A stretch of 64,000 nt of DNA, from contig JAQUNC010000006.1 of NCBI GenBank assembly GCA_028717805.1, forward strand, positions 1-64,000. Direction: 5' to 3'. Below, in pieces: positions 1 through 64,000 of this stretch; the stretch's first letter is position 1, and each line of letters opens with the position of its first letter. This DNA is from Atribacterota bacterium. Lineage in GTDB: Bacteria; Atribacterota; Phoenicimicrobiia; Phoenicimicrobiales; Stramentimicrobiaceae. The position numbers were made by a program, and so were the translations under genes. Below the pieces are notes generated by a model. It made no database searches, had not been told where the DNA came from, and was given only the letters and a program-made list of their open reading frames with translations.

Positions 1-1102
1 TTCTTAAGCTTGCAGGTGTTTTGGATAACTTTATTGGATTTCCTCCTATTTTAATCTTTCCAGCAACAGGATGTGTAACTTCCCAAAACATTTCTCTATC
101 TTCTGAAATATGGGGATCATTAACAACTTGGTCAACAGAGTATATAGGAGCACAGGGTATTTTGTTAGAAAGAAGCTCAGATACTACCATATTTACTTCT
201 TTGTTTGATGCCCACTCCTCTACTATTTTTTTAATTTCAGCATGGTTCTTAACCCTATTGCTGTTAATATTAAACCTTTCATCTTTAGATAAATATTCTT
301 TACCAATAAATTTACAATACCTCTCCCAAATATTGTCATTACCTACCCCTAAAACAAACCAACCATCTTTAGCTTTAAAAGAATCATAAGGATAGATAAA
401 CTCGTATCTATTTCCTTCGCGTTTTGGAATCCTCTTTTCTACAATGTATATTTGAGTTAGAGTTTCCATAGCAGAAACTACTGAATCTACTAGGGCAACA
501 TCAACTTTCTGTCCTTCTCCTGAAATATCTCTATACCGTAAGGCTGTTAATATTCCTATAGCAGAATTCAAAGCAGCAAGAATATCTGCAATCGCAGTTC
601 CCGTTCTGGTAGGAGGACTATCGGGCCAACCGGTTACACTCATAATCCCTCCCATAGCTTGTCCAATAATATCGTATCCTGGTCTATCTTTATATCTACC
701 AAAATGCCCAAATCCTGATATAGAAGCATAAATAATTTGTGGATTTATTTCTTTTAAATTTTCATATCCTAATCCTAATTGTTCCATTGTTGTAGGCCTA
801 AAATTTTCAATAATAACGTCTACTTTTTTGATTAAATCTTTAAAAATCTCTTTGCTTTCACTCTTTTTTAGATCTAATGTTATGCTTTTTTTATTTCGAT
901 TTAGATTCATAAAATATCCGCTTTCCGAACCAATAAAAGGAGGATATTGTCTAGTGTCATCCCCCTTAACAGGAATTTCAAGTTTAATTACTTCTGCTCC
1001 TAAATCAGCAAGCAACATGGTACAAAAAGGACCAGCTAATACCCTAGTCAGATCTAATACTTTTATTCCTTCTAAAGCCATTAAATCTAATGGTGATTTC
1101 AT
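1..1102 (-). CDS. Family III (CaiB/BaiF) CoA-transferase, C-terminus cut by window edge
   Basis: I read an open frame of about 367 codons from an ATG at 1102, preceded by GAGAGG about 11 nt upstream, running off the window at position 1; family members are about 390-400 residues, so about 30 C-terminal residues are missing. It shows the family III N-terminal pattern (VLDLTRVLAGPFCTMLLADL) and NRNKKSITLDL, and the catalytic Asp is expected at D173 in TAIADIL. Such enzymes move CoA between carboxylic acids through an aspartyl anhydride. It is the last visible gene of the HMG-CoA synthase/thiolase operon, 17 nt after the OB-fold gene, so its substrate may be a product of that pathway. A close paralogue sits at 22086-23273. 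Substrate unknown. Confidence 0.9.
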   Translation of the reverse strand, partial: MKSPLDLMALEGIKVLDLTRVLAGPFCTMLLADLGAEVIKLEIPVKGDDTRQYPPFIGSESGYFMNLNRNKKSITLDLKKSESKEIFKDLIKKVDVIIENFRPTTMEQLGLGYENLKEINPQIIYASISGFGHFGRYKDRPGYDIIGQAMGGIMSVTGWPDSPPTRTGTAIADILAALNSAIGILTALRYRDISGEGQKVDVALVDSVVSAMETLTQIYIVEKRIPKREGNRYEFIYPYDSFKAKDGWFVLGVGNDNIWERYCKFIGKEYLSKDERFNINSNRVKNHAEIKKIVEEWASNKEVNMVVSELLSNKIPCAPIYSVDQVVNDPHISEDREMFWEVTHPVAGKIKIGGNPIKLSKTPASLR

Positions 1103-1119
1103 TTCTATTATTTACCTCT

Positions 1120-1533
1120 CTATAGTTCTGATTTTTCTAAAATACCCTTATATCCATAAGCAATAATCCCTGAAGATCCATCTTCTTGTATTTTTCTAAA
1201 CACAAGAGAAACTCTTTTACCAATTTCTAACTCGCTAAAATCACAGTCAACAACCTGGCACATTAATTTTATTCCATTATCCAGTTCAATGATTGCAATG
1301 GCAAAAGGCGAATAATCTTTGAACTCCGAAGAGGGCGTTCTAATAATGGTGAAGCTATAGATCTTACCTTCTTTAGGTAATTTAATTGGTATAAACTCTC
1401 TATATTTACAATTGGAACAAATAGGCCTTGGTGGAAAAAATATTTTCCCACAGTTTTTACATTTACTTGCCTCCAAACGGTAACGTTGAGGAAATTCTCT
1501 CCATGTTTTTGGTACTGTAATACTTGTACTCAT
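1120..1533 (-). CDS. Zn-ribbon OB-fold acyl-CoA-associated protein (DUF35 family)
   Basis: This 137-residue protein has an N-terminal rubredoxin-like zinc ribbon, C25-x2-C28 and C39-x2-C42, followed by an OB-fold (about residues 50-130), the architecture of DUF35/ChsH2-like proteins. In archaea a DUF35 protein is the scaffold that holds acetoacetyl-CoA thiolase and HMG-CoA synthase together and shares a CoA site with them. Here it follows exactly such a thiolase by 2 nt and an archaeal-type HMG-CoA synthase, so the same scaffold role is likely. The thiolase stop codon lies between the GGAGG site and this ATG, which suggests translational coupling. Length is normal for the family. Confidence 0.9.
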   Translation of the reverse strand: MSTSITVPKTWREFPQRYRLEASKCKNCGKIFFPPRPICSNCKYREFIPIKLPKEGKIYSFTIIRTPSSEFKDYSPFAIAIIELDNGIKLMCQVVDCDFSELEIGKRVSLVFRKIQEDGSSGIIAYGYKGILEKSEL

Positions 1534-1535
1534 CT

Positions 1536-2690
1536 TTACATCGCCTCCAATATATGAACTATTACGCTTCCACCAGAACCACCCAAATTATGAGTCAGCC
1601 CAATTTTAGCATTTTTTACCTGTCTTGCTGCTGCTTCTCCTCGAAGTTGAGTAACTACTTCAACTATTTGTGCTATTCCAGTTGCTCCCACAGGATGACC
1701 CTTTGATTTTAAGCCTCCACTTGGATTTACAGGTATTTTACCATCAATATCAGTTAAACCTTCTTCAACTGCTCTTCCTCCTTCACCTTTCTTGACAAAT
1801 CCCAGATCCTCTATGGCACATATTTCAGCAATGGTAAAACAATCATGAATTTCAGCCAAATCAATATCTTCTGGTCCTATTTCTGCCATTTTATAAGCCT
1901 GCTTCCCTGCCTCTACAGTTGCTTTTAAGGTAGTTATATTTTCTCGGTCTGCTAAAGCAATTGTGTCAGTTGCATGACCCACTCCAATTATTTTAACTGG
2001 TTTATTAGTAAGTTCTTTAGCTCTTTCTGCAGGACAAATAATAACAGAAGCTGCTCCATCACTTATCGGAGAACAATCCAGTAATCTTAAGGGATCTGCT
2101 ATTAATGTTGAATTAAGAACCTGTTCCAAAGTCACTTTAAAAGGAAATTGGGCATGAGGATTTTTTGCACCATTCTTATGATTTTTTACTGCTACTTTCG
2201 CAAGTTGTTCTCTAGTTGTGCCATATTCAAACATATGCCTTCTAGCTATTAATGCATAAAGTCCAGGGAATGTTACTCCATGAAAAGCTTCATACTCTCT
2301 ATCTGCAGCAGCAGCCAAACCAAAAGTTGCTTCACCAGTATCAACATCAGTCATTTTCTCTACTCCTCCTGCCAAAACAATATCACTGAATCCTGACGCT
2401 ACCTCAAGAAAAGCCTGTTTTAAAGCTAACGCACCTGAGGCACAGGCTGACTCTATTCTTGTTGTCGGTACGGAAGTACAACCCAAGTAATCTGCTAATA
2501 GAGAGCTTAAATGCTCTTGCCCTACAAAAAGACCACCTGAAAAATTTCCAATATACATAGAATCTATTTTATTAACACCACAATCATCAATTGCCATCAG
2601 GGCAGACTCTACAAAGATATCACGTAAAGATTTTTCCCATAGCTCTCCAAATTTTGTTATTCCTACTCCTATAATTGCTACATCTCTCAT
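1536..2690 (-). CDS. Acetyl-CoA acetyltransferase (archaeal/SCP-x type thiolase)
   Basis: This 384-residue thiolase has the acyl-accepting cysteine C83 in SACASGA, the HDCF loop and the GHPVGATG signature, and ends with HNLGGSGG, where classical thiolases carry a second cysteine motif. These are marks of the SCP-x/archaeal thiolase branch. The expected reaction is condensation of two acetyl-CoA to acetoacetyl-CoA. Gene order HMG-CoA synthase, thiolase, DUF35 matches the archaeal operon whose products form one complex that channels acetoacetyl-CoA. It starts at ATG 2690, 25 nt after the synthase. A degradative direction (thiolysis) cannot be excluded from sequence. Confidence 0.92.
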
Positions 2691-2714
2691 ATAAAATCAC
2701 CTTTTTATAAAAAT

Positions 2715-3755
2715 TTATTCTTTGATCATCCTTCTATATCTAACATAAGTACCATAATCAATATAAATTTTATCTTCCAACATTTCTCTAACAGTAGGGG
2801 CTAAATGTCTCACCTTATCAATTTTCTCTTTTACTCGAATAATAAAAGAATCACTTCCTGCCCCGGATCCAAAAGAGGTAATTAAAATAAGATCTTCTGG
2901 TTTAGCTTCATCCAAGGTTGCTGCTAATCCCAAAAGAGAACAACCAGAATATGTATTTCCAACTTTTGGAGCAATTAGTCCAGGTTTCATCTGTTCCATA
3001 CTAAAGCCTAATTCTTTGCCAGCTTTTAAAGGAAATTTTCCGTTAGGCTGATGAAATACTGCATAGGTAAAATCAGAAGGTTTTAATTGGGCTTTATTCA
3101 TTATGCCTTTTGTTGCGCCTAGAACATGTTTAAAGTATGCTGGTTCTCCAGTAAATCTGCCTCCATGTTTAGGATAAAATTCACTGTCTCTCCTCCAAAA
3201 ATCGGGAGTATCAGTAGTGTAAGAAAAAGTTTCTAGTATATCAGCTAATGTATCACTTTCTCCTATAATAAAAGCTGCTCCTCCGGCAGCAGCAGAATAT
3301 TCCAAAGGCTCTTGAGGCGCACCTTGGGACGTATCTGCCCCGATTCCTAACCCGTACTTAATGAGCCCCGCTTTTACTAAACCATAACATACAAATATGG
3401 ACTCACTCCCAGCCTTGCAAGCAAATTCATAATCTGCGGTGTGTACTTCTGGAACCGCTCCAATTACCTCAGCAATAATCGAACTGCTTGGTTTCACCGC
3501 ATAGGGTGGTGATTCAGAACCAATATAAACTGCCCCAATTTCTTTTGGATTGATAAGAGCTCTCTTAAGTGCATTTTGTGCTTCTTCAACACCAATTGTC
3601 ACCGAATCCTGATCTAAAAAAGGAACTGTTTTTTCTTCTAATAACAGTCCCTTTTTAAGTGCATCAGCGTCTTCTCCCCATACTTTTGCAATCTCTTCAA
3701 CCTTAATCCTGTATTTTGGTATGTATGCACCATAACCGACAATGCCAATCATCAT
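2715..3755 (-). CDS. Hydroxymethylglutaryl-CoA synthase, archaeal type
   Basis: The 346-residue protein begins MMIGIVGYGAYIPKYRI and matches the archaeal HMG-CoA synthase family (about 345-350 residues), not the longer eukaryotic or Gram-positive MvaS type. Visible active-site elements are the general base region around E81 (SESPPYAVKP), nucleophile C113 in FACKAGS and the histidine in FHQPNGKFP. The start at 3755 is chosen because AAGGAG lies 5 nt before it; an upstream in-frame ATG at 3791 would add 12 residues without a good site. It condenses acetyl-CoA and acetoacetyl-CoA to HMG-CoA. It is the first enzyme gene after the GntR regulator, and an AT-rich inverted repeat (3802-3815) sits in its leader. 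Confidence 0.92.
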   Translation of the reverse strand: MMIGIVGYGAYIPKYRIKVEEIAKVWGEDADALKKGLLLEEKTVPFLDQDSVTIGVEEAQNALKRALINPKEIGAVYIGSESPPYAVKPSSSIIAEVIGAVPEVHTADYEFACKAGSESIFVCYGLVKAGLIKYGLGIGADTSQGAPQEPLEYSAAAGGAAFIIGESDTLADILETFSYTTDTPDFWRRDSEFYPKHGGRFTGEPAYFKHVLGATKGIMNKAQLKPSDFTYAVFHQPNGKFPLKAGKELGFSMEQMKPGLIAPKVGNTYSGCSLLGLAATLDEAKPEDLILITSFGSGAGSDSFIIRVKEKIDKVRHLAPTVREMLEDKIYIDYGTYVRYRRMIKE

Positions 3756-3819
3756 TCTTACTCCTTTAAAACTATAAATTTTATTGCACAATGTATTGAT
3801 TAGATATCAATATCTGATA

Positions 3820-4515
3820 TTATTTTTTGGAATATGATATCAAAATGCCTTCTGTCTCTTTCATATGCTTTCGTAAAGCTTGTACAGCTTTCTCAGGCTT
3901 CCCTGTTTTTAAAGCATCAATAATAGCTTGGTGTTCAATAGGAATTTCCTCTCTTCTGTGAGGAGCAGAAAAAATGGTAATTAATAAACCGAAAGATTTA
4001 TACCATAAATTTTCTATAATATTACATAAGCATTTGTTGCGACAGATACAATAAATAGAAAAATGAAATATCTTATTTATATTCTGAATTATAAAAATAT
4101 CACTCGGCTGTTTTTTTAACTCTAGATTTAACTCTTTTGAAATATTTTCGATATTTCTTAATTCTTCAATATTAATATTTTCACACGCACACCTAATTGC
4201 TTCGCTTTCTAATATCTTTCTGACATTATATATTTCTCTAATTTCATCCAAACTATAATCTTTGACTACAAACCCCCGTCTTGGTAATAATTCAATCAAT
4301 CCTTCTGTCTCCAATCTTCTTATTGCTTCCCTTACAGGAGTCCGGCTAACATTTAATTCTTCAGATATCTTCCTGGTAGATAGTCTACTACCACGTTCAA
4401 TTTTGCCATAGACAATTTCTTTCTTAATTTTTTCAGCAATGATATCAACCATGGGTTCAAATGTTATTGGTTTATCGATATCACTGCTATCAGCTGTTAT
4501 TAAACTACTATTCAT
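3820..4515 (-). CDS. GntR-family regulator, FadR/FCD subfamily
   Basis: The 231-residue protein has an N-terminal winged helix (about residues 25-95; KISEELNVSRTPVREAIRRL is the recognition region) and an all-helical FCD ligand domain with candidate metal-binding histidines in FHFSIY, EHQAIIDAL and RKHMKET. FCD regulators usually sense small organic acids and act as local repressors. It lies immediately upstream of, and co-directional with, the HMG-CoA synthase operon, and a perfect palindrome lies 47 nt before its start, so it probably controls itself and that operon. The effector cannot be told from sequence. Confidence 0.9.
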   Translation of the reverse strand: MNSSLITADSSDIDKPITFEPMVDIIAEKIKKEIVYGKIERGSRLSTRKISEELNVSRTPVREAIRRLETEGLIELLPRRGFVVKDYSLDEIREIYNVRKILESEAIRCACENINIEELRNIENISKELNLELKKQPSDIFIIQNINKIFHFSIYCICRNKCLCNIIENLWYKSFGLLITIFSAPHRREEIPIEHQAIIDALKTGKPEKAVQALRKHMKETEGILISYSKK

Positions 4516-4562
4516 ATATTTGATCTCTTTTCGTTATTTAAAATAATTTGATTATTATTCAT

Positions 4563-4581
4563 CTGGGATATTGTATCCCAG
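4563..4581. promoter_or_regulatory. Perfect 8-bp palindrome, likely GntR operator
   Basis: CTGGGATA and TATCCCAG flank a 3-nt centre (TTG), a perfect inverted repeat between the divergent GntR gene and the DUF1670-type gene. On the minus strand it contains TACAAT, a good -10 hexamer for the GntR gene, with a weak TTATAA 17 nt upstream. A dyad on top of the -10 is the expected place for autorepression by a FadR-type regulator. I found no second copy in the window. Confidence 0.65.
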
Positions 4582-4682
4582 TTAATAATATATTATAATT
4601 TTTAAAAGAAAAAAACAAGCTCTTAAAAAATATTTTTTAATATAAGTTCATATGAACTTATATTTATTAGTGATCTTTTATT

Positions 4683-5249
4683 ATGAAAACACTTAGTCCT
4701 ATTAGAAAGAATATTATTTTCTATAAAGCAGTATCAAAGGAAGAACCAGTTTCTAAGCCTATTTCAAAATGCAAGAAGAAAACAATATCTCTCCAATTTT
4801 TTTGCGAAAAAGATAAAAAATTTATTAAATCTGGTAAAATTTCACTTTTAAGAAAGAAAAAAATTTTAGAATTTTGTAAAGAAGCTTTCTTTAAAGGGGC
4901 TCTCCTTACTCAAGAAGATCTAGCTTTGTTACTATGTACAAGTATAAGTACAATAAAAAGAGATATATTTGATTTAAACCAAGAAGGATTTGCGATACCT
5001 ACTAGAGGATTCATTAAAGATATAGGTAGAGGAATATCTTTTAAATCTAAAATAATAGAACTTCATAAAAAGGGTGTGAGCATTAATAAAATCGCTGCTA
5101 TATTATGGCATAGTGAAATCATAATTAGACAAACTATCGATGAATATCAAAAAGTAGTTGACTTATATCATAGAAACATTCCAATAAAGAATATTCATAT
5201 TCTTACTAATATTTCTATAAAGTTAATAAAGGAGTATTTGGAAATATAA
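4683..5249 (+). CDS. DUF1670-like helix-turn-helix protein
   Basis: One of the very few plus-strand genes. The 188-residue basic protein has EAFFKGALLTQEDLALLLC followed by STIKRDI, a typical helix-turn-helix, then PTRGFI.DIGRG, a second helical motif (KGVSINKIAAILWHS) and the C-terminal NISIKLIKEYLEI. I recognise this layout as DUF1670, known in methanogens and anaerobic bacteria and often near mobile genes; function unproven. Family members I recall are longer (about 250-300 residues), so this copy may have lost N-terminal sequence. The start lacks an obvious Shine-Dalgarno site. It is divergent from the GntR gene. Confidence 0.6.
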   Translation: MKTLSPIRKNIIFYKAVSKEEPVSKPISKCKKKTISLQFFCEKDKKFIKSGKISLLRKKKILEFCKEAFFKGALLTQEDLALLLCTSISTIKRDIFDLNQEGFAIPTRGFIKDIGRGISFKSKIIELHKKGVSINKIAAILWHSEIIIRQTIDEYQKVVDLYHRNIPIKNIHILTNISIKLIKEYLEI

Positions 5250-5399
5250 ATTTCTAAATATTAACACTTTACATTGGGTGTAAAAATAAACTATAAAGGC
5301 ACATTTTCTTTAATTTTAAGTGAATCTCTCTTTATCAACATAATATGTAATAAAAACTTCTAGTTAATTTTATTTTCATTCGTAGTAATCTGTACTATT

Positions 5400-5639
5400 T
5401 CACCCGCCACATATCAAGGAGAAGATCTTTACTTCATCACCCTCGCATAGAATATAATCTTTATCCTGAGGGGTATTGTTGACCAGAAACACTATCCCTA
5501 TTTTATTGGGAATGGCAAGATAGTCGTTGGTTAATTCTTGTAGCGTAGTGACTTTCTTTAAAATAATACTGCCGTCTCCCAATATCTTGCCCTTGGCATA
5601 CTTTTTCAAGATAGTGTAAAGCTTAACCTTTACTTTCAT
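5400..5639 (-). CDS. MoaD/ThiS-like ubiquitin-fold protein linked to AOR
   Basis: A 79-residue beta-grasp protein (KVKVKLYTILKKYAKG at the N-terminus, DEVKIFSLICGG at the C-terminus) ending in the di-glycine tail that sulfur carriers use for thiocarboxylate formation. It lies 27 nt after the aldehyde:ferredoxin oxidoreductase gene in the same direction. MoaD-like genes beside AOR genes are common in anaerobes and are thought to supply dithiolene sulfur for the tungsten pterin cofactor. No strong ribosome site is seen, which suggests translation following the AOR gene. It could serve the cell's general molybdopterin synthesis too, as no other MoaD is in the window. Confidence 0.85.
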   Translation of the reverse strand: MKVKVKLYTILKKYAKGKILGDGSIILKKVTTLQELTNDYLAIPNKIGIVFLVNNTPQDKDYILCEGDEVKIFSLICGG

Positions 5640-5666
5640 TATGGTTAATACCCATTTTCTATTTAC

Positions 5667-7544
5667 TCATACCAGATTTAATCCCAGTTCTCTTAGCTTT
5701 TCCTGCTTAGGTATACCAGTCTGGGAATCCCAGCCTCTGGCCTGGTAATATTCTTTTAGCATACCTTCATAATCCTTGATAGCACATTTCTCTTCCTTGT
5801 GATACAAACCAAACTGGGGAAGACTTTTTACTCTTTCATGAAGAAGATCATTCTTTCTACCTATACCCTCTCTAATATTGAATAACCTCTGTAAGTTGTT
5901 TACTCTTTCCCCAATCCTTAAGAGGTCTGCACCATTTAGCTGCCATCCGGTTAAAGCTGATAAAATTTTAGCATAATGTTCTAAGGTAATTCCGGCATAC
6001 ATAAAGAATTTACAGACACCAAGAACATCAGGCATAATCAAGCCATCCTGTAAAGTTTTGGTAATAGCCCCTTTGCCTTTCTCATCCCAGCGATCCAGTT
6101 GATTGGGATCCGGCACACCATAGGGAGTCATGCCCCAGGTGATTTTACCAGAATCGTAAGCCATACCCTCTAAGGGATGGATATGACACATTCCCCTGTT
6201 GGCAGTACCATAGGTAACGGCCAATAATTTACCGGAACGAGGATCATGGGCAGGGCCTTCCAATCCTTTACCATGCACGGCATATTCTTCTGCCTGGGGT
6301 CCAATTTTCTGTGCTGCCCTTGCTACACCATCTGCCAATAGATTTCCCAATCCCTCTCTTTGAACTATTTTATCCACCAGGATGGGTAGTACTTCAGGAT
6401 TACCCCAGGACAAATCTAAACCATCAGCTTCTTCTTTTGAGATGAGTTTGTGCTCATAGCATTCCATAGCAAAGGCAATAACGGCACCTGCTGATATGGT
6501 ATCAATCCCTAATTCATTGCATAGATAGGTACTATGAATAGCTGCATCCATATCCTGGTTGAAGACAAAGGCAGTAAAGGCACTGACTGATTCATATTCT
6601 GCCCCTTCATGCTGAGGAGTTTTGAACCTTCCTTCTTCCACTTTGGCCACCCTGCCACAGGCAATAGGACAACCCTTATAGCACATCTTGTTTTTAACAA
6701 AATTATTTTTTAGGTAATGGTCATAAAGCTTCTCAGCCTTACCCCAGCTGTTGGATTGCCAATTCTTGGTTGGCCAATCTCCGGCAGCATCATTACCAGC
6801 CATATCTCCTATAGTACCAAATTGCCTTAAACCTTTAACAAATTCACTCTCCTTTAATACCTTTCTTACTTCTTTTAAGGCGATGTTAAAATCTTCTGGA
6901 TTTTTAGGTTGCAGTTTATCTGAACCCTTAACAGCAATAGCAATTAGGTTTTTAGACCCCATTACCGCTCCGGCACCACATCTTCCGGCAGCTCTATCCT
7001 CACTCATGATGGAGGCTATGCTAACCAAGTTTTCTCCAGCTATTCCTATACACATGATAGAGATATCCTGGTCTTCCAATTCTTCCCTGATTATTCTGGT
7101 TTTTTCCGATACCTTCTTACCTACCAGATGATTTGCATTTCTAAATTCTACCTGTTTATCATGGATAAAGAGATAAACTGGTTGGGAAGATTTGCCTTCT
7201 ACAATAAGAAAATCATAGCTGGCCTTTTTTAATTCTGGACCAAAGTCTCCTCCACAGCGGGATTCACCCCAGGCCTTGGTCAGAGGGGATTTAAAACAGA
7301 TTTCGATACTGCCACCCCCCGGAACCTGATAGGAGGTTAAAGGACCAGTGGCAAAGATGAGTTTATTTTCTGGACTTAAAGGATCAATGCCTTCATTTAA
7401 TTCTTCGTAGAGTACCTTGGCTGCATAACCGACACCGCCGAGATAATTCTGTAGCACTTTTTCAGGAATCTTCTCCAATTTAAAGCTAGCATCACTGAGG
7501 GAGATTCGCAATTGATTACTGGAATAGTTTAAAATATTGTTCAT
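5667..7544 (-). CDS. aor: Tungsten aldehyde:ferredoxin oxidoreductase
   Basis: This 625-residue protein is a full-length AOR. It has the N-terminal pterin-binding beta domain (YLGGVGYAAKVLYEEL), AGRCGAGAVMGSKNL, cluster cysteines C288, C292, C296 and C511 (GVCKFF), and TANRGMCHIHPLEG near the substrate pocket. It would oxidise an aldehyde to an acid with ferredoxin reduction, or the reverse. The first three cysteines are spaced CX3CX3C, one residue longer than the CX2CX3C of the second AOR in this window and of the archaeal prototype. It is followed by a MoaD-like gene and preceded by a 200-nt gap. Cytoplasmic; substrate unknown. Confidence 0.93.
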   Translation of the reverse strand: MNNILNYSSNQLRISLSDASFKLEKIPEKVLQNYLGGVGYAAKVLYEELNEGIDPLSPENKLIFATGPLTSYQVPGGGSIEICFKSPLTKAWGESRCGGDFGPELKKASYDFLIVEGKSSQPVYLFIHDKQVEFRNANHLVGKKVSEKTRIIREELEDQDISIMCIGIAGENLVSIASIMSEDRAAGRCGAGAVMGSKNLIAIAVKGSDKLQPKNPEDFNIALKEVRKVLKESEFVKGLRQFGTIGDMAGNDAAGDWPTKNWQSNSWGKAEKLYDHYLKNNFVKNKMCYKGCPIACGRVAKVEEGRFKTPQHEGAEYESVSAFTAFVFNQDMDAAIHSTYLCNELGIDTISAGAVIAFAMECYEHKLISKEEADGLDLSWGNPEVLPILVDKIVQREGLGNLLADGVARAAQKIGPQAEEYAVHGKGLEGPAHDPRSGKLLAVTYGTANRGMCHIHPLEGMAYDSGKITWGMTPYGVPDPNQLDRWDEKGKGAITKTLQDGLIMPDVLGVCKFFMYAGITLEHYAKILSALTGWQLNGADLLRIGERVNNLQRLFNIREGIGRKNDLLHERVKSLPQFGLYHKEEKCAIKDYEGMLKEYYQARGWDSQTGIPKQEKLRELGLNLV

Positions 7545-7748
7545 AGTTTTTCTCCTTATTAATTATAAAATATTTTAAACAATAATTTCTAGTAATAATA
7601 GAATGAAATATAATACTCAGATTATTATAATTACCAAAGAAAATATACTTTATTTATCAACCATATTTTAAATTAAAAAATTAATAGTGTATTTTATAGA
7701 TAATTTTTTACTATTAATAATTAACCTGACCATATGTTATTTTTTACT

Positions 7749-9071
7749 CTAAACCCCGAATCTTAAAGATGGTAAGTACATTGCAATCTGGGGGAATATC
7801 ATGACAAGAATCAATGCTATCAATTGAATAAGAACAAAGGGAGTAACAGATTTATAGATTACTTCAGTAGTGATTCCTTCTGGAGCAATTCCTTTCATTA
7901 AAAAAAGGTTATAGCCAAATGGTGGAGTAATAAAAGCCATCTGACAGTTTATCACATAAAGAACACCAAACCACCTAATATCAAAACCTAATTTTAAAGC
8001 AATAGGAATATACACCGGAGCAACAATAATAAGCATTGCTGTATCATCTAAAACCATGCCTAAAAATATAAAGCTTATTTGCATTATTATCAAAGTAATC
8101 CATTTATTTCCACCAGCAAGGTTCAGCAAGCTTTCTACGCCTTTAACTGCTCCTACTGCATCAAAAACAGAACTAAAAAAGAAGGCAGCTGTTAGAATCC
8201 ACATCACCATTGTCGTGGTATGCAAACAATCCTCCATTGATTCTTCAATAATATTCCAGTTCAATTTTTTATTAATGGCAGCACAAATTATTGCTCCTAT
8301 TGCTCCAATCGCAGAGGATTCCACCAATGTGATTATACCCATAAAGAGAGTGCCAAGTACTAATAAAATGAGCAATAAAGCCGGAATAGCCCCTAATGCA
8401 GCAAAACACTTATCTTTAAGTGTAATTTTCTGATATTCTTCCAAAGACATAACTTCTGCTAATTCTGGTTTCTTTTTACATACAATTAAAATATATATAA
8501 TATATAAAATAGTCAATAAAATACCTGGGCCTATACCTGCAAGCCATAAATATGCAATAGATGTTCTGGCAATAACTCCATAAAAAATAAATACTACGCT
8601 AGGTGGGATTAAAAAACCCAATGACCCTCCAGACATAATAGTGCCTACTGCCAATTTCTTATCATAGTTTCGTTTTAACATTTCTGGTAAGGCAACTGTA
8701 GTTCCAGTTACAGTACCAGCAATATTAGTACCTGACATTGCTGCAATAATAGCGCACATAATTACAGTTCCAATGGCTAAACTACCACGAATACGTCCTG
8801 ACCATACATAGATTGCTTGGTATATTCGTTCTGCTACGCCTGATTTAGACAAAATTGAACCCATAAAAATAAAAGGAGGGATAGCCAGAAGAGAGTAAAA
8901 ATCTATAAAAGTAGTACCCTTGCTGAAAGGCATGAAGGTAGCTCCTTCTCCCCATAGAAACAAAGCAACAATCGCTGCAACTGATCCAATAATTATAAAG
9001 ATTTGCCTTCCCGTCAACAATAATAAAATCATTCCAAGAAACATAATCAGTGGTAGAAACAATGTACTCAC
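7749..9071 (-). CDS. dctM: TRAP transporter large membrane subunit (DctM)
   Basis: The 440-residue hydrophobic protein has about 12 transmembrane segments and the TRAP large-subunit signatures GSLGFLIPPSVVFIFYGV and LGMVLDDTAMLIIVAPVYIP. It forms the sodium-coupled elevator part of a tripartite uptake system for an organic acid. The GTG start overlaps the DctQ stop codon (GTGA), with AGGAGG 7 nt upstream, so the two are translationally coupled. Ligand unknown; the neighbourhood of AOR and 2-oxoacid dehydrogenase genes suggests a carboxylate. Confidence 0.93.
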   Translation of the reverse strand: MSTLFLPLIMFLGMILLLLTGRQIFIIIGSVAAIVALFLWGEGATFMPFSKGTTFIDFYSLLAIPPFIFMGSILSKSGVAERIYQAIYVWSGRIRGSLAIGTVIMCAIIAAMSGTNIAGTVTGTTVALPEMLKRNYDKKLAVGTIMSGGSLGFLIPPSVVFIFYGVIARTSIAYLWLAGIGPGILLTILYIIYILIVCKKKPELAEVMSLEEYQKITLKDKCFAALGAIPALLLILLVLGTLFMGIITLVESSAIGAIGAIICAAINKKLNWNIIEESMEDCLHTTTMVMWILTAAFFFSSVFDAVGAVKGVESLLNLAGGNKWITLIIMQISFIFLGMVLDDTAMLIIVAPVYIPIALKLGFDIRWFGVLYVINCQMAFITPPFGYNLFLMKGIAPEGITTEVIYKSVTPFVLIQLIALILVMIFPQIAMYLPSLRFGV

Positions 9072-9622
9072 AACTTAACCTCCTTATTCTTCTTACTACT
9101 GCTATTGATTACACCAGGCAACTCTTTATTGAATAAAACAAGAATATCTCTTATCAGAATACTAATTGCCTCCATCAGCAATAAAAAAGCTCCAAATGTA
9201 ATTATTATTTTTATTGGTGCCAGTGGTGGCGCCCAGAGGGAGCGTGAAACCTCACTATTTCTAATCGAAAATAGAGTGTTACCAATTCCACCTTGAATAA
9301 ATAGACCCAGATATAATGCTAATAGGGGAAAGGTGGCTATATCTGCAATCTTCTGTACTTTCCTAGGCCATTTGATATAGAGAAGATCCATCCGAACATG
9401 CTCTTCTTTAATAAGAGAATATGCTCCACCCAAAAAAAATAATGTACCAAACATATAACTGCTTAATTCAGAAGCCCAATCAGTCGGAGAGTTGAAGACA
9501 TACCTTGATATTATTTCATATAGCATTACACCCAAGATAGCAAGGATAAGATATTTACATATCTTTCCCATCATTATTGAAAATTGATCTATAAGGTTTA
9601 ATAATTTTGATAAAAATTTCAA
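9068..9622 (-). CDS. dctQ: TRAP transporter small membrane subunit (DctQ)
   Basis: A 184-residue protein with four predicted membrane helices and the family pattern (LYEIISRYVFNSPTDWASEL, then EEHVRMDLLYIKWP). It begins with TTG at 9622; GGAGG lies 8 nt upstream and no better ATG exists. It pairs with the large subunit encoded next. The binding-protein gene is upstream, separated by a 220-nt gap that holds a strong hairpin. Confidence 0.9.
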   Translation of the reverse strand: MKFLSKLLNLIDQFSIMMGKICKYLILAILGVMLYEIISRYVFNSPTDWASELSSYMFGTLFFLGGAYSLIKEEHVRMDLLYIKWPRKVQKIADIATFPLLALYLGLFIQGGIGNTLFSIRNSEVSRSLWAPPLAPIKIIITFGAFLLLMEAISILIRDILVLFNKELPGVINSSSKKNKEVKL

Positions 9623-9690
9623 TATTTCTGCCTCCTCCGCTTCAATTTCTTAGCAACTTATAACAAAATAATTCTTTAAATTACTTTACT

Positions 9691-9766
9691 AAAATTGACT
9701 TGCTTCCTCTTTACTTGTATCTTACCGTGATTTCAGTAAAAACGAAGGGGAAAGCAAGTCAATTTT
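9691..9766 (-). terminator. 15-bp perfect stem-loop after the TRAP binding-protein gene
   Basis: AAAATTGACTTGCTT (9691-9705) and its exact complement (9752-9766) enclose a 46-nt loop that has a small inner stem. On the minus-strand transcript the hairpin comes 77 nt after the DctP stop and before DctQ, and is followed by UUUU. It is probably a leaky terminator or RNA-stability element giving more binding protein than permease. Confidence 0.7.
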
Positions 9767-9842
9767 TTAATATTACTTTTTAAATTACTCTTAGGTATTG
9801 TTCTAATAACATAATTATTTTATTAATTTATTCTTATATAGC

Positions 9843-10847
9843 TTAATCGCTAATCAATTGATACTCTTTAATGATATTAACGATGCGAGCAGCTCTGTCA
9901 CTTTTTGGTGCTATCTCTTCATCCCAATATTTAAAAGTTAATTCCCGTAACTGATTCCATTCTTCTGCAGGAATTGTTGTTGTTTTAAAATGCTTTAGGC
10001 TCTCCATTTCTCCCTCATAATAATAAGCCATAAGTCTACCACGTAAATCGTTTAATCCTGTAGTTATAGCCTTCTGCTGACCTGGAGATAGCGAATTCCA
10101 TAATTTTTCATTCATAATCCAAGGATTAGTAAAAGCACCAGAAATAGGATTGGTTAAAAAATAGGGGCATACCTCATACCAGCTGTTTGTATATCCTTCA
10201 GTTGCACCTCCCCAAGCAATACCATCTATCATACCTGTCTCAGCTGACAAATATAAATCATCATATGTCAAGGTCACACTGGTAATGCCAACATCTTTAA
10301 AAATGCGGGCAACGTTTGGATCTCCACTTATTTTTAGTCCCTTAAGATCACTTATCGAATTTAATGGTTTCTTACTTATAATATTGAGCGGATCACAAAT
10401 AGTATGTCCCACAACAACAATTCCACCCAAGGCTGCCCATGATTCACTAACAACTTCCTTCATGCCTCTCATTTCCCATAGTGTCAAACACTCCATTGCG
10501 TTATCCCACGCAAAGGGAGGAGCAGATTCGAATGCCACTACATCAATTGGGGCGCCCATATGTGCTCCCATACATGTTGCCATATCAACAGCCCCTGCCT
10601 GAACCGCTGGGATTGTTTGTTGCATAGATGTTAATTCCCCTGCAGTATAAGCTTTAATCTGTAAACTACCCTTGTGAATTTCATTAAAATCTTCTTCCCA
10701 ATCTTTCAGTACATCACCATATTGCACTGGACCCCATAATGTTTGAGCTTTCAAAATCTTTTCCTGTGCCAATGTTAACATAGTTAAACATCCAAAAAAC
10801 AACATAGTTATTAATAGCAAAATCAATATTTTCTTATTAATATACAT
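9843..10847 (-). CDS. dctP: TRAP transporter substrate-binding protein (DctP)
   Basis: The 334-residue protein starts MYINKKILILLLITMLFF with a signal peptide ending about at LAQE, then the DctP fold (LWGPVQYGDVLKDW; VQAGAVDMATCMGAH; SDLKGLKISGDPNVARIF; the region after ISDLKGLK holds the usual ligand-binding stretch). The start at 10847 is chosen because GGAGG lies 7 nt upstream; an earlier ATG at 10886 has no such site and would put 13 polar residues before the signal. It is the first gene of the TRAP operon and has a long leader with a second GGAGG element. Confidence 0.92.
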   Translation of the reverse strand: MYINKKILILLLITMLFFGCLTMLTLAQEKILKAQTLWGPVQYGDVLKDWEEDFNEIHKGSLQIKAYTAGELTSMQQTIPAVQAGAVDMATCMGAHMGAPIDVVAFESAPPFAWDNAMECLTLWEMRGMKEVVSESWAALGGIVVVGHTICDPLNIISKKPLNSISDLKGLKISGDPNVARIFKDVGITSVTLTYDDLYLSAETGMIDGIAWGGATEGYTNSWYEVCPYFLTNPISGAFTNPWIMNEKLWNSLSPGQQKAITTGLNDLRGRLMAYYYEGEMESLKHFKTTTIPAEEWNQLRELTFKYWDEEIAPKSDRAARIVNIIKEYQLISD

Positions 10848-10957
10848 ATTAAAACCTCCAAATATTTTATTTATTGAAAATGTCATTCTTAATATTATGT
10901 ACTAGATAGTAAGAAAAATGCTAGTTTTAAAATTTACCACTTCCCTCTAAAGCAACA

Positions 10958-10966
10958 CCTCCTTTC
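10958..10966 (-). promoter_or_regulatory. Extra Shine-Dalgarno (GAAAGGAGG) in dctP leader, STAB-SD-like
   Basis: GAAAGGAGG followed by TG lies 110 nt before the dctP start with no credible gene behind it. The same nine bases in the cry3A leader of Bacillus thuringiensis bind ribosomes and protect the mRNA. The remaining 10848-11175 gap is AT-rich; I see no other feature in it. Confidence 0.5.
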
Positions 10967-11175
10967 AGTAAGAAATGAAAAAATAGAAAAAAATTTTTGT
11001 CTAAAGTATGTTTCAGTTATATTATTCTTTCATTTCATATTTTTATTTAACACTTAGTATTGTCTGAAAATCCTATTTCTAGTAAACTAACTACACAATT
11101 TCCTTGGGCTTTAATAATAATTCCTTAATTCTAAAAGAAATACAGTCAGTTTTTATTTATATATAATTCTATTGT

Positions 11176-12474
11176 TTATCGATTAAATATCTGATTTCGG
11201 GATATTCCATCACTTAAATTTGATTCCTGCAAATTACTTGAATCTAAAAATAAAAGGGGCTGTTCAAAGGCTTCCCGGACATCTTCCATAAACTTAGCAG
11301 CAGTTAATCCATCAATAACTCTATGATCATAGGTAAAATAGTAGGTCAGGATGGGACTAATAACAATTTTGCCTTCACGAACTACGACTCTGTCTGAAAT
11401 ACCACCAGTCCCGAGAATCGCTGACTCCGGTTGGTTAATTATGGGGGTCTCAAAACGATATCCTGCTCCACTAAAGGATCCTAAATTAGTAACTGTAAAA
11501 GTACCACCGGTTACATCCCTAAGTTGTAGCTTTTCTTCTTTTGCTTTTTTTATAAGTTCTTTTAATTCTATACTTAAAGAAGGTAATGATTTTTTATCTA
11601 CATCCTTTATCACTGGAACAATTAAACCGTTTTCCAAAGATGTCGCAACTCCTATATTTATACTATCCCATAACTTGATCTCATTATCTATGAGACTAGC
11701 GTTGATAATTCGATGTTTCTTAAGTTGTTTTGCAACTAAATAAACGAATAAAACTGTATATGTAATCCTTGTGCCAATAATCTTTTCCTGTGCAAGCATA
11801 TTTTTACGTAACTTTGTCATCTCTGTCATGTCAATCTCCCCCATAAGTGTAAGCTGTGCAGAGACGGATAAGCTTCTAACCATGTGTTCGGCTATCTGTT
11901 TTCTCATTTGGTTAAGGGGTATTATTTCTCCTACTTTCCTCCCATCATATAAATCCAGAATTTCTTTCTGTCCATCCTTATCATGAATTAATTTCTCAAT
12001 ATCATTTTTTATTATAATTCCTTCTGGCCCTGTACCGCTGATAGATGTAATATCTATTCCGTATTTCTTAGCAATCCTACGTGCAGCTGGTGAAATTCTT
12101 AATCTTTCTTTATCTTCTAAAGAAGATGGGATCAAAGAGCTATCTTTTTTCGTTTCTCTTTCTATCTTGTTCTCACTTTTGGAAGGCGATTCAACTATTG
12201 CTTCAGTTATTTTTTTATTCTTAATTTGCTGATATTCTTCTAAGGTTTCAGCAACAATACCAATAACTGTCCCTATGGGAACTTCTTGTCCTTCGCTCAC
12301 TAAAATATGCACATATCCTGATATTTCTGCTTCTATAGTATAATTTATTTTTTCTGCTTCTATAGTTACAATTTCATTACCCGGTTTAACATGGTCTCCT
12401 TCTTTTATTATCCACTGAGCAACAAGAATAGGTGTGTTAGTCATTCCTCGTTTAGGTATTTTAATTTCTTTCAT
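11176..12474 (-). CDS. Dihydrolipoamide acyltransferase (E2) of a 2-oxoacid/acetoin dehydrogenase
   Basis: A 432-residue E2. Residues 1-77 form a lipoyl domain with lipoyl lysine K42 (EAEKINYTI), about 125-163 the E1/E3-binding domain (RISPAARRIAKKYGIDI), and the remainder the acyltransferase with the active-site motif DHRVIDG (H384). ATG at 12474 is preceded by GGAGA 7 nt away; a TTG two codons earlier is less likely. With the E1 alpha and beta genes upstream it makes a TPP-dependent complex that converts a 2-oxoacid or acetoin to acyl-CoA and NADH. No E3 gene is present in the window. The C-terminal 25 residues are a polar extension. Confidence 0.92.
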   Translation of the reverse strand: MKEIKIPKRGMTNTPILVAQWIIKEGDHVKPGNEIVTIEAEKINYTIEAEISGYVHILVSEGQEVPIGTVIGIVAETLEEYQQIKNKKITEAIVESPSKSENKIERETKKDSSLIPSSLEDKERLRISPAARRIAKKYGIDITSISGTGPEGIIIKNDIEKLIHDKDGQKEILDLYDGRKVGEIIPLNQMRKQIAEHMVRSLSVSAQLTLMGEIDMTEMTKLRKNMLAQEKIIGTRITYTVLFVYLVAKQLKKHRIINASLIDNEIKLWDSINIGVATSLENGLIVPVIKDVDKKSLPSLSIELKELIKKAKEEKLQLRDVTGGTFTVTNLGSFSGAGYRFETPIINQPESAILGTGGISDRVVVREGKIVISPILTYYFTYDHRVIDGLTAAKFMEDVREAFEQPLLFLDSSNLQESNLSDGISRNQIFNR

Positions 12475-12530
12475 TAACAACTCTCCTTTTATATGAATTT
12501 ATAACAATAGCTTAAATTATATTCTTTATC

Positions 12531-13346
12531 TTATATCGTTGAACCACCGTCAATACTCAAGGCTTCACCAGTAATATGATCAGAAACTGAAAGAAAAACT
12601 ACTGCTTCAGCCATATCTTCAACTGTCTGCAATGCTCCTTGAGGATAATTTGTCTTTACAATTCTATAAAAACTTTGCTTTTCGGTTTCACCATTTTTTG
12701 CAAGCTTTTGACTTATTTCATTCCACATTTGCGTTTCAACAACACCAGGACAAATTGCATTAACAGTTATTTTTTCCTTAGCAAGTTCTATTGCTAACGC
12801 CTTAGTAAAACCAATAACGCCCCATTTTGATGCACAATAATGTGATAATCCAATTTCTCCTTTTTTCCCAGATTCTGATGAAAAATTAATAATTTTACCC
12901 TTGCCTTGCTTCCTCATCTGAGCAACTACAGCTTTATTGGTTATATATGTTCCCTTTAAATTCACCTCAATAATATGATCCCAATCTTGGAGAGTGAGGT
13001 TCTCGATGAGTCTAAAAGATATTACTCCTGCACAATTTACTAGAATATCAACAGTACTAAAATTTTTTACTGTTTCATCAATCATCTTTTTTACTTGTTC
13101 TTCTTTTGTTACGTCTGCTTCTATTGCCAGCGCCCTAAAGCCTTTTTCTATCAAAAATTTAACAATTTTCTTTGCGGCTGTATATCCTCCAATGTTTTTA
13201 CTAAAATACTGGTTGCAATCTGATTTAACAATATCTACTCCCACAATTACAAGGTTGGCCCCTTCTCTTGCTAATCGCAGTGATACACCTTTACCAATCC
13301 CTGTTCCTCCTCCTGTTACTATGGCAGTTAAGTTCTTTAGTCTCAT
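12531..13346 (-). CDS. Short-chain dehydrogenase/reductase
   Basis: The 271-residue SDR has the NAD(P) motif TGGGTGIG (11-18), NCAG (104-107), and catalytic Ser156/157, Tyr170 and Lys174 (YCASK). The segment after the second beta strand (residues 40-68, DIVKSDCNQYFSKNIGGYTA) is an insertion compared with the commonest classical SDRs. It sits between the E1 beta and E2 genes. Acetoin/diacetyl reductase is a plausible role beside an acetoin-type dehydrogenase, but SDR specificity cannot be read from sequence. The start is an ATG behind a GGGGG site. Confidence 0.85.
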   Translation of the reverse strand: MRLKNLTAIVTGGGTGIGKGVSLRLAREGANLVIVGVDIVKSDCNQYFSKNIGGYTAAKKIVKFLIEKGFRALAIEADVTKEEQVKKMIDETVKNFSTVDILVNCAGVISFRLIENLTLQDWDHIIEVNLKGTYITNKAVVAQMRKQGKGKIINFSSESGKKGEIGLSHYCASKWGVIGFTKALAIELAKEKITVNAICPGVVETQMWNEISQKLAKNGETEKQSFYRIVKTNYPQGALQTVEDMAEAVVFLSVSDHITGEALSIDGGSTI

Positions 13347-13454
13347 TATCTAATCCCCCTTATACCAATAAATGTGAATTTCATCATAATACATAAATAT
13401 ATATTTAATAATTTTCAAAAATAAGGTACTGCATAGATAATATAGACTATATTC

Positions 13455-13509
13455 ATTTCATGATAGTTTCCACTCAATTTGTGAATATGAGAGAAAACTA
13501 TCATGAAAT
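13455..13509. repeat. 15-bp perfect inverted repeat with 25-nt loop
   Basis: ATTTCATGATAGTTT (13455-13469) is exactly complementary to 13495-13509. It lies in the 329-nt gap between the E1 beta and SDR genes. A second, weaker dyad, TGTTTTCT/AGAAAACA (13583-13617), with AATCGAG repeated inside, lies nearer E1 beta. Neither has a U-run. They may be an mRNA-processing or partial termination point dividing E1 from SDR-E2. I see no gene in this gap. Confidence 0.55.
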
Positions 13510-13675
13510 TAGGTAATAAAATGATCATATTGTTTTTAATTTTTCTATCTATACAATATATCAACCAAGCTCAATTAAAGATTGTTTTCTAATCGAGTTG
13601 CTAAAATCGAGAAAACAGAATATGAACTATAGTAATTAATATTCATCCAGACAACAAGTGTAATTTTATTATTTT

Positions 13676-14656
13676 TTATATTATTGAATGTATAGCCTCA
13701 ATAAGTTTGTTCTCATCTGGTAACCAGTATTTTTCAAGTGGCGGGCTAAATGGAATCGGGGTATTTGGTGCACACACTCTCTTAACTGGTGCATCAAGAT
13801 ATTCTATTGCTTGTTCAGCAATTATTGCCGCAATCTCACTAGCTGCACTTCCTATTTTTGGTTCTTCATCTAATATAACTATTTTCCCTGTTTTCTTAAC
13901 TGATTCAATTATTGTTTTCTCATCGAGTGGTGCCATACATCTTGGATCAACTACTTCTAAACTAATATTTTCTTGTTTGAGTTTACCTGCAGCAGAAAGT
14001 GCTGTATGAACCATATTTCCTATGGCAACAACAGTCACATCATCACCTTCATTCCTGATTACTGCTTCTCCTAGTGGAATAGTGTAATCATTTTCTGGAA
14101 CCTCACCTTTAAAACCACTAATAGTTAGAAATAAATTCTGGAAAAAAATAACAGGATTATCATCCCTAATTGCTGATTTTAATAACCCTTTAGCATCATA
14201 GGGAGTAGATGGTGAAACCATTTTTAATCCTGGTACACTCATTAACATTCCTTCTAAACAAACTGAATGCTGAGCTGCAGCATTCATCCCACCACCAGAA
14301 AGACACATAATTGTGACTGGCATCTTTGTTTTACCCCCGAACATATAACGCATCTTGGTAACTTGACTGAATATTTCATCCATAGGCACACCAAGAAAAC
14401 TAGCAAACATGACATTAGCTATTGGCCTCATACCGGTCATCGCAGCTCCAATGGCACATCCTAAAAATGCAGTTTCAGAGATAGGCGTTTCCCTAATTCT
14501 TTCTGCACCAAATTTTGGCCATAATCCTTCAAATTCTTTTACTGATCCCTGCCAGTGTTCTCCTATGTCTTCCCCCATAATAAATATGGATGGATCTCTT
14601 TCCATCTCTTCTTTTAGTGCTTCAATTATCGCTTCCCTATAAGTTAATATTCTCAT
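13676..14656 (-). CDS. 2-oxoacid/acetoin dehydrogenase E1 beta subunit
   Basis: The 326-residue protein has the transketolase-like pyrimidine-binding domain (about 1-175; FIMGEDIGEHWQGSVKEFEG, GERIRETPISETAFLGCAIGAA type motif) and the C-terminal domain (LEVVDPRCMAPLDEKTI; VILDEEP). It pairs with the E1 alpha gene 20 nt upstream. The close match in style is the AcoB/PdhB-like beta subunit of Gram-positive and clostridial acetoin dehydrogenases; pyruvate or branched-chain 2-oxoacid use is possible. ATG start behind a GGGGG site. Confidence 0.9.
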   Translation of the reverse strand: MRILTYREAIIEALKEEMERDPSIFIMGEDIGEHWQGSVKEFEGLWPKFGAERIRETPISETAFLGCAIGAAMTGMRPIANVMFASFLGVPMDEIFSQVTKMRYMFGGKTKMPVTIMCLSGGGMNAAAQHSVCLEGMLMSVPGLKMVSPSTPYDAKGLLKSAIRDDNPVIFFQNLFLTISGFKGEVPENDYTIPLGEAVIRNEGDDVTVVAIGNMVHTALSAAGKLKQENISLEVVDPRCMAPLDEKTIIESVKKTGKIVILDEEPKIGSAASEIAAIIAEQAIEYLDAPVKRVCAPNTPIPFSPPLEKYWLPDENKLIEAIHSII

Positions 14657-14676
14657 ATTATATATCCCCCTTTTTT

Positions 14677-15636
14677 TTAAGCATAAACATCTTCTAACGT
14701 TTCTTCAGGTTCCGGATATGGACTTTCTTTTGCAAATTTAACAGCTTCTTCCACCTCATTTTTCATTTTTTGATTAATTCTTTCAGCTTCTTTTTCAGTT
14801 AAAATACCATCCTTAATTAGTCGTCTTTTTAATAATTCAATTGGTTCTTTTTTTAACCATGCTTCAATCTCAGATTTCTTTTTATAGGTTTCCGTATCAC
14901 CCTCTTCATGACCAAAATGTCTATAGGTCTGAATTTCTATAAGTGATGGTCCTTTGCCCTTTCGAGCTCTATCTATTGCCTTTCCAACTTTTTCATATAT
15001 TTCCAATACATCATTGCTATCAATAGTTTCTCCTGGAATTCCATATGCAATAGCTCTATCAGAAAGTTTTTTTAATCTAGTGGAATAAAAAATACTGGTA
15101 GCCTCCGCATAAAAATTATTTTCAATAATAATTACAATGGGTAGGTCCCATATGGCAGCTAAATTAATTCCTTCATGAAATCTTCCAGTATTTGATGCAC
15201 CATCGCCAAGAAAACATAGAGTAACTTGGCCACTTTTTCTTAATTTTGCTGAAAGACCAGCACCGGTTGAAATTGTCACTGTGGAACCGACAATACCATG
15301 TGCACCCAACATATTAATATCCATATCAGCAAGGTGCATGGAACCACCTTTCCCCTTACAATAACCAGTCTTTTTCCCATATAATTCAGCCATCATAAAA
15401 TTAATATTGCCACCTTTAGCAATCAAATGACCATGACCTCGATGGTGGCTTACAATATAGTCATCTTCTCTAAGGTTTGTAATACATCCAACTGCAATAG
15501 CTTCCTGACCTGCAGATAAATGAATAAAACCAGGAATATCCCCATCAGCAAACGATTTTTTTACTCTTGTTTCAAACTGCCTTATCAAAACCATTTTACT
15601 AAACATATCTAAAAGTTGTTCTTTGTTGAGTTTCAT
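14677..15636 (-). CDS. 2-oxoacid/acetoin dehydrogenase E1 alpha subunit
   Basis: A 319-residue TPP enzyme. The TPP motif runs from G144-D-G to N173-N174 (FLGDGASNTGRFHEG ... IIENN), and SHHRGHGH marks the N-terminal active-site region. The start at 15636 follows AAGGAGG by 8 nt; an out-of-frame ATG lies between them and an in-frame ATG 13 codons upstream has no site. E1 alpha decarboxylates the 2-oxoacid (or cleaves acetoin) on TPP and passes the acyl group to E2. Its 300-nt leader carries an extra GAAAGGAGG. Confidence 0.9.
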   Translation of the reverse strand: MKLNKEQLLDMFSKMVLIRQFETRVKKSFADGDIPGFIHLSAGQEAIAVGCITNLREDDYIVSHHRGHGHLIAKGGNINFMMAELYGKKTGYCKGKGGSMHLADMDINMLGAHGIVGSTVTISTGAGLSAKLRKSGQVTLCFLGDGASNTGRFHEGINLAAIWDLPIVIIIENNFYAEATSIFYSTRLKKLSDRAIAYGIPGETIDSNDVLEIYEKVGKAIDRARKGKGPSLIEIQTYRHFGHEEGDTETYKKKSEIEAWLKKEPIELLKRRLIKDGILTEKEAERINQKMKNEVEEAVKFAKESPYPEPEETLEDVYA

Positions 15637-15731
15637 ACATTTTGCCTCCTTAATATTCTTAGATAAAATAATCATTATTTTGCTATTTTTGACTCATAAT
15701 ACTATAATAAATTTTTATCGTATAAGTTTTA

Positions 15732-15740
15732 CCTCCTTTC
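15732..15740 (-). promoter_or_regulatory. Extra GAAAGGAGG in the E1 alpha leader
   Basis: The nonamer, followed by TAAA, lies 95 nt before the E1 alpha start; the next ATG in the leader opens a frame of only four codons. It is identical to the elements before dctP (10958) and the second dctP (55025). Confidence 0.5.
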
Positions 15741-15792
15741 CAATCAGACTATTATCCTAACCAATTAGTTCATTCATCCAAAATTATTATTA

Positions 15793-15843
15793 TATAGCTA
15801 ATACAGAGAAAAAATTTGAAATTTTTTCTCTGTATTAGCTATA
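15793..15843. terminator. 25-bp perfect hairpin with 1-nt loop
   Basis: Positions 15793-15817 and 15819-15843 are exact reverse complements around a single G. Each arm ends at the centre in A/T runs (AAAAAATTT). On the minus strand it lies 95 nt after the stop of the ABC binding-protein gene and before the E1 alpha leader, so it most likely ends or protects the transport operon's transcript. Because it is symmetric it would also act in the other direction. Confidence 0.75.
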
Positions 15844-15937
15844 TCTCATTTTAAGAATTTTGATTTTCAATCTACCTTCTCGTATCTATTGACACTTATT
15901 TATAATCATCTTTTTTCTCAATTAGATAAAAATAGAA

Positions 15938-17455
15938 TTAAAAATCTTTTAATTTAGGTATTTTGTTCTTTATTTCCTCAGCAGCTTTATCGAGAGCAAC
16001 CTTTGGTTCATATTGCCCGACAAGACATCCATTTATGTATCTTGCTAAAATATCATCAATAACTACAGCTTCAGGAAATCTTGGCTGGTCAAAGGCTGCC
16101 GGAAATAATTCACCTGTTAAGGGATCTGGTGTTTCAGCATACTCTTTAGGTAAACCCCATGCACTTCCTGGTTCTCTAAAAGCTTTTTTACCATCAAGCT
16201 CTAAAATTCTGGCATGGGTAATAAAATAGTGTGATGGTGCATAAGTAAGTTTATAAACTTTAGGATCTTGATATGCCGAATCAGATAAAGAGATACTCCC
16301 ATTAGCCATTATTTCAGCCTGAACCTCTTTACGTTGGGTCCATTGCAAGAAAAGCCAAGCAGCTTCTTTATTTTTAGATGCTGATGGTATACACAAAGCC
16401 CAACCATTTAAATTGGTAGTTTTACGAGCAGCAATTGGCATACCACTATAAGCAACCTTTCCCACAACCCTCGATTGAGAAGGGTCTTCACTAATAGCAT
16501 AGCAGGCATCTGCCCATAATAAAGTCTGCACAGCAAGCCCAGACTGCATAGCTGCTAATTGTTCATCCCAAGTGTAAGTATCGCTTCCAGGAGGACAGAA
16601 ATTATCATACAAATCTTTATAGTAAATTAGGGCTCTTATTGCTTCTTCTGAGTTGATTACAACTGGCCCATAATCAAATCCTGTTGGTGCATCAATTATT
16701 TTTCCATTAAAGGCAGATAAAACATTTTTAAAATTAAATACAGTGGCAATATGCCTTTTACCACATAATGTAATTCCATATACATCATGATCCAGAATTT
16801 CATCTGCTAATTTTTCTCCCTTTTTCCTAGTAAAGAATTCAGATAAATCCCTTAGTTGATCCATGTTGATTGCTGGAACCGGTAATTCATAACCATATTT
16901 AGCTTTAAACTTTTCTCTCTCTTCTGGATGTTCAAAAAGATCAACTCTCCAATCATAGATCAGGGTATGAAAAGAGAATGGTAAGCCATATAACTTACCT
17001 TTATACTCAAAATTACCATTTAACCACTCTAGATTACTAATATCCATTCCGATATAAAAATTGGGACTTGTAATTTTTTTGTTATCTATAAAAGTTTCTA
17101 CCGGTTCTAACCAACCATTTTCCGCATCTCTAGATACAGTACTATTGCTAGTCATAGTTATATCATAAATACCTGTTCCTGCTACATAGTCAGCTATAGC
17201 CTTTTCGTCTGCTTCATCCATGGCAAACATTTCAAATTCTACTTTTATACCGGTAAGTTCTGTAAACTCTACTGACTTCTGCTTTAAAGCATCTAGGGGG
17301 GGTAAGGCTTCTCCAATCATATGTAATGTTACCCCTTTATAAGGTTTTGCCGCTTCTACCAGCCATTCATCTTCTGGATTTTGAGCACTAGAAGACAAAG
17401 TAAACAATAAAAAAGATACAATTAAAAATAGAGTAATAATATTAACTTTTTTCAT
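15938..17455 (-). CDS. ABC transporter solute-binding protein, family 1 (GlpV-like position)
   Basis: This 505-residue exported protein has a signal peptide (MKKVNIITLFLIVSFLLFTL, cleavage near SSAQN) and the carbohydrate-type family 1 fold, with GIYDITMTSNSTV and GKLYGLPFSFHTLIYDWR in the N-lobe and NGWALCIPSASKNKEAAWLF in the C-lobe. It is longer than maltose-type proteins (about 400). It closes a six-gene importer cluster: permease, permease, small membrane protein, ATPase, ATPase, binding protein. That set matches the rhizobial glycerol system GlpSTPQUV, so a small polyol or related ligand is a reasonable but unproven guess. Confidence 0.88.
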   Translation of the reverse strand: MKKVNIITLFLIVSFLLFTLSSSAQNPEDEWLVEAAKPYKGVTLHMIGEALPPLDALKQKSVEFTELTGIKVEFEMFAMDEADEKAIADYVAGTGIYDITMTSNSTVSRDAENGWLEPVETFIDNKKITSPNFYIGMDISNLEWLNGNFEYKGKLYGLPFSFHTLIYDWRVDLFEHPEEREKFKAKYGYELPVPAINMDQLRDLSEFFTRKKGEKLADEILDHDVYGITLCGKRHIATVFNFKNVLSAFNGKIIDAPTGFDYGPVVINSEEAIRALIYYKDLYDNFCPPGSDTYTWDEQLAAMQSGLAVQTLLWADACYAISEDPSQSRVVGKVAYSGMPIAARKTTNLNGWALCIPSASKNKEAAWLFLQWTQRKEVQAEIMANGSISLSDSAYQDPKVYKLTYAPSHYFITHARILELDGKKAFREPGSAWGLPKEYAETPDPLTGELFPAAFDQPRFPEAVVIDDILARYINGCLVGQYEPKVALDKAAEEIKNKIPKLKDF

Positions 17456-17586
17456 TTTTTTCTCCTTTTATTTAGATTAAAATTAAACAGATAATTTTCA
17501 CTTTAAATTATGAGTATATTTCTACAATGTTAATCAAGCTTACTATTTTTTAGAAAAAAAATAAATATTTTTTAATATTTATCTCA

Positions 17587-17592
17587 CCTCCC
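17587..17592 (-). promoter_or_regulatory. Extra GGGAGG (AAAAAGGGAGGTG) in binding-protein leader
   Basis: A ribosome-binding-like sequence lies 131 nt before the start at 17455, with no gene between. It is a less exact member of the set at 10958, 15732, 31133 and 55025. The 200-nt gap otherwise shows only A/T-rich sequence. Confidence 0.35.
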
Positions 17593-17654
17593 TTTTTAAA
17601 GCAACTGCATTAAAAAAGTCAATTTTATGCCCTATTTCTATTTTTTCATAAGTT

Positions 17655-18773
17655 TTATGGCCATATTCTTTTTTCTGTACCTTCATCAAATATAAGTATA
17701 TTATCCATATTAAAATGTAAATTAACTTTCTTATTAATTTTTACGTCAAGCTCTTGATCTGATTTGATTTTAAAAGAAAATCCATTTAATTTTATTGAGT
17801 AGATAAAGCTATCACCAAAATATTCAATCAATTTAATTTCCCCAATACCAATATTTGAATATTTATTTATATCTACTTCTCTTATTATGGAAATATCAAT
17901 TGGTCTAATTCCCACAATTACCTGAGATCCTATATTTTTTGTACATAATTGTTCTTTAGCATTATCAGGTAAAACCAGAGGCGTTCCATTTATATTGATT
18001 AGTATATTCTCATCTTTAGAATACAATTCTCCTGGAAAGGTATTTATTGCAGGTTCACCAAATAATCTGGCAACAAATAAATTATTAGGGTATTTATAAA
18101 TTTTTTCAGGAGTATCTAATTGCTGTAAAATACCATGATTAATAATTGCAATTCTATCCCCTAAAGCAACGGCTTCAAGCTGATCAGGGGTTGCATATAG
18201 GGTTGTTATTCTTTTTTGTCTTTGAAATCCTTTTAAAATAGCTCTAGTTAAATGCTTTAGCTTTGCATCTAAATGAGCAATTGCTTCATCAAGAAGGTAA
18301 ACTTCGGGCTTTCTAATTAATGCTCTAGCTAAAGCAACCCTTTGTCTTTGACCTCCTGAAAGCTGGGTAATACTCCTGTTAAGCAGCTCTTTTATTTGAA
18401 ATTGAATTGCTATTTCATTCACAAGCATATCAATTTCCTCTTTGGAAAATTTATCTTTTCTTATAGGAGACTTCAATGAAAAACAAATATTTTCATATAC
18501 ATTTAAATGTGGATATAATGAGTAATTTTCAAAGGCATAAGCAATGTTTCTATGTCTTGGCTCAACATTATTGATAACTTTATCATTAAGATATATAAAA
18601 CCTTTTGTTGGTTCCTCTAAGCCTGCTATTAAATTCATAATTGTTGTTTTTCCAGCACCGGAAGGTCCTAGAATAACGAAAAATTCACCATCATTACACG
18701 TAAAAGTTAAATCATTAATTACATTATTTTCCCCAAATGTTTTGGTAACTTCTTCTAACATAATTTTGGCCAT
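17655..18773 (-). CDS. ABC importer ATPase with degenerate catalytic motifs (GlpT/S-like)
   Basis: A MalK-type ATPase of about 372 residues with a C-terminal TOBE region. In the numbering from the upstream GTG (18785), Walker A is GPSGAGKTT (40-48), signature LSGGQ (142-146), Walker B VYLLDE (162-167). However the Q-loop residue is Glu (AFENYSL), the motif after Walker B is DEA not DEP, and the switch-loop histidine is Pro200 (YATPDQ). It therefore probably binds but poorly hydrolyses ATP and works as the passive half of a heterodimer with the ATPase upstream. The ATG at 18773 fits family starts; GTG at 18785 is the alternative, and both overlap the previous gene. Confidence 0.85.
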   Translation of the reverse strand: MAKIMLEEVTKTFGENNVINDLTFTCNDGEFFVILGPSGAGKTTIMNLIAGLEEPTKGFIYLNDKVINNVEPRHRNIAYAFENYSLYPHLNVYENICFSLKSPIRKDKFSKEEIDMLVNEIAIQFQIKELLNRSITQLSGGQRQRVALARALIRKPEVYLLDEAIAHLDAKLKHLTRAILKGFQRQKRITTLYATPDQLEAVALGDRIAIINHGILQQLDTPEKIYKYPNNLFVARLFGEPAINTFPGELYSKDENILININGTPLVLPDNAKEQLCTKNIGSQVIVGIRPIDISIIREVDINKYSNIGIGEIKLIEYFGDSFIYSIKLNGFSFKIKSDQELDVKINKKVNLHFNMDNILIFDEGTEKRIWP

Positions 18774-18777
18774 TTTT

Positions 18778-19902
18778 TTAAACACTCACATTTCTATTCA
18801 GATTTATTCCAGTATTCTGATCAAAAAGATGAATATTATCTTCAATAAATTTTAAATATATCTTAGTATTTAACTCTGGCTTAAATGTTCCATCGGTTTT
18901 CACTAGAAGGTAAAAATCTCCTATTTTAACATTAATAACAAACTTTCCTTCGGACCTAGGTTCTATAAAATTAACTTCACCTTCAATTGTATTATCCTCT
19001 TTATTGGTGTTAAAACACCTAATATCCCCAGGTCTAATACCGAGCTTTACAATCTTTTTCCCATTCAAACTACTGTTATATTTTTTAAATACTGAAGCAT
19101 ATTTTTCAGGAAAATTTATTTTTTTACTAAATACTTCTAACTTTAAAAAATTATTTTCAGTTAATATTGAGGCATTTAATAAATTCATAGGGGGTTCGCC
19201 AATAAACCCAGCTACAAATTCGTTTACTGGATTACCATAACACTCTTTTGGTGTTCCTACTTGTTGAATTTTCCCAAAATTCATTATACAGATCCTCTCT
19301 GCCATGCTCATAGCTTCTGCCTGATCATGAGTCACATAAATTGTTGTAACTTTTAAATCATTATGTATACGTAATAATTCTGTTCTCATAGATTCCTTCA
19401 ATTTTGCTTCTAGATGAGATATTGGTTCATCTAAGAGAAATACCGCTGGTCTCCTTATTAATGCTCTTGCTACTCCTACTCTTTGTTGTTGACCACCGCT
19501 TAAAAATCTAACATTGTTATTTAATATATCAGTAAGTTGCATGAATTTTGCAATCTCTTTGACTCGCTTATCAATTTCTTCTGAAGGAATTTTTCTGATT
19601 TTTAAGGGAAAGGCAATATTTTTGTACACATTTAAATGAGTATAGAGAGCATAATTTTCAAAAGCTAGTGCAATATTACGTTCGGCAGGAGGAAGATCGG
19701 TTACCCTAATATCATCGAAATAAATATCTCCCTTTGTTATCTCTTCTAGACCAGCAATCATTCTTAAAGTGGAAGATTTGCCACAACCAGATGGTCCTAA
19801 TAAAGCAAAGAACTCTTTGTCTTTTATTTCAAGATTAAGATCTTCAACCGCATTAACATCTCCATATTTCTTACATAAATTTTTTAATATTACCTTTGGC
19901 AC
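18778..19902 (-). CDS. ABC importer ATPase (active partner, GlpS/T-like)
   Basis: A 374-residue MalK-type ATPase: Walker A GPSGCGKSS (36-44), signature LSGGQ (134-138), Walker B with catalytic E159 (FLLDEP) and an intact switch histidine H192 (YVTHDQ). Like its partner it has Glu in place of the Q-loop Gln (E82, AFENYAL). TOBE-like C-terminal part. It starts with GTG at 19902, with GAGGAG 8 nt upstream inside the preceding small gene, which it overlaps by 32 nt. Two non-identical ATPases in one importer are typical of the rhizobial glycerol transporter. Confidence 0.9.
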   Translation of the reverse strand: MPKVILKNLCKKYGDVNAVEDLNLEIKDKEFFALLGPSGCGKSSTLRMIAGLEEITKGDIYFDDIRVTDLPPAERNIALAFENYALYTHLNVYKNIAFPLKIRKIPSEEIDKRVKEIAKFMQLTDILNNNVRFLSGGQQQRVGVARALIRRPAVFLLDEPISHLEAKLKESMRTELLRIHNDLKVTTIYVTHDQAEAMSMAERICIMNFGKIQQVGTPKECYGNPVNEFVAGFIGEPPMNLLNASILTENNFLKLEVFSKKINFPEKYASVFKKYNSSLNGKKIVKLGIRPGDIRCFNTNKEDNTIEGEVNFIEPRSEGKFVINVKIGDFYLLVKTDGTFKPELNTKIYLKFIEDNIHLFDQNTGINLNRNVSV

Positions 19903-20092
19903 CTTCTATCTCCTCTGTTTTTCTTAAATTAGATCTTCTGTATTTATATCTTGAAATTATGTAAATAATTACGATGCTTGAAACAATCCAGGCACCCCAC
20001 AAAGGAATGAAAGATTCAAAAAACTTTAACCAAAACAAAATAATGAGTATAGGACATAGTATTGAATAAAAAACAACATCTCCAAATTCCAT
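19871..20092 (-). CDS. Small two-helix membrane protein of the ABC importer (GlpU/DUF2160-like position)
   Basis: A 73-residue protein with two hydrophobic stretches (about 5-22 and 30-46) and a basic, charged tail (SRYKYRRSNLRKTEE). ATG with AGGAGG 8 nt upstream. It sits between the second permease and the first ATPase, as the small integral membrane protein GlpU (DUF2160) does in glycerol ABC operons. I assign it by position and topology, not by a recognised motif. Confidence 0.65.
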   Translation of the reverse strand: MEFGDVVFYSILCPILIILFWLKFFESFIPLWGAWIVSSIVIIYIISRYKYRRSNLRKTEEIEGAKGNIKKFM

Positions 20093-20126
20093 AAATACTG
20101 CCTCCTATTTTACTAAACATGATTTA

Positions 20127-20984
20127 TTAACCTTTTACTGCTCCTAAAGTTAATCCCTGTACTAAATAACGTTGTAAGAATACAGCCATTAATATTACTG
20201 GAATAGCAACAACAGCAGAAACTGCGCAGAGTTGCCCCCAGTAAGTTCCTAAGGCAGTTACCAGACCTGGGAATGCTGAAGGTAATGTTCTTGCTGCCCT
20301 TCCTCCCAATATCAAGGCAAATAAAAATTCATTCCAGGAATAAATAAAAGCTAGAAATGCAGTAGATGCTATTGCAGGTTTAGCAATAGGCAAAATAACC
20401 TTGGTAAAGACTTGCCATTCTGAATAACCATCTACTAACGCTGCCCGATCAATTTCTTTAGGAATCGCATCAAATAAGCTCTTCATTAGATAAATTACCA
20501 GAGCTAAGTTAAATGTTGTGTGAGCTAAAATAACACCAGGAATTGTCCCCAAAATATTTAAGTTTTTAAACCAAATATAGAGAGGTAGCGCTACTGCAAC
20601 ACCTGGACACATTCTGGTAGTTAATATATAAAAATACAGATGTTTCGCTCCTAATATATAATAGCGAGAAAAGGAATAAGCAGCTGGAACTCCTGTAATT
20701 AAGCATAATATAACATTAGCAATACCAATAATTAAAGAATTCCTTAAATAGATTGAAAATCCTCCAGATGAACCAAAAGCATCCTTGAAATTAGCTAGTG
20801 TGGGCTTAAAAAATAAACTTATGGTGGGACTCATAATATCCATCCTATCTTTAAAAGCAGACATGACAATCCATAAAAATGGTATAACGCTTATCAAGGC
20901 TACTATAATAACTAATATAGTTCCTATGATATTTATTAATTTAAGATTTTTTTTATTATTTTTTTTCTGCTTTTTAGTAGTCAT
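20127..20984 (-). CDS. ABC importer permease (MalG/CUT1 type)
   Basis: A 285-residue inner-membrane protein with six predicted helices and the EAA loop AALVDGYSEWQVFTKVILP, which docks on an ATPase. The start is ATG 20984 after GAGGTG (6 nt); the longer frame to 20993 lacks a site. It forms the translocation pore with the permease encoded just upstream (20-nt overlap-free gap). Confidence 0.9.
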   Translation of the reverse strand: MTTKKQKKNNKKNLKLINIIGTILVIIVALISVIPFLWIVMSAFKDRMDIMSPTISLFFKPTLANFKDAFGSSGGFSIYLRNSLIIGIANVILCLITGVPAAYSFSRYYILGAKHLYFYILTTRMCPGVAVALPLYIWFKNLNILGTIPGVILAHTTFNLALVIYLMKSLFDAIPKEIDRAALVDGYSEWQVFTKVILPIAKPAIASTAFLAFIYSWNEFLFALILGGRAARTLPSAFPGLVTALGTYWGQLCAVSAVVAIPVILMAVFLQRYLVQGLTLGAVKG

Positions 20985-21019
20985 AAATATCACCTCGTTT
21001 ATTATAAACCTATCTTCTT

Positions 21020-21940
21020 CTATTGCATGGCTTCATTTTTAGAAGTAACCATTTTAACAAAAATCAAACATACTAAAAAACTTACAATGTATAAAAGCAT
21101 GACCACAGCAGATCCATATCCTAAATTCCAATATTTAAAATTTATTTTATATGCAAAAAAATTTGAATTCTCTGTTGTACTACCAGGTCCTCCTCCCGTC
21201 ATGATAAGTATAGTATCAAATATTTTAAATAAATCAGTAAACCTCAAGAGTATGGCAATAACAAAAATTGGTTTCAATAATGGTAATTTAATATTCCAAA
21301 GAGTTTGCCAGGAAGATGCGCCATCAACTGCAGCTGCCTCAAATGGTTCTTTGGGTAAAGATAATAAACCAGCGGTAAAAATCAAGATAATAAATGGGGT
21401 ATATTGCCAAATATCAATTGCCATAATAGTAAAAGGGGCTAGTTTAGGATTTCCTAGAATGGAACCCTTTATAATACCTAAATTTCTTAAAGTAATTCCA
21501 ATTAAACCAAAATCAGGATTTAAAGTTAAATGTCCAATAAGCCCAACAACTATTGGAGAAATGATCATGGGAATAAGTATAATTGGTAAAGTCCACTTTT
21601 TAAGTGTCATCTGTGATGATAGACATAAAGATACTAGAAATCCCAACAAAAATTCAATTGGTAGGCAGATTAATATTATTTTGGCAGTCAACCAAATACT
21701 ATCAATAAACTCAGAATCATGTAATGCTGTTCTATAATTATCCAAACCTATATATTCCCCGGTAGCAGAAGGATCTATATAATTTATATTTCTAAAACTA
21801 TAGCTACCCATTATTAACCAGGGTATTAAAGATACCAATATCAATAAAATTATTGTTGGCCAGAACCATTTGTATCCTTTCCATGAAGCTTTTCTAAGAC
21901 CAAAACCTATTTGGGCGTCATTTATATATCGATCACTCAA
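21020..21940 (-). CDS. ABC importer permease (MalF/CUT1 type)
   Basis: A 306-residue permease with an EAA loop (AAAVDGASSWQTLWNIKLP). It starts with TTG at 21940, seven nt after AGGAGG, reading MSDRYINDAQ. First gene of the importer cluster; the 145-nt gap to the CoA-transferase upstream could hold a promoter but none is convincing. Confidence 0.9.
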   Translation of the reverse strand: MSDRYINDAQIGFGLRKASWKGYKWFWPTIILLILVSLIPWLIMGSYSFRNINYIDPSATGEYIGLDNYRTALHDSEFIDSIWLTAKIILICLPIEFLLGFLVSLCLSSQMTLKKWTLPIILIPMIISPIVVGLIGHLTLNPDFGLIGITLRNLGIIKGSILGNPKLAPFTIMAIDIWQYTPFIILIFTAGLLSLPKEPFEAAAVDGASSWQTLWNIKLPLLKPIFVIAILLRFTDLFKIFDTILIMTGGGPGSTTENSNFFAYKINFKYWNLGYGSAVVMLLYIVSFLVCLIFVKMVTSKNEAMQ

Positions 21941-22085
21941 AATATTCCTCCTATTTAGATATATAATTTTCTAATTTTTAAACCATTTCTTATTTTTATA
22001 CAAATCTATATACCATTAACCACTCAGCTTATAAATGATAATAATACCCAAACAATCTTTTTCTTAAATCATATCTTTATCTTTA

Positions 22086-23273
22086 TCAAATTACCTTCTT
22101 TATTCTCAGCTCTTTTATCTCCTCTTCAGACATTCCCAAGATTTTTTTCAACACTTCTTCAGTATGTTCTCCCATCATCGGAGCAGGATTGATTGAATTA
22201 TTATCATTTTTTGATAGTCTAATAGGAGAGTTTGCAACCAATACCTTTCCTGCTTTGGGATGGTTCATCTCTACTAACATATTTCTCAATTTAATATTGG
22301 GATCCTGGACAATTTTATCTATTGTATTAACTTCAGCAGATGGAACTCCAGCTTTAGTCAATAATTCCACTATTTCTCTGGAAGATTTTTTCTTAGTCCA
22401 AGTTGTTAAAAGGGAATTTAATTGTTTGGAGTTCTTACTACGGTTATCATTAGTGATATAAAGCGGATTATTGATTAATTCTTCCATATTAATAGCCTTA
22501 CAAAGCTTTTCCCAGAGAGCATCGTTTCCTGCTCCAATTACCACCCATCCATCATTCGTTTCATAGGCATCATAGGGAGCTATAGAAGCATGTCCATTAC
22601 CAAGGCGTGTGGCTATTTCACCAGTAGCAGTATAGCGGACTACTGCGTTTTCTAATACTGAGAAGACTGAGTCCACCATGCTAATATCAATATATTGACC
22701 TTCTTTTATAATATTCCTATGGTGTAGTGCGGCTAAGATACCAATGGTAGCGAAGGAACCCGAAAAGATATCTGCAACAGACGTCCCTACCCGAGTTGGA
22801 GGCCCATCAGGATAACCTGTAATTGACATAATACCCCCAATAGATTGAGCTATGGTATCATATCCAGCTCTTTGCTGATCAAAACTATAATGCCCAAAAC
22901 AACAGATTGAGGCATAAATAACCAGTGGATTTATTTTCTTTAATACCTCATAATCCAAATTCAACTTTTCCATTGTATTAGCCCGATAATTTTCAGTAAT
23001 TACATCAGCCTTTTTCACTAGTTTTTTAAATATTTCTTTACCCTCTTCCTGTTTCAAATCCAAAGTGACACTTTTTTTATTACGATTGACACTCATAAAA
23101 TAGGCACTTTCACCATTAATAAAAGGACCAAAATAGCGAGAATCATCTCCAATTCCTGGTCTTTCAATCTTAATAACTTCGGCTCCTAAATCAGCAAGCT
23201 GCATGGTGCAGGTAGGCATGGCTAATACATGACTTAAATCTATGACTCTAATTCCTTCTAATGGTTTCCTCAT
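22086..23273 (-). CDS. Family III (CaiB/BaiF) CoA-transferase
   Basis: A complete 395-residue enzyme with VIDLSHVLAMPTCTMQLADL at the N-terminus, catalytic D168 (TSVADIF) and the usual C-terminal end (MMGEHTEEVLKKILG). It is a clear paralogue of the partial gene at 1-1102 (shared NRNKKS.TLDLK and SIGGIMS-like blocks). It follows the second AOR gene by 51 nt. A sensible chain is alcohol to aldehyde (iron ADH), aldehyde to acid (AOR), acid to acyl-CoA (this enzyme), but substrates are unknown. Confidence 0.92.
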   Translation of the reverse strand: MRKPLEGIRVIDLSHVLAMPTCTMQLADLGAEVIKIERPGIGDDSRYFGPFINGESAYFMSVNRNKKSVTLDLKQEEGKEIFKKLVKKADVITENYRANTMEKLNLDYEVLKKINPLVIYASICCFGHYSFDQQRAGYDTIAQSIGGIMSITGYPDGPPTRVGTSVADIFSGSFATIGILAALHHRNIIKEGQYIDISMVDSVFSVLENAVVRYTATGEIATRLGNGHASIAPYDAYETNDGWVVIGAGNDALWEKLCKAINMEELINNPLYITNDNRSKNSKQLNSLLTTWTKKKSSREIVELLTKAGVPSAEVNTIDKIVQDPNIKLRNMLVEMNHPKAGKVLVANSPIRLSKNDNNSINPAPMMGEHTEEVLKKILGMSEEEIKELRIKKVI

Positions 23274-23324
23274 TATAACTTTATATCCTTTCTATTACAT
23301 AATTGATAGTGATGATGATGTTGA

Positions 23325-25148
23325 TTAAATGGTAGAGAGTCCAAGTTCTTTTATCTTATCCACTTTTGGGACGCCACTATCATCCCATTCTCTAATCTGA
23401 TAATATTCTTTCAACATTAGATCTAATTCAGGTAATACACCAGCTGCTAAGCCATCATTTCTAGTAAGATGTAACAACCGTGAGGGAATGGTATCATCTT
23501 TTCTAGTAATACCCAGTTCTACATTATATAAGCGTTTAAGATTATGCAACCTTTGCCCAATTATCATTAATTCTTTTTGATCCATATCCCATCCGGTGAC
23601 TCTATTAATCCATTCACAGACAATTTTAGGTCCAATCCTACCAGCAAGCAGGAATTTACAGAGACCAAGCGCATTAAACACATTCATGTAATCCTGTAGC
23701 TTTACCACTAAATCAGCTTTACCTTCACTACTATGTGGATCTAACTTGTGTTGTTCATCAAATCCTAGCTCGGGTGCTGGTATACCAGACTCAATCATAT
23801 AACTTAATGATTCAAGATGGCATCCTCCACGATTAGCCGTAGCATAACTTAAGGCCATACCGGTATAAGCACGTGGATCATGCATGGGAATTTCTAAACC
23901 TTTTGTATGAATAGCGTAATTTGAGCTGTTATCCTTGAGTTGATATGATAAAGCCTTTACTCCCTGCCCGATAAGTTTTCCTAACTTTTCATTCTTAGCT
24001 ACCTGATGGGTAATCTTAATAAAAGCTTCTGGATTTGACCACCTTAATTCTATTGCATGTAAGTCTCTCTTTTTTAAAAGACCTTTTTCATAAGCCTCAA
24101 TAGCAAAAGCAATGGTCACACCCAGTGATATGGTGTCAATACCATAGCGATTACAGAGATCATTCATAAGTACAATGCTATTTAGATCTTCGTTTAGCAA
24201 ATTTGAACCAAAAGCACTAAAGGTTTCATACTCTGGACCATGTATTATTTCTTTATTAAAATTTACTTCCTTACCGCAAGAAATGGGACAGGCAAAGCAA
24301 GCATAATGTTTTTTAAAAATAGTATTAGCAATGATTTGTCCGGTGGTTTTACCAGCTCCTTCCCAACGGCTTTGAGCAAAGTTTTTAATAGGTAAATCAC
24401 CGGTATATTCTCTTGCTTCAACTGAACCACCAGTCCCAAAATCATGTAAACCTTGGGTATATTTTCGAACAGATGGAGTTGCTTCCTGTATAATCCTCGT
24501 CAATCCTTCTTTATCATTTATATCAATAGATTTTTTCTCCATCTTTACTGCAATAGCTTTAAGATTCTTTGATCCCATTACTGCTCCTAAACCACCTCTA
24601 CCAGCTAGACGTGAATGTGGGGCATCAATTACAATTGACGAAATAGAAATCATCTTTTCCCCTGCTTGTCCAATGGAAGCAATCTGTACCTGGGGATAAA
24701 TTTTTTTAATATTCTTTGAGGTTTCATAGGTATCTAATCCCCATAATTGACGGGCATCTTCAAAAGTTACTCCATCTTTATCAATCAGAAGATATATTGG
24801 ATGAATCGCTCTGCCTTTAATAACTATACCTCCATAACCATTCTTCTTTAAGGTTGCTCCCCAATGACCGCCAACTATTGCCTCATTCCATATGCCAGTA
24901 AGAGGGGAACGTCCGCAGATAGAGGTTTTGCTAGCCGTTGGAATGGGAATACCTGTCAAGAGACCAGGGAAGAAAAGGAGAGGATTATCAGGATGTAAAG
25001 GTGGGATATTTAAATCTAAATGTTGATAGAGATATTTGGCAGCAATACCACTACCACCCAAATATTTTCTCCATTCATTTTCATTTAATTCAAGTTCATG
25101 AAAATGTTGCTCAGTCAAATCTATTTCTAATATTCTTCTGCTTATCAT
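23325..25148 (-). CDS. aor: Tungsten aldehyde:ferredoxin oxidoreductase, second copy
   Basis: The 607-residue protein has the full AOR layout: YLGGSGIAAKYLYQHL, GRGGLGAVMGSKNLKAIAV, cluster cysteines C284, C287, C291 (CX2CX3C) and C497 (GLCKFL), and TANRGGCHLESL. The start is ATG 25148 with GGAGA 5 nt upstream. It is clearly diverged from the AOR at 5667-7544. It lies 21 nt after an iron alcohol dehydrogenase, so its likely substrate is the aldehyde made there. It has no MoaD-like neighbour. Confidence 0.93.
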   Translation of the reverse strand: MISRRILEIDLTEQHFHELELNENEWRKYLGGSGIAAKYLYQHLDLNIPPLHPDNPLLFFPGLLTGIPIPTASKTSICGRSPLTGIWNEAIVGGHWGATLKKNGYGGIVIKGRAIHPIYLLIDKDGVTFEDARQLWGLDTYETSKNIKKIYPQVQIASIGQAGEKMISISSIVIDAPHSRLAGRGGLGAVMGSKNLKAIAVKMEKKSIDINDKEGLTRIIQEATPSVRKYTQGLHDFGTGGSVEAREYTGDLPIKNFAQSRWEGAGKTTGQIIANTIFKKHYACFACPISCGKEVNFNKEIIHGPEYETFSAFGSNLLNEDLNSIVLMNDLCNRYGIDTISLGVTIAFAIEAYEKGLLKKRDLHAIELRWSNPEAFIKITHQVAKNEKLGKLIGQGVKALSYQLKDNSSNYAIHTKGLEIPMHDPRAYTGMALSYATANRGGCHLESLSYMIESGIPAPELGFDEQHKLDPHSSEGKADLVVKLQDYMNVFNALGLCKFLLAGRIGPKIVCEWINRVTGWDMDQKELMIIGQRLHNLKRLYNVELGITRKDDTIPSRLLHLTRNDGLAAGVLPELDLMLKEYYQIREWDDSGVPKVDKIKELGLSTI

Positions 25149-25169
25149 AATTATCTCCAATGCGCAAAA

Positions 25170-26327
25170 TTAAAAAGATTTTTCATATATTTTTATAATA
25201 TCTTCCTTGGAGGGTTTTCGTGCTGTATTATAGGGACTACCGCTGGCTAGTGCATCAGTAGCCATTTTATCCAGTCGTTTCATAAAGGTATTTTTATCTA
25301 TACCCAAACCTGAAATACTAGGGATCTCAACGTCTTCACATAACTTTTTAATTAATATTAAACCTTCTTTGGCAAAGTCAAGATCTGATAGATTACTATC
25401 TTTCACTCCCATTGCCTTTGCTATATTTGCAAACCTCTCTGGCAAGCCCATAATTGCATATTCCAAACAAGCAGGTAGAAGCACTGCATTTGATATACCA
25501 TGTGGTATATGAAACAATGCTCCCAGTGGGCGCGACATTCCATGAACAATAGTAACAGAAGAATTATTAAAAGCCATACCAGCTTCCATAGCCGCAAGCA
25601 TCATCTCACTTCTAGCTTCTTCATCATCACCATTAGCCCATGCTCTTCTTAAATACTTGGAAATTCTCTTGATTGATGACAAGGCGAAATTATCTGCCAA
25701 AGGCTGGTGACGTCTTGATGTATAAGCTTCAATTGCATGTGTTAATGCATCAATTCCTGTGGCAGCAGTAATGTTTGGAGGGACTGACATAGTGAGAGCA
25801 GGATCGTTAATGGCTATTTTTGGAATTAAATACTCACTTCCGATAAGCATTTTCACATCTTTTTTTGTATCAGTTATTATAGTAAACTGAGTAACTTCAG
25901 AACCAGTGCCAGAGGTAGTAGGAATTGCCACTATGGGAGGTCCATTTTGTTTCACTTTTCCTAGCCCCATATAATCCTGAATCTCACCTGGGTTGCTCAC
26001 CATAAGACTGATAGCTTTGGCTGTATCTATAGGACTTCCACCACCCAGAGCAATTACAAAATCACAATAGTTCTCTTTAAAAAGATTTGTTCCTTTTTCT
26101 ACATAATAATCGGTAGGTTCAGTATTGACTTCGTTAAATAAAGATATTTCAAGCTTTTGTTTTTTCATATAATTAACTACTCTGTCAGCATAACCTATAT
26201 CAGTCATGATTTTATCTGTAATTACTAATGGCTTATTGCCTATCTTCGCTAATTTGTCACAAGCACCTTCTAATGTTCCTAAACCATAATAGATCATTTG
26301 TGGAATTAAAAATCTATAACTGTCCAT
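25170..26327 (-). CDS. Iron-containing alcohol dehydrogenase
   Basis: A 385-residue group III dehydrogenase: NAD motif GGGSPIDTAKA (95-105) and metal ligands D193, H197, H262 and H276 (HGMSRPLGALFHIPHGISN), spaced as in the lactaldehyde reductase family. It interconverts an alcohol and an aldehyde with NAD(H). ATG start behind GAGGAGG. It leads a cluster with AOR and a CoA-transferase and lies next to an IclR regulator. Confidence 0.92.
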   Translation of the reverse strand: MDSYRFLIPQMIYYGLGTLEGACDKLAKIGNKPLVITDKIMTDIGYADRVVNYMKKQKLEISLFNEVNTEPTDYYVEKGTNLFKENYCDFVIALGGGSPIDTAKAISLMVSNPGEIQDYMGLGKVKQNGPPIVAIPTTSGTGSEVTQFTIITDTKKDVKMLIGSEYLIPKIAINDPALTMSVPPNITAATGIDALTHAIEAYTSRRHQPLADNFALSSIKRISKYLRRAWANGDDEEARSEMMLAAMEAGMAFNNSSVTIVHGMSRPLGALFHIPHGISNAVLLPACLEYAIMGLPERFANIAKAMGVKDSNLSDLDFAKEGLILIKKLCEDVEIPSISGLGIDKNTFMKRLDKMATDALASGSPYNTARKPSKEDIIKIYEKSF

Positions 26328-26573
26328 AGAGATCCTCCTCTCTTCCTCTCTTTATAATACTAACCATAATTGGAATAAGATGAGTAAATTTTAAGTTTAT
26401 TTTTGAATTATCAAGTAATTTACTTTTTAATAGGTATACTTCTTTTATAAAATAATATTGTATTTGATTATTTTCAAATGTTTAGATAATGTATAATCAA
26501 TAAATACTTATATTGCTCTTCCTTCTCTCATTTTTCCATGATAAGAATTTGATATTCCATTCGTTACTATAAT

Positions 26574-27353
26574 TTAATCTTTTGGTTGATAACCTAGTGA
26601 AACTGATATTTTCTCAGCCGCTTCTTTCACTAAACTTATAAATAATGGAATTTTCTTTTCAGTAAAACGTTCAGTGGGACCTGAAATAGTTAGCGAAGCA
26701 ACTATCTTATTCGCATAATCAAAAATGGGAGCGCCGATAGTTGTTGCACCCATTACCCTTTCTCCAACAGCAATTGCATAACCTTTTTCTCGAATTCCTT
26801 TAAGGTTTTCTAACAGTTTTTCTGGATCAGTAATAGTATTTTTTGTATAAGGAATCAACTGTTCTTCCTTTAAAAATTTTTTAATTTCTTCGTCTGGCAA
26901 ATTAGCTAATATAACCTTGCCAGAACCACCAGTATACAAAGGTAGGCTTTCACCTAATCTTATTATTCTTCTAACCTCATGGGAGCTTTCAACCCTTTCA
27001 ACGCTAATTCTCCGTCTACCCAAAATAACATTTAAATAAATACATTCTTTTGTTTTTTTAGCAAGATTCTCCATTATGGGAAGGGCGTATTTTCTGAGCT
27101 CCATTTGCTGTTGGACAATGCTTCCCCATCTAAATAAGGACATACCAAGACTATATTTTTGATTATCCGGATTTTTAACTACTACTCCTTCACTCGCTAA
27201 AGTTACTAAAATACGATGGATAGTACTTTTATGTAATTTTAATCTATGGCTTAATTCAGTAACTCTAAGCTCTTTTTCTTCAAGTGTAAATGAATTAAGT
27301 ATTTGTATCGCTCTTTTTATTGACTCAATGTAATAATCTGATTCATTTTTCAT
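26574..27353 (-). CDS. IclR-family transcriptional regulator
   Basis: A 259-residue regulator: N-terminal winged helix (about 8-70; VTELSHRLKLHKSTIHRIL) and C-terminal effector domain (PIMENLAKKTKECIYL; GSGKVILANLPDEE; GYAIAVGERVMGATTIGAPIF). IclR proteins sense aromatic or central metabolites. It is transcribed towards the ADH-AOR-CoA-transferase-ABC block with a 246-nt gap, so that block is the likely target. Its own promoter and a perfect dyad lie just upstream. Confidence 0.92.
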   Translation of the reverse strand: MKNESDYYIESIKRAIQILNSFTLEEKELRVTELSHRLKLHKSTIHRILVTLASEGVVVKNPDNQKYSLGMSLFRWGSIVQQQMELRKYALPIMENLAKKTKECIYLNVILGRRRISVERVESSHEVRRIIRLGESLPLYTGGSGKVILANLPDEEIKKFLKEEQLIPYTKNTITDPEKLLENLKGIREKGYAIAVGERVMGATTIGAPIFDYANKIVASLTISGPTERFTEKKIPLFISLVKEAAEKISVSLGYQPKD

Positions 27354-27398
27354 CAGTATTTGTCACCTGTTCAATCTTTCTTACTTTTGTCTTGTTGT

Positions 27399-27415
27399 AT
27401 GAAACACTGTTTCAT
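27399..27415. promoter_or_regulatory. IclR-type operator, perfect 8-bp palindrome
   Basis: ATGAAACA-C-TGTTTCAT is a perfect dyad 45 nt before the IclR start, beginning about 13 nt after the -10 box. Its form matches reported IclR-family sites such as TGAAAC-N-GTTTCA cores. Expected to repress the regulator's own promoter. No second copy was found. Confidence 0.65.
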
Positions 27416-27427
27416 TATATTATTTTA

Positions 27428-27455
27428 ATTTTAACATATAAAATAGTTTTGTCAA
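27428..27455 (-). promoter_or_regulatory. Sigma-70-type promoter of the IclR gene
   Basis: TTGACA (27450-27455), a 16-nt spacer and TAAAAT (27428-27433) on the minus strand, about 75 nt before the IclR start and just before the operator. Confidence 0.6.
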
Positions 27456-27477
27456 AAATTTTTTACTATTAACATCT

Positions 27478-28150
27478 GAAATTTAATATATACTGCCTCA
27501 ATAACTCAGTTACTTTCTCCAGCTTCTCATAGGGGATCATATAGCCTAATCTACCATGTCTTCTAAAGTGGTTATGATCAACTGAGAAATTGCCCAAATT
27601 GTAGATGGGATCACAGACAGGATCAAATGAATTAGGATAGAAGAATTCATTCTTCCTAATCTTCCAGAAGGCCTCTAACTTACCGTTGGTCTTAAGATCT
27701 ATAGGATCTGAGATGTTTAATGATCTTCTACTGATGCTCGCCTAAGGGATAGCGTTTTTTGATCCGATCCATAATAATGGGTGATAGCGTCTTATCCAGG
27801 TAGTAGGGCTTAAAGAGCAAGGCTAGCTCATAACAGTTGGATCCAAACCTCTATAGGCCTTCATGATATTGCGTTCAATCGGTTTGGGTATTCTCCGGGC
27901 ACCAGTAGGGGCAGGAAGCAGAGATGTGTCTTGTTTATTACCTTCCAGCCATTTGCGGTAATAACGTATGAGTTCTTTATTGTTGATATGATGGGCTCTA
28001 CAGAGATCTTTGACTTATGGAAAGGAACCGGATGAGGTCTTCTTTAGAATTTTTTATATTCCACTAAAATAGGTCTCCACCTCTTGATGATAATCCTCTG
28101 GTTAAAGTTCATGCTTAACTATTCTTTTGGTAGTGAAATCTAACCAAAAA
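27478..28150 (-). pseudogene. Degenerate IS transposase (integrase-core type)
   Basis: Reading the minus strand of this 839-nt gap in shifting frames gives recognisable pieces: HHINNKELIRYYRKWLEGN, PAPTGARRIPKPIERNIMKA, YELALLFKPYYLDKTLSP, and at the end NEFFYPNSFDPVCDPIYNLG plus FRRHGRLGYMIPYEKLEKV. The last resembles the C-terminal end of DDE integrase-core (rve) transposases. At least several stops and frame changes interrupt it, and the catalytic middle seems missing. No terminal repeats were found, so borders are approximate. The remainder of the gap holds only the IclR promoter region. Confidence 0.7.
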
Positions 28151-28192
28151 AGTTACTTAATTACTGAGCATGAATAAGTTTCTGTGTCTGTA

Positions 28193-29239
28193 TTATGATA
28201 GGCATTTTATATTTTTTAATTTAAAAATTAGAAATACTTGTTTACCTTTTTGTAAGTTCATTCTTTTAAATAGATGGTAAGGCAATTCTGACAATAATGT
28301 TATACTCCCTACTTTTACTTTTATCCTTGCAGTTTCATTACTTATATTAAAATCAATAATATTCCCCTTAAATCTATTTATATTAGGACCGGGAGGGAGA
28401 GATTCAGAAATATATATGTCCTGAGGTAATAGAGCAATTTTGTTTACCTTTTTATTATCATTAGGAATGACCACAGATAAACCTTGACAATCTGCCATTG
28501 CTATTCCATTACCTAAATTAATAAGGTTATTACAACAAAAGATGTTGGGCCTGCCAATAAATTCGGATACATTCTCGTTCATGGGAGAAAAAAATATTTC
28601 TTCCGATTTTCCAATCTGTTCTATATTGCCTTGGTGCATAATTGCTATTCTATCAGCAACTTCTTCTGCTTCCTTTAAGCTATGGGTTACATAGACAGTT
28701 GTAATTCCTAATTTTTTTTGTATTTGCTTTAATTCTATTCGGAAATATTTCGATGATTGCAGATCAATTTTATTTAATGGCTCATCTAAGAGCAATACCC
28801 CTGGATTAAAAGCTAAAGCTCTTGCCAGAGCCACTCGCTGTTTTTCTCCCCCGCTTAACTGTTTGGGATAACGATTTGCTAAACCTTCAATCCTTAACAT
28901 TTCTAATAATTCTTCAACTCTACTTTTTATATCGTTATGTGATTTTTTTTCAATCTTTAAGCTATAAGCAATATTAGAAAAAACATTCAGATGGGGAAAT
29001 AGGTGTAAATCCTGAAATAGGTAGCCTATCTTTCTATTCTTAACATTTAATTTATCAATTTTTTCTTTACCAAAAAAAACCGTACCCTGATAATCTATAA
29101 GACCTGCAATAATATTTAACAAAGTACTCTTTCCGGCACCATTAGAACCTAGTAAAACAAATAATTCTTTATCCCATATCTTCAAGTTAATATTTTTACA
29201 GATATAATTTGAAATGTTTTTCAATTCAATATCTGGCAT
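28193..29239 (-). CDS. ABC transporter ATPase with TOBE domain (molybdate/sulfonate-type system)
   Basis: A 348-residue ATPase with normal motifs: Walker A GSNGAGKST, Q-loop LFQDLHLFPHL, signature LSGGEKQR, Walker B VLLLDEP, switch histidine YVTHSLKEAEE. The C-terminal third (after 235) looks like a TOBE oxyanion-type domain as in ModC/CysA. It ends an operon that runs from the MoeA-like gene through DUF364, a lipoprotein binding protein and a permease. ATG after GGAGATGATTT. Confidence 0.88.
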   Translation of the reverse strand: MPDIELKNISNYICKNINLKIWDKELFVLLGSNGAGKSTLLNIIAGLIDYQGTVFFGKEKIDKLNVKNRKIGYLFQDLHLFPHLNVFSNIAYSLKIEKKSHNDIKSRVEELLEMLRIEGLANRYPKQLSGGEKQRVALARALAFNPGVLLLDEPLNKIDLQSSKYFRIELKQIQKKLGITTVYVTHSLKEAEEVADRIAIMHQGNIEQIGKSEEIFFSPMNENVSEFIGRPNIFCCNNLINLGNGIAMADCQGLSVVIPNDNKKVNKIALLPQDIYISESLPPGPNINRFKGNIIDFNISNETARIKVKVGSITLLSELPYHLFKRMNLQKGKQVFLIFKLKNIKCLS

Positions 29240-29242
29240 AAA

Positions 29243-30004
29243 TCATCTCCACTTACTTGTAAATATCATTTCTAAAAATATAAAGAACCTTTCAAATAGA
29301 AAACACATCATAGCCAGGATTATTAAACAGACAATAATAATATCTATTCGCATCAAACTCTCCGCACGCATCATTAAAGCACCTATCCCCGTTGGAATGG
29401 CAACCATTTCAGCAGCAATAATTACTCGCCAAGCCATTCCGGATTCTAACCTTAGCCCGGTAAAAATATTTGGTAAGGCCAAAGGAATAACCACGGAAAA
29501 TAGTATTTTCTTATCAGAAGCCCCTAGGGTTTTGGCAACTCGGATATAATTTTTATCTACTGTTTTAATGCCAGTTGAAGTATTATAGAGAATAGGGAAA
29601 AATGAACAAATAAATATAATAGTAATAGGCAATATCTCACCTATTCCTAACCATAACATCAAAAGGGGTAGCCAACCTAAGGCCGGAATAGGGTATACCA
29701 GGCTTATAATAGGACTTAATGTTCTATCAAGTAAATAATTCCAGCCGGTTAAAATACCAAAAACAATTCCAGCAACAGTACCTAAAGAAAATCCAATCAA
29801 AACACGCGAAAGACTACTTATAAAACTTTTTCCTAAAATCCCGCTTACAGTAAGGTTATAAAACTCAGAAACTACCATAGAAAAAGGGGGGAGAAAAAAT
29901 TTTCCAGATATTAAATGCATTCTTGCCATTAATTCCCATAATATTAAAAAAATAATTATCGGGAAAATTCCCAATATAGATTTAAATACTTTTGAAAAAA
30001 TCAT
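29243..30004 (-). CDS. ABC transporter permease (SsuC/TauC type)
   Basis: A 253-residue, six-helix BPD permease with an EAA-type loop (RVAKTLGASDKKILFSVVIPLALP) and the MAWRVIIAAEMVA motif of nitrate/sulfonate/taurine-type permeases. The ATG overlaps the stop of the binding-protein gene (ATGA); the ATPase gene starts 3 nt after its stop. Confidence 0.9.
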   Translation of the reverse strand: MIFSKVFKSILGIFPIIIFLILWELMARMHLISGKFFLPPFSMVVSEFYNLTVSGILGKSFISSLSRVLIGFSLGTVAGIVFGILTGWNYLLDRTLSPIISLVYPIPALGWLPLLMLWLGIGEILPITIIFICSFFPILYNTSTGIKTVDKNYIRVAKTLGASDKKILFSVVIPLALPNIFTGLRLESGMAWRVIIAAEMVAIPTGIGALMMRAESLMRIDIIIVCLIILAMMCFLFERFFIFLEMIFTSKWR

Positions 30005-31017
30005 TCACTCAAAAACCTCAAATCTAATATTTCATCAACCTTAAATACATCTCTTATATAACCTAATTCTGCAACGAAATTTATTGTATCCTGAACGGTT
30101 GCAGAATCAATATCCATATTATAATCTAATCTATGCATTGATTTTAATAAAGTATCAGTACTAAATTCAACCATACTCATATCTATATCCTTTATCTGAG
30201 CTGGTAAGGTATATTCACCATCCAGGGATAACTGATGGGCGACTATCTCAGCTGCCTTCTCTGGATTTTGATTAATCCAATCCGTCGCTTTTTTGGTTAC
30301 CTTTACTAATTTTCTGACTATTTCAGGATAATCTTCCAGTAATTCTGTTTTGACTACCAAAACACTTCCCTGCATTTTAGGCCACACCTCTTGGCTCATC
30401 AACAACATATGGTAATTAAAATTTTCTGCCATAGTAGCCCATTGTTCGGGAAGAAAAGCAGCATCCAGTCTTCCCATCTGAAGAGCTAAAAGCTGTTTTG
30501 GTGGATTCATCCTCTGAATATTGTTTAATACCTTATCTTTGTTCAAATTATATTTATTAATTGTCTTATGAAGAAGTACATCTACGGCTCCTCCCTCTGT
30601 AACACATCCGATTCGCATTCCATCTTTTTCAAGGTCTTGCACACTCTTAACTTTATTACTGTCAACAACTAATCCATATCCATATTTATGCGTTCCTGCC
30701 ACAATCTTTATAGGTACTTTCGCATTGGCATAGGCATTGATTGCCGGAACCAGACAAATATAGGCTGCTTGAATATCTCCCCGCCCCAAGGCAGAAGCCA
30801 ATGCCATGCCCGTAACATAGTTTTCATATGAATCAATATTTAAGCCTTCTTCCTCAAACCATCCTTGATATTGACTGACATAGGCAGAAGCAGCATGATC
30901 CATAAATTCTACTGCCATTCCGATGGGCACGCTTTCTTTTCCTGCACAAGAGCTGGTAATAAAAAAGCAACTAAAAATAAATAATACATTTATAATCAAC
31001 AAGATTACTTTCTTCAT
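30001..31017 (-). CDS. ABC transporter binding lipoprotein (NMT1/SsuA type)
   Basis: A 338-residue protein with a lipoprotein signal (ITSSC, lipid cysteine C24) and the NMT1/SsuA-like two-lobe fold (AAYVSQYQGWFEEEGL; GMRIGCVTEGGAVDVLLHK; LLALQMGRLDAAFLPEQW). Known ligands of the fold include sulfonates, nitrate, thiamine precursors and heterocycles. The operon begins with a MoeA-like gene and DUF364 and lies beside molybdenum hydroxylases, so either a metal oxyanion or a heterocyclic substrate is possible. A 7-codon upstream frame overlaps its start. Confidence 0.88.
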   Translation of the reverse strand: MKKVILLIINVLFIFSCFFITSSCAGKESVPIGMAVEFMDHAASAYVSQYQGWFEEEGLNIDSYENYVTGMALASALGRGDIQAAYICLVPAINAYANAKVPIKIVAGTHKYGYGLVVDSNKVKSVQDLEKDGMRIGCVTEGGAVDVLLHKTINKYNLNKDKVLNNIQRMNPPKQLLALQMGRLDAAFLPEQWATMAENFNYHMLLMSQEVWPKMQGSVLVVKTELLEDYPEIVRKLVKVTKKATDWINQNPEKAAEIVAHQLSLDGEYTLPAQIKDIDMSMVEFSTDTLLKSMHRLDYNMDIDSATVQDTINFVAELGYIRDVFKVDEILDLRFLSE

Positions 31018-31037
31018 AATTCAATAATTCCTTTCAT
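31014..31037 (-). CDS. Seven-codon upstream frame coupled to the binding-protein start
   Basis: ATG at 31037, nine nt after GAGG, encodes MKGIIEL and its TGA overlaps the ATG of the binding-protein gene by two bases (ATGA). The spacing would allow ribosomes to restart on the main gene. Whether it is translated is unknown. Confidence 0.35.
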   Translation of the reverse strand: MKGIIEL

Positions 31038-31132
31038 TATATTTTTCCTCTTAAATCTTGAGCAGCTTAACCTCTCTCCAATTCACTTGTTAAATATTTA
31101 CCCCTTAGGTACTACATAATGTATAGACAAAT

Positions 31133-31141
31133 CCTCCTTTA
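31133..31141 (-). promoter_or_regulatory. Extra TAAAGGAGG in the binding-lipoprotein leader
   Basis: A full Shine-Dalgarno lies 115 nt before the start at 31017 and right after the DUF364 stop codon. The ATG 17 nt behind it is directly followed by TAG, so no gene follows. Member of the leader set described under findings. Confidence 0.4.
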
Positions 31142-31148
31142 CTTATTC

Positions 31149-31874
31149 TTAATGACTGCAAAAGCAGCACTGTTTATAACTCATAAGATAAGCAATCCCA
31201 CTTATGGTTACTCCATAAAAAATAATGGGTTTTCTATCTAAGAGAGTTGTTAAAGTATTATTTACTACAGTAGTTCCGGTAGCTATAATAATATCTGACC
31301 AACATACTATCTCTTCTGTATGAGAAGCATCCTCTATGGTAACGCCATTTTTTTTAAGACCTATATTGTCCTTATCCAAATCTACTACCCTAATCTCGAA
31401 ATCTGTTAACAGTGATTCAACTATCGCTGGTTGCAATCCAATAAACGCAATTTTAGGATTACCATAATTTACCAAAATATAATCTTTAAAACGAGCAGCG
31501 CATTCTGTGGGTTCCTTATCCTTACAATGAATAGTATTTTCGATATACCCTAAATAACGTAATACAGCATTAATACTGGAGACCAAAACAGCTCTTTGAA
31601 AATTGTCAATAAGCGGCAATAGGAAAATCTCCCTTAAAGTCCCCTTGAAATTACCGGGCATATCAGTATAGGCTTGCCCCATACTCCCTCTAAAATCGGC
31701 TTGCAACATCATTTCTTTCCCTTTTAATAAAGGAAAATCTTTCCTTTCTGGATTTCCTATGGCTTCCCCAGGATTAAGAGGCCTTACCTTTAACACATTT
31801 ATTTCAGATGACCATAAATCATCATCTAATATAATTTTATAAAATTTTTCTTTAACTGTTTTTAATAAATCCAT
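31149..31874 (-). CDS. DUF4213/DUF364 Rossmann-like putative chelatase protein
   Basis: A 241-residue protein starting MDLLKTVKEKFY (ATG 31874, AAGGAA upstream; the longer frame to 31976 overlaps the previous gene and has no site). The C-terminal half (PKIAFIGLQPAIVESLL; VVDLD; CWSDIIIATGTTVVNNTL; ISGIAYLMSYKQCCFC) is the DUF364 fold, related to enolase-N/Rossmann and called a heavy-metal chelatase-like domain; the N-terminal half fits DUF4213. The CCFC tail is unusual. It follows a MoeA-like gene and precedes an ABC transporter. Precise role unknown. Confidence 0.8.
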   Translation of the reverse strand: MDLLKTVKEKFYKIILDDDLWSSEINVLKVRPLNPGEAIGNPERKDFPLLKGKEMMLQADFRGSMGQAYTDMPGNFKGTLREIFLLPLIDNFQRAVLVSSINAVLRYLGYIENTIHCKDKEPTECAARFKDYILVNYGNPKIAFIGLQPAIVESLLTDFEIRVVDLDKDNIGLKKNGVTIEDASHTEEIVCWSDIIIATGTTVVNNTLTTLLDRKPIIFYGVTISGIAYLMSYKQCCFCSH

Positions 31875-31917
31875 AATTTCAAATTCCTTTTTAATACTTA
31901 TTATCAGGTAGGTTAAT

Positions 31918-32937
31918 TTACTTTCCAAAATAGCAAAATGGGTAATGACAGGTAGTACAAGTAGAGCAAAAACCACCTTCGCCCATTTTTACAAAGTCTT
32001 TTTTAGATAATATTTCACCTGCGAATATCCTTGGTAAAACAATATCTAAAATGGTATTCGCATAAAATAAGGAAGCACCCGGAATACCTATCAATATTAT
32101 TTTCCCTAAATAAGCTAACAAAAACATATTACCCGGCTGTACTGGAACACCATAAGTAACAATCCTTGCTCCGCTATCCTTTATAGCGCCGGGTGTCAGA
32201 TCATCAGGATCCACAGACATACCACCGCTTAAAGCAATCAAATCAATATCTTTTTTAGTAAAAAATCTTATAGCTCCTATAATCTCCTCTTTTTTATCTT
32301 CACAGAAAATTTGTTGCTGTACATCTGCTCCAAAGTGAGAAAATTTCTTCCTTAACAGTGGTCCGAATCCGTCTTCAATCAGTCCCTTATAGACCTCGTT
32401 ACCGGTAGTAATAATACCCACTCTTAAAGGCTTATATTGTTGCACTAAAAAAACTGCTCCTTCTTGCTGACCTAATAATTCTACTTTCTTGATACTTTTT
32501 TCCGAAATAGAAAGTGGAACAATCCGCACACCTGCTAATCCTTGACTTTTTTCCACCGCAAAATTATTGGGTAAACTGGCAATGGTAATATTTTTGATAG
32601 AATTTATCTGATAGAGTAGTTTACTTCTAACCTTAAATAATCCTTTAGTCTGTGATTTTAAAGTAATTTTTCCTTCTACAGGCTCTTGAAAGGTAATATT
32701 TTCTCCGGATACTGCTTTAGATATTCTTAAAGCAGCTTCATTTTCATGAATTTCTCCTGGTTTAGGATGCCAGATATAGAGATGTTCTTTGCCAATTTTT
32801 CTTAATTCACCAATATCTTCCTCTCTAATAATATGACCTTTGCAAAAAAGGGGGCCTTTAAATTTTCCGGGAACAATCTGAGTTATATCATGGCATAATT
32901 TCATTCCAATCGCTTTTTCTATGGGCACTTTCTTCAT
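31918..32937 (-). CDS. MoeA-like molybdopterin-binding protein with cysteine-rich tail
   Basis: The 339-residue protein contains the MoCF_biosynth domain (about 170-310; VGIITTGNEVYKG, ALSGGMSVDPDDLTPGAI, VPVQPGNMFLLAYLG, LIGIPGASLFY) but lacks the full MoeA N-terminal layout. The last 16 residues hold five cysteines (CSTCTTCHYPFCYFGK), a tail seen in clostridial relatives and likely a metal or Fe-S site. It may insert metal into, or modify, the pterin cofactor for the nearby molybdenum hydroxylases. It follows a ModE-like inverted repeat. Confidence 0.85.
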   Translation of the reverse strand: MKKVPIEKAIGMKLCHDITQIVPGKFKGPLFCKGHIIREEDIGELRKIGKEHLYIWHPKPGEIHENEAALRISKAVSGENITFQEPVEGKITLKSQTKGLFKVRSKLLYQINSIKNITIASLPNNFAVEKSQGLAGVRIVPLSISEKSIKKVELLGQQEGAVFLVQQYKPLRVGIITTGNEVYKGLIEDGFGPLLRKKFSHFGADVQQQIFCEDKKEEIIGAIRFFTKKDIDLIALSGGMSVDPDDLTPGAIKDSGARIVTYGVPVQPGNMFLLAYLGKIILIGIPGASLFYANTILDIVLPRIFAGEILSKKDFVKMGEGGFCSTCTTCHYPFCYFGK

Positions 32938-33059
32938 TCAGATTTCCTTTCTAACAGACTTTAGATTTTTAAATTTTCTATATTTTTAGGTTTTGTGGAG
33001 AACTATTAATAAATATTTACCCTCCAGAGAGTAACTATTCAAAATTTATTAACTATTAA

Positions 33060-33079
33060 TTATACTTTCATAAGTATAA
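33060..33079. promoter_or_regulatory. ModE-like operator (8-bp dyad, 4-nt spacer)
   Basis: TTATACTT-TCAT-AAGTATAA is a perfect dyad; the right half continues as CGATA, so it contains TATAACGAT, the half-site of the enterobacterial ModE box. It lies between the ModE-like gene and the MoeA-like gene, 122 nt before the latter's start. Confidence 0.55.
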
Positions 33080-33092
33080 CGATAAGAAAAAA

Positions 33093-33428
33093 TTATTTTG
33101 TTTTAAATACATCTTGATAAATGGCATTCATATTCTTTTCTGCCTGTTCGTAAAAATTTTTATATTTTTCCTGTAAAATCCTTGCCTCTTCAGTTAATTC
33201 TGAACCTCCCCCACTTTCTCCACCTACCTTTCTTTTTAACAGCTTAAAACCCAATTTTTTTTCTAAACTTCTAATTAAATTCCAGGCTTTGGAATAAGAC
33301 ATCTTAATCTCAAAAGCTGCTTGCCTTAACGACCCAGTCCTTTCTATTCGTTTTAAGATATCAGAAGGCCCATCACCAAAAACCTTGCCTTTTTCATTTT
33401 CCAACCAAATCTTATAATGAAGTTTCAT
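33093..33428 (-). CDS. ModE-like winged-helix regulator, DNA-binding domain only
   Basis: A 111-residue protein matching the N-terminal domain of ModE: KIWLENEKGKVFGDGPSDILKRIERTG, then GSLRQAAFEIKMSYSKAWNLIRSLEKKLGF and the wing region KVGGESGGGSELT. The molybdate-binding Mop/TOBE domains are absent, so metal sensing must come from elsewhere or be lost; such short forms are frequent in anaerobes. ATG 33428 or an adjacent GTG at 33431. It lies between the hydroxylase accessory genes and the MoeA-ABC operon. Confidence 0.85.
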   Translation of the reverse strand: MKLHYKIWLENEKGKVFGDGPSDILKRIERTGSLRQAAFEIKMSYSKAWNLIRSLEKKLGFKLLKRKVGGESGGGSELTEEARILQEKYKNFYEQAEKNMNAIYQDVFKTK

Positions 33429-33538
33429 CACTTAATTATCACCATATCTTATTCTTAATTATAAATAAATCCCAATTTCTATAAATAAATTGTTTTATAA
33501 TCAACAAAATTATTACTAACTAAATTGCTATCTCTTTT

Positions 33539-34318
33539 TTAGGACTTTCCTCTTTTGACCTTTATTACTTCTGCTATAATACTTATGGCTATTTCTTCTG
33601 GAGTTTGGGCACCTATTCTTAAACCAATAGGAGCAAATACCTTATCTATCTTCTCCTGATTAACTCCCTTTTCCTTTAAATGCTGAAAAATAATAGTATT
33701 TTTTTGCTTGCTGCCAATCATTCCTATATATTTAGGTTGATAGTTGATAACTGAAAGTAAAGCCTCTTCATCTTTGAGATGTCCTCTGGTTAAAATTACC
33801 ACATAGACAGAGTTAAAACTTTTAATTTCCTTAAGAGCCTGACTAGGTCCTGATATGATAATCTGATCAGCTTCTGGAAACCTTTCTTTATTAGCAAATT
33901 CCTTTCTTTCATCAATAATGGTCACTCGAAAACCAATCATTTTAGCAAATTTAGATAATACCATAGCAATATGCCCGGCGCCAAATATAACCATTTCCTC
34001 TTGAGGGGTAAATACATCAATAAACAATTTTAGACTACCTCCACAAATCATCCAATCTTCTAAGGAAGCCTCTTCTTTGGTCAGCTGATAAGTTAAAAAC
34101 TTAGCTTTTTCTGCTTTTAAAGCAAGTTTTGCCTCTTCAATAACCTTGGCTTCCACTGATCCACCTCCAATAGTACCGGCAATTAAACCATCCTTATTTA
34201 CCACCATCTTAGAACCCAGCTTCCCGGGAGATGAACCGCTAACATCAACTATAATCACTAGAGCAATACTTTCTTTATTCCGAACACCTTTTATTACTTC
34301 TTCTAAAATAGAAATCAT
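33539..34318 (-). CDS. XdhC/CoxF-family molybdenum hydroxylase maturation protein
   Basis: A 259-residue XdhC-type protein: N-terminal domain with IVDVSGSSPGKLGSKMVV and GTIGGGSVEAKVIEEA, then a Rossmann domain (MVIFGAGHIAMVLSKFAKMIGF; GMIGSKQKNTIIF; IGLRIGAQTPEEIAISI). XdhC binds molybdenum cofactor, has it sulfurated (or here possibly selenated) and inserts it in xanthine dehydrogenase. Its ATG overlaps the YqeB stop. Confidence 0.9.
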   Translation of the reverse strand: MISILEEVIKGVRNKESIALVIIVDVSGSSPGKLGSKMVVNKDGLIAGTIGGGSVEAKVIEEAKLALKAEKAKFLTYQLTKEEASLEDWMICGGSLKLFIDVFTPQEEMVIFGAGHIAMVLSKFAKMIGFRVTIIDERKEFANKERFPEADQIIISGPSQALKEIKSFNSVYVVILTRGHLKDEEALLSVINYQPKYIGMIGSKQKNTIIFQHLKEKGVNQEKIDKVFAPIGLRIGAQTPEEIAISIIAEVIKVKRGKS

Positions 34319-35148
34319 TTCCCCTCTTTTTTAAAAAATTTTTTACCTGAATTGCTTAAATAACTACAAATAGCTTCTAGCGCTCCTCCTCCTATAGAAA
34401 GAGCTTTATCAGAGACTGTAAAACAGTACTCCCTTATCCCTCTATGATCAATGTCTCCCACTTTCATTCCCTTAGTTACCTGTGTATTGGGATAAATAAG
34501 GCCACGTAATACACCAGATAATTGTGCTCTTAGGGGAATACCATTAACTGTAGCAATTATATCATTTATTTGCACTAAATCTCCTATCTCATGTTCCGGG
34601 ATAATTTGCCCTTCATCTGGAGATCTTAAAAGACGCTTTTCAGATTCTCCTTCTATTTCGCCAGGTATCCCGGTATCTGGCAAAGCTCCTCCTTGGCATA
34701 TTACTCTTCCTAAATAATGACCTCTCTTGGTTTCTATAACTGCATCTACATCAATGCCGGCTTGAAATCCCGGTCCTATGCCGATGACCAGTGCTGCCTG
34801 ATCTTTGCTGGTTCCTAAATTGCGTTTAGCCATGATAGCATCTATTAAAATAAGAGGATGGTAGTATTCAATGGCTTTTCCTAAGGGATCAATTAAAATA
34901 GCTATTTTTTTACTATTTACAATTTCATCAGCTTGGTCATAAGTCTCGGCCAACACTCCTGTAATATTATCTATGCTACAGGAACCATGGAAAACTGCAT
35001 TGGCAAAAGAAACCGGTAAGCGAATAGCCAAGGGATGCATTATTTCCAATATGATTATCTTAAACCCAGCATGGAATAAACGAACAGCTATCCCGGAAGC
35101 TAAATCCCCTCCTCCTCTAATTATGATTAATTCATTCTTGATATTCAT
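34315..35148 (-). CDS. yqeB: YqeB family protein of the selenium-dependent molybdenum hydroxylase system
   Basis: A 277-residue protein with an N-terminal Rossmann motif (IIIRGGGDLASGIAVRLFHAGF), central ALVIGIGPGFQAGIDVDAVIET and a C-terminal lipoyl-like region (DEGQIIPEHEIGDLVQINDIIATVNG). This is the YqeB/EF2563 family found with selenium-dependent molybdenum hydroxylases; its exact reaction is unknown. It overlaps the MocA gene by 17 nt and the XdhC gene by 3 nt. Confidence 0.88.
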   Translation of the reverse strand: MNIKNELIIIRGGGDLASGIAVRLFHAGFKIIILEIMHPLAIRLPVSFANAVFHGSCSIDNITGVLAETYDQADEIVNSKKIAILIDPLGKAIEYYHPLILIDAIMAKRNLGTSKDQAALVIGIGPGFQAGIDVDAVIETKRGHYLGRVICQGGALPDTGIPGEIEGESEKRLLRSPDEGQIIPEHEIGDLVQINDIIATVNGIPLRAQLSGVLRGLIYPNTQVTKGMKVGDIDHRGIREYCFTVSDKALSIGGGALEAICSYLSNSGKKFFKKEGK

Positions 35149-35764
35149 CTCTCTTACACCATTTTTCTGGTATTTTCAAATAAGTTTTGGCTTTTATATA
35201 ATCTTCTTCCTTATCAATATCAAATAAAATTGCATTATCTTTCATAGCAACTCTTTTCACCTTATCAGGATATGCTCTAATTAATATCCTTCCCCCTATG
35301 TCACCGGTTATTTTCATAAAATCTTCTTTCCAGGCTATATCAAAAAGAACTGGATTCCCAGAATTGCCCTGATAATAAGGAACAATTATCTCTTTGTTCC
35401 CCTTCTGGAAAGCCTTGATTAACAAATTGATAATATTAGAATTAATAAAAGGCTGATCACCTAACATTACACAAAAACCGTCAATATTCTGATGGTTATC
35501 TAATTCAGCCATGGCTTTTTGAAGGGAGGTACTCATCCCGTCTTTATAATCGGGATTAGAAACAACAGTTACCCTGTATTTTGTTCCTCTTTCTGTAATC
35601 TTCTGATCATCCGGTTGCACCACTAGAATAATTTTCCCTAATTTAGATTTTACTGCTGCTTCCAATACCCAGTCAATAACAGTCTTTGTACCTAAAGGTA
35701 ACATTAGTTTGTGCTGGACAAATCTTTTCCCCTCTCCGGCAGCCAAAATTATACCAGCAATCAT
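35132..35764 (-). CDS. mocA: Molybdenum cofactor cytidylyltransferase (MocA/YgfJ type)
   Basis: A 210-residue nucleotidyltransferase with the signature LAAGEGKRFVQHKLMLPLG at the N-terminus and VMLGDQPFINSNII. MocA adds CMP to the molybdopterin cofactor used by hydroxylases; the YgfJ branch is tied to the selenium-dependent system. The gene overlaps both neighbours by a few bases, indicating tight coupling of YqeC-MocA-YqeB-XdhC. Confidence 0.9.
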   Translation of the reverse strand: MIAGIILAAGEGKRFVQHKLMLPLGTKTVIDWVLEAAVKSKLGKIILVVQPDDQKITERGTKYRVTVVSNPDYKDGMSTSLQKAMAELDNHQNIDGFCVMLGDQPFINSNIINLLIKAFQKGNKEIIVPYYQGNSGNPVLFDIAWKEDFMKITGDIGGRILIRAYPDKVKRVAMKDNAILFDIDKEEDYIKAKTYLKIPEKWCKRDEYQE

Positions 35765-36567
35765 GTTATTTTACCACTAACCACTTTTAAAATTGAACTA
35801 TCCTTCTGTAAGGTATCTCCTATTATAATAGCATTAATACGGGCTTGGTTATTCATCATAACTTGAAAAGCCACTTCTGTAGCAATGCTATCCTTTTCCC
35901 GATTGTTGACCTTATTAAGGAAAAGATATCGTCGAGCAAATTTAGGTGAATTTTTAAATAAACCAGCAGGATGGTTAATAAGGGCTACTATCACCTCGGT
36001 ATTAATTTTTTTACCCCATTTTAAACCGGTTAAACTACTAAAAATAGATGATCGAAAAACATTTTCTTCCCCCAGCCGCAAACCAACAGCCTCTATTCCT
36101 ATCACTCCCACTAAATCGGTAGTCATTTTAGGAACTACCGGCTCATAATAGGTGGGGGCCTTAATTGGTCTTCCTCTTGCCCCATCAGCCTCTACTATAA
36201 AAAAATCTGCTAATCCTTCTCGCCACCAGTAATTCAGATAAGAACGTTTCGGGCCTGTAAATTTCTCTCTCCCGTTTTCTATTAACCGCTGGTTTAGAAG
36301 TATTATTATTCCATTTTTATCCTGCTGAAAATAACTTTTAATATTTTCTTCCATTACCTGGGCATTGAAAGATTCAATGACTTGCCCTTCCTCTAAAAAA
36401 AGATTTAACTGGTCAGTGAACATTTTAGTGGTAGTAGTTAAAATAATTCTTTTCTTCTTTTCACGTAATTCCTCAGTTAAAATTTGAAGGATAGAACTCT
36501 TGCCACCCGCACCAACTAAAGATATGAAAGCCTTATCTTTTAATTTCAGAGCCTCACTTATCAGCAT
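35761..36567 (-). CDS. yqeC: YqeC family selenium-dependent hydroxylase accessory protein
   Basis: The 268-residue protein has a P-loop-like motif GAGGKS (19-24), TTTTKMF, EADGARGRPIKAP and VGVIGIEAVGLRLGEENVFR, the recognisable YqeC pattern. It is a predicted nucleotide-binding accessory of selenium-dependent molybdenum hydroxylases. It follows the first hydroxylase's Fe-S subunit by 166 nt and leads the accessory genes. Confidence 0.88.
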   Translation of the reverse strand: MLISEALKLKDKAFISLVGAGGKSSILQILTEELREKKKRIILTTTTKMFTDQLNLFLEEGQVIESFNAQVMEENIKSYFQQDKNGIIILLNQRLIENGREKFTGPKRSYLNYWWREGLADFFIVEADGARGRPIKAPTYYEPVVPKMTTDLVGVIGIEAVGLRLGEENVFRSSIFSSLTGLKWGKKINTEVIVALINHPAGLFKNSPKFARRYLFLNKVNNREKDSIATEVAFQVMMNNQARINAIIIGDTLQKDSSILKVVSGKIT

Positions 36568-36733
36568 CTTCTTAACACCATAAGAATCTTATTAATTCAA
36601 ATCAATCTTAAAAATAGTAAATCACTTAAATAATACAGAATTGCATTAAAATTCATCACTAATGTAAAATTATTCTTTTAATCAATTATACATAACAATC
36701 TGTATAATTTTTAATCTTTTTGAAGATAACCAA

Positions 36734-37216
36734 CTATTTTTGACAGTTCATTTTATGGGCAGCAGAATTAATCGCTTTAATTATCTTTTTATAACCAGTA
36801 CATCGGCATAAATTGCCCGATATAGCTATTTTGATCTCCTCTTCTGTGGGATTAGGATTTTTGTCTAATAACGCTTTGGCAGAGAGAATCATGCCAGGAG
36901 TACAAAAACCGCATTGTGAGGCACCTTCCTCCATAAAACTTTCTTGGAGAGGATGAAGTTTACCATTCTTTGCTAATCCTTCAATAGTAGTTATATTTTT
37001 ACCGTTAACCTCTGCTGCCAGTACTAAGCAGGAATTAACGGCTAATCCATCAATAAGCACCGTACAAGCTCCGCATTCTCCAGTATCACATCCCCTCTTA
37101 GTACCAGTAAGACCTACTTCATTTCTAAGCAAATCTAATAATAAGGTATTTGGTTTCACCTTAAGTTCATAATGGTCACCATTTATGTTTACTTTTATAT
37201 TTACCAAATGAGCCAT
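36734..37216 (-). CDS. Molybdenum hydroxylase 2Fe-2S subunit (set A)
   Basis: A 160-residue small subunit. The plant-type ferredoxin cluster uses C43, C48, C51 and C63 (GCDTGECGAC), and the second cluster C102, C105, C137 and C139 (QCGFC, CRC). It passes electrons from the molybdenum site to FAD. It ends the set A operon (Mo, FAD, Fe-S). ATG after GGAGAAGATT. Confidence 0.93.
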   Translation of the reverse strand: MAHLVNIKVNINGDHYELKVKPNTLLLDLLRNEVGLTGTKRGCDTGECGACTVLIDGLAVNSCLVLAAEVNGKNITTIEGLAKNGKLHPLQESFMEEGASQCGFCTPGMILSAKALLDKNPNPTEEEIKIAISGNLCRCTGYKKIIKAINSAAHKMNCQK

Positions 37217-37230
37217 AATCTTCTCCTTTG

Positions 37231-38112
37231 CTACTCTTCTATTTTCTTTAGAGCTTGGGTCAAGGCACGTCTTACATGAACCTTAACCATCTCTTTCCGA
37301 TACTCTGCCCGAGAACGAGGCAGGCTTTCATGGGAAGCTATCTCAGCTGCTTGTTTAATAATATCGGCATCTACTCTTTTACCTTTTAGAAAATCTTCTG
37401 CTTTTTCTGCTCTCATAGGGGTAGGAGCTACAGAGCCTAATCCAATTCTTATATGGGTACATATTTTCTCTTCCATGTTATTTACAGTAAGTACTACACC
37501 TACTCCAACTAAGGTTTCGTCCTCTGCAGTTATTTTAGAATGCCATAGATATACTCCCCTACTATTGGGAGGTAAATCTGGTATTTGTATTTCAGTAATT
37601 AATTCTGCTCCCTGAAGAATATTTTTAAAGGGGGCAGTAAAAAAGTTTTGAATTGGAAGCAATCTTTCCCCGGCAGCACTTACTAATTTTAATCTGGCTT
37701 CTAAAGCAAGCAAGGCAGGGGGTGTGTCTGCAGAGGGGGAAGAGGTAGCAATATTACCAACAATAGTACCCCTGTTACGAGTCTGCACAGAACCTACTGC
37801 CAGAGAAGCCTCTTTCAGCAAACTAAACTTTTCTGGTAATAGCTGTGAACTGGATAAAATACCATGGGTTACTGTAGCGCCAATTCTCAAACCCTCTCCT
37901 TCCTTATAGTCAATATTATTCAGCTCTGAAATATTCTTTAAATCTATCACATATTCTGGAGTTAACTTTCTTTGTTTCATCTGAACTAAAAGATCAGTCC
38001 CTCCTGAAAATACTTTGGCTCTCTCTTTATATTGTGCTAAAAGAGAGACTGCTTCAGATAAAGTAGAAGGTGCGAAATACTCAAAATTATTAATCTTTTT
38101 TAACCTTATCAT
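37231..38112 (-). CDS. Molybdenum hydroxylase FAD subunit (set A)
   Basis: The 293-residue medium subunit has the FAD motifs VFSGGTDLLVQMKQ and TRNRGTIVGNIATSSPSADT and the C-terminal CO-dehydrogenase-flavoprotein domain (SVAPTPMRAEKAEDFL). It delivers electrons from Fe-S to NAD or another acceptor. Fifteen nt before the Fe-S subunit gene. Confidence 0.93.
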   Translation of the reverse strand: MIRLKKINNFEYFAPSTLSEAVSLLAQYKERAKVFSGGTDLLVQMKQRKLTPEYVIDLKNISELNNIDYKEGEGLRIGATVTHGILSSSQLLPEKFSLLKEASLAVGSVQTRNRGTIVGNIATSSPSADTPPALLALEARLKLVSAAGERLLPIQNFFTAPFKNILQGAELITEIQIPDLPPNSRGVYLWHSKITAEDETLVGVGVVLTVNNMEEKICTHIRIGLGSVAPTPMRAEKAEDFLKGKRVDADIIKQAAEIASHESLPRSRAEYRKEMVKVHVRRALTQALKKIEE

Positions 38113-38293
38113 ATTATTTTCCCTTCCTCCCTTTCATATTGTGTGTTACCTTCCTGAAATTTAAAACCATTTATCTCTTAACAATACCAGACTCTGTTTC
38201 TGTTTCCTTTTCCCTTTTTATTGGGCAGGAAATATTATGAATAAACTCTATCATAATATTTGGTATGTTTTAGATTATTTAAAATTCTATTTT

Positions 38294-40588
38294 TTATAAT
38301 GAATTTCCCTTTAAAGCCTTTAGTATTTTATCTGGTGTAACCGGTAAAGTTTTAATTCTAACTCCCACCGCATTATAAATAGCATTTAAAATAGCGGGGG
38401 TAATGATACTACAAGCCGGCTCACCAATTCCTTTAGCTCCATAAGGCCCTAATCCTCCACCTGATTCCAGAACAATGGTTTTCACTTCCGGGACATCAAG
38501 TGATGAGGGAATACGGTATTCGGCAAAAGAAAGAGTCTTGGGGAATCCTTTTTCTAATTCATAATTTTCGAATAGTGCGTATCCCATTCCATAGATGGAG
38601 CCACCTTCCATCTGTCCTTCCACAGCTGCCAGATTTAGTGCTTTACCAATATCATAACAGGTAACAATTTTGGTAACCTTGACCTGTCCGGTCTCTATGT
38701 CCACTGCTACCTCTGCCCCTTGGGAACCAAAAGTAAAATCGGGAAAGGTGGTACCTCTCATGTTGGATAAATCAGGAACAGTGGTAAAGGGGGCATTAAA
38801 TTGAGCCTCACAAAATAGTTCTATCCCTGCTCCATCACAAGTTCTTATCACCTTACCCAAAGGAACATATTGGGAAGGATCATAAGTAACAATCACATTT
38901 TCCTCGATAATATCTAAATTATCCTGATTAACATTTAAAATCTCGGCTGCTTTTTTCAAAATTCTACTTCTAACTTCACGGGCTGCCTTCAGAGTAGCAT
39001 TTCCAGACATATAACACTGCCTGGTCGCAGTAGTGGTTCCAGCCAGAGGAGTTAAAGCGGTATCACTATGATATATTCTTATCTTAGACATGGGAACACC
39101 CAGCTCTTCAGCAGCAATCTGACAGAGCAAAGAAATCTGGCCGCCACCCAAATCAGGTATACCGGATCTAATCAGGACACTGCCATCAGATTCCAGTTTT
39201 ACATAGCTTCGGGAGGTATCATGCAGGAAGGTCATCCGACCATAGCTCATCAATCCAATGGCTAATCCTTGACCAATTTTGATATTTGCATCTTTACTTA
39301 TCGCAGGTTTTCCCAGTGCCTCCCAGGCTTTTTCTGCCGCTTCAGGAAGGGCAACATGGGTATTAAAAACCTGACCGGTGGTAGAAAGAGCCTTCCCGGT
39401 AGTAAGACAATTTCTACGTCTGATTTCCAAAGGATCGATATTTAATTTATGAGCTAACTCATCCATGATACTTTCATAAGCAACATTAGGTTGTGGGGCT
39501 CCAAATCCTCTATTAGCACTGGTAAAAGTATTATTAGTTAAGACACAATTAGCTTTTACTTTAACATTAGGAATAACATAGGGACCAGCAGCATTAACTG
39601 TGGCATAGAGAGTAACCCAGGGACTTAAATAAGGATAACCTCCTGAATCGGAAATTAAATATGCTTCTAAAGCAACTAACTTGCCGTCTTTTTTTGCGCC
39701 AACCTTATAATGCATAACAAAAGGGTGTCTTTTACTATGACACATAAAAGTTTCATCACGGTTATAAACCAACCTTACCGGCTTTTTAGTATACCAGGTT
39801 AGCAGGGCTAAATAAGACTCCACAGTAATATCCTCTTTGCCACCAAATCCCCCACCCATCAGGGTACCTATATAACGGACTTTATTATGAGGTATACCTA
39901 AAACATCAGCAACATCTCTGAAGTGTTCTATAACCTGAGAACTTACCCGAAGACATAATACCCCATAATCATCTATCCAACCAATACCGGATTCTGGTTC
40001 CATAAAAGCATGGTCTTGAAAGGTAACCTTATAGGTATCTTCAATGATTACATCAGCCTCAGCAAAGCCTTTTTCAACATCTCCCTGCGCACAACCGAAT
40101 TCTCCAATTATATTGCTATTATTCTCTCCCACCAGATAAGCATCTAGTTTCATAGCCTCTACCGGATCAAAAACTCCAGGTAATGGTTTATAATCTACCT
40201 TAATTAAATCTAAGGCCTGTTCTGCAATTTCCTCTGTTTCGGCAGCAACCAGAGCAACTGCTTCTCCCATAAATCTAACCTTTTTGTCTGCCAGCACACG
40301 ATATAATCCTTCAAATCCTTTACCTACTTCGGTACTCTGACCAAATCTAGTAACGGTCTCATTATGAGGAACATCCTTAGCCGTTAAAACAGCGTGTACT
40401 CCTTCTAATTTTTTTGCCACAGTAGTATCAATCGAGATGATTTCTGCTGCCGGATATATGCTTCTCAGAACTTTACCATACAACATGCCCGGTAAAGAAA
40501 AATCATCAGCATATTTGAGACTGCCAGTTACTTTTGATCTGGCATCATAACGTGGAATTGGCTGACCAATTATCTTTAATTTAGACAT
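38294..40588 (-). CDS. Molybdenum hydroxylase large subunit (set A), xanthine dehydrogenase family
   Basis: About 764 residues. N-terminal YDARSKVTGSLKYADDF, cofactor-binding LMGGGFGGKEDI, substrate region ANRGFGAPQPNVAYE, and the base glutamate in GAKGIGEPACSIITPA. The loop is ANRGFGAPQ, not the AYRCSFR of CO dehydrogenase, so it is not CoxL. It hydroxylates a purine or another N-heterocycle or aldehyde; the YqeBC neighbours suggest a selenium-dependent form. ATG 40588 preferred over GTG three codons earlier. Confidence 0.93.
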   Translation of the reverse strand: MSKLKIIGQPIPRYDARSKVTGSLKYADDFSLPGMLYGKVLRSIYPAAEIISIDTTVAKKLEGVHAVLTAKDVPHNETVTRFGQSTEVGKGFEGLYRVLADKKVRFMGEAVALVAAETEEIAEQALDLIKVDYKPLPGVFDPVEAMKLDAYLVGENNSNIIGEFGCAQGDVEKGFAEADVIIEDTYKVTFQDHAFMEPESGIGWIDDYGVLCLRVSSQVIEHFRDVADVLGIPHNKVRYIGTLMGGGFGGKEDITVESYLALLTWYTKKPVRLVYNRDETFMCHSKRHPFVMHYKVGAKKDGKLVALEAYLISDSGGYPYLSPWVTLYATVNAAGPYVIPNVKVKANCVLTNNTFTSANRGFGAPQPNVAYESIMDELAHKLNIDPLEIRRRNCLTTGKALSTTGQVFNTHVALPEAAEKAWEALGKPAISKDANIKIGQGLAIGLMSYGRMTFLHDTSRSYVKLESDGSVLIRSGIPDLGGGQISLLCQIAAEELGVPMSKIRIYHSDTALTPLAGTTTATRQCYMSGNATLKAAREVRSRILKKAAEILNVNQDNLDIIEENVIVTYDPSQYVPLGKVIRTCDGAGIELFCEAQFNAPFTTVPDLSNMRGTTFPDFTFGSQGAEVAVDIETGQVKVTKIVTCYDIGKALNLAAVEGQMEGGSIYGMGYALFENYELEKGFPKTLSFAEYRIPSSLDVPEVKTIVLESGGGLGPYGAKGIGEPACSIITPAILNAIYNAVGVRIKTLPVTPDKILKALKGNSL

Positions 40589-40669
40589 AACATTCACCTT
40601 CTTCTTTTTCTTATTCTACCTCTTTCCCTTACTGGTGAGGATAGTGTAATTAATCAGTTAATCAATCTG

Positions 40670-41143
40670 TTAACTTCTTTGGTTAGAGGCACATTCTTTT
40701 ATGGCCTTGATAATCTGGGTATAGCCTGTACATCTACAGATATTTCCTCTCATATAATCCCTGATCTCTGCTTCGGTAGGATCAGGATTTTCTTTCAAGA
40801 GTGCTATGGCAGTCAGGATCATGCCTGGTGTACAAAAACCACATTGTACTGCTGCATTTTTAAGAAAAGCTACCTGCATGGGGTGAAGTTCATTACCCTT
40901 AGCCAATCCTTCAATAGTAGTAATTTCTTTGCCATCAACTGTAGCAGCCAGAGTTAAACAGGCTAATACCGGTTCATTATTTAAAAAAACAGTACAGGCA
41001 CCACATTCACCTATACCACAACCATACTTTGTTCCGGTGAGGTATAGTTCATCTTTTAAGAGATTAATCAATAGGTCATTGGATTGAACAGATACTTCTT
41101 TTTGTTGACCATTAATAGTAAATTGAATAGGAATCTTTTTCAA
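40670..41143 (-). CDS. Molybdenum hydroxylase 2Fe-2S subunit (set B)
   Basis: About 157 residues from a TTG at 41143; GGAGGTGA lies inside the end of the FAD gene, 11 nt upstream. The ATG at 41161 is itself the Shine-Dalgarno and would add a non-conserved tail. Cluster cysteines lie in GCGIGECGAC, QCGFC and CRC. It resembles the set A subunit throughout, so the two sets are related by duplication or were joined from related sources. Confidence 0.9.
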   Translation of the reverse strand: MKKIPIQFTINGQQKEVSVQSNDLLINLLKDELYLTGTKYGCGIGECGACTVFLNNEPVLACLTLAATVDGKEITTIEGLAKGNELHPMQVAFLKNAAVQCGFCTPGMILTAIALLKENPDPTEAEIRDYMRGNICRCTGYTQIIKAIKECASNQRS

Positions 41144-41147
41144 GGTA

Positions 41148-42065
41148 TCACTCACCTCCATCTTGGGAATCAAACAGGTTTTCAGAATTTGTTCTTGCCC
41201 AGGCTAACTTTAAGGTATCAGAAAGCATCTCGCGAGACATAAGAATTCGGTACTCAGCAGTAGAACGAATATCACTAATGGGCTTGATCTCTGAGGTTAC
41301 CGCCTGGGCTGCTTGAGCGATCAGCTCTTCGGTAATGATCTCGCCTGCTAAGAGCTTCTCAGTCTTGCTTGCTCGGACTGCAGTTGCTGCTACCGAACCA
41401 AATACTATTTTGCAACTCTCGCACTTTTGACCATTTCTCTGGAGGGAAACTGCGATATTGATTTTAGCCAGATCGGCCTTCACCCGGCTCTTCTTGAGAA
41501 AGGCACTGCCGGCATTGGACTTCACTTCCGGTACCTCGATTCGGGTAATTAATTCATCCGGTTTTAGAATAGTCTTGCCAGGTCCGGTAAAGAATTCTTC
41601 TAACAAGACAGTCCGCTTAGATTGTTTGCTCTCAATAATAACCTTGGCACCAAAGGCTATCAGCGGTGGGACCGTATCAGCTGCCGGAGAGGCATTCCCG
41701 ATATTGCCGGCAACAGTCGCCATATTTCTAATAGCCGGAGCAGCAATGGACTGGATTCCCTCAGAAAGAGCAGTGTATTCTGTTCTTACCTTATCTTCTC
41801 TTAACAGGTAGGCAAGGGGAATGGTTGCTCCTATGGTCAGTCCCTGTATGGTATCGATAAAATTGAGCTCTGGTATATCCTTAATATTCATGAGATAATC
41901 AACATTCATAGCTATGGTCTTCATCTTAACTAACAGGTCAGTCCCTCCAGCTAAGACTTTAATATTTTTATCTTGATACCTGCTAAGTAAATCTAAAGCC
42001 TCAGTTAAAGTTTTGGGGGCTAGATATTCAAATTTATGGGCTAATATTCTGGTATTGAACTGCAT
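41148..42065 (-). CDS. Molybdenum hydroxylase FAD subunit (set B)
   Basis: A 305-residue medium subunit: FEYLAPKTLTEALDLLSRY, VLAGGTDLLVKMKT, IRNMATVAGNIGNASPAADT and the C-terminal domain. It starts directly at the stop codon of the large-subunit gene. Base composition is visibly richer in G+C than most of the window. Confidence 0.93.
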   Translation of the reverse strand: MQFNTRILAHKFEYLAPKTLTEALDLLSRYQDKNIKVLAGGTDLLVKMKTIAMNVDYLMNIKDIPELNFIDTIQGLTIGATIPLAYLLREDKVRTEYTALSEGIQSIAAPAIRNMATVAGNIGNASPAADTVPPLIAFGAKVIIESKQSKRTVLLEEFFTGPGKTILKPDELITRIEVPEVKSNAGSAFLKKSRVKADLAKINIAVSLQRNGQKCESCKIVFGSVAATAVRASKTEKLLAGEIITEELIAQAAQAVTSEIKPISDIRSTAEYRILMSREMLSDTLKLAWARTNSENLFDSQDGGE

Positions 42066-44438
42066 TTAATCATCCCTCCTATCTCTCTTTTCTTGTAAAG
42101 CCTTCAACATAACCTCTGGTGTGATGGGAAGTTTGGTAAAGCGAATACCTACTGCATCATACACTGCATTGCCGAAAGAGGAGGCTACTGCACTTAAGGC
42201 TGCCTCTCCGATTCCCTTGGCCCCAAAAGGACCGGTGGGCTCATAGGTATGAGCATGGTCCACAATAATTTCATCTATATAGGGCATATCAGTGGCAAGA
42301 GGTATCTTAGAGTCGGTAAGCAGACCATTGCATCCTAATTTACCGGTCAGAGGATCATAGGGGATGGACTCTAATTTCCCCAAACCGATACCTAAGGTAT
42401 AGGCTCCCAATATCTGACCTTTCCATAGTTCTGGATTAATAATAGTACCTGAATCACCAAACATCACCACTTTTGGTATGGCAATATCTCCTGTTTGGGT
42501 ATTTACTTCTACCTCGGTAAAATAGGTAATAAAACAGGGGGGGCAATTTTTCTGTCTCAAGGTGGAGGTATAAGAGAAGGTAGCAACACTGTTGATACGG
42601 GCATGATCGGCAATTTGAGCAATAGTCTTATATTTCTCCGGTAAATCTTTAGGATAGATTATTCCCTGCCCTAATTTGTCACTAAGTGCTAAAACCAGGT
42701 TTTCCGGTCTATCTTCAAAAAGAGTAGCTGCATAGTCTAACAGCATTTCTTTTACTTTTTCGGCGACAAATTTAATGGCGGCACATCCACAATAAATACC
42801 TCTGGTAGCATGGGTATTGACATCGAAGACTGTGGTCCGGGTATCTACCCCATTGTCAATGCTGACCTTTTCAAAGGGTACTTTCAAAACCTCTGCGGCA
42901 ACTTTGGCTCCGGCCTCCCAGGTGCCCCCTCCGTGATCCATCAGCGCAGTAATAACATCGACTGAGCCATCCTCGTTGATTTTCACTGTTGCCCCGGAAT
43001 AGTCGATTACTTCCCCTGCCTTAGGGCCACCGGTACCTGAGGTATGAAATCCTCTGGCGACTCCGATACCTCGTCTGATAGGACCTTTTTGAGCATGCAA
43101 TTCCTTTCTGCGCTCCCATTGAATCAGTTCGGCACCTTTGACCAGCATCTCCTCCACTCCGCAGCTTCTGATGATAGATCTGACAGTGGGTCCCTGCCCC
43201 CAGAATTCATCTCCTTTGCCCACATAGTTTTGCAGGCGGAATTGTATGGGATCGATTCCTAACTTCTCAGCCAGGATATCCATCATGTTCTCTACCGGGA
43301 AATTGACCTGAGGACTGCCGTAGCCACGTCTGGCACAGGCTGGACCTTTATTGCTATAGTAAGCCTTCCCTTCGTATTTTAGTCTCTTCCATTTATAAAG
43401 AGAGGCAAACCAGCCAGCTACACAACCCAGATAGGGATAAGCCTGAATATTGTGACCCCCGACCTCGAGCCACACCTGACAGTGGGCAGCAGTTAAGGTA
43501 CCATCTTTCTTAGCTCCCACTTTAAGACGGGTTCTCAAAGGATAGCTGGAATGGTCATACATATCCTCTTCACGGGTGGTCACCAGTTTGACTGGCCGTC
43601 TGGCCTTTAAAGCGAGTGCCACACAGATGGGAGTAATGGAATTCATTTGAATGCTGGAGCCAAAGGAACCACCTAAGGTGGTACGTTTTACATTGATACG
43701 ACTTAAGGGAATGGAAAAAATCTGTCCCAAAAGAATACGTACATTGTGAATACCCTGGGTAGTAGTCCAGAGGGTAAATCCTCCATTGGCTTCCGGCTGG
43801 CAGACTGCTGATTTCGTCTCCAATTGCATATGGTAGACTCTTTGAACTTCAAAGGTTTCCTCAGCAATAATATCAGCCTGTCTTAATCCTTCCTCAATAT
43901 CGCCTACCTCAATGTTGCGTTCACAGGCCAGGTTACCGGTAATCTTTACCTTGTCATCACCCAAGTAGACCTGCTCGTAGATAGCAGGGGCAGCAGGTGC
44001 CATGGCATCATCTAGGGTGACCAGGGGCTCCCACTTTTCACCCCAGACTACCTTGATCTTCTTTAGGGCGGCAAAGGCCTTCTCTTCTGTCTCGGCAGCA
44101 CAGGCAGCTATCGCCTCACCGACATGACGTACCTTGTCTTTGGGTAGAACGGTTCTATCACGATAGGTCTTAGCAGGGATACTGACAATCCGCTCATTGT
44201 AGAGGACCTCAGGTACATCCTGCGGTCCGATACAGATGGCGCCCATTTGCTCTGCTTCTGAATAATCTACCTCTTTAATCTCAGCATGGGCATAGGGACT
44301 ACGCAGCACTACCGCATAGAGCTGACCGGGGATATTAATATCACAGGAATATTTTTCTTCTCCGGTTACCTTGCCGATATTCTTGATATCATAATCCTTG
44401 CCTAATATATCAAATTTATGTTCGATCTCATCTAACAA
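42066..44438 (-). CDS. Molybdenum hydroxylase large subunit (set B), xanthine dehydrogenase family
   Basis: About 790 residues: IKNIGKVTGEEKYSCDINIPG, TLGGSFGSSIQMNSI in place of the usual GGGFGGK, ARRGYGSPQVNFPVENMMD, and the base glutamate in GAKGIGEAALSAVAS. It is longer than and diverged from set A, so a different substrate is likely. I prefer the TTG at 44438, 8 nt after AGGAAGG, to the GTG at 44447 that overlaps that site. G+C reaches about 45-53 percent in sampled lines against about 30-35 percent nearby. Confidence 0.92.
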   Translation of the reverse strand: MLDEIEHKFDILGKDYDIKNIGKVTGEEKYSCDINIPGQLYAVVLRSPYAHAEIKEVDYSEAEQMGAICIGPQDVPEVLYNERIVSIPAKTYRDRTVLPKDKVRHVGEAIAACAAETEEKAFAALKKIKVVWGEKWEPLVTLDDAMAPAAPAIYEQVYLGDDKVKITGNLACERNIEVGDIEEGLRQADIIAEETFEVQRVYHMQLETKSAVCQPEANGGFTLWTTTQGIHNVRILLGQIFSIPLSRINVKRTTLGGSFGSSIQMNSITPICVALALKARRPVKLVTTREEDMYDHSSYPLRTRLKVGAKKDGTLTAAHCQVWLEVGGHNIQAYPYLGCVAGWFASLYKWKRLKYEGKAYYSNKGPACARRGYGSPQVNFPVENMMDILAEKLGIDPIQFRLQNYVGKGDEFWGQGPTVRSIIRSCGVEEMLVKGAELIQWERRKELHAQKGPIRRGIGVARGFHTSGTGGPKAGEVIDYSGATVKINEDGSVDVITALMDHGGGTWEAGAKVAAEVLKVPFEKVSIDNGVDTRTTVFDVNTHATRGIYCGCAAIKFVAEKVKEMLLDYAATLFEDRPENLVLALSDKLGQGIIYPKDLPEKYKTIAQIADHARINSVATFSYTSTLRQKNCPPCFITYFTEVEVNTQTGDIAIPKVVMFGDSGTIINPELWKGQILGAYTLGIGLGKLESIPYDPLTGKLGCNGLLTDSKIPLATDMPYIDEIIVDHAHTYEPTGPFGAKGIGEAALSAVASSFGNAVYDAVGIRFTKLPITPEVMLKALQEKRDRRDD

Positions 44439-44455
44439 TAAAAACACCTTCCTTT

Positions 44456-45136
44456 CTATAAAATTATTCGAGCATCAACTACCTGTACACCTTTTTCATA
44501 AACCAAGATAGGATTTAAATCAATTTCCTGAATTTCAGGATTTTCCATTACTAAAGTAGATAACCTAATTAAAACCTCTTTGATTGCGCTAAGATCTTTG
44601 GGAGGTTCTCCTCTTACTCCTTTTAAGATAGAATATCCCTTGATCTCAGAGATCATCTCCTCGGCATCCCTCTCTTTAATGGGAAGGATACGAAAGGAGA
44701 TATCCTTTAATACCTCTACAAAGATGCCACCAAGTCCGAACATAATAACAGGGCCAAAATGGGGATCTTGCATCATTCCAATAATTACCTCTGTGGATGC
44801 CGGACACATCTGGTAGGTGATTATTCCATTTATCTGTGCCTTATTATTATATTCTTTTACCTTAGATAGAATATCCTGATAAGCTTTACGGGCATGTTCT
44901 TCATCCGGTATGCCAATTTTCACCCCTCCTGCCTCGGACTTATGAATGATATCGGGAGAGACAATCTTCATAACTACCGGATAGCCAAGGAATTCATTTA
45001 TTTCTTTAATATCCTGTTCACTTTTTATTAATCTAAAGGCAGGTACAGTGATACCGTATTCCTCTAATAGTTCTTTTGCTTCTGTTTCCAGCAGAGGCCT
45101 GTGCTCGCCTTTAGCTTTTTCAATAAGTCTGTGCAT
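44456..45136 (-). CDS. acdB: ADP-forming acyl-CoA synthetase beta subunit
   Basis: A 226-residue ATP-grasp subunit (LLEEYGITVPAFRLIKS; VVMKIVSPDIIHKSEAGGV; FGPVIMFGLGGIFVEVLKD; EIDLNPILVYEKG), the size of separate beta subunits. With the alpha subunit upstream it converts acyl-CoA plus ADP and phosphate to acid and ATP. ATG after AAAGGAG. Placed after the IOR genes it should harvest ATP from arylacetyl-CoA. Confidence 0.92.
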   Translation of the reverse strand: MHRLIEKAKGEHRPLLETEAKELLEEYGITVPAFRLIKSEQDIKEINEFLGYPVVMKIVSPDIIHKSEAGGVKIGIPDEEHARKAYQDILSKVKEYNNKAQINGIITYQMCPASTEVIIGMMQDPHFGPVIMFGLGGIFVEVLKDISFRILPIKERDAEEMISEIKGYSILKGVRGEPPKDLSAIKEVLIRLSTLVMENPEIQEIDLNPILVYEKGVQVVDARIIL

Positions 45137-45174
45137 TATTGCTCCTTTAATTTATTATCAACATTTAAGTTCAG

Positions 45175-46533
45175 CTAATTAATTTTATTCTCATTATCCA
45201 ATTTTTTCAACTTCATTGTATATTGGTAGATTTTTTGAATTACTTTAGCACATCTTTCTCCAGTATTATAATTAGGAATACCATAATGTTCTAATATTGC
45301 AATCGCTTCTTTAACTAATCTCCCAGCCATAAAATTAGCAAAAATAGGAATTTTAATTTCTTCTTTTATTTTTCCCAATGCAGTGGCAATAACAGTAGAA
45401 TCCATGAAAGAGGTAGGCACAAATATAGCAATAATGGCATCATATTCTGGGGCAATTTTTTTACTTACTTGGCAAAAATTATCAGCTTCACCATAGGCAA
45501 GCAGATCAAAGGGATTACCTAAGGAGACATGGGGAGGAAGAATCTTTTTCAGGTTGTTTCTCAAAACTGCTGATGGCTCAGTAACAATTAAACCTAATTC
45601 TTCCAGTTTATCAACTGCTAATACTGCCGGACCTCCGGAATTAGTAATAATTCCAATTCTATTGCCTTCGATTTTCGTATAGTAATTTAATGCTCGGCAC
45701 AGATCAAACATTTCCTCGACACCTTCTACTCGTAAAATGCCAGCCTGGTGAAAGGCGGTTTCATAAATTTGGTCTTCCCCAGCTAAGGAGCCGGTATGAG
45801 AAGAGGTGGCTCGCATGCCAGCCTTACTTCTTCCAGCTTTAATGGCAACTATCGGTTTTGTAGAAACAGTTTTACCAACCTGGTATAAAAATTCTCTGCC
45901 CTTAATTAATCCTTCCATATATAGAGCAATAACTTTGGTCTGAGGATCGTTTTTAAAGTAGGCAATTAAATCTATCTCGTCTACATCACACCTATTTCCA
46001 AAACTGACAAATTTAGAAAAACCAAAATTTAACTCTTCAGCCATCATTAAAACAGCCCCACCTAAGGCACCGCTTTGAGTTATGAAGGCAGTGTGACCTG
46101 GTAAAGCACGTACTTCAATACTGGCAAAAAAATTATTTTCCGTATTCATTATTCCTGCACAGTTAGGACCAATAATTCTCATCTTATATTTTTCAGCAAT
46201 CCTTTTTATCTTTTTCTCTTCTGCTATGTTACCTACTTCAGAAAATCCTGCAGATATAACAACGATCCTTTTAGTACCTTTTTTGCCTAAATCTTCCAGT
46301 AGAGGAGGAATATATTGACCAGGTATGGCTATTATTGCTAAATCAATCTCTAAATCCCGATAATCAGAATATATTTTTACTTGGAAAATTTCTCCGGTAC
46401 TACCTGGACTTATCGGGTAAATTGCTCCCTCAAATCCTCCTTCAACCATATTTTTTACTATTTCATAGCCTGTTTTACCCTCTTTCATAGAAGCAAATAC
46501 TGCTACAGAAGAGGGATAAAAGATATTTTTCAT
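45175..46533 (-). CDS. acdA: ADP-forming acyl-CoA synthetase alpha subunit
   Basis: A 452-residue subunit with CoA-binding Rossmann domain (1-130), the succinyl-CoA-synthetase-like ligase region (FITQSGALGGAVLMMAEE) and phosphohistidine H246 in TSSHTGSLAG. The split alpha/beta form is known from Pyrococcus-type enzymes; many bacteria have a fused protein instead. Its ATG overlaps the IorB stop, so production is coupled to IOR. Confidence 0.92.
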   Translation of the reverse strand: MKNIFYPSSVAVFASMKEGKTGYEIVKNMVEGGFEGAIYPISPGSTGEIFQVKIYSDYRDLEIDLAIIAIPGQYIPPLLEDLGKKGTKRIVVISAGFSEVGNIAEEKKIKRIAEKYKMRIIGPNCAGIMNTENNFFASIEVRALPGHTAFITQSGALGGAVLMMAEELNFGFSKFVSFGNRCDVDEIDLIAYFKNDPQTKVIALYMEGLIKGREFLYQVGKTVSTKPIVAIKAGRSKAGMRATSSHTGSLAGEDQIYETAFHQAGILRVEGVEEMFDLCRALNYYTKIEGNRIGIITNSGGPAVLAVDKLEELGLIVTEPSAVLRNNLKKILPPHVSLGNPFDLLAYGEADNFCQVSKKIAPEYDAIIAIFVPTSFMDSTVIATALGKIKEEIKIPIFANFMAGRLVKEAIAILEHYGIPNYNTGERCAKVIQKIYQYTMKLKKLDNENKIN

Positions 46534-47117
46534 ATTAATGATCCTTCTGCCATTCTATATCCTTCCAGAAAAGCATCTGTATTCTTTTTTATCTCATGAG
46601 GAATATTCTTTTTTAAAACTTCAATCATTAGCTCTTTTTTAAAAGAAGAAACAAAAGAAACAGCCCCCAACATAACGATATTTTCTGCAATAGGAAGTCC
46701 AATCTGTAATGCAATATGGGCAGCATCTATATTGATTAATATAGCTTTCAACTTTTTGAAAACCTCTTCAATCTCTTGCCAGGAAGGATATGTTTCCGGA
46801 TTTATCATAATATCTATGGGATAGACCTTGCTCTTATTTAAAATGACTGTACCCCCTGGTTTAATAAATTCTGCAGCCTTTAAGGCCTCGGACATTTCCA
46901 GAGCAGCAACAACATCTGCAGAATAGGGAGGTATTCTTGAACTAAATGCATCACCTATTCTAACTTCACAATGAACTGCTCCACCTCTTTGAGCCATGCC
47001 AACTTGTTTAAAAAACTTCACTTTTTGTCCTTCTTCCATAGCATATGCTGCAATGATTTGCCCTAATCTGATTACTCCCTGACCTCCGACACCAACTAAA
47101 TATAAATTATTCAACAT
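46530..47117 (-). CDS. iorB: Indolepyruvate:ferredoxin oxidoreductase beta subunit
   Basis: A 195-residue gamma-domain protein (NLYLVGVGGQGVIRLGQIIAA; QRGGAVHCEVRIGD; VVAALEMSEALKAAEFIKPGG). Together with IorA it oxidatively decarboxylates aryl pyruvates to aryl acetyl-CoA with ferredoxin reduction. Overlaps the 3' end of iorA by 11 nt. Confidence 0.93.
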   Translation of the reverse strand: MLNNLYLVGVGGQGVIRLGQIIAAYAMEEGQKVKFFKQVGMAQRGGAVHCEVRIGDAFSSRIPPYSADVVAALEMSEALKAAEFIKPGGTVILNKSKVYPIDIMINPETYPSWQEIEEVFKKLKAILINIDAAHIALQIGLPIAENIVMLGAVSFVSSFKKELMIEVLKKNIPHEIKKNTDAFLEGYRMAEGSLI

Positions 47118-48987
47118 CTTCCATCACCTCTATTGCCCCTGTTGGACAGGTATACTGACATAATCCACAACCAAAGCAATCAGCAGTAATCTCCATAAAA
47201 GCTTTGCTATTTTTAGTTTTGGGATGAAAGATCATTGCTGGACAAGCTAATTGATTTAAACAAATTCGGCAACCAGTACATTCACTTATATCAACCTTGA
47301 ACTTATTAAGTTTCACTCTTCTTCTATTTGCCTGCAGGGCACATTCCCGACGAGAGATTACCACTGAAACACCAGGATATTCTATTGCTTCTTCAATAAC
47401 TTTTATAGATTCCTCAGGATTATAAGGATCGATAATATTAATTTTTTCTACTCCACAACCCTGGCAGACATTCACAATATCCACTCTTTTGGTATCAGTC
47501 TCATTCAAATAAACAGTTCCAGGATTTTCTTCAAAACCGGTCATGGCAGTCCATCCATTATCCAAGATGATTACAGCTAAAGGAACCTTTTGATACACTG
47601 CATTAATCAAGGGAGGGATACCAGCATGAAAAAAGGTAGAATCACCTATCGTAGCAATAACAGGTTTTTTTATACCAGCCCACTTAAACCCTTGTGCCAT
47701 ACCGATACTGGCACCCATAGCCACTTCAGTCCAGCAGCTTTCAAAGGGTTTATTCATTCCTAAGATAGTACAGCCAATATCTCCCGTAATAATGATTTCA
47801 TCTTTTTTATACCTTAAATTTTTAATAGCTTTATTGAGGGCATAATAAGTCCCTCGATGGGGGCAGCCGGTACAAAAAGAGATGGGGCGCTTAACCTGTA
47901 ATTTTTTGGTATCCTCAATTATTTCCTGATTATTTTCTATGGCAAACTTTTTCTGGTAAAGTGATTCCAGACCTTTCTTGATATCGGTAAAGGAATAGTC
48001 TCCTATCAATGATAAGGTCTTATCAAGTTTACCCATAATTTCTACTTTTTTACCTATTTGGAAAGCTAATCTTATTACTTCTGTTTCTATGAGTGGCTCT
48101 AATTCTTCCAAAACTAATAACCGGTCAACAGTTTTTAAAAATTCCTTAATTCTATCCTCAGGTAGGGGGTGCACTAGTCCAATCTTTAGCCAGGATATTT
48201 CTATTTGAAATCTCCTTAATACCTCACGCAGAGTTCCCTCCACCGCTCCACTATAAATCACTCCATATTTAGTATTACCAAAGTGGGTTTCATTTACCTT
48301 AATTCCCGATTCAGTAATATAAGAATCACCAATTTTGAGGGATTCAGCTAACCTATCAAGTGCATCCCGATGTTGTGCCATACATAGAGCTGCGCCTGCT
48401 TTTGTATATTTGGTTATATCATGTTCAAAATGAGCTTCTCTTTTTTCCAGCTCTACTTTTTTACCTATTACTATATCAGAGGCAGTATGAGAAATATCTG
48501 TGGTTGATCTTAGTAGAACAGGTCCCTGTATTTTTTCAGAAACGTCAAAAGCTGCTTTAACATAATCCAAGCATTCCTGCTGAGAAGCAACATCAAGCAT
48601 AGGTACGATCATTGATTTAGCATAATATCTGGAATCCTGCTCTGCCATTCCGGCATGTACTCCCGGATCATCAGCCACAAAAATGACTAATCCACTGTTA
48701 CAACCACTATAAGCAACATTGGCTATAGAATCTGAGGCTACATTCAATCCAGACATTTTCATAGTAACCAAAGCTCTCTTTCCTGCCCAGGCAGCACCCG
48801 CGGCTATTTCAAAAGCTACTTTTTCATTTACACTCCACTCAATATGGAAATCTAATTCTTTTCTTTTCGCCATTAGGTTTAAAATGACTTCTGTTGAAGG
48901 GGTACCGGGGTAGCCAGCAACCACTTCCACCCCTGCTGCAATTGCTCCCTCAGCAATGGCTTCATTACCAGTAAGTAATTTTTTCAA
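47107..48987 (-). CDS. iorA: Indolepyruvate:ferredoxin oxidoreductase alpha subunit
   Basis: A 626-residue protein: pyrimidine domain at the N-terminus (GVEVVAGYPGTPSTEVI), TPP domain (FCTGCPHRGTYYAL; TGDIGCTILGMNKPFESCW; IGDSTFFHAGIPPL) and a C-terminal ferredoxin domain with two clusters (CTGCRICLNQLACP and CFGCGLCQYTCPTG). The first cluster's spacing is atypical (CX2CX2CX4C), as usual in IorA. TTG start at 48987, 8 nt after AAAGGAG. Central enzyme of aromatic amino-acid fermentation here. Confidence 0.94.
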   Translation of the reverse strand: MKKLLTGNEAIAEGAIAAGVEVVAGYPGTPSTEVILNLMAKRKELDFHIEWSVNEKVAFEIAAGAAWAGKRALVTMKMSGLNVASDSIANVAYSGCNSGLVIFVADDPGVHAGMAEQDSRYYAKSMIVPMLDVASQQECLDYVKAAFDVSEKIQGPVLLRSTTDISHTASDIVIGKKVELEKREAHFEHDITKYTKAGAALCMAQHRDALDRLAESLKIGDSYITESGIKVNETHFGNTKYGVIYSGAVEGTLREVLRRFQIEISWLKIGLVHPLPEDRIKEFLKTVDRLLVLEELEPLIETEVIRLAFQIGKKVEIMGKLDKTLSLIGDYSFTDIKKGLESLYQKKFAIENNQEIIEDTKKLQVKRPISFCTGCPHRGTYYALNKAIKNLRYKKDEIIITGDIGCTILGMNKPFESCWTEVAMGASIGMAQGFKWAGIKKPVIATIGDSTFFHAGIPPLINAVYQKVPLAVIILDNGWTAMTGFEENPGTVYLNETDTKRVDIVNVCQGCGVEKINIIDPYNPEESIKVIEEAIEYPGVSVVISRRECALQANRRRVKLNKFKVDISECTGCRICLNQLACPAMIFHPKTKNSKAFMEITADCFGCGLCQYTCPTGAIEVMEDVE

Positions 48988-49015
48988 ACCTATTTCTCCT
49001 TTCTACTCTTCTACT

Positions 49016-50113
49016 CTATCTTATTATTTCAGTTAAAACCTGAATAAATTTTTCATTTTCAAAATGAGTGCCAATAGTCACCCGAATAAAAGTAGGAGTC
49101 CCATATATTTTTCCAGGTCTAATGATAACTCCTTTTCTTAAACACTTTTCAAAAAATAATTGACTATCTTCTTTCAAATCAATGAAGATGAAATTTGTTT
49201 CGGTGGGAAGGTAGAATAAATTGAGTTTATCTAACTCTTGGTAGAGATATTGCTTACCTTCCTTGTTTACTTTTAAAACCTGCTGATAATGGATCTCATC
49301 ATCTAAGGAGGCCAGAGCAGCAACTTGAGCCAGCCGATTAGTAGTAAAAGGATTAACTACCCTTCTTAGGTAGCCAATTAATTCGGGCTTGGCAATGCCA
49401 TAACCTATTCTAACTCCAGCTATTCCTGCTATTTTGGAGAAGGTACGCAGGATGATTACGTTCTTCCCATCTAAAACATAAGAAAGACTATCAGGATAGT
49501 CTTTATCTTCTACATAGTCATAATAAGCTTCATCAAAAATCACAATGACATCTTCAGGAATCTGTCTTATCATCTTTTCCACTGAATTGGTCTTTACAAT
49601 TGTGCCGGTTGGGTTATTGGGATTACAAAGATAAATCATTTTAGTTTTCCCAGTAATTCTTTCAGTTATTCCCTCTAAGTCAAAACAGAAATCTTTTAAT
49701 CCAACTGTAACGAACTCTCCACCCATTATTTTGGTAATAGTTTCATAGGCTGGGAAAGTGGTTTCACTTGTTATTACTTCATCACCCTGGTTAATAAAAG
49801 CCATGCCAGTAAGGTCAATAATATTATCCGCTCCATTACCAACAATAATAAAATCTTCACTGATATTCAATTTCTTTGCTAATTTCTCTCTTAATACTCT
49901 GCTGGTACCTTCAGGATAAAAATTAATATTTTTAATTTCTCTTTCGATTGCCTCTACCGCTAAAGGTGATGGTCCTAGGGATGTTTCATTGGAAGCCAGC
50001 TTCACTACTTCTTTCAACCCTAATTCTCTTTGTACCTCTTCAATAGGTTTGCCTGGAATATAAGGTTTTAAGTCCAGGATACCTTTTCTAGTAAGATGCT
50101 TTGCTTCTAACAT
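49016..50113 (-). CDS. Class II aminotransferase, HisC-like (likely aromatic amino acid)
   Basis: A 365-residue PLP enzyme: ASNETSLGPSP, FYPEGTSRVLREKLA, NPNNPTGTIVK, DEAYYDYVE and the PLP lysine in RTFSKIAGIAGVRIG. Sequence type is histidinol-phosphate aminotransferase, but HisC-like enzymes often act on aromatic amino acids, and no other his genes are near. Directly upstream of iorAB it would supply the aryl pyruvates. ATG 50113 follows GAGGAG; the longer frame to 50158 would begin only about 8 nt after the predicted -10 box. Confidence 0.88.
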   Translation of the reverse strand: MLEAKHLTRKGILDLKPYIPGKPIEEVQRELGLKEVVKLASNETSLGPSPLAVEAIEREIKNINFYPEGTSRVLREKLAKKLNISEDFIIVGNGADNIIDLTGMAFINQGDEVITSETTFPAYETITKIMGGEFVTVGLKDFCFDLEGITERITGKTKMIYLCNPNNPTGTIVKTNSVEKMIRQIPEDVIVIFDEAYYDYVEDKDYPDSLSYVLDGKNVIILRTFSKIAGIAGVRIGYGIAKPELIGYLRRVVNPFTTNRLAQVAALASLDDEIHYQQVLKVNKEGKQYLYQELDKLNLFYLPTETNFIFIDLKEDSQLFFEKCLRKGVIIRPGKIYGTPTFIRVTIGTHFENEKFIQVLTEIIR

Positions 50114-50165
50114 TTCTTTCTCCTCTTTTTTATGCTTTTTTTTATTTATATTAGCCATGGATACA

Positions 50166-50194
50166 AGTATAATAAAAATTGGTAAAGATCTTAA
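50166..50194 (-). promoter_or_regulatory. Putative promoter of the aminotransferase-ior-acd operon
   Basis: TTAAGA (50189-50194), 17-nt spacer and TATACT (50166-50171) on the minus strand, about 50 nt before the chosen start. GTTAAT/ATTAAC and repeated GTTAAC-type motifs (50302-50326) lie further upstream and may be a regulator site. Confidence 0.45.
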
Positions 50195-50344
50195 TATTTA
50201 AAATCAAAAAAATAAGGTAGTATTTTGTTTTTATTCTTTCCTAATATTTTTTATTTATTAAATTTATTCTATGAGGAAAACCATGTTTGACCAGGCTATT
50301 TGTTAATTATTAACACTGTTAACACTTTTGAAAATAAGCAAATA

Positions 50345-51256
50345 TTAAGATAACTCTAGAAGTCTAGCGGGATTAATTTTAGTCATTATTTCTATTTCCT
50401 TTTTACTTATACCATAATGCATCATTATATTTATGAATAAACGCATTCCTTCAATAGGATGAGGATTGGCAAATTGTCCCAAATCTGTTGACATAACACA
50501 GTGTTCAGCTCCTATTTTTTTAATTGCTTCTGCCATAAACTCATGGTTAAATTTTGGATTACGTTGTAAAGGAACAATGGGAATAAAACAGTGTTCTATA
50601 ATTGCTCCCATATCTGATAGTCTTTTTTGATCTTCAATTGTAATACTTAAGATATCTAGTTCAGGGTGAGTTATTAGTATTTTCTCTACACCTCTTTCTT
50701 TTGCAGTTTTTACCAAAACATAAGTCTCTTCCAAAGAAAGATGACACGTCCCTAAAATAACATTTTCCTTTGCAATAAGATCTAAAATATCGAGAATTTC
50801 AGGAATTAATTTTTTATTTGAGTCTAAAATATTAATCCCCTCTACCCTCTTTCCCGATCTATGTATATTTTTAATTAGTTCTAAATCTGGATAGCCATCT
50901 ATGCCAAAAAAATCAATATGATTTTTTGAATGAATACTTGGCATCCATACCTCTTTCGCATTCCACGACAATGCAACCTCTACTGCTTCTGGATTAATTC
51001 CACCAACTGAGTAATTCAACACAATCCCACCAAATACTTCAAGTTCAGGAGCAGTTTCTCTTACATATAACATCCTATCTGAATTAATTACACCATGAGA
51101 TTTAAACAATAGCGCTTTATATCCAATATCTTGAGCTTGTCTAGCCAATTCAATTTCATTAAAAGGTCTTTTGAATATATCAGGAGCAGCATGTACATGA
51201 AGATCGATGACTCCTTTCATAATTTCCTTGTCATTTTCAGGCAAACTGATGCTCAT
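50345..51256 (-). CDS. DUF6282-type amidohydrolase-like protein
   Basis: A 303-residue TIM-barrel hydrolase relative with the metal motif VIDLHVHAAPDIFKRP, further acidic/histidine sites (GTCHLSLEET; ITHPELDIL; EHCFIPIVP) and a C-terminal STDLGQFANPHPIEGM. I recognise the DUF6282 pattern. ATG 51256 after GGAGG. It lies downstream of the second TRAP transporter in the same direction, so it probably acts on the imported compound; the reaction is unknown. Confidence 0.82.
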   Translation of the reverse strand: MSISLPENDKEIMKGVIDLHVHAAPDIFKRPFNEIELARQAQDIGYKALLFKSHGVINSDRMLYVRETAPELEVFGGIVLNYSVGGINPEAVEVALSWNAKEVWMPSIHSKNHIDFFGIDGYPDLELIKNIHRSGKRVEGINILDSNKKLIPEILDILDLIAKENVILGTCHLSLEETYVLVKTAKERGVEKILITHPELDILSITIEDQKRLSDMGAIIEHCFIPIVPLQRNPKFNHEFMAEAIKKIGAEHCVMSTDLGQFANPHPIEGMRLFINIMMHYGISKKEIEIMTKINPARLLELS

Positions 51257-51518
51257 TTTATCCTCCAAATTTTAATATTATAATCATATTTATTTTTAAT
51301 AGAAATGATAAACACATAGTTGCAAATAAAAAATTTAATGAGCTTATTTAATTCATTAATCTTTTATTACTTAAAATTTTTTATATCCATCAGATTTATT
51401 TTAATATCAAGTATCAATTCCAAATATTTTTAAAGCTTTTTTAAAGCTACAGACTAATTTAAAAATAAATTTTTCCTAACATTCTTTTACTATAAATAAT
51501 CAGTCTTTGCGTGAAATT

Positions 51519-52796
51519 TTATAAAAAGCCAAATAAGTTAGGAAGCCATAGTGTTAAAAAAGGAGTAAAAGATATCAAGAAAAGAATGCCAATCTCTATC
51601 AATAAAAAAAGTAATATTTCTTTGCTCAGGCTTACTATCTGTACTTTAGCAATGGAACTTGCTATAAACAAAACTTGTCCCACTGGTGGCGTAAGTAGGC
51701 CCAGAGTAGCACCAAGAATAAATATCACTCCGAAATGTATTGGATGCAATCCAAATCTAACTGATAAGGGTGCTAATATAGGGGCAAATATTAATATGAG
51801 AGGTGGGGTATCAATAAAAGTACCCAATATTAAAATAAGTATATTTACTAAAATTATAAAAGTGAGAGGTGTACAAAAACTAAATAATCTTCCAAATATT
51901 ACTCCTACCTTATTTATTGCTAATACCCAAGAAAATAGATTAGATGTAGCAACTATTATCATTACAACAGAAGTTGTTATAGCTGACTTTAGTAGCATTT
52001 TAGGAACATCAGATATTTTAATTGTTCGAAGAAAAAACACACTCAGTACAAATGCGTAGGCAGCAGCTACAGCGGAAGCCTCAGTTGGAGTAAAAATACC
52101 ACCTAAAATACCACCTAAAATTATAATAGGCATAAATAATGCTGGTATTGTATTCTTAAAACTAATGAGTATCTTTTTGATACTCATTTTTTCACTTTTT
52201 GGATATTTCCTTTTTAAGGAAATATAGTAAACTGTAGCCATCAAACCAAATCCAAGTAATAGTCCGGGAACAACTCCTGCCAAAAATAGACCACCTATAG
52301 ATGTTCCAGTTGCAATACAGTATAAAACTGCTGGATTACTTGGTGGTATTATTGGACCAATAAGAGCTGACGCACTAGTAATAGCGGCAGAGAACTCTTT
52401 ATCATAACCATTTTTTACCATCATGGATATCTCCACAGAACCGAGAGCAGTGACATCTCCTATAGCTGTTCCAGTCATTCCTCCAAATATCATACTTGCT
52501 ATGACATTGGCTAATGCTAAACCTCCTCTGACAAAACCAATTAAAGCAACTGCAAATTCAAGAAGAGCATCGGTTATTTTTCCGTTGGTCATAAACTCAC
52601 CTGAAAGTATAAAAAATGGAATACAAAGCAAAGTATAGGCATCTAAACCATAAAATATTTTCATTGATAGAACTTCCATAGAGGTCCCCATCATTAATAT
52701 AGGAATTGAACCAGCTATACCTAAAGTAAATGCGATTGGTACATTCAATAATAGAATAATTATAAATACTAAAAACATTATTAAAATAAATATCAT
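51519..52796 (-). CDS. dctM: TRAP transporter large membrane subunit (DctM), second system
   Basis: A 425-residue protein with about 12 membrane helices and the signatures MTGTAIGDVTALGSVEISMM, ALIGPIIPPSNPAVLYCIA and GTFIDTPPLILIFAPILAP. The ATG overlaps the DctQ stop. The ligand is likely the substrate of the DUF6282 protein. Confidence 0.93.
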   Translation of the reverse strand: MIFILIMFLVFIIILLLNVPIAFTLGIAGSIPILMMGTSMEVLSMKIFYGLDAYTLLCIPFFILSGEFMTNGKITDALLEFAVALIGFVRGGLALANVIASMIFGGMTGTAIGDVTALGSVEISMMVKNGYDKEFSAAITSASALIGPIIPPSNPAVLYCIATGTSIGGLFLAGVVPGLLLGFGLMATVYYISLKRKYPKSEKMSIKKILISFKNTIPALFMPIIILGGILGGIFTPTEASAVAAAYAFVLSVFFLRTIKISDVPKMLLKSAITTSVVMIIVATSNLFSWVLAINKVGVIFGRLFSFCTPLTFIILVNILILILGTFIDTPPLILIFAPILAPLSVRFGLHPIHFGVIFILGATLGLLTPPVGQVLFIASSIAKVQIVSLSKEILLFLLIEIGILFLISFTPFLTLWLPNLFGFL

Positions 52797-53317
52797 TTAT
52801 ATTTGCGCTCCTTCATAAGTCTTTCATTCATAGAAGTCTTAAATATTGATTCTATTTCTACCAGAGTGTGTATAGCTAATATACCGAATCCAATCGGAAT
52901 AGAAACAAATATAAGGTACATTGGTATTCCACTAACAGCACTAGTTTGATATTTTTGAAATAAAAATAAACTTGAACTAATCCCATTCCATATTACGATA
53001 ATAAAAAAAATTAGCATCATCATTCGAGTTGTTAACTTAATCCAACTATTTGTTCTTTTTTTGATGAACGGTAGTTCTAGTGCAACATGAGATCCTTCAA
53101 TCTCGGCAATACCAATCCCAATCATAATGATCCATATGAATAAATATCTAGCTATTTCTTCACTCCAAGAGAAAGAAAAATGGAAAATGAAACGATTAGC
53201 TATGGTTATCAATACCAGTACAAACATTATTATCATTAAGATTACCACAAAAATTCTGGAAATCTTATCTAAATAGTAACTAATTCTTTCAATCCAAACT
53301 TCATATTTCATAATCAT
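52793..53317 (-). CDS. dctQ: TRAP transporter small membrane subunit (DctQ), second system
   Basis: A 174-residue, four-helix protein (ITIANRFIFHFSFSWSEEIARYLF; GSHVALELPFIKKR). ATG 53317 chosen because AGGAGGG lies 7 nt upstream; the longer frame to 53335 includes that site. The 504-nt gap upstream holds the hairpin after dctP and otherwise nothing I recognise. Confidence 0.9.
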   Translation of the reverse strand: MIMKYEVWIERISYYLDKISRIFVVILMIIMFVLVLITIANRFIFHFSFSWSEEIARYLFIWIIMIGIGIAEIEGSHVALELPFIKKRTNSWIKLTTRMMMLIFFIIVIWNGISSSLFLFQKYQTSAVSGIPMYLIFVSIPIGFGILAIHTLVEIESIFKTSMNERLMKERKYK

Positions 53318-53760
53318 TGAAATACCCTCCTTCATTGCAATTACTTACCCAGTAAACCATTGTAAACACCTATTATAATTTGTTAAATATAAATTTCTTC
53401 AATAGCACTAGCACTATCATTATTAGTTTTTACTGTAATAAATTAATGTCTTCATCATAATTCATCAACATTATTAGAAGGAATCCCACTTACCCTAATG
53501 GATATAGCCCTCTTTAACAACAGTTAGCTTAGTAAAATTCGTAAGAAGAGGTTGATTTTGTATTTTAACTTTGTTTTATTATCTTTTATGAGATAGCAAA
53601 ACACTAAACTAGAGATATTAGTAAGATTATTTCTAATATTGAGCAATAAATATTCTTTTTTTATCAATATGGAGTATTCTTTTCTTTAAAATATATTTTT
53701 CCATTGTTAGCTTACTAATCTGAGCTTTTAATTACCCAATCAGGGATCTAAATGAAATGC

Positions 53761-53808
53761 AGGGATAGAAACAATTTACTCTTTTAGTTTCTATTAATTT
53801 CTATCCCT
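53761..53808 (-). terminator. 11-bp perfect stem-loop after the second dctP
   Basis: AGGGATAGAAA (53761-53771) pairs with TTTCTATCCCT (53798-53808), loop 26 nt. It begins 13 nt after the dctP stop on the minus strand and has no U-run, so it may protect the dctP mRNA rather than stop all transcription. The rest of 53336-53760 shows no gene. Confidence 0.55.
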
Positions 53809-53821
53809 TTAAAACATATTA

Positions 53822-54889
53822 TTATTCTTCAACTAAAGATTTTTCTACTTCCTTCACCGCATTTAGAACTTCATTAACCCATTCTTCTCCAATTTGAGAT
53901 TTTATAAAATCAACCATGGGAGTTCTAGTTACTTCGATAAATTCCTCTAACTCTTCTTGTGTTGGGTAGTAGATTTCCATACCTTTTTCTGTAAAAGATT
54001 TTGCCCATAAAGTATTACCAAGTTCTAAAAAACCTCTGTAAGCCATAGCAGATGCCATTGCAGCATCTTGAATAATTTTTTGGTATTCAGGTGTAAGAGA
54101 CTGATAAAAATTCTCATTAATCTGAAGGGGGTACCAACGGAATTCGTGAGCGTCTACAGTAAGATATTTTTGTACTTCGTATAATTTTGCTACATCTATA
54201 AAGTTAAATGGATTCTCTTGTCCATCTGCTACTCCTTGCTGAAGCGCCATATAAAGTTCACCCCAACTTATTACAACAACATGCCCTCCTAAAGATTCAA
54301 CAAGTTTTACTTTATCTGAGCTTGCCATAATCCTCATCTTCATGCCTTTAAAATCAGCTGGAACATGAATTGGCTTAGTATTATTTGTCCAATGTACAAA
54401 TCCAGCATGAGACCAAGATAAAATTCGCAAACCAGTTCTTTCTAACCACAATTTTTCAAATTTTTCCCCGATTGGCCCCTCTATAACTTTATATGCAACC
54501 TTTGGGGATGTGAACAAGTATGGTATAGTAAACGCCATATACTCAGGTACCAAGGATGGTAAATTTGGAGACGGCACTTGAACCATTTGAATTAATCCTC
54601 TTTCTGCACTTTGAAGTAATTCTGCATCTGTGCCTAATTGTTTATCGGGGAAAATATCTACCATTATATCACCATTGGTTTGGTTTTCTACTATCCTTTT
54701 GAAAACGATAGCTTGTATATGTGCACTACCATAATTTCCATCTGTATATTCAAAGTCTATGTTACTTACAGGATCATTATGTGCATATTGTATTGTTATT
54801 TTTTCTGCATATACGCTTTCGAATGGTAAAATTATTAGGATTATTGAAATAATTAACAATAAGATACTAAATGTATATTTTTTTATCAT
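53822..54889 (-). CDS. dctP: TRAP transporter substrate-binding protein (DctP), second system
   Basis: A 355-residue protein with a signal peptide (MIKKYTFSILLLIISIILII, cleavage near VYAEK) and the classical DctP fold (ELLQSAERGLIQMVQVPS; FKGMKMRIMASSDKVKLVESLG; GELYMALQQGVADGQENPFN). The conserved arginine that binds a ligand carboxylate is expected in MKMRIM. So the ligand is probably an organic acid. First gene of its operon, with a long leader. Confidence 0.93.
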   Translation of the reverse strand: MIKKYTFSILLLIISIILIILPFESVYAEKITIQYAHNDPVSNIDFEYTDGNYGSAHIQAIVFKRIVENQTNGDIMVDIFPDKQLGTDAELLQSAERGLIQMVQVPSPNLPSLVPEYMAFTIPYLFTSPKVAYKVIEGPIGEKFEKLWLERTGLRILSWSHAGFVHWTNNTKPIHVPADFKGMKMRIMASSDKVKLVESLGGHVVVISWGELYMALQQGVADGQENPFNFIDVAKLYEVQKYLTVDAHEFRWYPLQINENFYQSLTPEYQKIIQDAAMASAMAYRGFLELGNTLWAKSFTEKGMEIYYPTQEELEEFIEVTRTPMVDFIKSQIGEEWVNEVLNAVKEVEKSLVEE

Positions 54890-55024
54890 TTTTTTCTCCT
54901 CAAAAGATCTATAATTCTTTAATTATTAAGGGTATTTAACAAACAAAATTGATTTAGAGCTTATCCTTTTTACAAAACATTATATTATTTTACTTATAAA
55001 TTGTAATAATTTTTAATGTTTTTA

Positions 55025-55033
55025 CCTCCTTTC
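55025..55033 (-). promoter_or_regulatory. Extra GAAAGGAGG in the second dctP leader
   Basis: Identical nonamer, followed by TAAAAA, 135 nt before the dctP start; no start codon follows at useful spacing. Confidence 0.5.
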
Positions 55034-55137
55034 TAATATTTTTACCACATATTATTATTAGTACTATTCTGCACATTTTCTTCCCTATTGAATAAAGCTG
55101 TTAAAATTAATTCTTAATAGGAAGGAAAACAGCACAT

Positions 55138-55380
55138 ATGGCCAAAGATGAACGTATTTTTCAGTTACAATATAATGTATTGCAACATGGATATAAAAAA
55201 AGATATCATCAATACCTGTAAACTATTCAACTTAACCAGTACTATCTATTATGAGTGTTAAGATGATCTGGATAAGTTTATCTATTATTACAATTTTAAA
55301 AGAACGAATCAGGGTTACCGTTAAAGGGAAGGTTACCTATCAGAAATTCTTAGATGGTAAGTGTAAATTAACTTTATTGG
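55138..55380 (+). pseudogene. IS relic: transposase N- and C-terminal ends joined
   Basis: The plus strand gives, in two frames, MAKDERIFQLQYNVLQHGYK, then DIINTCKLFNLTSTIYYE (a transposase-type helix-turn-helix) followed after one stop by DDLDKFIYYYNFKRTNQGYR and, one base out of frame, LKGKVTYQKFLDGK, the usual end of IS481/IS3-like integrase-core transposases. The whole catalytic middle is missing. It occupies the gap between dctP and the racemase gene. No terminal repeats found. Confidence 0.75.
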
Positions 55381-55549
55381 AACCCGGATAAATATTATCT
55401 TATTGCTATAGGGAAAAAACAGCAATGTGTAATCATACATATAATGAAATTAATACACTTAAAACTAATTAAAAATTACTATTTTCTTTTATAAGTATCG
55501 CGGAAGTCATTTTTATTTTCAATAATATGATATTGCGACTATAAAATAA

Positions 55550-56245
55550 CTATGACTCTTTAAGAGCTAAATCAACTGCACTTGTTGCATGGATCATAGT
55601 AGTATCAAACAAAAGTAGTGAAGTATCTTCTTGTTTTATTAATAGCGGTATCTCGGTACAACCTAAAATAATTCCCTCAACTCCATTGCTACCCAATTTT
55701 TCTATTATCTGTATAAACCTATTTTTAGAAGATTGTTTTAGAATATGGAAATCCAGTTCATTATAAATGACATTGTGAATAAAGGTTCTGTCATATATCT
55801 CAGGTATTTTCACTTCTAATCCTTGGTTTTTCAAACGGTCAATGTAAAAATCTTCTTCCATAGTAAACTTTGTGCCTAAAAGTCCAACTCTTTTCAATCC
55901 TTTTTCTTTAATACTTGAAACTAATGCATCAACAATATCCAATATTGGAATATTAATGCAGTCTTGAATTTCTTTGACAGTTTTATGCATTGTGTTTGAG
56001 CATATTACAAGAAAGTCCGCTCCACTCTTTTCTAATCTTTTAGCAGCATCTGTCATCAAATCTGTAAGTTTCCCCCATTCTCCTAAATCACGAAGGATTA
56101 AAATGGGATCAAGATCAACAGAATACATAATACATTGGCATGAATGCTGTCCACCTTTCTTTTTAGCAACTAACTCATTGATAATCCTATAGTATTCAGC
56201 TGAAGATTGCCAACTCATTCCACCAATTAATCCAATTGTTTTCAT
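55550..56245 (-). CDS. Aspartate/glutamate racemase family protein
   Basis: A 231-residue protein with the paired catalytic cysteines C82 (VICSNTMH) and C196 (LGCTEIPLL) and the N-terminal GLIGGMSWQSSAEYY. Cofactor-independent racemases of this family act on aspartate, glutamate or related acids. Single gene behind AGGAG; no pathway partners nearby. Confidence 0.9.
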   Translation of the reverse strand: MKTIGLIGGMSWQSSAEYYRIINELVAKKKGGQHSCQCIMYSVDLDPILILRDLGEWGKLTDLMTDAAKRLEKSGADFLVICSNTMHKTVKEIQDCINIPILDIVDALVSSIKEKGLKRVGLLGTKFTMEEDFYIDRLKNQGLEVKIPEIYDRTFIHNVIYNELDFHILKQSSKNRFIQIIEKLGSNGVEGIILGCTEIPLLIKQEDTSLLLFDTTMIHATSAVDLALKES

Positions 56246-57140
56246 AAAAATACTCCTAATTATAAAAGATTCCTTATTTCAAGGTATACGAACTTGTCAA
56301 ATTTATAGAACATCCAACCTAAATCTTTTTCTACCTCTTTATTAAATTTCCTTATATAAGCTTTCTTTAAAATATTTTATTCAATTGTTAGTTGAAGGAA
56401 TGTTCTATTCCCTTATGGAACTTGATAAATCCCTAAGCTAATAATTTTATCTGAAAATATTTTATCAATTCTGCATCCCCAAAATATTGTTTCTATTGCC
56501 ATTATTGAAATTATTCTGCAAATAGCCTTCTATACTATTTTTAACCAATCTGTTACTTCCAATTAAAGTTACTATATCACATCAGTCAAACTGGATTTTT
56601 TAATTATTACGGATCTATCTAATGAAATAGTTGTTCCTCTATTCATTTTTTTATTACATATAATTCTGAAGAAAAGTTCCTAACAACCTACATGTTATAT
56701 TCAATTAAAAATATAGTAATACACGTATTGGTAAGACTTTTTAATTATTCCATCATATCTCTACTTTCCTGTATATTCATCCCTGCTGTTGGCTTGTATA
56801 GCAAAATTCATGAGTGCTTTGTACCCCGAGTCCTCACAATTTTTTCTCTCATCTAAATCCCACATAGAAGAATAATTGCTGGTTTGTTTGTATAATATTC
56901 AAGCCTAAATCTTTTAATTATTTGTTAGTTTTCTGAGCTAAATTAATTTTTTCTTTTATAAATAAAAAAAGGGGCAGTAATATAATAATTTATCACTGCT
57001 CCCTATTAACTAATAACTTTGAGCTTTCTATTTTATTAATTATACCACTATTTCCCCCTATGTAAAGTTTTTTTAATAAAATTTAAATATAAAAATAGGT
57101 AATGGTAAAAGAAACTTGCACTTAGAACCTTGAAAAACTG
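56246..57140. other. 895-nt gap, mostly featureless
   Basis: AT-rich sequence between the racemase gene and an IS relic. A frame of 33 codons on the minus strand (56761-56862, MWDLDERKNCEDSGYKALMN at its start) is unrecognised and lacks a ribosome site. It may be the remains of a lost gene. A terminator-like hairpin lies at 56971-57003. Confidence 0.5.
56964..57003 (-). terminator. Putative intrinsic terminator
   Basis: On the minus strand GGG(A)GCAGT pairs with ACTGCCCC across a 16-nt AT-rich loop and is followed by seven Ts. One bulged A interrupts the stem. It would stop transcription coming through the IS relic from the HutP side. Confidence 0.55.
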
Positions 57141-57829
57141 TTGATAAATCAGTATAAAGAGAGTATGAAAACATGTCCTCGATGCGACAGTAAAAAATTC
57201 TGGTCTCTTTCCAGTGGTCAGATCCATTGTAGCAAGTGTGGACTAACTATAAAAACATCTAAAAACATCTGGAGCAAGACCCGGATTTCGCCTTATTGGA
57301 AAGGCAGATTAGTCAATTATTTTTTGTTTGGTGTGCCTCCTTATCGTCTAATATTTCAGATTTCTGGTAAGATTGAAATGTATGAAACCATGTTTGGTAG
57401 TAGAAGACCAGGTAAATATAGCTGGGGTACAACCAGTAAAGCATAGTCTTTATTATTTATCATGATACGATAAAGTCCTTACTTGTTCCATATCTTCTCG
57501 TTCTAAGGAGACGATGTAGCCTTACATTAGCAAGTATACTAAAGCAGATATATACTGATTGCTGGTTTGCCTATGCCTTTTTACCTATAAGAGGTAATCA
57601 AGTGGTAGTATTAAAAGACAAAGGTGTCCCAAAAGGTGGAAACTATATCGAAGGAATGAAAGGATTTTGGTCAGTTGCTAAACATTGGCTATACCATTAC
57701 CATAAATATGCATTTTCCTTACTACTTAAAAGGAGTGGGGTGGGGTTCAACCACTGGAATGAGAACCTTGTAATCCTATTAAGGAGGTTAATGAATCAAC
57801 AGAATGCTATTGTCAAAGAACAAATTTAA
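57141..57829 (+). pseudogene. IS1595-like transposase relic with internal deletion
   Basis: The first frame (57141-57446) holds the zinc ribbon CPRC...CSKCGLT and GVPPYRLIFQISGKIEM-like sequence of IS1595 transposases. A degraded middle follows, with KADIYTDCWFAYAFLP appearing out of frame, and a second frame (57602-57829) ends with NYIEGMKGFWSVAKHWLYHY and FNHWNENLVILL, the typical C-terminal part. Roughly the central third is missing and frames are shifted, so it is inactive. Flanking repeats were not found. Confidence 0.82.
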
Positions 57830-57877
57830 TGCAAATAAGTTAGGTATTATTTAAAATATAATATTAAAAATAAATCA

Positions 57878-58315
57878 CTAAATAGGATTGATCTCCAGAC
57901 CTATGGCTTCATGTTCAAATCCTCTGATTGGTGCTCCTATCGTGCCATAGATGCCTACTGCTATCCATTCTCCTAAATCTTTTTTAGTGGTATCCATAGG
58001 GCCTCTTAGCACCACAAATTTTACACCTACGGTTCTCAGTAGATTGCCAATGCCAATCTCTCCTCTACAGAAACCTCTTAAGGCATTTAAAGCGGTATGG
58101 TAAAGAGCATGTTCTTCTCTATAGCTATTTTTTAGAATGATTTTTGCTCTTTTGGCTGCTGTTTCTATAGCACCAATTACTGCATTGCTATCCATAGTAC
58201 CGGCTTTACCTAGACAATAGTTATAGCCTACTTGGGTAATCTTTTTGAGAAGTTCTTTTTCTTCTTCTTCAGATGATACTAAAAGTAGGATGGTTAATTT
58301 CCCGATTTTAGCCAA
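57878..58315 (-). CDS. hutP: HutP-family RNA-binding antiterminator
   Basis: The 145-residue protein resembles Bacillus HutP along its length: GYNYCLGKAGTMDSNAVIGA, REEHALYHTALNALRG, LLRTVGVKFVVLRGP, WIAVGIYGTIGAPIRGFEHE. The metal-binding histidines are kept as H69, H73 and H135. HutP binds L-histidine and Mg2+, then NAG-repeat RNA, preventing termination ahead of histidine-use genes. No hut genes are in the window. TTG start at 58315, 9 nt after AGGAGG; no ATG alternative. Nearest genes upstream encode a DMT exporter and an amino-acid ABC importer. Confidence 0.9.
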   Translation of the reverse strand: MAKIGKLTILLLVSSEEEEKELLKKITQVGYNYCLGKAGTMDSNAVIGAIETAAKRAKIILKNSYREEHALYHTALNALRGFCRGEIGIGNLLRTVGVKFVVLRGPMDTTKKDLGEWIAVGIYGTIGAPIRGFEHEAIGLEINPI

Positions 58316-58416
58316 GCTGGATATCCTCCTAATTATTTCGAGATGATTTGACTGACAATTTTATTGTAGTTTAAACTGCTTAAAAAGTAAATTAAATAAT
58401 CGAGTGTATTTCATGC

Positions 58417-59280
58417 TCAGAATTTTAATCTTTGAGCAAGAATAACGCTAATTATCAGTATGATGCCACCTAAAATTTGTATTAACTTAAACGACTCGTT
58501 TAAAAAAACAATTCCCAGAAATCCATTTATGACTGGCATAAGCATGGTCATCAGGTAATAATAGGTCACGCTGGTAATTTTAAGAGCTTGATTCATAAAA
58601 AGAATCACTAGCCCCTCAAAAATACCTATAATACATATAATAAATAAACTATTTATAGAAAATATATTTACTTTAAATATTATGCTTAATAAAATAGAAT
58701 AAAACGCACTACTTGAAATTACACCCCAACTAATGAGTTCGGGAGGAATGTATTGATTGACTATCTTTTGGACCATGGCAAATGAGGCAAAAAATAATGC
58801 ACCCATGAGAATAAATAAATCACCAGCCCTTGGAATGATAATTTGACCTTCTGTACTTACCAGATAAACTCCTAGAAAAGAACTAACAATCAATAATAAC
58901 ATTTGCCAGTACATGCTTTCACCCATAAAAAAGAAAGATAAAATTGTAGAAAAGATAAGGGTACTCCTGATAATAAAACTATAATTTATAGATGTAGTAA
59001 AACGGAGCCCATAAGTACTAGATAGATAAGCAGCAAACAAGAAGAATCCTGCTAAGAAAATCATTTTCCATTCAGAAATTTTAATTTTCTTGATTTGGGT
59101 AATATATTTCTTCTGGAATAGGAGAAGATTTATAGTTAACATAATTGCAGCTATGATCATAAATTGTAATAATAATCTTAGAGGATCGATATTACCTAAT
59201 AGAGCAATCTTCTTAAAAAAAATAGCCATTGAAGATGAAAATACGGCTAAGAAGCAATAGAGTGCTTTTTTGGAAAACAT
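58417..59280 (-). CDS. EamA/DMT-family membrane transporter
   Basis: A 287-residue protein with ten predicted membrane helices in two EamA repeats (ALYCFLAVFSSSMAIFFKKI at the N-terminus; FIIRSTLIFSTILSFFFMGE; SVTYYYLMTMLMPVINGFLG in the second half). DMT carriers export or import amino acids, nucleobases or other metabolites. It follows the amino-acid permease gene by 3 nt, so amino-acid related transport is probable. Confidence 0.87.
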   Translation of the reverse strand: MFSKKALYCFLAVFSSSMAIFFKKIALLGNIDPLRLLLQFMIIAAIMLTINLLLFQKKYITQIKKIKISEWKMIFLAGFFLFAAYLSSTYGLRFTTSINYSFIIRSTLIFSTILSFFFMGESMYWQMLLLIVSSFLGVYLVSTEGQIIIPRAGDLFILMGALFFASFAMVQKIVNQYIPPELISWGVISSSAFYSILLSIIFKVNIFSINSLFIICIIGIFEGLVILFMNQALKITSVTYYYLMTMLMPVINGFLGIVFLNESFKLIQILGGIILIISVILAQRLKF

Positions 59281-59283
59281 AGC

Positions 59284-59946
59284 CTATCCAATTCCCGGGA
59301 TTTCTAGTTTTTTCTCTAAACTATGAAGTATTTTAGTAATCACAGAGACCATAAACAAATATAAGGCGCCCACCACCAGAAAAACTAAGGTATATTCAAA
59401 ATAACGTGAAGCAATTATTTTCCCTGCCCCAGTTAATTCAACACAGGTAACCATAAAAGCCAAAGAAGAATACTTTACTAAGTAAATTATTTCATTGGAA
59501 CAACCAGGAATAGATCTTCTTAAAGCCTGGGGAAGAATAATAGATAAAATGGCAGTAAATTTGGTCATCCCTAAAGCTTCTGCTGCCATCATCTGCCCAC
59601 TTTTTATAGATTGAATAGATCCTCTAATATATTCTGAATGATAGGCACCGCTGCAGAGAATAAAACCAATAATTGCTGCAGCAAATGGGGATAAAAATAT
59701 ATTAACAGAAGGCAAGCCATAATAGAGGATAAATAGTTGCACTAACAAAGGTGTACCTCTAAAAAATAAGGTATATAAGGTACAAAAAAATGAAACTAAT
59801 CTATTCCCATATACCCGACCCACAGCTAGAAATACACCACATATATAACCAAAGGGAATAGCAAAAACAATTAGCCTTAGGGTAACTCCTGCTCCATCTA
59901 ACAAAGGAGGTAAAAGTATTTTAGAAATAAAATGCATAATATTCAT
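59284..59946 (-). CDS. Polar amino-acid ABC permease
   Basis: A 220-residue HisM/GlnP-type permease (LLDGAGVTLRLIVFAIPFGY; FFRGTPLLVQLFILYYGLP; AEALGMTKFTAILSIILPQALR as EAA loop). ATG overlaps the ATPase stop (ATGA). It forms a heterodimer with the permease at 60730-61407. Confidence 0.92.
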   Translation of the reverse strand: MNIMHFISKILLPPLLDGAGVTLRLIVFAIPFGYICGVFLAVGRVYGNRLVSFFCTLYTLFFRGTPLLVQLFILYYGLPSVNIFLSPFAAAIIGFILCSGAYHSEYIRGSIQSIKSGQMMAAEALGMTKFTAILSIILPQALRRSIPGCSNEIIYLVKYSSLAFMVTCVELTGAGKIIASRYFEYTLVFLVVGALYLFMVSVITKILHSLEKKLEIPGIG

Positions 59947-60725
59947 TTATTATTGGCCGTCTCTCCATAAAGTTCAGCTATTTTACAGATAAACTTTCTA
60001 GTACGTTCATGATCCGGATTGGTAAAAATTTTGTGAGGGGTCCCCTGGTCAATAATTAATCCCTCTTCAATAAATATAATTTCATTTGCTACCGAACGAG
60101 CAAATCCCATTTCATGGGTAACCACTATCATAGTCATTCCCCCCATAGCTAAATTCTTAATAACTTCTAATACTTCTCCAATAAGTTCTGGATCAAGAGC
60201 GGAGGTAGGTTCATCAAAAAGCATAACAATAGGATCCATAGCCAAGGCTCTCGCTATAGATACTCTCTGTTTTTGTCCACCTGAAAGTTGTGCTGGATAT
60301 AAGTGAGCCTGTTTTTCTAAACCGACACGTCTTAATTCTTCTATTGCTTTTTCTTGGGCTTCTTTTTTATCCATCTTTTTCACTTTAATTAAAGCTATTT
60401 CTACATTTTTCAGGGAATTTAAATGGTCAAACAAATTAAAATCCTGAAAGACCATGCCTATTTTCTGACGAAAACGATTAATATCTTTCATATGATGAGT
60501 TACTTCTTCATCTTCTAACCAGATACTCCCCTTATCCGGAATGGTTAACTGGTTAATACATCGCAGAAGGGTACTTTTCCCACTACCTGAAGGACCAATG
60601 ATAACTTTGGTTTCACCTTTTTTGATTTCAAAAGAAATTCCCCTTAATATTTCATTGGTATTATAACATTTACATATATTTTCTACCCGTAAAACAACTT
60701 TGGCATTTTTTGATAACTCACTCAA
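59943..60725 (-). CDS. Polar amino-acid ABC ATPase (GlnQ/HisP type)
   Basis: A 260-residue ATPase with Walker A GPSGSGKST, Q-loop MVFQDFNLFDHL, signature LSGGQKQR, Walker B VMLFDEPTSALDPE and VTHEMGFARSVA. All motifs intact. The TTG at 60725 has GAGGAGAG about 8 nt upstream; the ATG at 60746 overlaps the permease gene and has no site, so the TTG is preferred. Next to HutP, histidine is a tempting but untested ligand. Confidence 0.9.
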   Translation of the reverse strand: MSELSKNAKVVLRVENICKCYNTNEILRGISFEIKKGETKVIIGPSGSGKSTLLRCINQLTIPDKGSIWLEDEEVTHHMKDINRFRQKIGMVFQDFNLFDHLNSLKNVEIALIKVKKMDKKEAQEKAIEELRRVGLEKQAHLYPAQLSGGQKQRVSIARALAMDPIVMLFDEPTSALDPELIGEVLEVIKNLAMGGMTMIVVTHEMGFARSVANEIIFIEEGLIIDQGTPHKIFTNPDHERTRKFICKIAELYGETANNK

Positions 60726-60729
60726 AATA

Positions 60730-61407
60730 CTATCTCTCCTCTCCATAACCAGGAGTTTTGACTCTGTTTTCTAATATATTAAGTAGCTTTACTCCGCCAT
60801 AAGTTAGAATAATAAAAATAATTCCAGCCAGAAAATAAACTGGCATAGGCTGATAAGTTCGAGTAGCAACAAAGTTTGCTCTAGTTAATATTTCCATTAC
60901 CCCAATAGCATAGGTAATTGCGGAATCCTTTAATAAAATAGCATATTCATTAGACCAACCAGGTATAGAAATTCGTAAGGCTTGAGGTAATATGATATTA
61001 AATATTGCGGTATACTTTTTCATACCTAATGATAAAGCAGCTAACATTTGTCCTTCGCCTATTGACTTAATGCTACCCCTAAAAATTTGAGACTGATAGG
61101 CAGCGCTTCTTAAACCTAGAACTAAAATAGCAGAAGTAAAAGCAGACAAATTAAGTTGTATAAGAGTAAATAGTCCAAAATAAAAAAGAAAAAGAAGAAC
61201 TAAAACTGGCAATCCTCGAAAAAACCAAACATATAGTGAAATTACACCAGATATGAATTTATTACCATATACCTGCCCTACAGCCATGGGAACACCAAGC
61301 ACAAAACCCAAACCTAATGCACCACAAACTAATCCAATGGTAATTAAAGAACCATTAATTAAGTAGGGATAGGTTTGATAAATTAGCATAATATTTTCTC
61401 TCATCAT
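60730..61407 (-). CDS. Polar amino-acid ABC permease
   Basis: A 225-residue HisQ-type permease (LINGSLITIGLVCGALGLGF; FFRGLPVLVLLFLFYFGLF; AALSLGMKKYTAIFNIILPQALR). Two adjacent ATGs (61407, 61404) serve as start; no strong site. Follows the binding-protein gene across a hairpin. Confidence 0.91.
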   Translation of the reverse strand: MMRENIMLIYQTYPYLINGSLITIGLVCGALGLGFVLGVPMAVGQVYGNKFISGVISLYVWFFRGLPVLVLLFLFYFGLFTLIQLNLSAFTSAILVLGLRSAAYQSQIFRGSIKSIGEGQMLAALSLGMKKYTAIFNIILPQALRISIPGWSNEYAILLKDSAITYAIGVMEILTRANFVATRTYQPMPVYFLAGIIFIILTYGGVKLLNILENRVKTPGYGEER

Positions 61408-61482
61408 TATTTCACTTTGCCTTATTAACTTCCAAAATTATATGAAAACTATCAACATTTGCTCATATATAAAAATAATTTC

Positions 61483-61522
61483 AGGGATCAAGTTATTATT
61501 ATTCAGAAATAACTTGATCCCT
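61483..61522 (-). terminator. 15-bp perfect hairpin between binding-protein and permease genes
   Basis: 61483-61497 (AGGGATCAAGTTATT) pairs exactly with 61508-61522; loop 10 nt. It begins 9 nt after the binding-protein stop. No long U-run follows on the minus strand, so partial termination or 3'-end protection of the first gene is likely. Confidence 0.7.
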
Positions 61523-61531
61523 ATTTCTTTA

Positions 61532-62296
61532 CTATTCAGAAAAATATTTAATTATCAATTCATCCCATACATCTGATTTTTTCAATTTTTCTATCCCTTC
61601 ATTCAGTATCTCTTTCAATTCCTGATCTTCTTTTCGTACTGCAATACCATAGGCTTCCCCGGTTTTGATTATGCCAACAATTTTTACAGGCTGTTCTTTT
61701 CTAATAGCGTCTTCTACCATCACATCATCCATCATTGCCGAATCAATTCTGCCATTGACTAAATCTTGCACGGCCAAAGAAAAACCTTCATATAACTTTA
61801 AATTATCCTTTGCTAGTATTCCTGTATTTACTAAATAATCCTCTATCCACATTGCTGCCGTGCATCCTCGCTGTGTACCTACAACATAATCGCCGCATAA
61901 GGCAGCAATAATGTTAAGGTCTGAATCTTTTCTAACACACAGTGCCTGATCAATCTCCCAGTATGGAATAGTAAAATCAACTTTCTCTAGTCTCTCAGGC
62001 GTGATGGACATTCCAGAATAAATCATATCAATTTTTTTTGCTAGCAAACTTGAAACGATGCCATCCCAGGCAGTTGGCTGATGCTTTACTTCGAATCCCA
62101 TCTCTTTGGCAATCCAATTTAGGCATTCTACATCAAAACCAGCTGGATTCCCCTTTTCATCTACATAAGCAAAAGGAGGATAATCCGCATCAATACCATT
62201 AATATACACTTCATTGGCAAATACATTCATACTACTTATTAGAAAAAATACTAGAAGACTAACTATAGCTGTTATAATAAGTCCCTTATTTCTCAT
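61532..62296 (-). CDS. Polar amino-acid ABC binding protein (family 3)
   Basis: A 254-residue exported protein: signal peptide (GLIITAIVSLLVFFLISSM, cleavage near VFANE) and family 3 motifs (GIDADYPPFAYVDEKGNPAG; DMIYSGMSITPERLEKVDFT; VGTQRGCTAAMWIEDYL). GMSIT.ER and the R in TPERLEKV region bind the amino-acid backbone in relatives. Side-chain specificity unclear. ATG behind GAGGAGGTG, with a good promoter about 110 nt upstream. Confidence 0.92.
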   Translation of the reverse strand: MRNKGLIITAIVSLLVFFLISSMNVFANEVYINGIDADYPPFAYVDEKGNPAGFDVECLNWIAKEMGFEVKHQPTAWDGIVSSLLAKKIDMIYSGMSITPERLEKVDFTIPYWEIDQALCVRKDSDLNIIAALCGDYVVGTQRGCTAAMWIEDYLVNTGILAKDNLKLYEGFSLAVQDLVNGRIDSAMMDDVMVEDAIRKEQPVKIVGIIKTGEAYGIAVRKEDQELKEILNEGIEKLKKSDVWDELIIKYFSE

Positions 62297-62408
62297 TTCT
62301 TCACCTCCTCTCTTTCTATATTTCTTTTCTTATTTTAAATTAATTTTATTATATTTCTCAAAAGGTTAAGAAAAATTTTTTGTTTAAACCACATTCCTTG
62401 CCACTTAT

Positions 62409-62437
62409 ATTATACAATGTAATTTTGGCTTATTCAA
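62409..62437 (-). promoter_or_regulatory. Sigma-70-type promoter of the amino-acid ABC operon
   Basis: TTGAAT (62432-62437), exactly 17 nt, TATAAT (62409-62414) on the minus strand. The leader is then about 105 nt and has no extra Shine-Dalgarno. Confidence 0.7.
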
Positions 62438-62482
62438 ACCTTCAAGTCCTCTCTTCTATACACCAGATGAACTGCTATAATG

Positions 62483-63112
62483 TTATAAAGTTACAAAATA
62501 TTTAACTGCAAAATTGATAAAAATATGAATAAGAAAGGCTGGCCAAAATGATTTTCCTCGATAGGCAATCCATCCAAACCATAAACCGGTTATGATACAG
62601 GACAACGTTTCCACCTCAGGTTTACCCAGATGAAGTAATACGAATGGCACCATCTGAATGATAATACTTGCCTTACCAAATCTTTCTTTTAGTCCAAATA
62701 ATATAAAACCCCTCAGTAAATACTCCCAGGCTAATAGAGTTGGCACTGTCAAGCTGAAGAATTCATAGTAGTCGAATCCCTTTCCATAATATTGATAAAC
62801 CTGGGAAAATTGGGAGGCAATAAGCAAAACAGGTATGCTTATAACTATAGTAATAACTACATAATTTAACCAGATACGATAATTCCCTAAACCAAAACCG
62901 TAATATAAGGGATTCTCTTTCAATACAAGGCGAATAACAAAAACCGGTAATACTATAAAATAGACAATATAGCTTAAGGCTAGCGAAGATCTGATAGGTC
63001 TATACCACTGTAGGGTAAGGGAAAGAGTTGCTACTCCTAGTATGATAATAACTTGATAATTTTCCGTAATAAAACTCTTAATTTCCTGGTACTCCCGGGA
63101 TAAAAACTTCAT
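62483..63112 (-). CDS. CPBP-family intramembrane protease
   Basis: A 209-residue membrane protein with about six helices and the three CPBP/Abi motifs: E130-YLL-R134, F157-VLL-H161 and H196-IFI-N200. These form the glutamate/histidine active site of intramembrane endopeptidases related to Rce1. Roles in the family include bacteriocin self-immunity and surface-protein processing; none can be assigned. Only ExxxR, not EExxxR, is present. Weak ribosome site (GGGACGGTG). Confidence 0.85.
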   Translation of the reverse strand: MKFLSREYQEIKSFITENYQVIIILGVATLSLTLQWYRPIRSSLALSYIVYFIVLPVFVIRLVLKENPLYYGFGLGNYRIWLNYVVITIVISIPVLLIASQFSQVYQYYGKGFDYYEFFSLTVPTLLAWEYLLRGFILFGLKERFGKASIIIQMVPFVLLHLGKPEVETLSCIITGLWFGWIAYRGKSFWPAFLIHIFINFAVKYFVTL

Positions 63113-63138
63113 AATAACACCGTCCCTTATGTTTTATT

Positions 63139-63215
63139 TATCCTGAGGAATGATAATTTTTAGCAATATTTTCTCCTCAGGATATTCAAGGGGAAGGATT
63201 CCCCTTGAATATCCT
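63139..63215. promoter_or_regulatory. Two overlapping, mutually exclusive hairpins
   Basis: Stem 1 pairs TATCCTGAGGA (63139-63149) with 63174-63184. Stem 2 pairs 63179-63194 with 63200-63215 (16 bp, 5-nt loop). Because 63179-63184 belongs to both, only one can form. They lie 26 nt before the CPBP start, in its leader if transcribed from further upstream. The rest of 63216-63746 is AT-rich and, apart from a GAGGTGG site near 63608, shows nothing I can name. Confidence 0.6.
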
Positions 63216-63746
63216 ATATTTGATATTAAGCTTAGTATTTATTAATACCTTGAATATTTTAGGGAATATTCTTTTATAATAAGTCCTCTTTCTCCCAAGT
63301 TGGGTTATATGGTACCGATATTCTTTTAAAAGCTAACTGAGTATATATTGTATTGTCCTTTACTTTAGAACAGAATACTTGTGGGTATCTGATATTTTTT
63401 CTGGTACCGAATAAATATTCGGGATTCTTTCATCTCATTAATTATAAGATAACAATTTTTTTGATATAATATATATTATCAAAGATTAATTTCTTTTCCT
63501 ATTTTTTTATTACTTCTACTGCACTTTAATTGAAAAATATTCCATTTTGTGTCACAATAGTTTGTAGGTTAATTTCTTATTAAAAAGTAATAATACAGGT
63601 AAAAAAGAGGTGGTGTGACAGGGAAGATAAAGATTGTTCCAATATTAATTATAACTCCTACTTAAGCAAGATAGCCATTAGAAATGCCTTTGACAAAAAT
63701 GCACATTAAACCGTTAAAAAAATAAATTTTTGGGAGGTTTATGTTT

Positions 63747-64000
63747 ATGAGAAAATTTCTATTTACTACCTTAATCATTTCACTTGTACTTCTAATATGC
63801 CTTAATGGAAATGTATTAGCTCAGAAAAAAGTTCTGCATATTTACACCGCTTTTGACACAGAAGAAGCCAAATACTACATTGATGCCTTTGAAGAAGAAA
63901 CTGGCATAGATGTCCAGTGGGTGAGATTGTCTTCTGGTGAGGTCCTAGCCAGAATTGAAGCTGAAGCCAGTAATCCACAAGCCAGCGTCTGGCATGCTGG
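63747..64000 (+). CDS. Iron-type ABC solute-binding protein, N-terminal part
   Basis: The frame from ATG 63747 runs to the window end (84 codons): signal peptide MRKFLFTTLIISLVLLICL, cleavage near LAQKK, then VLHIYTAFDTEEAKYYIDAF and SGEVLARIEAEASNPQASVW, the start of an FbpA/AfuA-type ferric or related binding protein. GGGAGG lies 9 nt upstream; another ATG at 63741 is only 3 nt away from it. Plus-strand gene, probably leading a transporter operon beyond the window. Confidence 0.85.
   Translation, partial: MRKFLFTTLIISLVLLICLNGNVLAQKKVLHIYTAFDTEEAKYYIDAFEEETGIDVQWVRLSSGEVLARIEAEASNPQASVWHA

What the first reader, a model, noticed from the sequence alone, without database searches (positions are those of the whole stretch)
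9691..55033. Transport-protein mRNAs carry a STAB-SD-like leader and a 3' hairpin
Seen: GAAAGGAGG occurs in three leaders (10958, 15732, 55025) and near forms in two more (TAAAGGAGG 31133; AAAAAGGGAGG 17587), each 95-135 nt before the true start and with its own separate ribosome site at the gene. Four of the five genes are ABC/TRAP binding proteins; the other is E1 alpha. None is followed by a credible reading frame. Several binding-protein genes also have a perfect hairpin soon after the stop (9691, 15793, 53761, 61483). Known: GAAAGGAGG in the cry3A leader stabilises mRNA by binding 30S ribosomes. Inference: this organism may use the same device, with 3' hairpins, to overproduce binding proteins relative to permeases.
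Basis: partly seen in the sequence, partly recalled or inferred. Interest (0 to 1): 0.7.

Follow-up and report, generated by a model that had tools for sequence, protein, structure and literature searches.

The report
Start-less ribosome sites before transporter genes
In this bacterium and its whole phylum, genes for nutrient-binding proteins carry an extra, unusually strong ribosome-docking sequence about 90 bases before the real start, with no start codon behind it, and a strong hairpin after the gene, which together probably keep that part of the message alive so that far more binding protein than channel protein is made.

Summary
In 91 leaders of solute-binding protein (SBP) genes (35 from this genome, 56 from 15 relatives), 87% have a distal site that pairs with the 16S tail at -12 kcal/mol or better. 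Shuffled leaders reach that in 8.6%, the reverse strand in 0%. In a 38% sample of this genome, 17 of 40 secreted-protein genes but 5 of 381 others have it at -15 kcal/mol or better (p = 2e-15). The logo is AGAAAGGAGGTGAT, the complement of the 16S tail GATCACCTCCTTTCT. Start codons behind it are depleted, so a leader peptide is unlikely. It recurs across the phylum (probably Atribacterota) and is near chance level in DctP genes of other phyla. The 3' hairpins are also real: all 19 testable SBP-type genes have one, usually without a T tract. The cry3A mechanism cannot be copied exactly: RNase J was not found in 9 of 9 genomes, while RNase E/G is in all nine. Best reading: a 30S-docking site plus a hairpin bracket the SBP cistron and protect it. 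Binding and stability are inferred, not shown. New variant of a known kind.

The parts
10955..10968 (-). Distal start-less SD of the DctP gene (CTGAAAGGAGGTGT)
   Evidence: -19.5 kcal/mol with the 16S tail; read
10855..10859 (-). Proximal SD (GGAGG) of the DctP gene, start codon at 10847
9843..10847 (-). TRAP solute-binding protein (DctP)
   Evidence: PF03480, 98 bits
9691..9766 (-). 3' stem-loop behind DctP, before the permease genes
   Evidence: About -28 kcal/mol, 31 bp, not perfect
15732..15740 (-). Distal start-less SD (GAAAGGAGG) before E1 alpha
   Evidence: -17.6 kcal/mol
14677..15636 (-). Dehydrogenase E1 alpha, the non-transport exception
   Evidence: PF00676, 292 bits
15792..15844 (-). 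Perfect 26-bp 3' stem-loop behind the SBP gene, no T tract on this strand
17584..17597 (-). Distal start-less SD (AAAAAGGGAGGTGA)
   Evidence: -17.8 kcal/mol
15938..17455 (-). ABC solute-binding protein (SBP_bac_1)
   Evidence: PF01547, 71 bits
31133..31141 (-). Distal SD-like site (TAAAGGAGG) just behind the upstream gene's stop; weakest of the five
   Evidence: -12.5 kcal/mol
30001..31017 (-). ABC solute-binding protein (NMT1 family)
   Evidence: PF13379, 85 bits
55025..55033 (-). Distal start-less SD (GAAAGGAGG)
   Evidence: -17.6 kcal/mol
53822..54889 (-). TRAP solute-binding protein (DctP)
   Evidence: PF03480, 242 bits
53761..53808 (-). 3' stem-loop behind DctP
   Evidence: About -19 kcal/mol
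61483..61522 (-). 3' stem-loop (15-bp perfect arms) behind an SBP_bac_3 gene (61532-62296) that lacks a clear distal SD

Best explanation
The element is a non-initiating ribosome-docking site in the 5' untranslated part of SBP messages. It is complementary to the whole 3' tail of 16S rRNA, so a free 30S subunit can sit on it about 90 nt before the real start, but no start codon lies behind it. Together with the strong stem-loop behind the stop codon it brackets the SBP cistron. The docked 30S shields the 5' side against entry by 5'-end-dependent nucleases (RNase E/G here, possibly a beta-CASP nuclease), and the hairpin stops 3'-5' exonucleases. The SBP segment then outlives the permease segment of the same transcript, giving more binding protein than permease. 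Shown: sequence, complementarity, lack of start codons, selectivity, conservation, hairpins, nuclease gene content. Inferred: 30S binding, longer half-life, SBP excess.
For: Complementarity to the 16S tail in 91 SBP leaders: mean -16.1 kcal/mol, against -8.3 in shuffles, -4.4 on the reverse strand and -10.7 for the proximal SD. Logo conserved only over the roughly 14 nt that pair with the tail, flanks free; tail GATCACCTCCTTTCT read in three relatives. Starts depleted behind it: ATG 6 against 15.9, any start 23% against 39% in shuffles; stop in frame with the SBP start in 71 of 74 leaders. Selective for secreted, mostly SBP, genes in an unbiased sample, p = 2e-15. Present in other families of the phylum, 11/17, near chance in DctP of other phyla, 3/40. 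In two relatives it lies behind a T-box, so it is inside the leader. 3' stem-loops: 19/19 at -15 kcal/mol or better with a same-strand neighbour, median -27.8, against 33% and -12.6 for other genes; T tract in about 11%. RNase E/G 9/9, RNase J 0/9, CsrA 0/9. Precedents: cry3A STAB-SD (PMC4113751), stabilised SBP segments in E. coli operons (PMC5927463).
Against: No RNA data: 5' ends, half-lives and 30S occupancy are unknown. The classical nuclease stopped by STAB-SD, RNase J, was not found, so what it protects against is uncertain. About 13% of SBP leaders lack it, and TAXI-type SBPs (L006, L007) carry GAAAGGAGGTGA as their proximal SD instead. A few cytosolic genes have it (E1 alpha; an aminotransferase-like gene in L304). 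Its gap to the start varies widely (50-155 nt). The predicted unpaired probability of the core (0.40) is no better than in shuffled flanks (0.43).
Confidence: 0.58

Rival explanations
1. Translational standby or loading site: the distal SD captures 30S subunits and hands them to the proximal SD, raising initiation rather than stability.
For: Same anatomy, with a stronger SD than the proximal one. A standby site about 100 nt upstream of an RBS is known for tisB (PMC7708055).
Against: Standby is needed where the RBS is sequestered; these leaders are A+T-rich and no more structured than shuffles. The gap varies from 50 to 155 nt. The tightly linked 3' stem-loops point to decay control.
Confidence: 0.2
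2. A short leader peptide is translated from the distal SD and regulates the SBP gene (attenuation or nascent-chain sensing).
For: A strong SD normally means translation; a few leaders do have ATG, GTG or TTG at a workable spacing (for example L059, L091, L117).
Against: Start codons are depleted at 4-13 nt behind GGAGG, and ORFs of 8 codons or more occur in 6.8% against 17.4% of shuffles. No conserved frame among orthologues.
Confidence: 0.06
3. The GGAGGTGA word is a target for an RNA-binding protein or for a small RNA that carries a CCUCC seed, coordinating transport genes.
For: One motif shared by many transport genes resembles a regulon.
Against: CsrA, the obvious GGA-binding protein, is absent in 9 of 9 genomes. 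The logo follows the 16S tail over about 14 nt. No RNA family was found above threshold.
Confidence: 0.1
4. The sites are SDs of missed genes or chance words in A+G-rich leaders.
For: Counts in the window alone are only mildly above shuffles.
Against: 87% against 8.6% in shuffles and 0% on the reverse strand; 5/381 in non-secreted genes; conserved in orthologous leaders while the flanks diverge.
Confidence: 0.02

Closest known systems
STAB-SD of Bacillus thuringiensis cry3A (Agaisse and Lereclus 1996; described in PMC4113751)
   Same: An SD-like sequence in the 5' UTR far upstream of the start (cry3A: near -129), able to pair with the 16S 3' end, not directing translation.
   Different: cry3A protection is against the 5'-3' exonuclease RNase J1, which was not found here. 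Here it is a serial feature of SBP genes, uses the TGAT side of the tail as well, and is paired with a 3' stem-loop.
Differential decay of SBP operons such as malEFG in E. coli (PMC5927463)
   Same: SBP cistron outlives the permease cistrons; protective RNA structure at its 3' border; the outcome proposed here is the same.
   Different: In E. coli protection is by RNA structures, mostly inside flanking coding regions, and by ribosome density. No start-less SD is part of that scheme.
Ribosome standby site of tisB (PMC7708055)
   Same: 30S binds about 100 nt upstream of the true RBS.
   Different: [quoted passage not shown] here it is plain complementarity to the 16S tail in unstructured leaders.
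Polypurine 5' stabilisers (B. subtilis; katG of mycobacteria, PMC2358910)
   Same: Purine-rich, 16S-complementary sequence stabilises the downstream RNA.
   Different: In katG it is the proximal SD itself, 4 nt before the start, and translation is required.

Membership tests
STAB-SD (cry3A type) | SD-like sequence complementary to the 16S 3' end, distal in the 5' UTR | tested here: met
   16S tail
STAB-SD (cry3A type) | Does not direct translation initiation (no start codon behind it) | tested here: met
   Starts depleted; sequence evidence only
STAB-SD (cry3A type) | Marks the 5' end of a processed, stable transcript | not testable with these tools
   Needs RNA 5'-end mapping. T-box upstream in two relatives shows that the site is internal to the leader there
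STAB-SD (cry3A type) | Blocks RNase J 5'-3' exonuclease | tested here: not met
   RNase J family model: 0 of 9 genomes over cut-off; the own genome's weak match is an aCPSF1-like beta-CASP protein
STAB-SD (cry3A type) | Raises mRNA stability | not testable with these tools
   No expression data available
malE/malF-type differential decay | Stem-loop at the 3' border of the SBP cistron, before permease genes, not a terminator | tested here: met
   19/19 at -15 kcal/mol or better; T tract in about 11%
malE/malF-type differential decay | SBP segment is more stable than the permease segment | not testable with these tools
   Needs RNA half-lives
Standby site | RBS sequestered in stable structure | tested here: not met
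   Leader MFE -0.119 per nt against -0.115 in shuffles
Leader-peptide attenuator | Conserved small ORF behind the SD | tested here: not met
CsrA target | CsrA encoded in the genome | tested here: not met
   0 of 9 genomes

The most novel reading that the evidence does not exclude
A whole bacterial phylum without RNase J uses idle 30S subunits, docked on start-less full-length anti-SD complements, as a general 5' cap-like shield for one functional class of messages (solute-binding proteins). Paired with 3' stem-loops, this sets the binding-protein to permease ratio in dozens of operons against RNase E/G-type decay.
Probability: 0.4. Interest if true: 0.82.

Novelty: new variant of a known kind. 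Interest (0 to 1): 0.68.

Why it matters
Non-initiating SDs are known from a few single messages. Here the same device appears in about nine of ten SBP genes examined in a genome and across a phylum of mostly uncultured bacteria, with built-in internal controls (transcription regulators that match the same Pfam family, and 381 other genes, lack it). If it works as proposed, it extends 30S-based message protection beyond RNase J organisms, explains how these cells overproduce binding proteins, and gives an annotation rule for SBP genes. It also warns that strong SDs without starts are selected, which matters for small-ORF prediction.

Tried and rejected
Leader peptide: rejected on start-codon depletion and lack of a conserved frame. 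Misplaced gene start (distal SD as the true SD of a longer protein): rejected, stop codons in frame in 71 of 74 leaders and signal peptides at the called starts. CsrA: absent. Known RNA family: none in the window or in 20 SBP loci at gathering scores. Wide occurrence in DctP genes generally: rejected, 3/40 in other phyla, although L167 (Selenomonadales MAG) has a convincing GGAGGTGGTA 72 nt upstream. DNA-level site: rejected by strict orientation, 0% at -12 kcal/mol or better on the reverse strand. Conserved promoter at fixed distance upstream: none seen in the logo. 3' hairpins as terminators: unlikely, few T tracts and same-strand genes follow. Literature: the held library has no paper with STAB-SD and substrate-binding protein together and none on dctP with intergenic stem-loop. 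A search for malE/REP was swamped by the word 'male'.

Full report
Observation. Inside the 64-kb window the counts are only mildly above shuffles (AAAGGAGG 8 against 3.7; GAAAGGAGG 3 against 0.6). The window genes are two DctP proteins, an SBP_bac_1 protein, an NMT1-type binding protein and a dehydrogenase E1 alpha.

Genome scale. The window lies in a 2.27-Mb genome of 92 contigs. I read 30 of the 35 exact GAAAGGAGG sites. Roughly a third are ordinary proximal SDs, roughly a third lie in coding sequence, and about 11 are intergenic and 80-151 nt before a gene. Eight of those are before binding proteins (BMP-type, TRAP, sugar-binding, tungstate-binding, NMT1-like, ABC sugar-binding; named here from their sequences), the rest before a lipoprotein, an NhaC-like antiporter and E1 alpha. 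I then collected SBP genes by family (PF03480 19 hits, PF13407 12, PF13416 12). Reading their leaders showed that the true consensus is GGRGGTGAT, not GAAAGGAGG. Regulators, mostly LacI-type, that match the same Pfam family PF13407 (L077-L081) lack it.

Strength. For 91 SBP leaders (35 own, 56 from 15 related genomes) I computed the best duplex with the 16S tail in the region 42-170 nt before the start. The mean is -16.1 kcal/mol, against -8.3 in dinucleotide shuffles, -4.4 on the reverse strand and -10.7 for the proximal SDs of the same genes. 87% are at -12 or better, against 8.6% of shuffles and 0% of reverse strands. By genome the fraction is 30/35 in the window's genome, 10/10 in G009 and 9/9 in G010. 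The 16S tail, read in three relatives, is GGATCACCTCCTTTCT; the own 16S gene is cut off at a contig end. The logo of 74 aligned sites is [AG]AAAGG[A/g]GGTGAT, and nothing outside about 10 nt is conserved. Leaders of orthologues are not independent, but the own-genome paralogues have diverged leaders.

Selectivity. In an unbiased sample of 864 kb (38% of the genome, own gene caller), 421 genes have a long enough upstream spacer. At -15 kcal/mol or better the site is found in 17 of 40 genes for secreted proteins and 5 of 381 others (Fisher p = 2e-15). The caller and the signal-peptide rule are crude, but both groups were treated alike.

No reading frame. Start codons 4-13 nt behind GGAGG occur in 23% of leaders against 39% of shuffles, ATG 6 times against 15.9, and ORFs of 8 codons or more in 6.8% against 17.4%. 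In 71 of 74 leaders there is a stop in frame with the SBP start, so the distal site is not the SD of a longer SBP. Leaders are as unstructured as shuffles.

Conservation. In orthologous DctP leaders of five genomes the word GGRGGTGRTA stays while the flanks diverge. In other families of the phylum 11 of 17 DctP leaders have it. Among 80 DctP loci of named organisms from other phyla, 40 were usable and 3 reach -12. L167, a Selenomonadales MAG, looks like a real case outside the phylum. The phylum has about 50 species in 7 families with genomes up to 3.1 Mb, one of them a single 3.1-Mb contig. That matches Atribacterota, in which Atribacter laminatus RT761 is the largest at 3.1 Mb (PMC11227167). 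This naming is inference.

Position in the message. In two relatives (L101, L112) a T-box leader lies upstream of the element (77.6 and 83.9 bits, below the curated 93, but E about 1e-16), with its GGGTGGTACC motif and terminator-like repeat. There the element is inside the 5' UTR behind an attenuator, not at the transcription start. In L062 and L142 it follows within a few nt of the stop of the upstream gene, so it is intercistronic.

3' side. Secreted-protein genes with the distal SD and a same-strand neighbour at least 60 nt away all (19/19) have a stem-loop of -15 kcal/mol or better, median -27.8. For other genes in the same arrangement it is 33%, median -12.6 (p = 5e-11; p = 5e-10 when the other genes are limited to spacers of 150 nt or more), and only 11% of the SBP hairpins have a T tract. 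Across 57 SBP genes of several genomes 89% have -12 or better, most before a membrane-protein gene. Such hairpins are not special to this phylum: behind DctP genes of other phyla with a long spacer they also exceed shuffles by about 11 kcal/mol. So the 5' element is the lineage-specific half of the pair.

Nucleases. RNase J (TIGR00649) is not over the cut-off in any of 9 genomes, RNase E/G is in all 9, CsrA in none. The weak RNase J match of the own genome belongs to a beta-CASP protein closest to aCPSF1 and type VII Cas14. The own RNase E/G protein is RNase G-like and 500 aa long. Absence is stated at the sensitivity of these models and for genomes 68-98% complete.

Mechanism. Shown by sequence: the 16S-complementary, start-less site, the hairpin, their selectivity and their conservation. 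Inferred: 30S subunits dock there; this hinders RNase E/G (5'-end dependent) or another 5' nuclease; the 3' hairpin hinders 3'-5' exonucleases; the SBP cistron outlives the permease cistrons. Precedents are cry3A STAB-SD, where a 30S blocks RNase J1 (PMC4113751), the statement in PMC7509114 that 30S binding without translation may suffice to impair decay, and SBP segments stabilised by differential decay in E. coli (PMC5927463). A translational standby role (PMC7708055) is the main rival. It predicts a structured RBS, which is not seen, but it cannot be excluded without experiments.

Verdict. Real, strong, conserved, selective. It works like STAB-SD by anatomy, but membership fails on the one testable mechanistic feature (RNase J), so I file it as a new variant of a known kind. 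Interest 0.68.

Noticed in passing
L112 1048-1269 (+) and L101 2586-2811 (-): T-box leaders (77.6-83.9 bits, below gathering score) upstream of TRAP DctP genes in two relatives, so uptake is probably under tRNA control there.
   Followed up: partly
L267 434-2099 (+), own genome C14: A beta-CASP metallo-beta-lactamase protein of 554 aa, closest to aCPSF1 and type VII CRISPR Cas14 models but below both cut-offs; a candidate RNase in an organism without RNase J.
   Followed up: partly
L167, about 72 nt before the DctP start: GGCGGAGGTGGTA distal site in a Selenomonadales MAG: the device may occur outside the phylum.
   Followed up: no
L006 and L007 (TAXI-type SBPs): These SBPs lack the distal site and use GAAAGGAGGTGA as the proximal SD instead.
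   Followed up: partly
L052, L075, L076: SBP genes of the own genome that are broken by in-frame stops.
   Followed up: no
L255, L256 (another family of the phylum): Variant AAGGAGGCGATA with C in place of T in the distal site.
   Followed up: no
window 15792-15844: Perfect 26-bp palindromic stem with 1-nt loop between an SBP gene and E1 alpha; E1 alpha carries its own distal SD, the clearest non-transport case.
   Followed up: partly
L088 (own genome C14): Two GGAGGTGA sites in tandem upstream of one SBP gene.
   Followed up: no

Follow-up and report, generated by a model that had tools for sequence, protein, structure and literature searches.

Results of our analysis indicate that the six-gene transporter operon of this bacterium quite probably encodes a CUT1/MalK-type, binding-protein-dependent importer of the GlpST lineage, which would be powered, most likely, by an obligate heterodimer of two unequal ATPases with one normal and one slow or dead ATP site, and would include a short GlpU/DUF2160 protein and carry a small polyol or diol. 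Comparison with related systems also inclines us, with some reserve, to the broader view that two-ATPase polyol importers, including the known glycerol importer, have a built-in dead or slow ATP site, reached more than once, as the importer counterpart of degenerate-site exporters, with the loss split between the subunits (one keeps the signature, the other the switch histidine) in a way that forces a heterodimer.

Organization of the operon and relationships of its products

All six frames of the operon are present on the minus strand of the window, that is, the whole analysed stretch of 64,000 nucleotides, between positions 15938 and 21940 (Table 1). The frames and their Pfam families agree with the initial annotation, which had described a six-gene importer of two permeases, a 73-residue membrane protein, two unequal MalK-like ATPases, and a 505-residue binding protein; the six-part make-up of a GlpSTPQUV-type importer is present. 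Of the ATPase placed there at 17655-18773 the gene is retained but not the span, as 18773 is an internal Met and the frame runs to 18785. None of the ATPases, the permeases, or the binding protein exceeds the cut-off of an NCBIfam model, and the OB_MalK domain exceeds the Pfam cut-off in NBD2 but not in NBD1. The best match of TMD2 (41% identity) is encoded by a two-ATPase system of the window's phylum (L094), tentatively taken as Atribacterota (JS1) on account of low GC and of microcompartment genes in relatives.

Table 1. Features of the transporter operon and its neighbourhood in the window.
Feature	Positions	Strand	Basis
Fe-ADH, upstream	25170-26327	-	Pfam
Aldehyde:ferredoxin oxidoreductase (AOR), upstream	23325-25160	-	Pfam
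CoA-transferase III, upstream	22086-23273	-	Pfam
TMD1, GlpP-like permease	21020-21940	-	PF00528; 29% to pRL9 GlpP over 291 aa
TMD2, GlpQ-like permease	20127-20993	-	PF00528; 33% to GlpQ over 251 aa
Small membrane protein, 73 aa, short form of DUF2160/GlpU	19871-20092	-	Pfam; profile-profile comparison
ATPase NBD1, T role	18778-19902	-	PF00005; motif reading, ATPase tree
ATPase NBD2, S role	17655-18785	-	PF00005; motif reading, ATPase tree
Substrate-binding protein, 505 aa	15938-17455	-	PF01547/PF13416
Perfect 20-bp inverted repeat, between transporter and E1 genes	15795-15841	.	Sequence
E1 alpha	14677-15675	-	Pfam; NCBIfam and solved-structure searches
E1 beta	13676-14656	-	Pfam; NCBIfam
SDR	12531-13346	-	Pfam; NCBIfam and solved-structure searches
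E2	11176-12480	-	Pfam

Profile homology identifies the 73-residue protein as a short DUF2160/GlpU relative. Its match to Pfam DUF2160 (PF09928; E = 0.0043) reaches 17.8 bits, below the curated cut-off of 28 expected of a full-length member, and the homology concerns the C-terminal half of DUF2160. In profile-profile comparison with hhalign, full-length GlpU gave a probability of 96.5 and short DUF2160 proteins one of 97.9, as compared to 0.2 for a control family. A search of the window's own genome with the Pfam DUF2160 model gave no match at E 0.001, and at E 0.1 it gave the window gene (0.0145). The initial annotation would have given up its reading if the small protein were unrelated to DUF2160 and the binding protein clustered with oligosaccharide proteins, which does not hold, as the small protein is related to DUF2160. 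With NBD2 also grouping with GlpS in the ATPase tree (see below), the kinship to the rhizobial glycerol importer is upheld.

The supposed likeness of the binding protein to GlpV was not borne out. The two are 24.6% identical over 402 aa, while the binding protein of a one-ATPase DUF2160 operon of Rhizobium etli is nearer (about 30% over 511 aa); Pfam at E 0.01 assigns no family to GlpV, in contrast to the window protein, which matches PF01547. Among the matches listed for 40 relatives, the best is 39% identical, with shorter ones of up to 41%. The predicted structure (mean pLDDT 83.6) is most similar to the solved structure 5iai (Z 40.6), but because sugar- and polyol-binding proteins give much the same scores (Z 33 to 41 among the best 50 listed), the fold is uninformative on the cargo. 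No MalK-like ATPase was found by profile in 14 stretches (6.7-19.9 kb, L021-L034) around the best whole-genome relatives of the binding protein; the far end of L021 carries a single frame of 93 bits on the MalK profile.

Motifs of the two ATPases

Walker A, the LSGGQ signature, and the Walker B Asp-Glu pair are unbroken in NBD1 and NBD2 (Walker B of NBD2 reads LLDEA). The switch histidine of NBD1 (His192, 19327-19329) corresponds in NBD2 to Pro200 (codon CCT, 18186-18188), as codon reading confirms for the loss reported initially. Pro200 is known from one draft sequence, in which a base error is possible; proline recurs in other S-role ATPases. The Q-loop reads FENY in both proteins, so the earlier observation of Glu at this position is correct, but since both ATPases carry Glu in 24 of the 37 oriented pairs from the window's phylum, it is not peculiar to this operon. 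A feature overlooked previously is the replacement of the NBD1 D-loop Asp by Glu165 (SHLEA, 19408-19410), which is unique to the window among 83 oriented pairs.

The motifs, read directly, are thus unequal, in line with the asymmetric pair proposed before, and they do not match the single-ATPase MalK/UgpC type of CUT1 importer, a homodimer with two canonical sites. The earlier description of one degenerate ATPase holds as to degeneracy, but it is better worded as one degenerate composite site that is common to both subunits and is not specific to this operon. The window pair is a variant of a lopsided design, in which the S subunit has lost its histidine, the T signature is intact, and the T D-loop Asp is replaced by Glu.

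Asymmetry across two-ATPase systems

Sequences for comparison were obtained from 35 stretches around places among the listed NBD2 matches, mostly where two matches adjoined, from 46 of 94 DUF2160 places (39 full-length, 7 short), and from 6 of 10 places of another set. Of 247 matches to the MalK model, 13 scoring below 155 were left unaligned. Eighty-seven two-ATPase pairs were collected, of which 83, many of them close relatives, could be oriented by the H-loop, T being the HDQ-bearing ATPase and S its partner. This procedure makes T HDQ by definition, and the evidence free of the choice of orientation consists of the signature counts and the tree.

The switch histidine is lost from S in 59/83 pairs, and the signature core SGG is lost from T in 63/83 but from S in a single pair (L212). 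Both losses occur together in 51 pairs, always in the composite site that comprises the Walker motifs and H-loop of S and the signature of T, while Walker A and the Asp-Glu pair are unbroken in all 166 proteins. The rhizobial GlpS/GlpT pair is itself asymmetric, a point absent from the initial annotation: the signature of the His-bearing ATPase is degenerate in 44/44 GlpST pairs of the fetched full-length-DUF2160 loci, in contrast to the intact LSGGQ of NBD1. Proline occupies the switch position of S in distant systems (L092, L097, L098, L100, L102, L114-L116, and L182).

Among single-ATPase MalK-like controls, the switch His, SGG, Q-loop Gln, and D-loop Asp are present in 42/42, which places the departures of the window pair beyond chance, and HDQ in 41/42. 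These controls were drawn from 60 single ATPases after exclusion of 15 for length, score, or missing signature (one of them, L088, at a contig end, is without the His) and of three more (L089, L288, and L121), members of pairs cut at contig ends and picked after their motifs had been seen; with these three restored, His and SGG are present in 45/45 and Q-loop Gln in 42/45. Fisher tests on the 83 pairs count kin pairs as independent and are not relied on, and the sign test asking whether His and signature were lost jointly along the tree is uninformative, with just two supported independent contrasts.

In a quick tree built with the motif columns removed and 1 of 21 dereplicated single ATPases omitted, NBD2 groups with GlpS in a branch of 24 rows (SH-aLRT support 95), of which 22 are S proteins and two are the unpaired L288 and L121. 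NBD1 lies within a T group of 10 rows (support 97), the tie of which to GlpT is weak, with single ATPases in between. The placement of all S-role ATPases in one clade was rejected (one-clade test, p 7e-5), and the assumption of a single origin was therefore dropped; the lopsided design seems to have had more than one origin.

Such asymmetry could also be neutral: given two different ATPases, a single site would be enough, and the other would drift with no advantage gained. We regard this as unlikely, though a serious possibility. The losses are diverse (Pro, Thr, or Ser at the switch, and many signature variants), and His is still present in 23 of the 37 oriented S ATPases of the window's phylum, as drift would allow. 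However, 83/83 S ATPases keep Walker A and the catalytic Glu, although pure drift would have been expected to damage these too, and S ATPases show the same partition without belonging to a single clade.

Possible cargo

Directly downstream of the operon, on the same strand, lies a block of E1 alpha, E1 beta, SDR, and E2 genes that is putatively 2-oxoacid- or acetoin-dehydrogenase-like and, as a hint on the cargo, is at least as suggestive as the ADH, AOR, and CoA-transferase genes to which the initial annotation had linked the importer. The importer probably carries a small polyol or diol, and acetoin or 2,3-butanediol, hinted at by the E1/E2/SDR neighbours, would be our first guess. The fuller scheme, in which the importer feeds an acetoin dehydrogenase complex and acetaldehyde passes to AOR or ADH, appears rather doubtful to us. 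The best solved relative of the SDR is named a putative acetoin(diacetyl) reductase (215.6 bits, the runner-up scoring 168.7); an Enterococcus plasmid carries an E1 alpha with 50.8% identity to that of the window, beside lpdA and a sigma-54-dependent regulator, a class whose AcoR-type members control acetoin genes; and an E3-like gene (31% identity) is present elsewhere in the genome. In contrast, E1 beta exceeds the cut-off of the NCBIfam pyruvate dehydrogenase E1 beta subfamily (338.9 vs. 321), pyruvate dehydrogenase is also the best NCBIfam model for E1 alpha (below cut-off), with the human enzyme as its best solved match, and the SDR scores 207 bits to 3-hydroxybutyrate dehydrogenase vs. 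191 to acetoin reductase, all below cut-off. Another E1 relative adjoins a sorbitol PTS, and the neighbours of SDR relatives on plasmids offered nothing decisive. Moreover, with the inverted repeat (a hairpin) lying between them, the transporter and E1 genes may belong to separate transcription units, and our literature search, with a single paper listed, gave no ABC importer of acetoin or butanediol.

A plain glycerol importer, by analogy with glpSTPQUV, with which the operon shares the six parts and an S-lineage ATPase, is improbable, and glycerol is thus an unlikely cargo: a genome-wide check for glpK found no GlpK-grade kinase (the best FGGY kinase is xylulokinase-like and reaches 182 of the 590 bits required by the glycerol kinase model), Dak1 has no match in this draft genome of 92 contigs (completeness put at 96.85%), and the binding protein is distant from GlpV. 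Neither glpK nor glpD was found among the Pfam-scanned neighbours of the operon.

Proposed mechanism and its significance

In the ATPase heterodimer that we favour, NBD1 would contribute Walker A/B and His, and NBD2 the signature, to the normal ATP site, and the second site would combine Walker A/B of NBD2, which lacks the switch histidine, with the signature and altered D-loop of NBD1, following the composite geometry (Walker motifs of one subunit, signature of the other) set out in the relevant parts of PMC7756269. The second site would bind ATP but hydrolyze it slowly or not at all, so that each cycle would cost one ATP, with the other holding the dimer clamped; the short GlpU/DUF2160 protein is probably located with the permeases. 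A point against this reading of the window's sites is the canonical NBD1 signature, as the second mark that the degenerate site bears in most relatives is missing. The confinement of the D-loop Glu to a single pair, the His retained by S in 23 of the 37 oriented pairs of the phylum, the S-borne signature change of L212, and the loose tie of NBD1 to GlpT also count against the favoured explanation.

That NBD2 is instead a decaying, redundant copy close to loss, with NBD1 homodimers powering transport, is very unlikely. In favour of decay, the switch histidine is gone, and the matches listed for 40 relatives (4 of the same genus) include no close ortholog (the best-scoring one is 43% identical, shorter ones up to 50%), which leaves conservation of the gene itself unsupported. 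Against it, the reading frame is open, LSGGQ and both Walker motifs, with the Asp-Glu pair of Walker B, are unbroken, the switch proline recurs in the distant systems named above, and in GlpST, where the partner has lost its signature, a homodimer of GlpT would be left with no normal site.

It is an old question whether an ABC importer needs to fire at both of its ATP sites, and degenerate sites have been discussed mainly for exporters. The GlpST system of rhizobia is a genetically tractable importer with one site apparently crippled in all of the fetched full-length-DUF2160 loci, and relatives are found at intermediate stages, in which His and the signature are each either retained or lost; with a natural one-site importer and such intermediates, the question becomes directly testable. 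Among the matches listed by our literature searches on asymmetry, GlpST, and DUF2160, which covered titles and abstract openings and few subscription papers, no asymmetric GlpST ATPases were described. Our results suggest that it is misleading to treat such ATPases as interchangeable MalK/UgpC copies.

Comparison with known systems

The GlpSTPQUV glycerol importer was reportedly described for strain VF39 by Ding in 2012. Its counterpart on pRL9 of R. johnstonii 3841 (for the part list of the Rhizobium importer, see the pertinent section of PMC7912956) resembles the window system in having two permeases, a small DUF2160 protein, two unequal ATPases, of which the GlpS-lineage one is without His and the other has it, and a large binding protein. 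It differs in its full-length DUF2160, the GlpT signature LTADQ, Q-loop Gln, and the linked glpD and glpK, while the window has a short DUF2160 relative, an intact NBD1 signature, Q-loop Glu, no GlpK-grade kinase in the genome, and a divergent binding protein. The DUF2160 operon of R. etli plasmid p42e (L127) provides the best plasmid-borne match to the binding protein (29.7% or 30.1% identity in two comparisons) and shares a short DUF2160 (68 aa) and adjacent dehydrogenases, but encodes a single canonical UgpC-type ATPase. System L094 has the same part list, a short DUF2160-like protein, and Q-loop Glu in both ATPases; unlike in the window, its S protein has His (HDY), its T signature is LSGGH, and it lies beside genes encoding an FGGY kinase, an RpiB-family isomerase, Dak1, and Dak2.

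The exporters TM287/288 and TAP, as far as they are treated in the consulted parts of PMC7756269, likewise combine one consensus and one degenerate composite site, but the two-ATPase importers keep the catalytic Glu in both subunits and lose the switch His. RbsA and NupO, in the passages of PMC11466899 concerned with them, are importer ATPases with one degenerate site as well; these are fused single chains, termed type II, which have lost Walker A (NupO also Walker B). Two different ATPases also serve one dipeptide importer of another family, DppD/DppF, which a supplementary figure of PMC12136057 aligns with consensus- and degenerate-site ATPases.

Operon organization and ATPase motifs

Reading frames and family matches give, on the minus strand, an operon in the order TMD1, TMD2, small protein, NBD1, NBD2 and binding protein, and the coordinates and residues reported for it in the initial annotation are correct: the position of the switch histidine is occupied by Pro200 in NBD2, and both MalK-like ATPases carry Glu in the Q-loop. 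In the D-loop of NBD1, moreover, Asp is replaced by Glu.

Features of the importer operon and its surroundings
Feature	Position	Strand	Remark
Second aldehyde:ferredoxin oxidoreductase	5667-7544	same strand	
TRAP transporter DctM, DctQ, DctP	7749-10886	same strand as second aldehyde:ferredoxin oxidoreductase	
E1 alpha, E1 beta, SDR, E2	11176-15675	minus	downstream of transporter
Perfect 20-bp inverted repeat (hairpin)	15795-15841		short AT-rich tail; between binding protein and E1 genes
Binding protein	15938-17455	minus	505 aa
NBD2	17655-18785	minus	S role
NBD1	18778-19902	minus	T role
Small membrane protein	19871-20092	minus	73 aa
TMD2	20127-20993	minus	permease
TMD1	21020-21940	minus	permease

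The half-site of the inverted repeat does not occur elsewhere within the window.

The rhizobial counterpart is annotated on plasmid pRL9 of R. johnstonii 3841 (74196-83365) as glpD, two ATPases, two permeases, DUF2160, binding protein and glpK; GlpS, GlpT and further names were assigned by gene order following PMC7912956, which cites Ding 2012 for glycerol uptake by glpSTPQUV-type operons. Proposed earlier as the model for the window system, this importer stands as its kin, with the qualification that it is itself asymmetric: GlpS carries LSGGQ and YATTEP, in which Thr replaces His, and GlpT carries LTADQ and YVTHDQ.

Asymmetry of paired ATPases

The window, 42 stretches from the phylum to which it belongs (L035, L036, L087-L126), 66 loci from a genome scan, 60 additional stretches and 3 plasmid stretches yielded 87 adjacent ATPase pairs. 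These were oriented by the H-loop (S, not HDQ; T, HDQ), which makes His retention in T a consequence of the rule. The four pairs that could not be oriented (L117-L120) have HDQ in both ATPases, and LSAGQ or LSTGE in one; no surveyed pair has both H-loops altered. Among the 83 oriented pairs, His is lost in 59 S ATPases and the signature core in 63 T ATPases and one S ATPase. Both losses occur together in 51 pairs, always within one composite site, and Walker A and Asp-Glu are intact in every ATPase. The one S ATPase affected belongs to a Bacillus pair (L212), an exception in which the signature change, LSNGQ, and the altered H-loop fall in a single subunit.

The oriented pairs comprise 44 of GlpST type, one for each full-length DUF2160 locus examined, and 39 others (37 of the window's phylum, L182 and L212). 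All 44 GlpST-type pairs have an S without His and a T with D-loop TVIDP and no signature core. In the 37 pairs of the phylum, the S switch position is His (23), Pro (9) or Thr (5); the T signature core is lost in 19, and 15 of the remaining 18 show another change. His, SGG, Q-loop Gln and D-loop Asp are kept in all 42 single-ATPase controls, five of which come from the window's own genome.

According to PMC7756269, each site of an ABC dimer combines Walker A, Walker B and the Q- and H-loops from one subunit with the signature contributed by its partner; the motif losses would thus damage only one of the two sites. S retains the signature on which the T site depends, and T retains His, so that the pair would act as an obligate heterodimer in which a single site hydrolyses ATP. 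In the window, the signature of the partner, NBD1, is intact, and its D-loop Glu is the sole second mark. Since the same source describes the TM288 D-loop as reaching the nucleotide at the degenerate site, that of NBD1 may likewise face the NBD2 site, which is the weakest link of the scheme.

Origin of the ATPase pairs

A tree of 25 dereplicated pairs together with 20 single ATPases and 2 other entries (quick search, motif columns removed) places 22 of the 25 S rows, including GlpS and NBD2, in one branch with support 95, along with two unpaired rows: L288, which starts 508 bases from a contig end, and L121, which lies near one and has a partial partner frame. The S rows of L095, L114 and L115 fall outside, and a single clade of all S rows was rejected (two trees; p 7e-5). 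At minimum, the tree requires five switches between presence and absence of His and four for the signature core, one of the latter falling in L212's S row. In six loci of the second S group, the small membrane protein belongs to a different family. Taken together, the outlying S rows, the rejected single clade, the repeated changes and the different small protein suggest more than one origin for the asymmetric design; the tree has 69 inner branches, of which 29 are weak.

Binding protein and possible cargo

The binding protein gives a good structural model (pLDDT 83.6), which is closest, among the matches listed, to 5iai (Z 40.6), with oligosaccharide binders close behind; the protein's best plasmid sequence match comes from a DUF2160 operon with dehydrogenases. 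Neither a GlpK-grade kinase nor Dak1 was found in the window genome (96.85% completeness). The best solved match of the SDR is named putative acetoin(diacetyl) reductase, NCBIfam giving no decision, and E1 beta exceeds the cut-off of an NCBIfam pyruvate dehydrogenase model. Acetoin or 2,3-butanediol is a tentative and rather doubtful candidate for the cargo. Cargo probably varies across the class, because the neighbours of relatives differ: FGGY kinase, RpiB and Dak genes at L094, microcompartment genes at L035. In relatives of the same order, the two-ATPase importer of L035 lies near fused E1 genes and genes for BMC shell, EutN-like and RnfC-like proteins, and that of L036 near an aldehyde dehydrogenase.

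Small protein and relation to the rhizobial importer

The small protein matches Pfam DUF2160 weakly (17.8 bits vs. cut-off 28). The profile comparison proposed in the initial annotation does relate the two: a profile of the window protein and nine similar proteins from other two-ATPase operons of the phylum matches 13 full-length DUF2160/GlpU proteins with 96.5% probability and nine short DUF2160 proteins with 97.9%, a different small-membrane-protein family, used as control, scoring 0.2. The window protein represents the C-terminal half of DUF2160, including the GD-x-x-F motif. Within the window's phylum, weak DUF2160 matches (E up to 0.1) occur in 24 of 50 genomes and matches above the cut-off in none of the 50; among 398 genomes from the phylum to which a Rhizobium genome belongs, 85 have a match above it.

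Small membrane proteins of a second family (69-81 aa) are present in the two-ATPase operons L093, L095, L097, L098, L114 and L116; the member tested (L097) has no Pfam match, and profile comparison shows no link of this family to DUF2160-like proteins.

Among the Pseudomonadota loci fetched, short DUF2160 accompanies one canonical ATPase (9/9) and full-length DUF2160 two (44/44). The nine short-DUF2160 loci (L274-L281, L294) each have one MalK-like ATPase and no pair, with HDQ in all nine and LSGGQ in eight, the remaining one not read. Thus, in the loci surveyed, short DUF2160 combined with two unequal ATPases is met in the window's phylum only.

The point of interest is the wider ATPase asymmetry of the class. 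The window system is kin of GlpST through its S-role ATPase and its list of parts, and is a variant of it in having a short DUF2160, an unaltered signature in the partner ATPase and Glu at the Q-loop.
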